Virus record (IMG/VR): IMGVR_UViG_3300007542_000146 | Coordinates: 1-27,182 of that record | Source: a virus | DNA: 27,182 nt | Reading direction: 5' to 3' (one strand) | Shown here: one piece after another, positions 1 to 27,182 of the stretch | Layout of the letters: each line of letters begins with the position of its first letter | Numbering within the stretch: the first letter of the stretch is position 1 | Translations under genes and position numbers: made by a program | The notes under the pieces: model-generated | Told to the model about the DNA's origin: nothing | The model's database searches: none | The model's input: the letters and a program-made list of their open reading frames with translations, nothing else

Positions 1-27
1 AATAAGGAGTTATGCGGTTCACGCGTT
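1..27 (-). promoter_or_regulatory. Copy 1 of a repeated leader element
   Basis: Read on the minus strand, bases 20-1 match bases 2840-2859 (plus strand) at 19 of 20 positions; the core is GAACCGyATAACTCCTTATT. A further AAACGCG lies just upstream in both copies. This copy follows the recT stop, so it probably leads into the next minus-strand gene outside the window. The other copy leads into the gene at 2870. It may be a shared operator or 5' UTR element; its function is inferred only from repetition and position. Confidence 0.5.
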
Positions 28-44
28 TATAAGTGAGACGTGTT

Positions 45-887
45 TCACGAGTCCAGAACCTCTTCGAACCGGATGCAAAACTTTTCAAAGTCGTCTGCAC
101 TTCTCGGCATGCCAACTTCATCAACAACCATGCCGAAAGCTGTCGGGCTAAGTTTTTGCATATTGTCGAGCTTTGAGCCTGTGTTGCGATGCCTAGGCTC
201 TTCTTTTTTAACCGCCGTTGCTTTCTTATTGCCAACTTCCTTTGGCGGATCTTCTTTGAAATCGTCAGCCATATTCTGCGCTGGCTCTTCTTTCTCGAAT
301 TTAATGTCATGCGCCTCTTCGTTTGACAGCATGCCAAGTTTTGCCTCTGGACAATAAACAGAGCAAAAAAATGATGCGGCCCGGTATCTTAGCATTAATT
401 CCGGCATAGTCTTCCACTTTGACCCTGCCTTGCCATACCATCCCTCCTTTTTTGCCATATCAATTGACACAACTGGACCCTTAAGCTCCTTTCCTGTTGA
501 TAACTTGGTGGCGTATGCATAGCACTGCATCTCGTCACCTTCACCTGTTAATTCATAGTCAATAGGGGTAAAAAGTCCTGTCCGGTTTACCAGGCTAATT
601 ATTAGCTGTGCCTCAAGTGCCGGTTTGCCTTGAATAATGCCCATTTTCTGCATGAGCATGAACGGGTCAAGGCCAACCCTTGCAGAAAGATTTAAGGCTA
701 TCATGCAGTTGCCTACATTCTCTTGGAAGTGTTTAGGCACCATTGTTGAAGATGCCAGCATGTTTGCTACGCGCCAACCGTGCTCAAACTTGGCTGTATC
801 CAGGTAAAGGCCAATCTCGCCAGATTCAACAATTGTTGGCGACTTTTCTTCTGCTTTAACGAGTTCGTTTTTCTGCTTTTTTATCAT
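45..887 (-). CDS. recT: RecT-family single-strand DNA annealing protein
   Basis: This 280-residue cytoplasmic protein is expected to coat and anneal single-stranded DNA during phage recombination. Residues about 60-190 show the RecT core: a run with LSARVGLDPF followed by MGIIQGKPALEAQ, then the GWYGKAGSKW and MLRYRAASFF segments typical of the family. The C-terminal third (about 200-250) is charged and rich in Lys, Glu and Pro, which is usual for the variable tail of these proteins. The start at 887 has a strong ribosome binding site (GGAGAGGAAG) inside the 3' end of the upstream zinc-ribbon gene, with a 32-base overlap. The RecE-like nuclease partner lies across the divergent promoter at 1903. 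The family assignment is firm; whether it is RecT or the related Bet type is less certain. Confidence 0.85.
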   Translation of the reverse strand: MIKKQKNELVKAEEKSPTIVESGEIGLYLDTAKFEHGWRVANMLASSTMVPKHFQENVGNCMIALNLSARVGLDPFMLMQKMGIIQGKPALEAQLIISLVNRTGLFTPIDYELTGEGDEMQCYAYATKLSTGKELKGPVVSIDMAKKEGWYGKAGSKWKTMPELMLRYRAASFFCSVYCPEAKLGMLSNEEAHDIKFEKEEPAQNMADDFKEDPPKEVGNKKATAVKKEEPRHRNTGSKLDNMQKLSPTAFGMVVDEVGMPRSADDFEKFCIRFEEVLDS

Positions 888-993
888 TCTTCCTCTCCTT
901 GTCCCAATTGTAGTTTTTACACGCCGGGCATGCAGCCGGGCTCGTTGTCCGTGGCGTCCATTCGTGACCGCATTTTTTACATTTTAAAGTCAT
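856..993 (-). CDS. Small zinc-ribbon protein (45 residues)
   Basis: This short gene starts at an ATG 8 bases after a near-perfect AAAGGAGG ribosome binding site and encodes 45 residues. The first half carries two Cys pairs, CKKC (residues 5-8) and CPAC (about 22-25), with GHEW between them, which is the pattern of a one-domain zinc ribbon. The second half is highly basic (Lys/Arg/Glu), suggesting nucleic-acid binding. Its 3' end overlaps recT by 32 bases, so the two are probably translated together. It is the first gene of the leftward early operon and lies about 15 bases from the predicted transcription start. Function unknown. Confidence 0.8.
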   Translation of the reverse strand: MTLKCKKCGHEWTPRTTSPAACPACKNYNWDKERKNDKKAEKRTR

Positions 994-1014
994 AATTTGC
1001 CTCCTTTATTTTGG

Positions 1015-1043
1015 ACATTACACATTATTTTTTGCTGTGTCAA
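1015..1043 (-). promoter_or_regulatory. Leftward early promoter (sigma70 type)
   Basis: On the minus strand a perfect -35 box TTGACA (1043-1038) is followed after 17 bases by TAATGT (1020-1015), close to the TATAAT consensus. The predicted start is near 1008, giving a leader of about 15 bases before the zinc-ribbon gene and recT. This is read directly from sequence; activity is inferred. Confidence 0.6.
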
Positions 1044-1062
1044 TATTAATTATGATAATATT
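1042..1062. promoter_or_regulatory. Candidate operator (7-bp inverted repeat)
   Basis: AATATTA (1042-1048) and TAATATT (1056-1062) form a perfect inverted repeat around a 7-base centre. The repeat lies between the two divergent -35 boxes and touches the leftward one, where a repressor could control both early operons. The region is very AT-rich, so a chance repeat is possible. Confidence 0.3.
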
Positions 1063-1074
1063 TAAAAAAAGTAT

Positions 1075-1104
1075 TTGACAAACTGATTGATACATGGTTT
1101 TTAT
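1075..1104 (+). promoter_or_regulatory. Candidate rightward early promoter
   Basis: A perfect TTGACA (1075-1080) is followed after 18 bases by TTTTAT (1099-1104); a TATTAT at 1102-1107 is a better box but sits too far away at 21 bases. It points to the rightward early operon beginning at 1264 and would leave a leader of about 150 bases. The -10 is weak, so an activator or different start may be used. Confidence 0.35.
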
Positions 1105-1140
1105 TATGTAGATGTTAATTTTTATAAAAGATAAAGACCA

Positions 1141-1239
1141 ATGGATAAAATCAAAAAAGAACAAATGTCACACACTTTTGAAAGCGGGCTAAGTTGTTAC
1201 TTGACGCTTATAAAAACAGGCATAAAAAATCAAAATTAA
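1141..1239 (+). CDS. Possible leader peptide (32 residues)
   Basis: An open frame of 32 codons starts with ATG at 1141 and ends with TAA 24 bases before the next gene. It is Lys-rich with one Cys and no recognisable motif. The ribosome binding site is poor (only an AAAGA-like stretch upstream), so it may be chance within the AT-rich leader of the rightward operon. The remainder of 994-1263 shows no other gene. Confidence 0.2.
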   Translation: MDKIKKEQMSHTFESGLSCYLTLIKTGIKNQN

Positions 1240-1263
1240 AACCACTTGAAAGGGGTCCGAAAA

Positions 1264-1437
1264 ATGACAAAGGCAGAATTGATAAAGGCTCTTGAGCCAT
1301 ATGATGATGATTCAATTATTATTGTTAAAGACAAATTTGGATGGTGGAACACAGACTATGTGACACAGCAGGCCAGTGCTACCGCGATTGTGATGGAAGA
1401 TGAGTTTTCAAGGCCTTTTACAAGTGACCGAGATTAA
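1264..1437 (+). CDS. Small conserved-type phage protein, unknown function
   Basis: This 57-residue protein starts at the ATG at 1264, placed 8 bases after GAAAGGGG. An in-frame TTG at 1246 would add six residues but overlaps the ribosome binding site itself and is rejected. The N-terminus (TKAELIKALEPYDDD) forms a predicted helix ending in an acidic turn, followed by IIIVKDK, FGWWN and a short beta-rich part. Small early phage proteins with an acidic, Gly-Trp-containing core of this shape are common and uncharacterised. First clear gene of the rightward early operon. Confidence 0.65.
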   Translation: MTKAELIKALEPYDDDSIIIVKDKFGWWNTDYVTQQASATAIVMEDEFSRPFTSDRD

Positions 1438-1470
1438 TCAATATGATGTATAAACAATAACGGAGGAAAA

Positions 1471-1797
1471 ATGAAAATTGATATCAAGCAGTTGTTTTTT
1501 ATTCACCCGAAGTTAAGAGTTATGGCCGTTAGGCTTGAGCGTGACCTTGCAGCAGAATTCACGGCCACAAGCCTATTCAGAATTAACGATAACGGCGTCC
1601 ATGGCATGCTGCCACTACGTGGGCTCGATTTGAGCTGCAAACACTCGTTTTTCGGCCTTGTCGTAGAGGATTACATAAACAAAAGATGGGTGTATGATCC
1701 TAAGCGCCCAGAAATGAAGTGCTGCATATTCCACGATTCAGGGCAAGGCTATCACTTACATTTTCAGGTACACCCAAACACGATACGGAAGGATTAG
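1471..1797 (+). CDS. M15-peptidase-like protein (putative zinc D,D-peptidase fold)
   Basis: This 108-residue protein has a good GGAGG site 5 bases before its ATG. It contains GVHGMLPLRGLDL (42-54) and, near the C-terminus, HDSGQGYHLHFQVHPNT (88-104). The arrangement of His44, Asp53 and His95/His97 recalls the His-Asp...His zinc site of VanY-type M15 peptidases and phage endolysins. It is shorter than usual (about 130-200) and lacks a signal peptide. Its place between early genes, next to the exonuclease, is odd for a lysis gene, so it may be a non-lytic or regulatory member of the fold. The zinc-site reading is inference from spacing; an unrelated conserved phage protein remains possible. Confidence 0.45.
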   Translation: MKIDIKQLFFIHPKLRVMAVRLERDLAAEFTATSLFRINDNGVHGMLPLRGLDLSCKHSFFGLVVEDYINKRWVYDPKRPEMKCCIFHDSGQGYHLHFQVHPNTIRKD

Positions 1798-1799
1798 TT

Positions 1800-1922
1800 A
1801 TGTGCTATGGAATGAACTGCCCATATGAAAAACAGTCTGGCCCTAACAATGGAGATTGTCGCAAACCACCAAATTTAAACTGTCCTATGGAGGAGGAAGA
1901 TGATGACGATGGCGATGACTGA
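1800..1922 (+). CDS. Small Cys-rich protein with acidic tail (40 residues)
   Basis: The ATG at 1800 follows GGAAGGA by 6 bases and opens a 40-residue frame. It has four Cys (two near the N-terminus as C-x4-C, two in the middle) that could bind one metal ion, and ends in a run of Glu and Asp. The 3' end overlaps the start of the exonuclease gene by about 20 bases, and the GGAGGAGG that encodes part of the acidic tail also serves as that gene's ribosome binding site. Function unknown. Confidence 0.55.
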   Translation: MCYGMNCPYEKQSGPNNGDCRKPPNLNCPMEEEDDDDGDD

Positions 1923-2790
1923 GAAGGAATACCGGGAATACCAGGCAATTAATTACTCAGCGCTTGCTGCTTATTATAATGACGGCATAGACAGCCCGGA
2001 CCATGCACTTATGGATTTTGGCTATAAGGGCTATTTCGAATACGGCAAACAGTTTGAGTTGATGTTGCAGGACGCTTGCCAGGGCGGAAACATGTTTAGT
2101 GACTATTATTTTATAACTGACCTTGCCGGGAAGATGCCGGATGACCTGCCAAAGTGGATCGAAGAAGACACCATAAACGATCAATACGACATCAACAAGG
2201 ATGGTTCCTTAAACAAGAGATCAAAGACAAAGCACGCCTATCTTGACGCATGTAAAGCCAATCCTGGAAAAATACCGGTTTCGGTAGAATCCGCAGGACT
2301 TTTAGAGATCCATTTGTTGAACATGCTAAGAATGGAGGTTCAGGGGGTCAGAGTTGAAAGCTTACTGAAGAATGCGGAATTTCAGGTTCCGATTGTCTGG
2401 GAAGAAAATGGTGTCGAAAAAAAGGCACTTATTGACTGCTTTGCAAAACCGAAATCAAAAGTTTATCTGTTTGATATCAAGACAACTGCGAACTTTAAGC
2501 AGTTTGGATGCATGACTCAAACTAAATACTGGATACAGGAGATTCATTATGCTGAGGCCGTAAACGCGAAACTTGGCGCATGCGACGGCATGATTTTTCT
2601 TGTAGCATCTAAAGAAAAGCCGTATTTGTGCCAGCCGTGGTGGATTGATTACGGACCGATTGAACGCAAAATAGATGTGATTAATCGGTACAATGAACTC
2701 GTTGAGTCTTACAGCGATTGGGTGAATGCTGGCAGACAGCCGAGAGGTTATTTACCAATGACGGCCAGGAAGTTTTTTATTTCTTGTTAA
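1903..2790 (+). CDS. RecE-like PD-(D/E)XK exonuclease
   Basis: This protein of about 295 residues is expected to resect double-stranded DNA ends to feed the RecT annealing protein. Numbering from the first possible ATG (1900), the catalytic core shows ALIDCF with Asp179, then LFDIKTT with Asp192-x-Lys194, then QEIHYAEA (213-220), the Q-x3-Y signature of RecE/YqaJ-type nucleases. Earlier, YGKQFELML (48-56) matches the family's G-x3-H-x2-L motif, but with Glu where His is usual. The start at 1903 sits 6 bases after AGGAGG; ATGs at 1900, 1909 and 1915 are alternatives. It overlaps the acidic small gene upstream. Being opposite in strand to recT is unusual for this two-component system. Confidence 0.75.
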   Translation: MTMAMTEKEYREYQAINYSALAAYYNDGIDSPDHALMDFGYKGYFEYGKQFELMLQDACQGGNMFSDYYFITDLAGKMPDDLPKWIEEDTINDQYDINKDGSLNKRSKTKHAYLDACKANPGKIPVSVESAGLLEIHLLNMLRMEVQGVRVESLLKNAEFQVPIVWEENGVEKKALIDCFAKPKSKVYLFDIKTTANFKQFGCMTQTKYWIQEIHYAEAVNAKLGACDGMIFLVASKEKPYLCQPWWIDYGPIERKIDVINRYNELVESYSDWVNAGRQPRGYLPMTARKFFISC

Positions 2791-2823
2791 AATCAATCTA
2801 AAAATAAAGCGGATAACAAACAA

Positions 2824-2859
2824 AAACGCGGGTTATACGGAACCGTATAACTCCTTATT
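2824..2859 (+). promoter_or_regulatory. Copy 2 of the repeated leader element, with palindrome
   Basis: Bases 2840-2859 repeat the element seen at 20-1 (minus strand) with one mismatch. In this copy a perfect 9-bp inverted repeat, GTTATACGG-AA-CCGTATAAC (2832-2851), overlaps it. The element ends 10 bases before the ATG at 2870 and its distal part lies next to the GGAG ribosome binding site. The palindrome could bind a dimeric repressor or, as RNA, form a hairpin that affects ribosome access. Confidence 0.5.
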
Positions 2860-2869
2860 GGAGCGGACT

Positions 2870-3415
2870 ATGAGTAAATTAATAAAAATTGAGGCATTGT
2901 TAGAAGAGTGGAAGGCCTGCAAAGGTATATCCATAAAAGAGAATGATAAACTCACAGCAAAGCAGTTCCATGGTGGGATTGTTGCTTTGGAGCAGGCCCT
3001 TGCCATCCTCAAAGAGCCGTCCAATTACGTTGATTCAATGGACGCCTGTAAATGCGACAAGTCAGTAATGGATGGAAATTTACACCGAGCCAACTCAAAG
3101 GGTGAGACCCCGGCAATTTGGGCATGCGATGATTGTCATACAGAACCGATATCAGAAGGTAGGCAGCTTATATTAGATGCAATTTCAGAATGTGAACCTG
3201 ATTTTTCAGGACTTCGAGAGGTCGATGAGGAAAGCATCGAATCCAAATTGTACCAAATTATAGATGATATAAGTACTGCCGGGGATATGTTCAAGCCGGA
3301 GCTGCAAGCTTTTGAAAAGTACGTTTTCAAGAAGATCGAAGACGCAAACAAACTGATTGTGTCTGACGGATACAAACTGTTTTACGCCGAAAACGGGTCA
3401 CGCACCCGCCAATAA
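2870..3415 (+). CDS. Early protein of unknown function with CxC/CxxC pairs
   Basis: This 181-residue soluble protein is not recognised. The ATG at 2870 follows GGAG by 6 bases; an in-frame TTG at 2858 would add four residues but lies in the repeated leader and is rejected. Residues 1-55 look helical. A Cys-x-Cys pair (DACKCDKS, about 57-64) and a Cys-x2-Cys pair (WACDDCH, about 84-90) could form a zinc site. The C-terminal half is acidic and helical. It sits alone downstream of a repeated leader element and before the 67-residue gene at 3487, consistent with an early regulatory or replication-accessory role, but nothing specific is shown. Confidence 0.6.
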   Translation: MSKLIKIEALLEEWKACKGISIKENDKLTAKQFHGGIVALEQALAILKEPSNYVDSMDACKCDKSVMDGNLHRANSKGETPAIWACDDCHTEPISEGRQLILDAISECEPDFSGLREVDEESIESKLYQIIDDISTAGDMFKPELQAFEKYVFKKIEDANKLIVSDGYKLFYAENGSRTRQ

Positions 3416-3486
3416 AATAATAGAGATGGACGCTGAAAAGACGCGCCACTCATCATTACATTATAAATCTTATAGGAGAATTTAAC

Positions 3487-3690
3487 ATGGAAAAATTTAT
3501 CATAATTTGGGACGCTGGATATGGTGAGAGTGCTGATATCATAGAAGCTGAGTCAGCGGAAGAAGCGAATAGAGCAGCCTACGAAGCTTGGCGTGAAGAT
3601 GCTGAATCAAATGCAGACTATCGTGCAAAGCCATATTCGAAAGAGTTGGCACGCGATTACGACCTTGAAAATGACGAAGACGATTTATAA
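3487..3690 (+). CDS. Small conserved-type phage protein, unknown function
   Basis: This 67-residue acidic protein starts 9 bases after TAGGAG. It begins with a beta strand (KFIIIWDAGYGES) followed by an Ala/Glu-rich helix (EAESAEEANRAAYEAW) and an acidic tail. This WDAGYGES plus EAESxEEA arrangement is typical of small early phage proteins of unknown role. It ends just before the hairpin-rich non-coding stretch. Confidence 0.7.
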   Translation: MEKFIIIWDAGYGESADIIEAESAEEANRAAYEAWREDAESNADYRAKPYSKELARDYDLENDEDDL

Positions 3691-3951
3691 TAAAAAGTTG
3701 CTACGGGCAGGCTACGCCAGCCGCAGACCTTTAGCATTCTGTGCCTAATGGCACAACCGAAAGGGCAGGTTCGATTCCTGCTCGCTTGTCGAGGGCTGGT
3801 GCGAAGGGAGGCGGTTCGAATCCGTGATAGGTCTTTTGGTGAGACAAATGACATGACAGCCGGGAAAGACCGGCACATAATAAAAACATCAACACGGGCA
3901 AGCCGGTTATCCGCTAATTACAGGCGAGCAAGCCGCTGAACGGAGAAAAAA
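3691..3951 (+). other. Hairpin-rich non-coding stretch with tRNA T-arm look-alikes
   Basis: No convincing gene lies here. Visible structures are: a GCTACG direct repeat (3700-3718); a 6-bp hairpin with TAAT loop (3740-3755); a T-arm-like hairpin with stem GCAGG/CCTGC around TTCGATT (3765-3781, extendable to 7 bp); a second T-loop match GGTTCGAATCC (3813-3823); a hairpin GCCGG-GAAAGA-CCGGC (3859-3874); and a repeated GCAAGCCG (3898-3905, 3928-3935). AGACCT (3725-3730) can pair with AGGTCT (3829-3834), enclosing both T-arm motifs. A complete tRNA cloverleaf could not be drawn. It may be a structured RNA or decayed tRNA remnants. Confidence 0.45.
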
Positions 3952-4137
3952 ATGGATCAAAATAAGATTTGTCCAAACTGCAAGAGATATTGGGAAAATG
4001 ATTCCGAACAGGCAGCGTGTATTTTTGTATATGAAAAATGCATCGTTTGTTGTGTTGAGGCCGAAAAAAACAATGATTTTAAGTGGAGTATAGACGCCGT
4101 TTGTGAACGTAAAAACGCGGCTTCAACCCGCAAATAA
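3952..4137 (+). CDS. Small zinc-ribbon-like protein
   Basis: This 61-residue protein follows ACGGAG by 7 bases. Cys pairs CPNC (7-10) and CIVCC (about 30-34), plus further single Cys residues, suggest a zinc-binding fold. The N-terminal form MDQNKICPNCKRYW resembles other small phage zinc-ribbon proteins. No partner or function can be named. It lies in the rightward early operon between two structured non-coding gaps. Confidence 0.6.
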   Translation: MDQNKICPNCKRYWENDSEQAACIFVYEKCIVCCVEAEKNNDFKWSIDAVCERKNAASTRK

Positions 4138-4144
4138 GCCCATA

Positions 4145-4169
4145 CACCCGTCACGCTTCGCGGCGGGTG
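4145..4169 (+). repeat. Nested hairpin upstream of the 87-residue gene
   Basis: CACCCG (4145-4150) pairs with CGGGTG (4164-4169), with a smaller CGC-TTC-GCG hairpin inside. No T-tract follows, so it is not a standard terminator. It lies 20-odd bases before the AGGAGG of the next gene and may affect mRNA stability or processing. Confidence 0.4.
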
Positions 4170-4200
4170 ATGCGGCGCATTACACGGACAGGAGGTTTAA

Positions 4201-4464
4201 ATGGAATACTTGGAAATAGGAAAAACGACACTCTACAAGCCGAACGGAACAGGTGATTCTTTGTTTGAGGTAGAATGTAATTGTGGTGCAACTGCTTACG
4301 ACTACGTGTCTTTTGAGCAAATTCAAACTTTTGTAAACACATTCAAAGGGCCGTGTAATAATCAGATGCAGATCGATAAAGGGCCGTGCCATTACTGCGG
4401 TCATTACAAAACTTTTAACGATTTTGAATTTTGTCCACGGTGTGGGTCAGCCCTTTACGACTGA
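4201..4464 (+). CDS. Zinc-ribbon protein, last gene of the early operon
   Basis: This 87-residue protein starts 5 bases after ACAGGAGG. Cys motifs are CNC (about 27-29), CHYCG (about 63-67) and CPRCG (about 78-82); the last two form a clear C-terminal zinc ribbon. The middle part (FEQIQTFVNTFKGPCNNQM) looks helical. It is the final gene on the plus strand; only 9 bases separate its stop from the stop of the converging late operon. Function unknown. Confidence 0.65.
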   Translation: MEYLEIGKTTLYKPNGTGDSLFEVECNCGATAYDYVSFEQIQTFVNTFKGPCNNQMQIDKGPCHYCGHYKTFNDFEFCPRCGSALYD

Positions 4465-4473
4465 TCCCCGTCA

Positions 4474-4923
4474 TTATTCCCCCAATTCCTGAAGGCGGCT
4501 GAGTTTAGATTCCCACTCGACCGCCTTCTGTCTTATCTCGGCGCTGAAATCTGCGCTATCCCAAATTCCGTTTAACCTTCCGACCCTATACATTTCTAAA
4601 ATCATTCTGAATTGCCATGCAACCATAGTTTTAAGGTCTTGTTTCAGTGCCTTTATTTCTTCCTCTTCAGACGCCCCAGGCTCTGCCTGTTTTGAGAACA
4701 CAAGAAGGGCTTTGAATTGTTCGTCGTCAAGCTCGATAATATCAACCTGGTCAGGCGTAAACCCATATGTTGCAGCCATATCATACATAGATGTGTGGTC
4801 AACACGTCCAAGATTGCTGAAAACAAGTGTTCCGTCTAAATTTCTCACACAAACCGTGTGAATACGTGCCATAGACGGCACTGCAAATGATAATATAATA
4901 AGGATTATAAACAGCTTTTTCAT
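4474..4923 (-). CDS. Exported small protein at the end of the late operon
   Basis: This 149-residue protein begins with a textbook Sec signal peptide: MKKLF, a hydrophobic run (IILIILSFAV) and a cleavage site PSMA before Arg20. The mature part has a beta-rich start, an acidic segment with EEEEI, and two helices (about 85-149) rich in Glu, Lys and Trp that could form a coiled coil. No catalytic motif is seen. It follows the tail protein by 4 bases and is the last late gene. Possible roles are a lysis-related periplasmic protein (spanin-like, although there is no lipobox or transmembrane anchor after cleavage) or a virion or tail-chaperone partner of the gene before it. Confidence 0.6.
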   Translation of the reverse strand: MKKLFIILIILSFAVPSMARIHTVCVRNLDGTLVFSNLGRVDHTSMYDMAATYGFTPDQVDIIELDDEQFKALLVFSKQAEPGASEEEEIKALKQDLKTMVAWQFRMILEMYRVGRLNGIWDSADFSAEIRQKAVEWESKLSRLQELGE

Positions 4924-4927
4924 ATTT

Positions 4928-5878
4928 CTATCTCCACACTAAGGCGTAATAATTTGACGTGCCGGTTGGGCTCCCGGCTTTTGTTATCGCAAGAGTGATG
5001 CCATCAGCATCAAATGATGATAATGATGCCGTTACGGAAACGCCAGAACCATCAAGCAATACAGATATGTTTGTATCATTGCTCCATGTATCCGCAACGG
5101 CATCATGCCGATTGTAAACACAAAATTCAGTGCCTGACACTGCAAAACCAATTGAAACCTCGGCAGTATCAGCATCTATTGATAGTAGTGCAACGCCTGA
5201 CGGTTTGAACCCGGCCCCTGTTAGACTTAAATTGCCGTTCGCAAGTGATTGATCCCTTGTGCCAGATATAAGATTAATGCCATTTCCGAACTCGTACCCC
5301 GTTGCACCTGTGTTAACGAAAAGTTTTTCGTTTGCAAGACCTATCGCAAGCCTCGCCAAGACTTTCGAAGAGGACGCTGTTAATAGGTCGCCCTGGTTTG
5401 TGAGCGTTTCCTTTGCTTCGAGCACTATCCTATCCCTTACGGCATTTTTAGACGGTGCAATCGTTGTTACACCGTTCCATGTTGTTGAATCAAAAGCGCT
5501 ATCAGAGACAATTGAATCGCTTGCCTGATCTGCAATGGCTGTTGCAGTTTTGTATTCAAGGCCATTGATTGTTTCAATTAAAACGTCATCAGAGTCATAT
5601 ATGACAAATTTATAAATATTATCGCCGTAAACTTCGGCTCTACCGGTTGAGTCGAGTATAACCGGGTTCGCTGCGGTCACGCCCTTATCTTTATCAGTCC
5701 ACAACGCAGATAGCGTGCTTGTGCCGTCAAGGTACGTGTAAACCTTGCCACCTGAAAGAACTTCGTCGGTCGTCGGGTTTCTGTAACCGGATAATAAAAA
5801 ATCAATTTGCTTTGCGTCCTCAGCTGCAAAACATATGCCAGTGAATAAAAGTATTAATACAATTAGAAACCTTTTCAT
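4928..5878 (-). CDS. Tail fibre/spike-type protein with a Sec signal peptide
   Basis: This 316-residue protein starts with a signal peptide (MKRFLIVLILLF, then GICFA, cleaved before AED). The mature N-terminus matches a module common in phage tail proteins: GGKVYTYLDGT, then ANPVILDSTGRAEVYGD and YKFVIYDSDDVLIETI (about 40-108), which normally starts tail spikes and fibres. The middle is a low-complexity shaft-like part with repeated Ser/Asp and NAVRDR; the C-terminal part (about 200-316) is beta-rich, with SNYYALVW at the end. It overlaps the upstream ejection protein by 4 bases (ATGA). A tail-fibre module behind an export signal is unexpected, because tails assemble in the cytoplasm. Confidence 0.65.
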   Translation of the reverse strand: MKRFLIVLILLFTGICFAAEDAKQIDFLLSGYRNPTTDEVLSGGKVYTYLDGTSTLSALWTDKDKGVTAANPVILDSTGRAEVYGDNIYKFVIYDSDDVLIETINGLEYKTATAIADQASDSIVSDSAFDSTTWNGVTTIAPSKNAVRDRIVLEAKETLTNQGDLLTASSSKVLARLAIGLANEKLFVNTGATGYEFGNGINLISGTRDQSLANGNLSLTGAGFKPSGVALLSIDADTAEVSIGFAVSGTEFCVYNRHDAVADTWSNDTNISVLLDGSGVSVTASLSSFDADGITLAITKAGSPTGTSNYYALVWR

Positions 5879-7977
5879 TGCTGTGTGTCCTCTTTATCTA
5901 ATCCAGTTAAGCCGAAAGCAACCATTAATGATGGCAATTCGGTCTGTATCAACCCTACGGTTTTTTTTAACTCCGGCCTTGCGTCAAGGGCCTGCCTTAA
6001 TGCTGCCCTGTTCGCCTGGCCTTCAGCAAGCCTTGTTACACCTTCGGCAAACAACCCCCCTCCCGGTATTTTGCCCAAAATAGACATAATACCGGCCTTG
6101 TTTAGTGTGTCAAGAATAACGCTTGCTGATCCTTTCGGGACCGCTCCAGAAGGTGGCGTTATTGCACTTGCCGCAGCCGCTACTTTTTTTATTTCTTTTA
6201 GTAAATTTTTGTTTGTGCTGAATATCAAATTTAGTTTTTCATCACCAATTTGATTGATTCTTTTGTTAAACGGTACGCCTCCAAATGTTTTTACTCCCTG
6301 GACCTTTCTTGTCTCAGCTTTATATGCAGATTCTATCAAGTCAAGCACTGTCGCAGCCTGCAAATCCCCTATAGCCTGGGCACCCTTCGGACCAGATTTT
6401 TTCAGGCTGGTTATAGTTCTTTCAAGCAACTCTGTTGGTTTGTTTGTTCCGACAATGTTGTCAAAAACCTTGCTAGCCTCAATTACAGGCGTCACACCAT
6501 CGCGTTTTGTGTTTATCAAGCGACCTGTTATTGATTCTGGGCTGAATTCTGTTTTAAGCTGCCTTGTTATTTTCCTTGCCGCCTTAAACTTATCAATTAT
6601 TTTCTTGTCGGTCACGCCTGCATCAAGCAAGACATTAACAATGTTGTCGGCCTCACTGTCAAGGGCCTCCCTAATCGGACCAATAATCACAGATGATGCG
6701 CCGGTCGTGTCTGCACGTTCAATCTGGTTTAATGCTGCCCTGAAGTCTTCAAAATTCTGCAATGATAATTCAATGGGCTCTATATTCTTTGCCTCAAGCC
6801 GCTTTATGGCTTTTTCTGATTTGTCAATGCCAAACTCTGCAATAAGATCAAGAGCCGCATCTGCTTGGCTGCCCTGTATCCTAGTCAACCTTGATACAGT
6901 GCGCTGATCTGGAATTGCGTTTTCTATTCCGATTGTCGGGAATGGTAGCTGTTCAACTTCATCAGCTGACTTTATGGCTGCTTTATAAAGTGCGTTTTTC
7001 TGATTTCTCAAAAAACTCTTCCGGCCTGAAAGTGCTTCTTTTAAGCTTGAACCAAGGTTCTCCGGCACGCCTGATTTCTCAATCAACGAGTCAAGGTTTC
7101 CGGTTAAGCCTTGGCTTTGTTGTAGTCTTAAGCTCCTGATTGGATCGCCGAACGGATCTGCCGCAGCCTCAAACAGCCTTGCTTCTGTTGCCTGCTGTGC
7201 AAAATCCTGAGTGATATCACCCTTTGTGGCCGGTATTTTAAGTTCTTCAAACAGAGCGGCTCTCAATTTCTGATCAGGCACAGCGCCACGCTCTACACCA
7301 CCGATTAAATCTATCGCTGTATCTTTTAAATCATCAAATGACAACCCGGCCTTTTCCATGGCCTCTAACAATTCCTCTGTTGGCAACCCCTCCGTAGTCA
7401 ATATGGCGCTTTTGGGGTTTCTTCCGAGAAAACGCCTGATTAACTTACCGCCAATGCGGCCAGCGACAGGTAAAAAAGCCTCAGCGCCACCCCCAATAAT
7501 GCCGCCAATACCCGCTCCTTTAATTTGCTCCGTTTCTGTTTCACCTTCACCCCTCCTTATTAATCCACCCTCTATTGCCCCAAGCGTTGCCCCGGCTGCT
7601 GTTTTCCATGCCGTGCTTGGAATGGCTCCGACCGGCACGGCTGCGAAAGGCAACGCACCGCCGACTGCCTCACCTACCGCGGTTGATATTGGCCTCTCTT
7701 CTTCAAGAGCAGCAAATCCCTTTTGTTCTGCTTCTGAGGCCGGTTCTGCAAGCCCTAATGCGCGGCCTATTTTAAACAAGCCTCGACCCATAGAGGCAAA
7801 CCCTGCCTCAACCGGCCCGGTTTCTCTTGCAATCTTTTGGAACTCGTCAGGTTCAGGTTTCAACAGGCTTTCAATGTCCCTTCTTGCCCTTACAGACTTT
7901 GAAGCACTTACAATTGGTGCTGTGCCTGATCCTAAAAGATCGCGGCCCGCATCTTGTTTGAATAAATCACGCCCCAT
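5875..7977 (-). CDS. Large ejection/internal virion protein (gp16-like position)
   Basis: This 700-residue protein sits where P22 encodes gp16, the last ejection protein. Residues 1-60 are disordered and charged. About 90-185 are rich in Gly and Ala, with GGIIGGGAEAFLPVAG and similar glycine-zipper segments that could insert into membranes. The rest (about 195-690) is almost all helical, with many Arg/Lys/Glu residues, as in proteins that leave the capsid with DNA and help cross the cell envelope. No enzyme motif is seen. It shares one base with the upstream gene and four with the tail gene after it. The role is inferred from order, size and composition. Confidence 0.6.
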   Translation of the reverse strand: MGRDLFKQDAGRDLLGSGTAPIVSASKSVRARRDIESLLKPEPDEFQKIARETGPVEAGFASMGRGLFKIGRALGLAEPASEAEQKGFAALEEERPISTAVGEAVGGALPFAAVPVGAIPSTAWKTAAGATLGAIEGGLIRRGEGETETEQIKGAGIGGIIGGGAEAFLPVAGRIGGKLIRRFLGRNPKSAILTTEGLPTEELLEAMEKAGLSFDDLKDTAIDLIGGVERGAVPDQKLRAALFEELKIPATKGDITQDFAQQATEARLFEAAADPFGDPIRSLRLQQSQGLTGNLDSLIEKSGVPENLGSSLKEALSGRKSFLRNQKNALYKAAIKSADEVEQLPFPTIGIENAIPDQRTVSRLTRIQGSQADAALDLIAEFGIDKSEKAIKRLEAKNIEPIELSLQNFEDFRAALNQIERADTTGASSVIIGPIREALDSEADNIVNVLLDAGVTDKKIIDKFKAARKITRQLKTEFSPESITGRLINTKRDGVTPVIEASKVFDNIVGTNKPTELLERTITSLKKSGPKGAQAIGDLQAATVLDLIESAYKAETRKVQGVKTFGGVPFNKRINQIGDEKLNLIFSTNKNLLKEIKKVAAAASAITPPSGAVPKGSASVILDTLNKAGIMSILGKIPGGGLFAEGVTRLAEGQANRAALRQALDARPELKKTVGLIQTELPSLMVAFGLTGLDKEDTQQ

Positions 7978-9260
7978 TATTCTAACTCCTGCAATTTTTG
8001 AAGAACTTGCTCTCGCGTCATATTATTATTTTCCATGGCTTTCTGTATATCCGATTCTGTAACATCTCCAAAAACAGGATGAGCTTTTAAAACAACATTT
8101 TTATTCACGTTCAAACCGCCCCTGTCGTCGTCAAGGTTTTCAAAATCACTCAATACAGGTAACTTCCCGGTGAATCCTGTCAATGTCCCATTCTGCCTAA
8201 AAAATTCAGATGCATCTCGTTTTTGCTGTATTGCTATTTCCATCTGTTTTAGAAGGTTTTTGACTCTTCTTACATTTACATGCTCTTCAAGCTTAGGATT
8301 AAACGCCCTTGCAATAAGCCGTTCACCTTCTTTTTCTGTAAATTGTGCGCCAAGGATTTCCCTCAAATTGCGCTGCACAACCTCTTCAACAGCTTCGCGT
8401 GTCTCAATAGCTTCTGGGTTGAATATTGTTAGAATGGCATCCGGTGTAAAACCAACTACTGGCCCTGTAATATTACGCCCTGATTCTAATGATTCTATTG
8501 CATCCTTAAGCTGTCCGACTTGTTTTAATGAATCTGCAAGCCCGCCAGTAATTATTTTTGAAAAATCCTTGCCGAACTCTTTATCAACCTGAGTCCTGCC
8601 TTTTGTCTGCTCAGGTGCCTTACCCTCTATAATTTCAAATTCACCCGTCTCGGCATTAAACCGGGTTGTCCTTTGACCCTTAATAAATGTCTGTTTTTTT
8701 TCTTCAGGTGTTAATTTCTCAAACGCCTTCTGTTGAGGTGTTAGTGTTCTTGGTGGCGCCCCCTTTACTTCTTCTCTGATCATATCACCAGTTGCTTTAT
8801 TAATTATTTGTATTCTGTCTCCAAGGTCAATTGTCGCTGTTGTTTTATCTTCTTGCAACACCGGTATGTCAACACCAATAGTATTTTTCAGATAGTCAGA
8901 CGCCGCTTTAGCGCCGCCGACACTCATGATTTGCTTAGCTCGCTCAAAAGCTTTCCCGCCAAACTCTTGAGCCTGGACAGGGTCATTTTGCTTGAGATAT
9001 TCAAAAGCGGCAAGGTCTGGTTTTTCTGCGCCCCGTACAGCATCAATTAGCCCTTGTCTCATCTGGTGCTGCCGCTGCAACCCTGCAAGACCTGCCTGTT
9101 TCTGCTGTATGCCAAGTTGTAAGTTTTGCCGCTGCAACCCTGCAAGTTCTGCCTGTTGCTGATCGAGCCTGCGCTGTCTTTCTTCCTGCCGGTTAAGCCT
9201 GATTGTACTGGCAAGCCTGCCGAGTCCAAAAAGGTCTTGTACTGGTTGTAATTGTGCCAT
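7977..9260 (-). CDS. Ejection/internal virion protein with Gln-rich repeats
   Basis: This 427-residue protein lies in the gp20-like slot among the ejection genes. Residues about 25-70 form a Gln-rich coiled coil with two in-frame copies of AGLQRQ, 19 residues apart. A middle part (about 255-345) has FNPEAIETREAVEEVVQRN and FTEKEGERLIARAFNP, a helical segment also common in internal proteins of other podovirus-type phages. The C-terminal end has an acidic stretch (LDDDRGG) and a small helical end (VTESDIQKAMENN). It is 10 bases after the gp7-like gene. Function is by position and composition. Confidence 0.6.
   Translation of the reverse strand: MAQLQPVQDLFGLGRLASTIRLNRQEERQRRLDQQQAELAGLQRQNLQLGIQQKQAGLAGLQRQHQMRQGLIDAVRGAEKPDLAAFEYLKQNDPVQAQEFGGKAFERAKQIMSVGGAKAASDYLKNTIGVDIPVLQEDKTTATIDLGDRIQIINKATGDMIREEVKGAPPRTLTPQQKAFEKLTPEEKKQTFIKGQRTTRFNAETGEFEIIEGKAPEQTKGRTQVDKEFGKDFSKIITGGLADSLKQVGQLKDAIESLESGRNITGPVVGFTPDAILTIFNPEAIETREAVEEVVQRNLREILGAQFTEKEGERLIARAFNPKLEEHVNVRRVKNLLKQMEIAIQQKRDASEFFRQNGTLTGFTGKLPVLSDFENLDDDRGGLNVNKNVVLKAHPVFGDVTESDIQKAMENNNMTREQVLQKLQELE
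9070..9155 (-). repeat. In-frame tandem duplication inside the ejection-protein gene
   Basis: The 20-base sequence at 9070-9089 is repeated exactly at 9127-9146, and similarity continues for about 10 further bases. The period is 57 bases, so the repeat adds 19 residues in frame to a Gln-rich coiled coil. It looks like a recent slippage or recombination duplication. Confidence 0.75.
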
Positions 9261-9270
9261 ATCCTACCCC

Positions 9271-9954
9271 TTAAAATCCTATAGGTGTGCCTGTCGGTGT
9301 GAATTGCGGCCTGCTAAACACAGACCCAGGGCTTACGGGATTTATGCCACCATAGCCAGTCTGTGAGGCTATAAATGACGGCAAACCGGCCAGGCCTGAT
9401 ATTAACTGGTTCCGCCTATTTTCACGATTTATTGCTGCGTCCTGCAACGCCTGTGCCTGAACGTTTCCAGATGTAGTCAAAGATCGGCCAAGCGCCGAGC
9501 TTAAACCAACACCAGCACCGGCCTGGCTTGCCGTGCCGCCCACACCAATGTTTACGAGATCTGCAAGCCGTCCCTTTTGCCGTTCTGCCTCTGTGGCCTC
9601 AATCTCACGACCTGAGCGACTTAAAACAAATCCAGGCGCGTTCTCGCCAAGGAATTCAGCGACAATACTTTTTTGGAATCTTGTTGACGGTAGTCGGCTT
9701 ACATCGCCCAAGTTTTGAACAGCTGTCACAAGTTCAGGCAGTGCCCGAACCCCAATGTCTACAAAGGGCTGCTGTCTTTCAATTGCTTTCCCAAACTGCT
9801 CCTGCTGAAATGCGCGGCTTTTTGCCTCAAGCGCGGCCTGCTCTTCAACTCCACGTTGCGCCGTGTCTGCTGCGTCGCCCTGCGCCTTATACGTAAAATA
9901 TCCACCGACTGCTGCGGGGATCGCTGGTAGTACGGTCTCTACTAAACTTCCCAT
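9271..9954 (-). CDS. gp7-like DNA ejection protein
   Basis: This 227-residue protein starts with a short hydrophobic, Gly/Ala-rich segment (LPAIPAAVGGYFTYKAQGDA), followed by a helical part where QQPFVDIGVRALPEL (about 61-75) matches a motif widespread in gp7-like ejection proteins. The C-terminal half is low in complexity, with GVGGTASQAGAGVG, and ends Pro- and Gly-rich. Order within the operon (after the gp14-like gene, before two larger helical proteins) fits P22 gp7. It has 3- and 10-base spacings to its neighbours. Confidence 0.6.
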   Translation of the reverse strand: MGSLVETVLPAIPAAVGGYFTYKAQGDAADTAQRGVEEQAALEAKSRAFQQEQFGKAIERQQPFVDIGVRALPELVTAVQNLGDVSRLPSTRFQKSIVAEFLGENAPGFVLSRSGREIEATEAERQKGRLADLVNIGVGGTASQAGAGVGLSSALGRSLTTSGNVQAQALQDAAINRENRRNQLISGLAGLPSFIASQTGYGGINPVSPGSVFSRPQFTPTGTPIGF

Positions 9955-9957
9955 ATG

Positions 9958-10995
9958 CTAACTCCTAAGACTTAAAAACAGATCACCCAAACTTGCTATG
10001 CCCTGACCTATGTTTGCACCGCGTTGAGCTTCTGCCTGTGCTTTCTGCTGTGCTAAGATATTCGCCTGCTGCCCCATGCTTGAATAAATGCCGCTGATAT
10101 TTGACCCAAGCTGCGAACCAGCTTGAGCCAAGTTTTGTGTTGCAAGTTGACCAGGGGTAAGTATGGACCTTTGCCCCTGTTCAAACCGTGAAACATCATC
10201 AGCCGCTGCACCGGTTGCAAGATCTGCAAGGCGCTCAAATGTTCTGCTTGACTTCAAACCTCCAGGTGACTGCTGTTTATAAATAGACTCACGACCCCTT
10301 GAAAGCTGTTCGGTCAACATCTTTGACGGCTGAAAAGGTATGTCTGCATCTTGACCAAGAGCGAGACTTGCAAGTGTTGGCAGTGCCTTACCGGTCGCCG
10401 CTTCCCTGAACGGTCTTGTCAGGTCTTCTATTACTGCAAGCTGCTGTCTTTGAAGATTAACAGCATCTGGGACTTGTCCAGACTGTAATTGCTGGTTTGC
10501 AAGGTTCTGCGCATATGATTGAACCCTTTCCTGTATTTGCTCTATCTGTTCTGGCGACATATCTCCGCCTGGGCCTGCTTGTGCTTCAGGCCCAGACCGG
10601 CCCAACCCGACCGGCGTGCCTGCCAGCCCAGCCAACCCGGCCCCCAACTGAAGACCGGTCACGCCCAATGAAGTCGGAGCCCCAAGCAAACCAAACAGAC
10701 CGAGTGCTCCTGCAACGTTTGGGTCGCTCAATTGGTCTTTAACCATTGACATGTTGACACTTGCTCGTTGCATAGGTGACAAAGACATAAAAGCCTTGTC
10801 TACGACCTCATCAAGCAAACCTCTTTTTGAAAGCCCAGGTGTTGTTCTCCCAGGTGGAGAGCCAATCTGTGAAGCTAAACCGCCAGCCACCTCGGAGGCT
10901 GTTGGTCCGCCTATACTTGGCCCGGCTCCATGTCCAAATCCGTCCTGCCAACCGCCTGCCCCCTGTCCACCGAAACCGTCAGCTAATCCGCCCAT
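9958..10995 (-). CDS. Gly/Ala-rich virion (ejection) protein
   Basis: This 345-residue protein starts with a Gly-rich segment (MGGLADGFGGQGAGG) and has a hydrophobic, Gly/Leu-rich run at about 95-130 (ALGLFGLLGAP and GLQLGAGLAGLAG), which could be membrane-active. The rest is helical and Gln/Ala-rich; PGGLKSSRTFERLADLA and a Gln-rich coiled coil near the C-terminus stand out. It is the first of four consecutive proteins with ejection-type composition, lies 4 bases after the gp14-like gene and has no enzymatic motif. Role by context. Confidence 0.55.
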   Translation of the reverse strand: MGGLADGFGGQGAGGWQDGFGHGAGPSIGGPTASEVAGGLASQIGSPPGRTTPGLSKRGLLDEVVDKAFMSLSPMQRASVNMSMVKDQLSDPNVAGALGLFGLLGAPTSLGVTGLQLGAGLAGLAGTPVGLGRSGPEAQAGPGGDMSPEQIEQIQERVQSYAQNLANQQLQSGQVPDAVNLQRQQLAVIEDLTRPFREAATGKALPTLASLALGQDADIPFQPSKMLTEQLSRGRESIYKQQSPGGLKSSRTFERLADLATGAAADDVSRFEQGQRSILTPGQLATQNLAQAGSQLGSNISGIYSSMGQQANILAQQKAQAEAQRGANIGQGIASLGDLFLSLRS

Positions 10996-10999
10996 AACC

Positions 11000-11449
11000 T
11001 CACCTAATTACTTTTCCCATTATTGCACGGTCGAAATACCGCTTGTTTTTAACATATGACTTTCGGTCTATACCCTCTACGCAAAACCCATTTTTATGAG
11101 CAAATTTAATAACGTCTGGATAGCAGACCGGTATTTTTGCATTGATTTTTACGAACTTTTTATCACAGTTTTTCTCAAGGTGTTTTAATAGCCCATTCCC
11201 CATCCTAAACGAGTCCTGGCCCCTGTATTTTTTTGGTATGTTTATGTGTACAATTAAAACGATCTCATTTTCATGATGTATCTGCAATACAGCCTTGCAC
11301 ACATCACCATCAAACCACCCTAAAAACTGGTACGCTGCCGGATTCCACTTGTATGTGCTTGTATAATCATCAGATATTCTGTCGAACAATTCTTCATCAT
11401 CGAAAAACATTTTATTAACAACGCTGTAATCTGTTATCTCTTTAATCAT
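11000..11449 (-). CDS. P22 gp14-like assembly protein with GNAT-type fold
   Basis: This 149-residue protein has the pattern of a GNAT acetyltransferase: a beta pair (YQFLGWFDGDVCKAVLQIH), a central strand (IVLIVHINIPKKYRG), a helix, then AKIPVCYPDVIKFAHKNGF and the terminal IDRKSYVKNKRYFDRAIMG. The last segment closely resembles P22 gp14 (a head assembly protein with the same fold). The usual acetyl-CoA loop (Q/R-x2-G-x-G/A) is degenerate here, YRGQDSFRMGNG (75-86), so enzyme activity is uncertain. The start overlaps the previous gene by 4 bases (ATGA). Position after the gp10-like and fibre genes matches P22. Confidence 0.6.
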   Translation of the reverse strand: MIKEITDYSVVNKMFFDDEELFDRISDDYTSTYKWNPAAYQFLGWFDGDVCKAVLQIHHENEIVLIVHINIPKKYRGQDSFRMGNGLLKHLEKNCDKKFVKINAKIPVCYPDVIKFAHKNGFCVEGIDRKSYVKNKRYFDRAIMGKVIR

Positions 11450-12930
11450 TTCGTCCCAGCTTGTCTTGATCCCATTGTATTAACTTCACCGTGCAACCCA
11501 ACCTGGGTCAAAAATATCTCGTCTGGGTATTCGGTGCCGCCAGTTGCGGCTATTCTGGTTATAGTTAATTTTATCTGAGTCCCTATATTCTTTGAAGCTG
11601 ACACGGTTCCCAAGGAAAGAAAAAAAGCCTGTAGAGTCGATGTGCCGTCTGGTATTTCAAGTTCTGCTGTGACACTCGTTTCTGTCCATGTGTCGCCTGT
11701 ATCGGCATATGCTACATATAAAGTAAATTTTGCATATTGGCTTGATCCAGTGCTGTTTGCACTATCTGTTGTAACGTGTAGATGAAACATCCAATCTGCC
11801 GCGGTTTTAAAAGCGTGCGCGTATTCGTTTGCATCTAAATATAACAGGTCGCCGACATCAAATTGGAATTCTTTTGTGTTTGTCGTAAATGTCGAAAAAG
11901 TCGGCGCATTAGCTGCCGGCACCCTGCCGCCACTAACAGAAAATTGTATATCCTCCCAAACAGTTTCTTGAAGTTCAAGGGTTTTATCTGTCCCGCAATC
12001 GAGCTTGAGATCACTTGCCGCGACCTCATCGGTCAAAATGTAATAATCGGTTCCATCATAATACATTGACACGTCCGAACCATCCCCAAAAAGAAGCTTT
12101 GCATTATCCTGCTGTAGGCAGATCAAACTTCTTTCTCTTATGTTCACAAAGATAACTCCCTCTGTCGCATGGTCTCTTATAACGATACCGACCTTTATGG
12201 AAAAATTTGGCCTTGTGGGCTCTGTGTCGGTGTAATCTCCGGCTGTTGCTGCTGACAAGTAAAGCAAGTCTCCAGGCGAATATGATGAAGTGTCAACGTC
12301 ACGAACAAGGCCGAATGCTGTATAGTAACCAAACTGATTCTGGGCGATATCCTCTGTTGCCATTGCAAGCGTTCCCTTGCTTGTTGCAAGGGCGTCTGCT
12401 TTTGCAAGTGTCATCTCCGGGTTTGACCCTGTGCCACCGGAAACATAAACCAGCTGACCGTTATCAATATTCGACCCAATTGCCTTGGCCCTTGGCACCA
12501 TAAGTTCCTGGCCAACCTGAAGAACAACATTCCCACCAGGCAACCCGACGTTTAGCGTCCCGTCATCATCATTCCAACAAACCTGACCTTCTGTCACTGT
12601 CGCGCCTGCGGTGGTTGAAAAAATAACTTTGTTTATGCTGACGGTGCTAAACGCTGCGTCTGCATTTGTATCAATATCCTGCGGCGTTGACAGCGTCACA
12701 GACCCATCACCATCGTCTGCAACTTCGACTTGATTGCCTGTTCCTGAAATATAGTCAGTGAGGTCAGCTACTGAGTCAAGGGCACCATTTGCGTCAGTAT
12801 CGACAAGTCTTGACGGGTCAAGATCTTCATCTGATATGCTCGAAAAGTTGTCGTCATTCTGAGTGCGCTCCCAGGCCTTGACCTCTCTTTCGTCGTTCGT
12901 CCTCGGTGCTCTCAGCCTAATTTTTGCCAT
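11446..12930 (-). CDS. Fibre-like protein in the tail-needle (gp26) slot
   Basis: This 494-residue protein has a basic, disordered N-terminus (1-40), then a fibre-type repeat region with LTDYISGTGNQVEVADDGDG and STPQDIDTNADAAFSTVSIN (about 75-125). A beta domain follows (about 125-270), with GQELMVPRAKA, GQLVYVSGGTG and YSPGDLLYLSAATAG, which is seen in many tail fibre proteins. The C-terminal 150 residues form a beta-sandwich-like domain ending in FLTQVGLHGEV. The order gp4-gp10-this-gp14 puts it where P22 encodes the gp26 needle. It shares one base with the gp10-like gene. Its C-terminal domain resembles that of the partial gene at the right window edge. Confidence 0.55.
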   Translation of the reverse strand: MAKIRLRAPRTNDEREVKAWERTQNDDNFSSISDEDLDPSRLVDTDANGALDSVADLTDYISGTGNQVEVADDGDGSVTLSTPQDIDTNADAAFSTVSINKVIFSTTAGATVTEGQVCWNDDDGTLNVGLPGGNVVLQVGQELMVPRAKAIGSNIDNGQLVYVSGGTGSNPEMTLAKADALATSKGTLAMATEDIAQNQFGYYTAFGLVRDVDTSSYSPGDLLYLSAATAGDYTDTEPTRPNFSIKVGIVIRDHATEGVIFVNIRERSLICLQQDNAKLLFGDGSDVSMYYDGTDYYILTDEVAASDLKLDCGTDKTLELQETVWEDIQFSVSGGRVPAANAPTFSTFTTNTKEFQFDVGDLLYLDANEYAHAFKTAADWMFHLHVTTDSANSTGSSQYAKFTLYVAYADTGDTWTETSVTAELEIPDGTSTLQAFFLSLGTVSASKNIGTQIKLTITRIAATGGTEYPDEIFLTQVGLHGEVNTMGSRQAGTK

Positions 12931-14384
12931 TATCTTTGAAACTCCACGTCTTCTTCAACCTCAACGATTGAAAATGGAACATTGTCAGTAACGACAAATT
13001 CATATTGCCGCGCACGGTATGACCCCAGCTGAAACAGTGAATAATAAAACTCACCATCGCCTGTGAACCCTAAAGGTACTTCCCGGTAATTGCTCCAGAT
13101 ACCGCTCCCATTATCATTCCACCTGACAAGCATAACCGGCTCGACATCGTCAATTGTAAGCCTGGCCGCCTGGCCGCGCTTCAGCCTGAGTCGTAATTCG
13201 TTTGAGCGCTTTTCTCTCCCTGTCCCATGGTCAATGTTCCCGGTAACAACGCTTGACCTCACTTCTTCGCCTACATCCTGGTTCAAATCATAGGTTAATT
13301 CGTAGATTTTGCCAGTATCAGGGTCAGTGCATAGGGTCTTGTTCCACTGCTTAATATTGACAATATTCCGACCCTTGAAAGCACCGTATCTTGCGTATGT
13401 TTTATCCCAGGTTGCCCACTTCCCGGCCCACTCTCTTAACTGAATATCATAGACAAGTGTTTGGCCGTTTATTGTCAAAAGATAAAACTGTTTTTTGCCG
13501 AGCGTGACAATTTCACCACGCGACGCCTGTGCAATAGCGTCGTTGCCAATATCAAGGATATCATCTACCGGTTGAGAAATCGGCAACGGTTGACGACCGT
13601 CAAGCCTGACAACCTGCCGGTCTTTGTTGAGGTAAAAATAAGCGTTGTCAGCAAATTTAATTGAATATGGTGATCTGGTGCCGTCCGGCGTGTTTCCTCC
13701 CGGTATCTTTGTAATGGGTGTCGATCCGTCATTATAAAACGGCTCAATTGATTCTGTTCCAAATAGCGCCACTTCATCCCACTCAGAATGAACAGCTATA
13801 ACCTCGTCTGACTTGTTTTCAGCGCTGAAGAATTCACCGTCGTAATTGTCCGGATCTGCAACTTCAGAGAGCAATGCTGATTCTTCATACTGGACATGTC
13901 CACGCTCGTTTGCAATTCCGTAAGAATCGAATATTACAACGTGTGTGCAAAGCTCAGGTGCCGCACCTTCTGTAATTTTTGAGGCTGTTGTTTTATCATA
14001 CTTTACGATCCGGCCACCATTTGCCGCAAACAGCTTCTTTGTACTGCCGGTTACAACAAGCGTAAAATCGCCTGATTTATCCCATATAACGGGTGTGTTT
14101 AGGTTAAAAAGGTCTGACCCTATCAGTGTAAGATTTGCGTCAATATCGATGGAATAAAGGTTGCCATTGCTGACGACGTAGCAAAGGTCTGTTTCATCCC
14201 AATAGTACAGGCCGTCAGCTGCGGCCGGCAGACCATCATAGAATTCCTTCAGGCATGGCCGTCTCACAGTTGCGCCAAGCGTATCTTTTATGACATCATA
14301 CCGCTCTTCAGCAACAATGCTTCTGGCCTCTTCCTCTACATTTGACCAATACGCCACGTTTACGGGCACTTTTAAAAAAGGCAT
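12930..14384 (-). CDS. gp10-like packaged-DNA stabilisation / tail hub protein
   Basis: This 484-residue protein matches P22 gp10 in size, position and repeat style: successive beta blades such as GLYYWDETDLCYVVSNGNLYSI, PVIWDKSGDFTLVVTG, VVIFDSYGIANERGHVQ, DEVALFGTESIEPFYN and YFYLNKDRQVVRL, as in a propeller. The N-terminus carries TLGATVRRPCLKEFYDGLP. The C-terminal part (about 385-484) is a beta domain with GREKRSNELRLRLKRG. In P22 this protein plugs the portal-gp4 channel and holds the tail machine together. The start codon shares a base with the stop of the small membrane-protein gene (TGATG), so they are translationally coupled. Confidence 0.8.
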   Translation of the reverse strand: MPFLKVPVNVAYWSNVEEEARSIVAEERYDVIKDTLGATVRRPCLKEFYDGLPAAADGLYYWDETDLCYVVSNGNLYSIDIDANLTLIGSDLFNLNTPVIWDKSGDFTLVVTGSTKKLFAANGGRIVKYDKTTASKITEGAAPELCTHVVIFDSYGIANERGHVQYEESALLSEVADPDNYDGEFFSAENKSDEVIAVHSEWDEVALFGTESIEPFYNDGSTPITKIPGGNTPDGTRSPYSIKFADNAYFYLNKDRQVVRLDGRQPLPISQPVDDILDIGNDAIAQASRGEIVTLGKKQFYLLTINGQTLVYDIQLREWAGKWATWDKTYARYGAFKGRNIVNIKQWNKTLCTDPDTGKIYELTYDLNQDVGEEVRSSVVTGNIDHGTGREKRSNELRLRLKRGQAARLTIDDVEPVMLVRWNDNGSGIWSNYREVPLGFTGDGEFYYSLFQLGSYRARQYEFVVTDNVPFSIVEVEEDVEFQR

Positions 14385-14557
14385 CAGACTGTCCCAGGAA
14401 GCATTCTAATAAGTGTGTTCGCAATTGATTTTGCAAGTGCAATAAGTTCCGGGAAGTAACCTGTAAACATAGACACAATCAAAACGGCAAAAAAGCCGAT
14501 AATGATCGTAAGCCGTACCTTTACGTCAAGATTCTTCCAAACATTCAAAGGATTCAT
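14384..14557 (-). CDS. Small single-pass membrane protein (57 residues)
   Basis: This gene lies in the gap between the gp4-like and gp10-like genes and follows AAGGAGGG by 5 bases. It encodes 57 residues: a short amphipathic start with basic residues (NVWKNLDVKVR), a transmembrane helix (LTIIIGFFAVLIVSMF, about 16-31), then a second weakly hydrophobic helix (ELIALAKSIANTLIRML). The stop overlaps the gp10-like start. Small proteins of this kind include holins and pinholins, and none is seen elsewhere in the window, but the place between tail genes also allows a virion membrane-contact role. Function unknown. Confidence 0.7.
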   Translation of the reverse strand: MNPLNVWKNLDVKVRLTIIIGFFAVLIVSMFTGYFPELIALAKSIANTLIRMLPGTV

Positions 14558-14568
14558 AAAAACCCTCC

Positions 14569-14910
14569 TTAATAATCGTTAAACTGTGTCGGCTGATACG
14601 TGTATGGGCTCGCAAGTTGTGCGGCTATTTTCTTCCTCATAAAATCTTCTAACAACGACCATCTGTCAGGCACGCCAAAGTCTTCAGCAACCCGGCCAAG
14701 TAATATGACGATTATAAACCTTGCGACGTTGTTCGGGATATCATCATCTTCAGACCAGCTCACGTTCTCATCCTCAAGCAGCTCTTGATACAGGTCGTCG
14801 TATTCGTCTGTAACCGTCTTTTTCTGGCTGGCTGTGGCAACCTGACCATCTGGTAAACGGCCAAGTTTTTTTAATACACGGGTTGCTATTTCGGTTTTTG
14901 TGCGTGCCAT
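14569..14910 (-). CDS. gp4-like head-to-tail adaptor (head completion) protein
   Basis: This 113-residue, mostly helical protein begins MARTKTEIATRVLKKLG and continues with a helix containing VTDEYDDLYQEL, then ARFIIVILLGRVAEDFGVP and a C-terminal helix-coil (YTYQPTQFNDY). The N-terminal pattern, helical make-up and place before the gp10-like hub match P22 gp4/gp6-type adaptors, which bind below the portal. It is shorter than P22 gp4 (166) and no catalytic residues for the gp4 muramidase activity can be assigned. It is 3 bases after the previous gene. Confidence 0.6.
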   Translation of the reverse strand: MARTKTEIATRVLKKLGRLPDGQVATASQKKTVTDEYDDLYQELLEDENVSWSEDDDIPNNVARFIIVILLGRVAEDFGVPDRWSLLEDFMRKKIAAQLASPYTYQPTQFNDY

Positions 14911-14913
14911 GGT

Positions 14914-15486
14914 CTATCCCCTTGCCATTAATACCCTCGATTCCGGGTCAATATCTTTTTCTTTCATGTAGGCCTCGGCCTGCTCTTTGCAGTCCTCACC
15001 CTCGAACGTTTTGTCTGGCTTTTTAAACGGCGTGCCGTCGTCTCTTTTCCGAAAAATACCGACACGTGTGATGGTGCCATCTGTTTCTGCCGGCACAATG
15101 TTTTTAATTTTCTCGGGGTTTCTGACGATATAGTGCGTGTATCTTACATCTTTCGGGGGCAGCCCTTCACCCTCATATACCCGGCCACCTTCGGCCTGGA
15201 CGTATGCAAAGCAATCCTCTTTTGTCATGCCGCCGAACACGTTTATTACTTCCTTCCTGACGACAGGTGGTTTTTTGCCGCCGACCGGTATTTTGATAAT
15301 CTCGCGTACATAATACGCCGGTGCCTTTACGTTCTCCGGGTGATCAGTAAAAAAGTAACGGTTGTCAATGAACTTCTGTGCTTTCGGGTCATCTTCAGGT
15401 ACGGTTACAGTAAAATCATTGCCACCGTGGAAATAGTACCCATGTGCTCTGAATTCTTCCTTGTCGCCTAAGTAAACAACTTTCAT
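14914..15486 (-). CDS. Late structural-region protein of unknown function
   Basis: This 190-residue protein starts at the ATG at 15486, 8 bases after AAGGAGAA; in-frame codons up to 15537 lie within a strong hairpin and are rejected. It begins KVVYLGDKEEFRAHGYYFHGG and FTVTVPEDDP, a small beta domain, as in phage proteins that carry head or neck parts. The middle has VGGKKPPVVRKEVINVFGGM, and the end is acidic and helical (EDCKEQAEAYMKEKDIDPES). Located between the decoration-like and gp4-like genes, so a head, neck or minor virion role is likely. Confidence 0.55.
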   Translation of the reverse strand: MKVVYLGDKEEFRAHGYYFHGGNDFTVTVPEDDPKAQKFIDNRYFFTDHPENVKAPAYYVREIIKIPVGGKKPPVVRKEVINVFGGMTKEDCFAYVQAEGGRVYEGEGLPPKDVRYTHYIVRNPEKIKNIVPAETDGTITRVGIFRKRDDGTPFKKPDKTFEGEDCKEQAEAYMKEKDIDPESRVLMARG

Positions 15487-15496
15487 TTTTAAGTTC

Positions 15497-15537
15497 TCCT
15501 TTTTGGAGTGAATAAGTGCCGGGATTGCTCCCGGCAC
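15497..15537 (-). promoter_or_regulatory. Perfect intergenic hairpin plus partly hidden ribosome binding site
   Basis: On the minus strand GTGCCGGGA-GCAA-TCCCGGCAC (15537-15516) forms a 9-bp stem with a GCAA loop, a stable GNRA type. Directly downstream CTCC-AAAAA-GGAG (15509-15497) can pair and hide the ribosome binding site of the next gene. No T-tract follows the big hairpin, so it is not a normal terminator. It may protect the capsid/decoration mRNA end and lower translation of the next gene. Confidence 0.55.
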
Positions 15538-15559
15538 ATGTTTATATAGTTTTTTTCAA

Positions 15560-16099
15560 TTAATCCATGGTGTAAAAGATTACAACACCAATGGTTCCGG
15601 CGCTGAACGAATTAGCGGCGGCGTTTGCTTCAACCTGGATAGTTGTTCTTTCCGTAAACGAAGCCTTTCCCGCTGTGATCAGAACGCCGCCAAGCGGCAT
15701 AGACGTGCCGGTTTCAGGTTTCACGCCTGTGACCGCATCACCGGTTAATACTCCGGCGTTTAACAGTCCGTCAGGATCTGCGGCCTCTGTTCCGTTAGCG
15801 GCCCATCCGACGTCCATATCGAGTGTTTCGACTCCTGCATCGATGTCATATGCATAAAACCGGCCACCGACAATCGTTGCACCAGGAGGAATCACGCAGA
15901 GTTCAAAAATATCACCGTCCTCGACATTTGCAGTCAAGGCATACTGGCCGTGTGCAATCTTCATATCACCGGCCTGGCCCCTGCCAAATGCCGGAAATCC
16001 AGAACCGCCCCTTGTACCCGTAAGTGTCTCAGCCGTTGCAAACGCGACTGAAGGCACGATAAGGGCAAGCATCAAAATAAGTGTAAAAAGCTTTTTCAT
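15560..16099 (-). CDS. Head decoration-like protein with a Sec signal peptide
   Basis: This 179-residue product starts at the ATG at 16099 (AAAGGAGCAG upstream); an earlier in-frame ATG at 16135 overlaps the capsid gene and is less likely. It opens with MKKLFTLILMLALIVPSVAFA, a clear Sec signal with cleavage before TAE. The mature part is beta-rich, with VEDGDIFELCVIPPGATIVG, LDMDVGWAANG and TTIQVEANAAANSFSAGTI, the pattern of small proteins often encoded right after phage coat genes and thought to decorate capsids. Coat-adjacent position and family pattern suggest a virion role; the signal peptide contradicts cytoplasmic head assembly. Confidence 0.6.
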   Translation of the reverse strand: MKKLFTLILMLALIVPSVAFATAETLTGTRGGSGFPAFGRGQAGDMKIAHGQYALTANVEDGDIFELCVIPPGATIVGGRFYAYDIDAGVETLDMDVGWAANGTEAADPDGLLNAGVLTGDAVTGVKPETGTSMPLGGVLITAGKASFTERTTIQVEANAAANSFSAGTIGVVIFYTMD

Positions 16100-16121
16100 A
16101 ACTCTATTACTGCTCCTTTCT

Positions 16122-17246
16122 TTACACGTCATCAACAGATGCGGTGTAAACGGTTACGATTCCATGGTCTTTTTCTTTGCTTGAGTCTGCCGGATCTTTA
16201 AATACCAGCTTGGCAATGCCGCGCCGCTCTTTAATTCCGACACCCTTAACAAATCCATAGTCACGGGTATCAGTTATTGGTGTTGGTCTGGTTGCAATTG
16301 CAAACCCTACCGCCTGGATTCCGCACAGGAAGTTAACACCGACCTGGATAGAGCCTGCGCCAACATCACCAAGATTGTCAATTTCAGGAACTTCACGGAT
16401 GATAACACCGTCATATACCAAATCCCCATCACTAAAAATCGGGTTTTTGGATACGTTGCGCGGCCTTGCTTCTCGGTTGGCCTGCGTGATGGTGCTGTCT
16501 GTTTTAATATCCCTGAATGAATTGGCGTTGCAGAACATCACGAACCATTCCTCGGCGTTTCCATCCATGACAGTAGTAGGCCCAATGGCCGGGGTTGCTG
16601 TCTTGGCAATCCTCTTTGCAAGTGACAGGATTGAAGCACTCAGCTTATCGTTTGTGTTGTCCAGGTTCGCCAGTGATGCAGAATGGTCGTTGCTGCTGTT
16701 GTTGGACTTTGCAGCACCGAACAGCACCCTGTCTGAGTTGTCGGCCAGCCATGCATCTTTGTTCGCCTCTGAAGCAACTGTAGTATAAACAGGGTTTTTA
16801 ACCGCCTGGGCAGACAGATATGCCTTACCATTGATGCTCATCATAGCAGTGATAATATGGTCCCTGGTTCTTTCCATGAGCCATTTTTTAAGCATCATGC
16901 GCCCTGCGTTCAGATAGTCAATAAGGCCTTTGTCGTTTTCCTCATCGTCTACCGCTACAGCGTTTCTGATATATTTTACCGGTACGGCATAACCGTCGCT
17001 GGCAAGTTCTTCCTCGGCACCCTCTAAGGTTTCGGAGCCGATTACACCCTGACCTGAAAGTGCATTAACCAGGCTGAAAACAACCTGAATGCCCTTTTTT
17101 GTGGTCAACTCTTCTTGCATCTGAATAATGCTGTTTTCGGTCCGTCCCATGTAAGGAGCGAACCGGTTCGATCTAACATATTCAGCATAAAATTTGCTTA
17201 ACCACCTTGTGACCTGTAGATCACTCGGTGTACGGGTGAGTGTCAT
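16122..17246 (-). CDS. Major capsid protein (N4 gp56 / DUF4043 type)
   Basis: This 374-residue protein lies directly after the scaffold gene. It resembles the N4-gp56/DUF4043 family of coat proteins: MGRTENSIIQMQEEL, TTKKGIQVVFSLVNALSG, SETLEGAEEEL and YIRNAVAVDDE (about 33-105) form the conserved N-terminal part. A middle loop region with Asn/Ser-rich SNNSSNDHSASL (about 180-192) follows, and the C-terminal part has GVNFLCGIQAVGFAIATRP and DYGFVKGVGIKERRGIAKL. HK97-fold is expected from the family. The start follows AAAGGA by 8 bases. The scaffold upstream and decoration-like gene downstream fit a P22-like head assembled on a scaffold. Confidence 0.8.
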   Translation of the reverse strand: MTLTRTPSDLQVTRWLSKFYAEYVRSNRFAPYMGRTENSIIQMQEELTTKKGIQVVFSLVNALSGQGVIGSETLEGAEEELASDGYAVPVKYIRNAVAVDDEENDKGLIDYLNAGRMMLKKWLMERTRDHIITAMMSINGKAYLSAQAVKNPVYTTVASEANKDAWLADNSDRVLFGAAKSNNSSNDHSASLANLDNTNDKLSASILSLAKRIAKTATPAIGPTTVMDGNAEEWFVMFCNANSFRDIKTDSTITQANREARPRNVSKNPIFSDGDLVYDGVIIREVPEIDNLGDVGAGSIQVGVNFLCGIQAVGFAIATRPTPITDTRDYGFVKGVGIKERRGIAKLVFKDPADSSKEKDHGIVTVYTASVDDV

Positions 17247-17260
17247 TTTTTAATCCTTTC

Positions 17261-18073
17261 TCAACGATCTCCAAAAACCTGCCCCAATGGGTCATTTAAG
17301 ACCGCATCATCCCGCCTTGCCTGTTTGGCTTTTATTTTAGCCGCAGACGGTGGCAGGCCCTGAGCCTGTTGAATTTTCTTATCAATTTCAGTTTCTTTTT
17401 CTGTTCCCTGCTCTGCTTTCAGCTCTGCCAGTATTTCATTTTTCAGCTTCTGCCTGTAAGCGACCGGGTCACTCCCGATATCATTGAGCATGGCCTGTTT
17501 TGTGGCTTGTCCATATGCCCACTCAGCCGGATCAGGCTGTTTCAACATGGTGTTGATTAGTGACGGATTTTCCATTGCCATGCCGACAAAAACCTCGTAT
17601 TTCTGGTCGTAGTCTTCATGGCGCTGTTTGCACGAATATTCAGACATATTCAAAAGCTTTTCATTGAACTTGTTTTCAATCTGCTGCGTAGCCTGTTCAA
17701 TGGTTTTCTTTGGGTCTGACCAGTCGAATTCTGGATCTTCTGGAGGCGGCTTGTTGCTCTGAATTTGCTGCAACTGCTGTTCTAAAAGCTGCCGCTTTTT
17801 CTTTTCAGCCATGTAAGCCGCCATTACCCCCTCTGGCTGCTCTTCTACTTGGTCTTTCTCAGGCTCTTTTCCCTCAGACTCTTCAGGCGGCATCCCTGGT
17901 TCTTCCTCTTTTTTGCCCGTTTCATCGTCTTCGGTAATTTCGTCCTGTCCTGGTTCCGGCCTTGGCTCTACCTCATCATTTACCGGTACTTCGTGCGGGA
18001 AGGCCTCATCCAATGGATTGACCTCCACCCCTTCCGTCTCCTGTTCCTCAATGGCTCCCTGTTCGTCAGGCAT
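17261..18073 (-). CDS. Scaffolding protein
   Basis: This 270-residue protein has a very acidic, disordered N-terminus (1-85, rich in Glu, Pro and Asp), a coiled-coil stretch (AYMAEKKKRQLLEQQLQQIQ, about 85-104), a helical middle (FNEKLLNMSEYSCKQRHEDY) and a basic C-terminal helix-turn-helix-like end (AAKIKAKQARRDDAVL) that in P22-type scaffolds binds the coat protein. No protease domain is seen. It is placed just before the major capsid gene, 14 bases apart, as usual. Confidence 0.75.
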   Translation of the reverse strand: MPDEQGAIEEQETEGVEVNPLDEAFPHEVPVNDEVEPRPEPGQDEITEDDETGKKEEEPGMPPEESEGKEPEKDQVEEQPEGVMAAYMAEKKKRQLLEQQLQQIQSNKPPPEDPEFDWSDPKKTIEQATQQIENKFNEKLLNMSEYSCKQRHEDYDQKYEVFVGMAMENPSLINTMLKQPDPAEWAYGQATKQAMLNDIGSDPVAYRQKLKNEILAELKAEQGTEKETEIDKKIQQAQGLPPSAAKIKAKQARRDDAVLNDPLGQVFGDR

Positions 18074-18087
18074 ATCATTTTCCTTTC

Positions 18088-18159
18088 TTAAGAGTGTTTA
18101 GCCCTCTTTCTGGCTTGCCCGTTTAGCGCGGCATCCGCTTTGCCCGTACACCCCGGCAT
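18088..18159 (-). CDS. Possible 23-residue peptide in the gap before scaffold
   Basis: The gap 18074-18168 contains one open frame from ATG 18159 to TAA 18088. It is basic, starting MPGCTGKADAALNG and ending with Arg/Lys. The ribosome binding site is weak, so translation is doubtful; coupling to the upstream gene stop 10 bases away is possible. Nothing else is seen in this 95-base gap except the ribosome binding site of the scaffold gene. Confidence 0.25.
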   Translation of the reverse strand: MPGCTGKADAALNGQARKRAKHS

Positions 18160-18168
18160 CGGTTCATA

Positions 18169-19332
18169 CTATCTAATTATTGCATCTTCCCCAAAATCAG
18201 GCGGTTTTTTTGACCTTTCGTACAAGCTAAGGTTTCTTCTTTCTGCGGTATCTCTTGCCTCTCTCTCTCCCAATAGGTTTCTATAAAGAGAATAAGCATC
18301 GCCATCGCCGCTGCCAATAAGCATTTTCAAACGTTGTTGTGATTCTTCACCAAGCCTTATGGCCTCTTTTTCGCCCACCCTAATGGCCTGGTCTATGTGT
18401 TCTTGCGTTATATCGATACCAATGTCTGCCAACTCTTTAGCCGCTTTGTCAAGGTTGCCACCTGTCGATTGAATCGCCTCTCTTACCAATGCAGACACTG
18501 ATGTGTGAAAGTCCATCTCTTTTCTTAGCCTTTGCAGTTCTATACCAATTCTTTTTGGATCACCGCCCTTTGCAAAGCCCTCTTTTTCCTGAACCGCATG
18601 TTGGAGCTCGTGTAATGCAACCTTTTCGCCTTTTTGATAGTCTGGCGCTACTATGCTGATTTCCGGATCGAGGCCGAAATATACATCATCACCCGGAGTG
18701 CCTGGTCTGTATGAACCCCTAACGTTAGACCTTGGGTTTATGGTTAGATTTACAAGCGTTTCATCCCAAATCTCTGGATATCTTTTTTTGAACTCTGGGT
18801 GTGTGAATGCCTCTTCAGGATATGTGCTTACAGGGAGAAAGTCTGACTCTATTTCACTCAATAAAAATGGCGTGTCACTTATTTCTTTTCTCCACAACCC
18901 ATCAGGCTTTTTGTGCATCAATAGCTTTTTGTGAACTTCATCTCTCGTTGCACCCTTTTTTATCATGCCTTCGGCGTCAGCTATCTCTTTTTTTGTCGGT
19001 GCGACAAACATTGACACCACGTTTTTTGAACCAGCGCCCCTTAGCCCAGAAACAACACCGGATGTTGCCCCTGTTCCAGCGAGATTAGCCGATAGATTTG
19101 CCAAATCATAAGGAGTTGCCTCTCCAGACACCAAACGGTTTATGGTTTCACCAAAATCGACAATAGGATCAATGGTATACGATCCTGCAAGTCTCGCAAA
19201 CCCACCAGGGGTACCCACATCCTGCCTAACCTGGCTGGGTTCAACCCCGACAGCCCTAAAAGCGTTATAAAGCTGTGCAAGCTGCCCGCTTGGATTTGTC
19301 GGTCGTATGTTCAATAAATCAGATATCGGCAT
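18169..19332 (-). CDS. Polyvalent-protein-type HExxH zincin domain protein
   Basis: This 387-residue protein has an N-terminal Gly/Ala-rich helical part (1-105) and a C-terminal domain with KVALHELQHAVQEKEGFAKGG (238-257). HELQH (241-245) is an HExxH zinc motif, and the following EGFAKGG, then YRNLLGEREARDTAERRN (350-367), match the domain found in large polyvalent proteins of phages and mobile elements. Glu356/358 could be the third zinc ligand. Polyvalent proteins are thought to be delivered with DNA and act early in the new host. The gene lies between portal and scaffold, where many phages keep a capsid protease, so a role in head maturation is the alternative. Confidence 0.55.
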   Translation of the reverse strand: MPISDLLNIRPTNPSGQLAQLYNAFRAVGVEPSQVRQDVGTPGGFARLAGSYTIDPIVDFGETINRLVSGEATPYDLANLSANLAGTGATSGVVSGLRGAGSKNVVSMFVAPTKKEIADAEGMIKKGATRDEVHKKLLMHKKPDGLWRKEISDTPFLLSEIESDFLPVSTYPEEAFTHPEFKKRYPEIWDETLVNLTINPRSNVRGSYRPGTPGDDVYFGLDPEISIVAPDYQKGEKVALHELQHAVQEKEGFAKGGDPKRIGIELQRLRKEMDFHTSVSALVREAIQSTGGNLDKAAKELADIGIDITQEHIDQAIRVGEKEAIRLGEESQQRLKMLIGSGDGDAYSLYRNLLGEREARDTAERRNLSLYERSKKPPDFGEDAIIR

Positions 19333-19336
19333 AGTC

Positions 19337-19651
19337 TCAACTCAAAACCTTGTCCGAAAACAAGTGTTCTGCCTTTATCAATGCAAGATTTACAAATACT
19401 GTTGGATCTGCCATGTCCATCAGGTCATAATCCAGGAAGTCGTCCGGTATCCCTTCAAACTCCATGAAAATGCGCTCTTTAAGAATGAATGAGAACGTTT
19501 TATTGTTTTTCCCGGTTGCCCTATTCGTCATCCATAAGCGCACGTGATTGGGGCCCTCATCACAACTGATGATGTCAATGCCCTTTATCTTTGCAAACTC
19601 ACGCACAACCCAATCATATTTTTTATGTCTTTCGGGTAATGATAGTTGCAT
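19337..19651 (-). CDS. Small protein of unknown function after the internal terminator
   Basis: This 104-residue soluble protein follows GGAGGA by 7 bases. It begins with a helix (KKYDWVVREFAKIKG), then short beta strands (IDIISC, NHVRLWMTN), a charged turn (ATGKNNKT) and an acidic helical end (EGIPDDFLDYDLMDMADP). No family is recognised. Its gene starts about 18 bases after a strong terminator and 4 bases before the HExxH protein gene, so it is co-transcribed with the head genes. Confidence 0.5.
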   Translation of the reverse strand: MQLSLPERHKKYDWVVREFAKIKGIDIISCDEGPNHVRLWMTNRATGKNNKTFSFILKERIFMEFEGIPDDFLDYDLMDMADPTVFVNLALIKAEHLFSDKVLS

Positions 19652-19669
19652 TTTCGTCCTCCAATAAAA

Positions 19670-19704
19670 AAGCCCATCAAGAGCGTAACGCTCTCAATAG
19701 GCTT
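19670..19704 (-). terminator. Strong bidirectional intrinsic terminator inside the late operon
   Basis: Arms 19670-19685 and 19689-19704 pair over 16 bp (three G-U pairs) around a TAA/TTA loop, with GAGAGCG/CGCTCT at the top. On the minus strand it is followed by TTTTATT, as a Rho-independent terminator; on the plus strand by TTAGTTTTTC, so it could act both ways. It sits after the DUF2292-type gene and before the 104-residue gene. Capsid genes downstream would need read-through or antitermination. Confidence 0.75.
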
Positions 19705-19728
19705 AGTTTTTCTAATACCTATTATTGT

Positions 19729-19854
19729 TTATTCAGGTTTTAAAGTCTCTTCCTTTTTGGCGTGGACAATCTTACCCGCCTGGAAGCTTATAATCAACTT
19801 GCCATAATAACGGTTATTTATCAATTCTTTTATCAGTTTCATGATCCAGGTCAT
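19729..19854 (-). CDS. DUF2292-type small protein (41 residues)
   Basis: This short gene overlaps the stop of the sulfotransferase-like gene by 4 bases (ATGA) and has GGGAGG about 10 bases upstream. It encodes 41 residues with LIKELINNRYYGKLIISFQAG and IVHAKKEE, the pattern of the DUF2292 family: a helix followed by two beta strands and a Lys/Glu-rich end. A second in-frame ATG four codons later could also be used. The family has no known function. The gene is last before a strong terminator, suggesting that it forms a cassette with the preceding gene. Confidence 0.65.
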   Translation of the reverse strand: MTWIMKLIKELINNRYYGKLIISFQAGKIVHAKKEETLKPE

Positions 19855-20276
19855 TTTCTTATAACCTCCCATTTGCCAGGGTCAAGATTTAGGCCAAGGT
19901 CAAAGTTTATGGTTTCAAGTTGCCGCTCTCTCATTAACGGATCATCGATGTTGATGAAGTATACACGCTTGCAGACAATACTTTTTAACATAGCCCATTG
20001 CTCGTGAAAATCTTCCAGATTCTCGCCCCTGCTCATCCAGCTTTCCATAACCGCCTTTTTATTTCTTAGCGGCACAATGGCCGGATATTCCTTTAACAGA
20101 TCGCGCCAAAGTCTCATCTTGTGCTTATACAGATGGTCGAAAACAACCATGTCACCTGAAAGCAATTTAATGTCTTTTTTCGCCGTTTTAAGCTGGATTG
20201 GTACAAAACCTTTCAATAACTGCTTAAGGCAAAAATGGGACCCTGTGTGCTTTACTGTTGGGAGTAGAATAATCAT
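19851..20276 (-). CDS. Putative sulfotransferase-fold protein (P-loop-like)
   Basis: This 141-residue protein begins MIILLPTVKHTGSHFCLKQL; the TVKHTGSHF segment lies where sulfotransferases have the phosphosulfate-binding loop (often K-x-G-T-T/S-x-F/L). IVPLRNKKAVMESW (67-80) resembles the R-x3-AxxS part of the 3'-phosphate-binding site. It is about half the length of common sulfotransferases. It lies just after the portal gene (12 bases) and before the DUF2292-type gene and terminator. Phage versions could modify host surface sugars or the virion, but no substrate is shown. A P-loop kinase or a degenerate fold is possible. Confidence 0.4.
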   Translation of the reverse strand: MIILLPTVKHTGSHFCLKQLLKGFVPIQLKTAKKDIKLLSGDMVVFDHLYKHKMRLWRDLLKEYPAIVPLRNKKAVMESWMSRGENLEDFHEQWAMLKSIVCKRVYFINIDDPLMRERQLETINFDLGLNLDPGKWEVIRK

Positions 20277-20288
20277 AAGGTTTATCCT

Positions 20289-22178
20289 TTATGCTATCTC
20301 TCGTCCTGGGTGTGTCGCCTGTTCAAGATCGGTTGCAGTCTCAACGGCTATCTGCTGTGTTTCCTGGGCCATCTTCCCAGCGCTCGCCCTGTCTTTTTCT
20401 GCACTCGCTTTATCTTTATCTATTTTTGCAACCTGAGTCAATAGCGCAATCTGTTTTGCTTCTTGCTGTTCTTGCTGCTGCGCCTGGATAAGTGCGGCCT
20501 GTTGTGCGTCCGTGCCGCCTTCAAGCATTTTTATAAGTTCGTCCTTGTTTCGCAGCTGGCTGGCCCTGATCAGTAGTTTAAAATCAATTGCCTGCGGATT
20601 TGCCTGGTACATCTTGACAAGCAGTTCAAACTGTTCGTGTTGCAGTGAAATGGAGTCTGCGGCCTCATCTATCAAGATATCAACGTCAAGCTCGTTCACC
20701 GGGTTGTCGATTATGGGTTGACCATTCATCATGGCAGGCATGTCAAGCCTCGGATCTCCCTGTGGCAATTCTTCTTCAGATATGCCCTGCTCAAGCAGGA
20801 CATCACGAACCGTCAATGGACGGTTTAACCCGGTCCATCTGAGCTTGTTCTCATCACCAAGCACCCTGACCCATCGCTCCTCGTTCCAGAACTGCTTAAT
20901 CCGATTGAACATCATGCGATAAACCCGGTTTTTACACTCTCTGTGACCATCAAACAGGCTGCCAAGATCAACCACACCGCCCTGTTGCAATGATTGAACG
21001 GCACGACCGGATAGTGGTTGAGGGACATCGCCCTGCAATACTGAGTTTGCACCCTGCACATCGATTTCCGATTTGGCCTCTATCAAAAGCTGCATTTGGC
21101 CGTTGGCCATGTCTGAAGTGTCTACAATGCCGACATCCTTGCCCCACTCACCGATATTGAACTCAAGGTGCCCGTCCGGCATTGACATCTGTTTTTTCAG
21201 GTCATTTATGTCATTAACGGCACCCTTCTTTCCCCATGTCTGCCTTGTGCTCAGGAAATGAAGCAGTTTCGACCGACGCTTGTTAATTTCATCCTGTGGG
21301 TCAAGATATGATTCAACCTCACCGTATCTCGTGCCGTCACGGTCAACAAATGCAGACCTGAACACAAATTGCGGTTCCGGCTCTCCGTCTTCATCGAGAT
21401 ATGGTGACGGAGACGGTGATATGGCAAAGCCACCACCTGAAAAGACAGCATAATGCCATACATTTTCATGCAAAAAATAACACAGAAACACCCGGACCCG
21501 TTTCCGGTCTTTATCAATGAAATACATGGGTCTGTCTGAAAACGCATCATCATCTCTGCTTGTGCCGTCGCCTTCTTCAAAGTTGAAAAATTCTTCAGGC
21601 GCTCCTTTGAAATCAATCCGGGCCTGCTTTTCGTCCATCCATTGAAACGTGCCAAGATATGTGGCGTCTGAAAAATTTTTCTTCCTGCTGTGGATATCCC
21701 AGAAGATACGGTCATAAAACAACCGGTTGTGAACAACCTCAAACTGCTGTTTTTTCTTATTCAGTTCAGCAATAACCTCGTGGGCCTCAACACCCTCGAT
21801 AATATAATTCTCAAATCCGTCTGAAAACTCATAGTCTGATCTGTTTACCTCTTCCACATACCGCAATGCATCCGTGGAAACCTCGCCTGACTTGTCATCA
21901 TTTGGAGTCCTGGGGAGTGCCTTCGGATCTGTCCTGTTCTGGGCTTCCATGCCCTTTAAAAACATAACCTTTGGCTTTATACGGTTGATTGTTATGGGCG
22001 GCTGCTTCCTGTTCTCCAGGTGACGCACTTCTTTTTCAGTCCACTGATAACCATCGTAATAGTCCCGCGCTTTCTCTGCCCGGTCGTGCATATTCTGGTT
22101 TGCAAAATCAAGGAATTCCTCGACGTAACCCTTCAGGATTGACAAAATGTCATTTTTGTTTTTTATATCAGTCGCCAT
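20289..22178 (-). CDS. P22-type portal protein
   Basis: This 629-residue protein is close in length to P22 portals (725). It starts with a helical clip/wing region with ARDYYDGYQWTEKEVRHLE, then PPITINRIKPKVMFLKGMEAQNRTDPKALPR in pieces (about 60-92), typical of this family. The core (about 130-460) has IFWDIHSRKKNF, DEINKRRSKLLHFLS and a crown-like part with SVLQGDVPQPLSGRAVQSLQ. The end (about 540-629) is a Gln/Ala/Lys-rich coiled coil, like the P22 barrel. It overlaps terL by 16 bases. As a twelve-fold ring at the vertex, it would be the DNA entrance and tail attachment point. Confidence 0.85.
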   Translation of the reverse strand: MATDIKNKNDILSILKGYVEEFLDFANQNMHDRAEKARDYYDGYQWTEKEVRHLENRKQPPITINRIKPKVMFLKGMEAQNRTDPKALPRTPNDDKSGEVSTDALRYVEEVNRSDYEFSDGFENYIIEGVEAHEVIAELNKKKQQFEVVHNRLFYDRIFWDIHSRKKNFSDATYLGTFQWMDEKQARIDFKGAPEEFFNFEEGDGTSRDDDAFSDRPMYFIDKDRKRVRVFLCYFLHENVWHYAVFSGGGFAISPSPSPYLDEDGEPEPQFVFRSAFVDRDGTRYGEVESYLDPQDEINKRRSKLLHFLSTRQTWGKKGAVNDINDLKKQMSMPDGHLEFNIGEWGKDVGIVDTSDMANGQMQLLIEAKSEIDVQGANSVLQGDVPQPLSGRAVQSLQQGGVVDLGSLFDGHRECKNRVYRMMFNRIKQFWNEERWVRVLGDENKLRWTGLNRPLTVRDVLLEQGISEEELPQGDPRLDMPAMMNGQPIIDNPVNELDVDILIDEAADSISLQHEQFELLVKMYQANPQAIDFKLLIRASQLRNKDELIKMLEGGTDAQQAALIQAQQQEQQEAKQIALLTQVAKIDKDKASAEKDRASAGKMAQETQQIAVETATDLEQATHPGREIA

Positions 22179-23632
22179 GCTCCATGTTCCTCGCTGTCGC
22201 TGTCTTGGTATCCGTCTTTTGGTTTATCTTCTTCTTCTTCCACATCGATCGGTGTCCATGGCCTCGACATGCACGCATATCTAGCTTCATCCGCTGCATG
22301 ATCTTCCATGTCTGAGTTTAGATCCTCCGGTCGATTTTCATCATGTATAAGGGCAGGTATTGTCCTGATAGAGTCCTTACACGTTGTAAAAAACACTATC
22401 ATGGGCTTTCCGTCAATGCCAACAAAACGCGCTCTTACCTGGTCCCATCCGCCTATATGTCCAGATGCGCCAACGCGCTTATTGTCTGCCTTCATAAAAT
22501 AAACACCCTTATTCGCGAACCTTTCTGACATAGACGGCCCGCCGTCCTGGGCAAATATGGCAGGGTCTGCAACGCTATACTGAATATCTTCTTTCTCAGA
22601 TTCTCTGTCAATAATACCCTGTGCCACCTGTTCAACTGTCATTTTAAGACCAACGTCTGTTTTTCCTTGTTTGCACCCATACCATTCCCGGTATTTAACA
22701 AGGCAATCTTTTTGTATGTATGGGCCCTCGTGTACTTGATATCCAGGACAGACCGCATACCACCCGACTGAAAAAGGCTTTGCCGAGCCCCAATCAAACG
22801 CCCTAAACCGCATCCAGTTTTCCGGTATTCTGAACGGCCTAACCGTGTGCCTTTCTTTGTCCCAACAGTCAAAATATGCCCCTTCGACAACATCCCAATC
22901 ACCTTTTAACTTTGCTCTGACAAGCGCCTTGCTGCCAAGACCCTTAAGCTTTGCCCTATAGGTCGGATCGTCCTTAAGCATGCTTGGATTATCCTCCAGC
23001 AATGCCGGAATAAACTGCCTATACATGCCGCCTTCGTCGTCATCCATTTTACGGATCTCAAGCGGGTCACAGTTGTCAATGAACGTCTTTTTAACCCATA
23101 AATGCCCGATATTGCCAGGGTTAGTGCCACATATAATCCGCGGGAAACACCCTTTAAGATCGTCCGGCAATTCAGGTAAGCCCACGGCCCGAACACGACC
23201 ACGAAGGAACCTGTAAATTTTCTCTGTAAAATGCGTAAGCTCGTCGATAAGGAGTACATGAATTTCCGCGCCATCGAAGTCATACATATTCTTTTCATGC
23301 TCACAATGGCACAGATAAATTTTTGAATCATTCCAAAAACGTATTTCTTTATCGACAATCTGGACAAACCCACACTTAACCCACGGAGCAAGTAGAGCCC
23401 TGAACCCTTTAGGGCCTTCAATATGATTTTTAACAAGGTCTTTAGTGATGCGCCGAAATAGGTACACCTGTAGACCAGGTATGCGACTACACCATATGAT
23501 AGCAGCAATACGCATAAGGAAAGACTTGCCGCCGCCAGCAGCGCCACCATAAAGTATTTCCGTAGCCTGTGATTCATATGCAATAGTCTGCTTTTCATGT
23601 AATTCAACGTCTATTTCTGCTTGTTGTGACAT
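22163..23632 (-). CDS. terL: Terminase large subunit (packaging ATPase-nuclease)
   Basis: This 489-residue protein has Walker A GGAAGGGKS (29-37), Walker B VLLIDE (126-131) and a coupling motif CGTNPG (168-173) in the ATPase half. The nuclease half has FRAFDWGSA (Asp280) and SVADPA (Asp356), candidate metal ligands of the RNase H-like fold. All main catalytic motifs are present, so the enzyme should be active. It overlaps terS by 29 bases and the portal by 16, as in a classic packaging cluster. The start at 23632 has a poor ribosome binding site and probably depends on coupling with terS. The C-terminal end is very acidic. Confidence 0.9.
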   Translation of the reverse strand: MSQQAEIDVELHEKQTIAYESQATEILYGGAAGGGKSFLMRIAAIIWCSRIPGLQVYLFRRITKDLVKNHIEGPKGFRALLAPWVKCGFVQIVDKEIRFWNDSKIYLCHCEHEKNMYDFDGAEIHVLLIDELTHFTEKIYRFLRGRVRAVGLPELPDDLKGCFPRIICGTNPGNIGHLWVKKTFIDNCDPLEIRKMDDDEGGMYRQFIPALLEDNPSMLKDDPTYRAKLKGLGSKALVRAKLKGDWDVVEGAYFDCWDKERHTVRPFRIPENWMRFRAFDWGSAKPFSVGWYAVCPGYQVHEGPYIQKDCLVKYREWYGCKQGKTDVGLKMTVEQVAQGIIDRESEKEDIQYSVADPAIFAQDGGPSMSERFANKGVYFMKADNKRVGASGHIGGWDQVRARFVGIDGKPMIVFFTTCKDSIRTIPALIHDENRPEDLNSDMEDHAADEARYACMSRPWTPIDVEEEEDKPKDGYQDSDSEEHGAWRLI

Positions 23633-23975
23633 TCAAAACCGGCACCAATGGAGCACCGCCTTTTCCGGTTATTTCGGTTTCGTTCTTGTCTTTCCATCCA
23701 AAATTGTTTTTGAGGTTGAATATAACACCGGTCACATTCTTTCCGAAAAGTTTTTCCTCAAGATACGCCTCAATTCTCAGCTTTGCAAGGCCAACAACCT
23801 CCTTGTACTCATCAATCTCAGCATAATTTAAAAGCGTCTGCCGTGTAACCATAAGGTGAAGACATAGGCCTGTGACAGTTAGCGGTTTGTCTTCTTTATC
23901 AGCTTTCTTGAAGTATTCATTTGCCTTTTTCTTAAAGGCATCCGGCGTATATTTTTTTTTCCCGTTACGTGCCAT
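23604..23975 (-). CDS. terS: Terminase small subunit
   Basis: This 123-residue protein shows a basic start (MARNGKKKYTPDAFKKKA), a helix-turn-helix segment (VTGLCLHLMVTRQTLLNYA, about 35-53), and the motif NVTGVIFNLKNNFGWKD (about 79-95), which is typical of DNA-packaging gp3-type small terminases. A flexible, Gly/Pro-containing C-terminus follows. It recognises the pac site and gives it to TerL; the recognition site may lie in or near this gene, but I cannot mark it. Its start overlaps the stop of the Ig-like gene (TAATG). Confidence 0.85.
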   Translation of the reverse strand: MARNGKKKYTPDAFKKKANEYFKKADKEDKPLTVTGLCLHLMVTRQTLLNYAEIDEYKEVVGLAKLRIEAYLEEKLFGKNVTGVIFNLKNNFGWKDKNETEITGKGGAPLVPVLNVTTSRNRR

Positions 23976-24325
23976 TATCGCACCAACCCATTCCAGTAAT
24001 CATCCTCAATGATCGGTTCGTCATTGTCCTTAATTTTTAGCTTAAGGATATGTTCCTCGACTTCCCCGGTATTAAGCGTTACTTTGTTTACAATGGTGTT
24101 CTCACCCGGCGTGCCGTTTATAAAAACACTGGTTGTTCCAGATTGGCTTGACTCATTCGTTAAAACAGCATCACCGCTTTCAACGGTCCACTCACTGGAA
24201 GATATTGTTTTCCCCTGAATAGCAACAGCCCAATTGCCGGTATACTTTCTTAGCGAATTCTCGGTTTGCTCATACCTGGTCATTTCCTTGAAAAGCGGTT
24301 CAAATGTTCTATGTTGCCTGTTCAT
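23975..24325 (-). CDS. Ig-like beta-domain protein of unknown function
   Basis: This 116-residue protein has a short helical/charged N-terminus (MNRQHRTFEPLFKEM), an aromatic linker with KYTGNWAVAIQG, and a beta-rich domain with SSSEWTVESGDAVLTN, SGTTSVFINGTPGENT and EEHILKLKIKDN. This is the pattern of small Ig-like phage structural domains, which usually follow a tail or head-fibre anchor. It ends with a one-base TAATG overlap on terS and overlaps the zinc-finger gene by 17 bases at its start. The fibre-anchor role is inferred. Confidence 0.5.
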   Translation of the reverse strand: MNRQHRTFEPLFKEMTRYEQTENSLRKYTGNWAVAIQGKTISSSEWTVESGDAVLTNESSQSGTTSVFINGTPGENTIVNKVTLNTGEVEEHILKLKIKDNDEPIIEDDYWNGLVR

Positions 24326-24506
24326 TTCTTATCTTCCTCTGATACCCGTATTTTTGCTCTAATATATCTCCAAGCGTTAACCGTTCAGGCGGCAGGCCGG
24401 TGTTTTTGTTGATAATTTTTTTACCTTTGCACACATCACAAACCAGCCGGTCGCGTGAGAACCGGTTTTTACCCGTTCCTTCGCAGCTTGGACACGTCTG
24501 GAACAT
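24309..24506 (-). CDS. Small DnaJ-type zinc-finger protein
   Basis: This 65-residue protein starts at the ATG at 24506, one base after the stop of the upstream gene (TGATATG), so it is coupled; upstream in-frame starts run through the previous gene and are rejected. It has CPSCEGTG (5-12) and CDVCKG (about 23-28), the C-x2-C-x-G-x-G pattern of half a DnaJ zinc finger. The rest is basic and helical (LTLGDILEQKYGYQRK). Such proteins occur near terminases in other phages; the role is unknown. Confidence 0.6.
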   Translation of the reverse strand: MFQTCPSCEGTGKNRFSRDRLVCDVCKGKKIINKNTGLPPERLTLGDILEQKYGYQRKIRNEQAT

Positions 24507-24507
24507 A

Positions 24508-24843
24508 TCACCGCCGCGGCTGGTAAAGCACTGTGAAAACAACACTCCCGCTTGTCGACTTGACCCAGAATAAATCCCCTGTCGGGTTTTCCATACATGA
24601 CCACGACAACGGCGTGTTTTCAGGGAATGTAGTTGAGTTCGTGCCGCTGCTGTCATCAGCAATCAAATATGACTGATTGTCGGCTGTGAACCATGCATAG
24701 TTTGTGCAACTTGCGTTGCTTTTTGGTACGGATATTGCCGTCCAGGTTGACGCATTGACAGTTGTGTTCACGCGCTGAACATTCTGCGCCTGTACTGAGA
24801 TGGCAAAAATTAAAATGATGACTGCCAGCAATAATTTTCTCAT
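24508..24843 (-). CDS. Small exported beta-rich protein
   Basis: This 111-residue protein has a signal peptide (MRKLLLAVIILIFAISVQA, cleaved before QNVQR) and AGGTGA 6 bases upstream. The mature part is about 90 residues of beta strands with two Cys (NASCTNY, SWSCMEN) that could form a disulfide, and short motifs such as WTAISVP and SVVFTVLYQP, which look like a small jelly-roll or decoration-type domain. It is translated just before the zinc-finger gene. Possibly a host-surface or virion-attached lectin-like protein. Confidence 0.55.
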   Translation of the reverse strand: MRKLLLAVIILIFAISVQAQNVQRVNTTVNASTWTAISVPKSNASCTNYAWFTADNQSYLIADDSSGTNSTTFPENTPLSWSCMENPTGDLFWVKSTSGSVVFTVLYQPRR

Positions 24844-24854
24844 GTTTTCACCTA

Positions 24855-26129
24855 TTATTCTATTATTTGAACGCTTGGAGCGCTTGTTGATATCTGGTTA
24901 ACTGTCCCGCTGCCAATAATAGCCTGGCCACTGCCTGCTGTAACGTCTCCAGCTGCCTCAGCGTATGTGCTGGCTATAATAATGTCGTCTATAAACACAT
25001 CTATGTAACCCGGACTTTCAGGTATATTGCGGGTGAGGTTATTGAAATTATCACCGAACCTGATGAAATTCATTCCATAATCATTAGAGTTAGAGTGAGT
25101 TGATGCGAGGATAGGCGGTGAAACATCCGCTTCTGAAGTTATTTCGTTTCCATCAATCCAAATTCTTAAATCACCATCGGCTGTCCCTGGTGCGCTCCTG
25201 TTTTTGAAATAATATATAACCTCATGAAACCCTTGTGCTTCAGAGAATGTGCCATCAGAATCGAACCCGTTCCCGCTATTTGTCCACGTATTAACCCTGC
25301 CATAAGATGTGCTTGTATTGGCCCAATCCCATATATTGCCGGTTGTTGGATTGCGTGAAGGGCTACCCGAATAACAATCGGACTCGCAAGTTTCGTCGAA
25401 ATGGAAATTAGCCACATCGGTAAATGCTGAATTAGCATCAGTGTTCCAATCGTTAGCCATCCATCGAAAAATCCAAATACCGCAACGCCAATTCTCTTCG
25501 TTGGTCAAAGTTGCGTCATCCGTGTATGGCTGTGTTTGGCCACCGGTCCTGTCATAGTCTATTGGGTTAAACCCGGTCCAAACACGACCAAATTTCCAAA
25601 TAACATTACCACTTGATCCTGTGGGTTGCGGATCGCCACCAGACCACGAACCATTCCACGCGAAATCCTCACCAGTTGAACCGAACTTTACCCTAAATTT
25701 GATGTAAAGCTCTTGGTAGTGGGTATTGCCCAACCATTTATTTAAGCCGATTTCATTTGATAAACCCGTGTGCTTTACCAACCTCATCCTTAGTACAGGT
25801 GAGTTGTTTACCCCACCGGTGGACTGGATGCTGATTGAACCAGTAGAAGTCGTGTATTGCACCCAACCATTCCATGAGTTGCTATTCTTTCTTTGGTTGG
25901 CTGCGTAAATTGACGGCTCATAATTGGTTATTACAGACCCACCGCCATCATCATTAGGGTCTTCTGGATCGTATGTTTCATCCGTAGTCCACGGGTAGAA
26001 CCTGTTGCCGTCACCACCCACAGAAGGGGTCCACCCTGACGTGAACCCATCAAAGTCATCTTGCCAATAGATTTCAGCATTAACCGGTACGGCTAAGAAA
26101 AGCAGTAGTAATATTATTCTTATTGCCAT
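24855..26129 (-). CDS. Exported jelly-roll-like protein (possible polysaccharide binding or lyase)
   Basis: This 424-residue protein begins with a signal peptide (MAIRIILLLLFLAVPVNA before EIYWQ). The mature protein has FDGFTSGW, QELYIKFRVKFGS (about 140-152), GNVIWKFGRVW (about 174-184), EVIYYFKNRS, GDLRIWIDGNEI and GYIDVFIDDIIIAST (about 372-386). Strands of this kind are common in beta-jelly-roll sugar-binding proteins and polysaccharide lyases, the DDIxIA end being typical. Three Cys are present. It overlaps the lectin-like gene upstream by 10 bases. A capsule depolymerase or surface-binding protein is a reasonable guess; catalytic residues could not be assigned. Confidence 0.45.
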   Translation of the reverse strand: MAIRIILLLLFLAVPVNAEIYWQDDFDGFTSGWTPSVGGDGNRFYPWTTDETYDPEDPNDDGGGSVITNYEPSIYAANQRKNSNSWNGWVQYTTSTGSISIQSTGGVNNSPVLRMRLVKHTGLSNEIGLNKWLGNTHYQELYIKFRVKFGSTGEDFAWNGSWSGGDPQPTGSSGNVIWKFGRVWTGFNPIDYDRTGGQTQPYTDDATLTNEENWRCGIWIFRWMANDWNTDANSAFTDVANFHFDETCESDCYSGSPSRNPTTGNIWDWANTSTSYGRVNTWTNSGNGFDSDGTFSEAQGFHEVIYYFKNRSAPGTADGDLRIWIDGNEITSEADVSPPILASTHSNSNDYGMNFIRFGDNFNNLTRNIPESPGYIDVFIDDIIIASTYAEAAGDVTAGSGQAIIGSGTVNQISTSAPSVQIIE

Positions 26130-26920
26130 GAGTTATACACCTTCATGTTATCAATATAAAAATCGCCAACCTTTGAACCATCGTTGTTACCAACATAAAA
26201 CGTCCCGTCATCAGATGCACCGGAAAGATCTGTGTCGGATTGAGCAGACGCTGAATTTGCTTCTACATAAATACTTGGGTCTGCGGCACCTTCACGCCAC
26301 TTGCATGTTACTTGATACCACGTATTAAGTGACAGATTTGAGTTTGCCGTTACATTCGCAGACCCCGTCCCTCTGTACCAAAGAAGAATGTCAATGTTTC
26401 CGTCACCTGTTCCGGTCATGTAACACTGTATGTTATCTGTTGGGCCGGTCCACATTGTCCACAATCTTGTACCAGCGACAAAACTCGTTACATATACATA
26501 AAATGTGACCGTTCCGGCATCTGGCTGTATAATTGCATTACTTGTATTGGAAAACTCAGCATTTGCAGGGGTTGAACTGCCGGAAGGACAATACAAAGAG
26601 TTTGTACCATCTTGTGCCTGTGCTGAACTAATGGCGGCACTATTGTTTAACGTTGCGGTCGTATCACCTGCTGAACAGCCGCAAGGGGTGCCGCTTGTTA
26701 CATCTGTGTCTTCCATGTGCCATGAAAAAGTTAGATCGCCCGTACAGCTGTCGCAACCTGCTCCACCATCATCGACAACACCGCTTGAGCCCTGATAATA
26801 GTTATCTGACGCAAAAAGCCTTTTAACGTCAACGAAGCTTAAGCCAAGGCTGTATAGTGCGGCCACCCCGCCAGCCTTGAACGCATTGCGTAGAAAGTCC
26901 CTTTTAGAAGCTTGCATCAT
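26120..26920 (-). CDS. Lectin-like (LamG-type) protein with Tat-like signal
   Basis: This 266-residue protein starts with SKRDFLRNAFKAGGVAALYSL (about 5-25, partly quoted), a pattern like a twin-arginine signal (S-R-R-x-F-L-K) with Lys-Arg in place of Arg-Arg. The rest looks like a concanavalin/LamG sandwich: LTFSWHMED (about 63-71), TVTFYVYVTSF, TRLWTMWTG, NTWYQVTCKWREG and GDFYIDNMKVYNSW at the end. Seven Cys suggest disulfides or metal sites. RBS AGAGGTTGA precedes tandem ATGs. It sits right after a fibre-like gene and before another exported protein, making a small exported cassette upstream of the terminase. Tat use is an inference. Confidence 0.5.
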   Translation of the reverse strand: MMQASKRDFLRNAFKAGGVAALYSLGLSFVDVKRLFASDNYYQGSSGVVDDGGAGCDSCTGDLTFSWHMEDTDVTSGTPCGCSAGDTTATLNNSAAISSAQAQDGTNSLYCPSGSSTPANAEFSNTSNAIIQPDAGTVTFYVYVTSFVAGTRLWTMWTGPTDNIQCYMTGTGDGNIDILLWYRGTGSANVTANSNLSLNTWYQVTCKWREGAADPSIYVEANSASAQSDTDLSGASDDGTFYVGNNDGSKVGDFYIDNMKVYNSWQ

Positions 26921-27182
26921 TCAACCTCTTATATTTAATTACAACACCAGCCACATGAAAATCTTGTGCGTATGTGTCCGTGCTTGTTGCCAGGCGTATC
27001 AAATCAAGGTGAGCCGTTTCCCCTGCCGTCAAATTCGTGACGGTTATGGCAGAACTAAAAGCCGTTTCGAGCTTGTCATACTGCACATAGGTAGCATCAG
27101 CCGTTAGTGAGCTTGTCTGTGCTGTCCCGACCGCGCCTGACATTATGTCCGAATTTCCAAACGATACACCCGCCAGGCTAAA
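26904..27182 (-). CDS. C-terminal part of a fibre-like protein (gene cut by window edge)
   Basis: The reading frame is open to the window end (at least 13 codons before the ATG at 27143, none a stop), so this is the 3' end of a longer gene, not a 79-residue protein. The visible 92 residues are beta-rich, with AGVSFGNSDIMSGA, GETAHLDLIRLATS and FHVAGVVIKYKR. The last part resembles the end of the needle-slot fibre protein (GTQIKLTITRIAAT and FLTQVGLHGEV), suggesting a shared C-terminal domain. It overlaps the lectin-like gene by 17 bases. Confidence 0.6.
   Translation of the reverse strand, partial: FSLAGVSFGNSDIMSGAVGTAQTSSLTADATYVQYDKLETAFSSAITVTNLTAGETAHLDLIRLATSTDTYAQDFHVAGVVIKYKRLNDASF

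Follow-up and report, generated by a model that had tools for sequence, protein, structure and literature searches.

Head and tail assembly in tailed phages takes place in the cytoplasm, which makes export signals on virion-type proteins surprising. The question raised here is why late genes of one such phage, including genes for virion parts, begin like genes for secreted proteins. The window, by which we mean the whole 27,182-nucleotide stretch of DNA analyzed, comes from a P22/Pam5-like podovirus, of which it represents a 27-kb fragment, and the six open reading frames (ORFs) concerned were confirmed, all on the minus strand. As our best reading, we consider it somewhat probable that the outer parts of the virion undergo export and maturation and are added to the particle at or after lysis.

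Sec-type starts of five late genes

Scoring was performed with our own rule-based Sec scorer, which recovers nine out of nine well-known exported-protein signals with scores of 10.9-14.1. The Sec type I architecture (basic n-region, hydrophobic core and A-x-A site) was found in five of the six genes, with scores from 14.0 to 16.1. This bears out the first-pass annotation, which had described five late genes with Sec-type starts, each with its own ribosome-binding site, and had proposed signal-peptide prediction as a check. Cleavage is predicted between MKKLFIILIILSFAVPSMA and RI in 4474-4923, MKRFLIVLILLFTGICFA and AE in 4928-5878, MKKLFTLILMLALIVPSVAFA and TA in the cement gene 15560-16099, MRKLLLAVIILIFAISVQA and QN in 24508-24843, and MAIRIILLLLFLAVPVNA and EI in 24855-26129. 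Purine-rich, ribosome-binding-site-like sequence lies upstream of the ORFs, an example being AAAGGAGC, which precedes the cement ATG by about 12 nt. At none of the five predicted cleavage sites does a Cys occupy position +1, where the lipobox of Llp/Cor-type lipoproteins would have it.

None of the 1,011 comparison-phage genes (326 from isolate genomes and 685 from contigs retrieved in the search for cement genes, in which the cement almost always lacks a signal) reached a score of 13.9, the same was true of 1,187 segments taken from within the window proteins, and the enrichment of signals over the background gave a Fisher p of 3e-8. Shuffling of the N-termini matched the observed score in 0-17 of 2,000 trials per gene, and when random drift to the observed divergence was simulated, the signal survived in only 3-17% of trials per gene.

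Signals are absent from the following genes, all on the minus strand: the major capsid protein (MCP) gene (16122-17246; PF13252, E 9e-52; phrog_334), the portal gene (20289-22178; phrog_156, E 8e-93), the gene for a head-closure Hc3-type protein (12930-14384; phrog_578, E 6e-39), the putative DNA-ejection genes (5875-10995; phrog_598 for two genes, the others by position and a weak phrog_5880 match) and the gene for a fiber-tail adaptor-like protein (23975-24325; PF23148 Gp77 'podophage GP4 fiber-tail adaptor', E 2e-7), which adjoins 24508-24843. The terminase large subunit is encoded at 22163-23632 on the same strand (phrog_979 and phrog_2).

The capsid cement protein and its added signal

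Two of the genes had been likened to virion parts, and for 15560-16099 (minus strand) the term 'decoration-like' was an understatement, as this gene, the clearest of the six cases, encodes the capsid cement (decoration) protein itself and not a look-alike. The protein, with a mature part of about 158 aa, is approximately 50% identical to the Pam5_06 'cement protein' from residue 21 on and matches the profiles of 7eel_H (Pam1 cement, E 2.8e-10) and 8h89_J (GP4 virion protein, E 1.2e-5). Its AlphaFold model agrees with the cryo-EM chains 8h89_J (Z 16.0) and 7eel_H (Z 14.7), residues 27-179 pairing with GP4 residues 2-154 in the structural alignment. The residues conserved across the cement family are kept, no Cys pair is added, and the gene lies directly downstream of the MCP gene, a position common to the Pam5 and Pam1 cements. 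The window cement resembles those of Pam1, Pam5, GP4 (gp1) and Helicobacter phage KHP30 in fold, conserved core residues and, after signal removal, N-terminus; however, the latter have no signal, and their binding to the head presumably takes place in the cytoplasm.

The cement signal (MKKLFTLILMLALIVPSVAFA, 16037-16099, minus strand, score 14.5), with predicted cleavage before TAETLTG, is absent from the signal-less homologues, which begin with M-[AVT]-AETLT (nearly all of about 55 N-termini read). Among these N-termini, signal-bearing cements occur only in the window phage (of which L002/L083 is a duplicate contig), in L084/L086 (with L119 one sister phage, joined by 100% overlaps) and in L003. 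The search for modules with and without signals, suggested by the first-pass annotation, returned both kinds, with signal in L003 and L084 and without in Pam5-type phages. In the window phage and the two divergent sister phages a signal of 21-27 residues stands directly before the ancestral start, and cleavage would therefore restore the ancestral N-terminus; the predicted cut between AFA and TAETLT gives the same mature start as in signal-less cements, and this fit indirectly supports the predicted cleavage and export. The signal sequences of L003 and L084 differ from that of the window. All three signal-bearing phages fall into one MCP clade with 100/100 support, the sister L087 is signal-less, and the contig of a fourth clade member, L085, ends before the cement gene. 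Judged by these sequences, the predicted cement signal was acquired secondarily, at the precise position of the ancestral N-terminus, and sister phages have retained it despite their divergence.

The window and the two sister phages yielded no further cement copy. An internal start yielding a cytoplasmic cement was rejected, as the window gene offers no start codon from codon 15 to codon 45. Searching 84,980 genomes, we found seven cement-family loci, all on contigs of metagenome-assembled genomes (MAGs) and none with a signal. Strong signals were likewise absent from the structural genes of six isolates of the same capsid family (Pam1, Pam5, KPP25, RHph_Y1_10, KLEP18-1 and CBW1004C-Prop1, three of these read incompletely), which indicates that this architecture does not require export.

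The other signal-bearing genes of the window

The second resemblance, that of 4928-5878 (minus strand) to tail fibers, stood. Phage homologues and weak PDB matches point to a fiber or tailspike-type protein, in which the Sec signal MKRFLIVLILLFTGICFA (5825-5878, minus strand, score 14.0) is followed by a head-binding-like domain (GGKVYTY...NPVILDSTGRAEVY). By tblastn this domain was matched in 35 phage records with a best E of 7e-6, where several of the named products are tailspikes or tail fibers, and the four best PDB matches are all tailspike head-binding chains, although weak (7eeq_A, E 0.04; 9vyg). With the head-binding domains of Pam1 (7eeq), Rhodoferax phage P26218, Xanthomonas phage PBR31 and Shewanella phage X14 it shares GG[KFL].YTY...NP[VI]xLD near the N-terminus, whereas the homologues in Rhodoferax, Shewanella, Vibrio and Xanthomonas isolate phages, which lack a signal, begin some 20 aa ahead of the domain and the window version has an 18-residue cleavable-type Sec signal in front. 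No relatives of 4928-5878 were found in IMG/VR, where a search with 5875-7977 gave one match. The adjoining gene 4474-4923 (minus strand) encodes a 149-aa protein with the Sec signal MKKLFIILIILSFAVPSMA at 4867-4923 (score 14.1) and matched nothing in phages, Pfam or PHROGs.

The gene 24508-24843 (minus strand) encodes a small beta-rich protein of 111 aa with the Sec signal MRKLLLAVIILIFAISVQA at 24787-24843 (score 16.1) and two Cys in the mature part. Both Cys and the signal are kept in a homologue with 32% identity in the sister phage (L119:3439-3783), and the one IMG/VR relative is the duplicate contig; the AlphaFold model of this protein was set aside (pLDDT 49). The gene 24855-26129 (minus strand) codes for 424 aa, with the Sec signal MAIRIILLLLFLAVPVNA at 26076-26129 (score 14.6) and three Cys in the mature part, and matched no family or PDB entry and nothing in the phages searched.

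For the sixth gene, 26120-26920 (minus strand), a Tat-like start had been proposed, of which the motif-like start (MMQASKRDFLRNAFKAGGVAALYSLGLSFVDVKRLFA, by inspection) is present, but with KR instead of RR (SKRDFLR versus the Tat motif S/T-R-R-x-F-L-K). The weakly hydrophobic core and the basic residues before a possible cleavage site are Tat-like, the whole of the Tat-like start (SKRDFLRNAFKAGGVAALYSLGLS...VKRLFA) lies at approximately 26810-26920, and Tat export of this protein is plausible. It contains a LamG-like (concanavalin-A-type) domain (PF13385 Laminin_G_3, E 3e-10), weakly matches the virion structural protein phrog_18802 (E 9e-5) and has no match in the phages searched.

A cysteine pair accompanies the signal in a separate virion family

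In family A2, which comprises separate small virion proteins, a Cys pair, with one Cys at an R-x-G-C position and the other about 35 residues on, is present in 46 out of 46 signal-bearing members and in none of approximately 31 signal-less members. L236, which scored signal-positive by rule, was counted as signal-less because 23 aa separate its predicted cleavage site from the domain, and L268, an incomplete sequence, was excluded. Signal and Cys pair, which on these sequences go together, arose at least twice in a poorly resolved tree. Such coupling is as expected for an oxidizing periplasm and lends indirect support to the predicted export. The small virion protein gp13 of phiM5 (ARV77514.1), encoded after the MCP gene and 'detected in phage particle proteome', is homologous to the 46 signal-bearing proteins but has neither signal nor cysteine. 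No profile link was found between A2 and the window protein 24508-24843, and the signal-bearing small protein gave only three weak matches against 385 genomes of one class.

Proposed late fitting of exported parts and its alternatives

The particle may be built in two compartments. Shell, portal, head-closure and ejection proteins, being without signals, would assemble in the cytoplasm, while the outer-surface proteins (cement, tailspike or fiber parts and small beta-rich add-ons) would be made as pre-proteins, exported through Sec (with Tat as a possible route for one of them) and processed by signal peptidase; folding would take place in the periplasm, for some of them with disulfide formation. 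The sequences support export well, and we infer that it and the cleavage occur in the cell; the exported proteins would then join the virion by docking onto the naked heads, which they would encounter upon opening of the inner membrane or lysis of the cell. As lysis would dilute periplasmic proteins, late docking would need high affinity or would have to precede the breaking of the envelope.

Among the three explanations offered by the first-pass annotation, i.e., secreted decoys, a coat on the producing cell or late attachment of exported parts, the last fits best, as no cement gene other than the exported one was found in the window or the two sister phages, and the exported cement lies in the normal position and, once cleaved, would have the N-terminus of cytoplasmic cements. 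For the cement, the lack of an accompanying non-secreted copy among the genes found weakens the decoy proposal, which may still apply to the fiber, LamG-like and small beta-rich proteins. More generally, the exported proteins might act outside the virion, as periplasmic or surface-bound decoys, as receptor masks or as a coat of the producing cell that limits superinfection or the sticking of progeny to debris. Fiber-type and LamG-like domains serve for binding, the cluster in L118/L119 has a polytopic membrane protein nearby (identified by eye only) that could modify the surface, and exported receptor blockers encoded by phages are known: Llp and Cor are receptor-masking lipoproteins, late products that could affect adsorption, although, unlike the window proteins, they are unrelated to virion structure. 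We nevertheless regard this alternative as unlikely, since the cement has no cell-surface target to mask, retains the family-conserved residues, is the only cement found in all three phages and is predicted to be cleaved where a virion-type N-terminus is restored.

Even less likely, in our estimation, is that the hydrophobic N-termini are membrane anchors that tether outer virion parts to the inner membrane face or to assembly sites, uncleaved or removed by another protease. A hydrophobic run alone can serve as an anchor, and scoring shows the run and not its use. However, the full n-h-c architecture is present with A-x-A sites placed at the ancestral N-terminus, the signal-linked Cys pair of A2 makes most sense in an oxidizing compartment, and an uncleaved leader would occupy the cement-capsid interface described for Pam1. 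Coincidental hydrophobic starts, wrong start codons or an assembly error are highly improbable, for although start codons are predicted and the cement frame also has an upstream TTG/ATG, no background gene scores as high, the second contig is identical to the window, and the recurrence of signals in phages differing by about 25% in capsid protein contradicts such a reading.

Signal peptides on virion proteins as such have a precedent in filamentous phages, where pVIII and pIII are inserted through the inner membrane before assembly; these, however, are membrane-embedded and the virion is extruded, whereas the window phage is a tailed, presumably lytic podovirus with signals on outer parts only. 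Tailed-phage proteins that use host Sec before lysis include signal-peptide endolysins (fOg44 Lys44) and SAR endolysins (PMC6116005). The window proteins share with these the Sec-type signals, but Lys44-type and SAR endolysins are lysis enzymes and not virion parts. In the open-access journal literature, we came across no account of tailed-phage virion proteins with cleavable signals.

A clade-conserved Sec leader exactly at the ancestral N-terminus of a cement would imply either that virions are finished outside the cytoplasm or that a capsid protein was turned into a secreted product, and makes the opposite of textbook cytoplasmic morphogenesis directly testable. The signal-plus-disulfide pattern suggests a benefit in the form of oxidized, sturdier outer parts, with a bearing on the production of phage parts in E. 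coli and on the addition of decoration proteins after assembly. Tentatively, and at somewhat less than even odds, we propose an undescribed, widespread mode of tailed-phage assembly in which outer parts (cement, fibers, tailspikes and small add-ons) would be exported, partly oxidized in the periplasm and fitted onto cytoplasmic heads during or after lysis, several lineages having gained signals independently. An export signal on a virion gene offers a simple sequence test for any phage genome, and further Sec or Tat-like starts were found on fiber, tailspike and other virion-module genes of other contigs.

Gene order and export signals in the window

The minus-strand gene order of the window, whose 27,182 bases are the entire IMG/VR virus record, resembles that of Pam5 and P22-type podoviruses. 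The small terminase gene comes first, followed by the large terminase (22163-23632), portal (20289-22178), scaffold-like gene (17261-18073), major capsid (16122-17246), cement (15560-16099), head closure (12930-14384), putative ejection genes as far as 5875, and finally genes 4928-5878 and 4474-4923. A second late-gene cluster (24508-26920) precedes the terminase genes and adjoins a GP4-type fibre-tail adaptor. Matching genes on another contig of this phage (L002/L083) are 100% identical, so the reading is independent of any single assembly. Two further minus-strand genes were observed: a 387-aa gene between portal and scaffold (18169-19332) whose product has a zinc-protease-like motif, HELQHA, and matches eCIS_core weakly, and a weakly GNAT-acetyltransferase-like gene (11000-11449) within the late structural block; an acetyltransferase gene sits at a similar place in Pam1 and Paracoccus phage KLEP18-1.

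The first-pass annotation had proposed export signals on six late proteins, and that observation was confirmed in the sequence. Using our own simple rule-based scorer, not SignalP, for which nine well-known exported-protein signals score 10.9-14.1, we found complete Sec signals in five genes (4474-4923, 4928-5878, 15560-16099, 24508-24843 and 24855-26129; scores 14.0-16.1), while the sixth (26120-26920) has a Tat-like start with KR where RR is expected. All 1,011 comparison-phage genes and all 1,187 internal segments taken from the window's proteins stayed below 13.9 with the same scorer. The window's Sec signals are real and not due to chance.

The cement protein and its leader

Gene 15560-16099 encodes the capsid cement protein. 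Its product matches the Pam5 cement protein from residue 21 onward, the family profile matches the Pam1 capsid cement chain (7eel_H, E 2.8e-10) and the GP4 virion-associated protein (8h89_J, E 1.2e-5), and the AlphaFold model (pLDDT 74) aligns to GP4 with Z 16.0 and to Pam1 with Z 14.7, well above unrelated entries.

Nearly all of the approximately 55 IMG/VR cement homologues with a read N-terminus start leaderless with M-[AVT]-AETLT, as do most homologues on bacterial contigs; none of the homologues on bacterial contigs has a leader. Among the homologues read, leaders (21-27 residues) occur only in two sister phages and in the window phage, including its duplicate contig. The three phages form one fully supported clade in the capsid-protein tree, and L087, the closest relative whose cement could be read, is leaderless. 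The three leaders differ in sequence and each stops just before T-A-[ED]-TLT, so their removal would restore the normal cement start; by this comparison the signal is added sequence whose position is exact to the residue. Residue 27 of the window cement lies opposite GP4 residue 2 when the structures are aligned. Left uncleaved, the leader would obstruct at the cement-capsid interface described for Pam1; its cleavage would leave an end able to dock normally. No start codon in the window gene could yield cement without the leader, and neither the window nor the sister contigs revealed another cement gene. On three other contigs (L056 6246-7238 and L080 7982-8830, similar in sequence, and L062 40-1752), another late gene bears a strong signal and the cement is ordinary and signal-less.

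Other signal-bearing genes of the window

Gene 4928-5878 encodes a domain common to tailspikes and fibres of sequenced phages, which begins about 20 residues from the N-terminus, leaderless, in nine genomes read and is preceded in the window by an added 18-residue leader; its top four PDB matches are tailspike head-binding domains, albeit weak (E 0.04-0.06). The small protein 24508-24843 has one distant homologue (32% identity), retaining the leader and two cysteines, in the sister phage L119/L084/L086, treated as one phage because its contigs are joined by 100% overlaps. When drift was simulated to the observed leader divergence, just 3-17% of trials ended with a recognisable signal, which argues modestly for selection on the leaders. 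Adjoining the appendage cluster in L118 (5494-6576) and L119 (2378-3445) is a polytopic membrane protein, O-antigen polymerase/ligase-like by eye, with a possible role in surface change or superinfection exclusion.

Proposed assembly model and alternatives

Filamentous phages export their coat proteins, and some tailed phages export receptor-masking lipoproteins. Signal-peptide export of endolysins is described for some tailed phages (PMC6116005). Our literature search, which covered open-access papers, turned up no account of tailed-phage virion proteins with cleavable signals. The proteins in question are of known kinds, and the signals on them are unexpected. We propose that inner, leaderless parts would assemble in the cytoplasm. 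Outer parts would pass into the periplasm, be trimmed and fold there, and meet the heads upon cell lysis or opening of the inner membrane. Sequence evidence supports the export step well. Docking onto heads we infer because the cement is single-copy, rightly placed and conserved, with a virion-type N-terminus after cleavage. The first-pass annotation had suggested decoys or masks, a cell coat or late attachment; this interpretation is supported in part, and the same features of the cement favour late attachment. In the main alternative, the exported proteins would serve as decoys or masks away from the virion, which is possible for the fibre and LamG-like genes; for the cement this idea explains little. 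A membrane tether is a weaker explanation. If two-compartment assembly were demonstrated, it would add a new mode to the morphogenesis of tailed phages.

Occurrence in other phages

By predicted N-termini, the pattern extends beyond the window phage. On other contigs, virion-module genes with Sec or Tat-like starts immediately follow the portal gene (L178, L192, L196) or stand in tandem behind the terminase (L183, L195). Such starts are also present on a widespread fibre type marked by an FTRASTATYFD motif (L094, L222, L224, L261) and, by eye, on a pectate-lyase-like tailspike (L270). Isolates of the same capsid family carry no strong signals on structural genes, and the feature therefore belongs to particular lineages.

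Family A2 is the clearest parallel case. Its members are small homologues of phiM5 gp13, a protein that, according to its record, was detected in the phage particle proteome. Among the homologues fetched, the same two cysteines are present in 46 of 46 leader-bearing members, many of them closely related and hence not 46 independent cases, and in none of about 31 leaderless ones; in the poorly resolved tree, signal and cysteine pair arose at least twice. This association is evidence independent of any signal predictor and is the pattern expected of proteins folded in an oxidising periplasm, which it would indicate indirectly. No profile link to the window's small protein 24508-24843 was found, so family A2 is supporting evidence from parallel cases.

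In several podovirus contigs, the interval from portal (or terminase) to scaffold holds signal-bearing genes, often as runs of two to four (L178 3932-4345; L196 13677-14105; L192 6123-9252; L183; L195). Several contigs (L094 2865-4483; L219-L290, family A2) carry a small virion-type gene bearing a Sec signal and, behind it, a fibre gene whose product has early cysteines and the Tat-like start MRRRDLLAG or MIRRRSLLLAG. In L204, L205 and L206 (near 2241, 6001 and 4333), a longer open frame contains two virion-type domains separated by a signal-like hydrophobic stretch with an A-x-A site, the result of either a fusion or an internal start.
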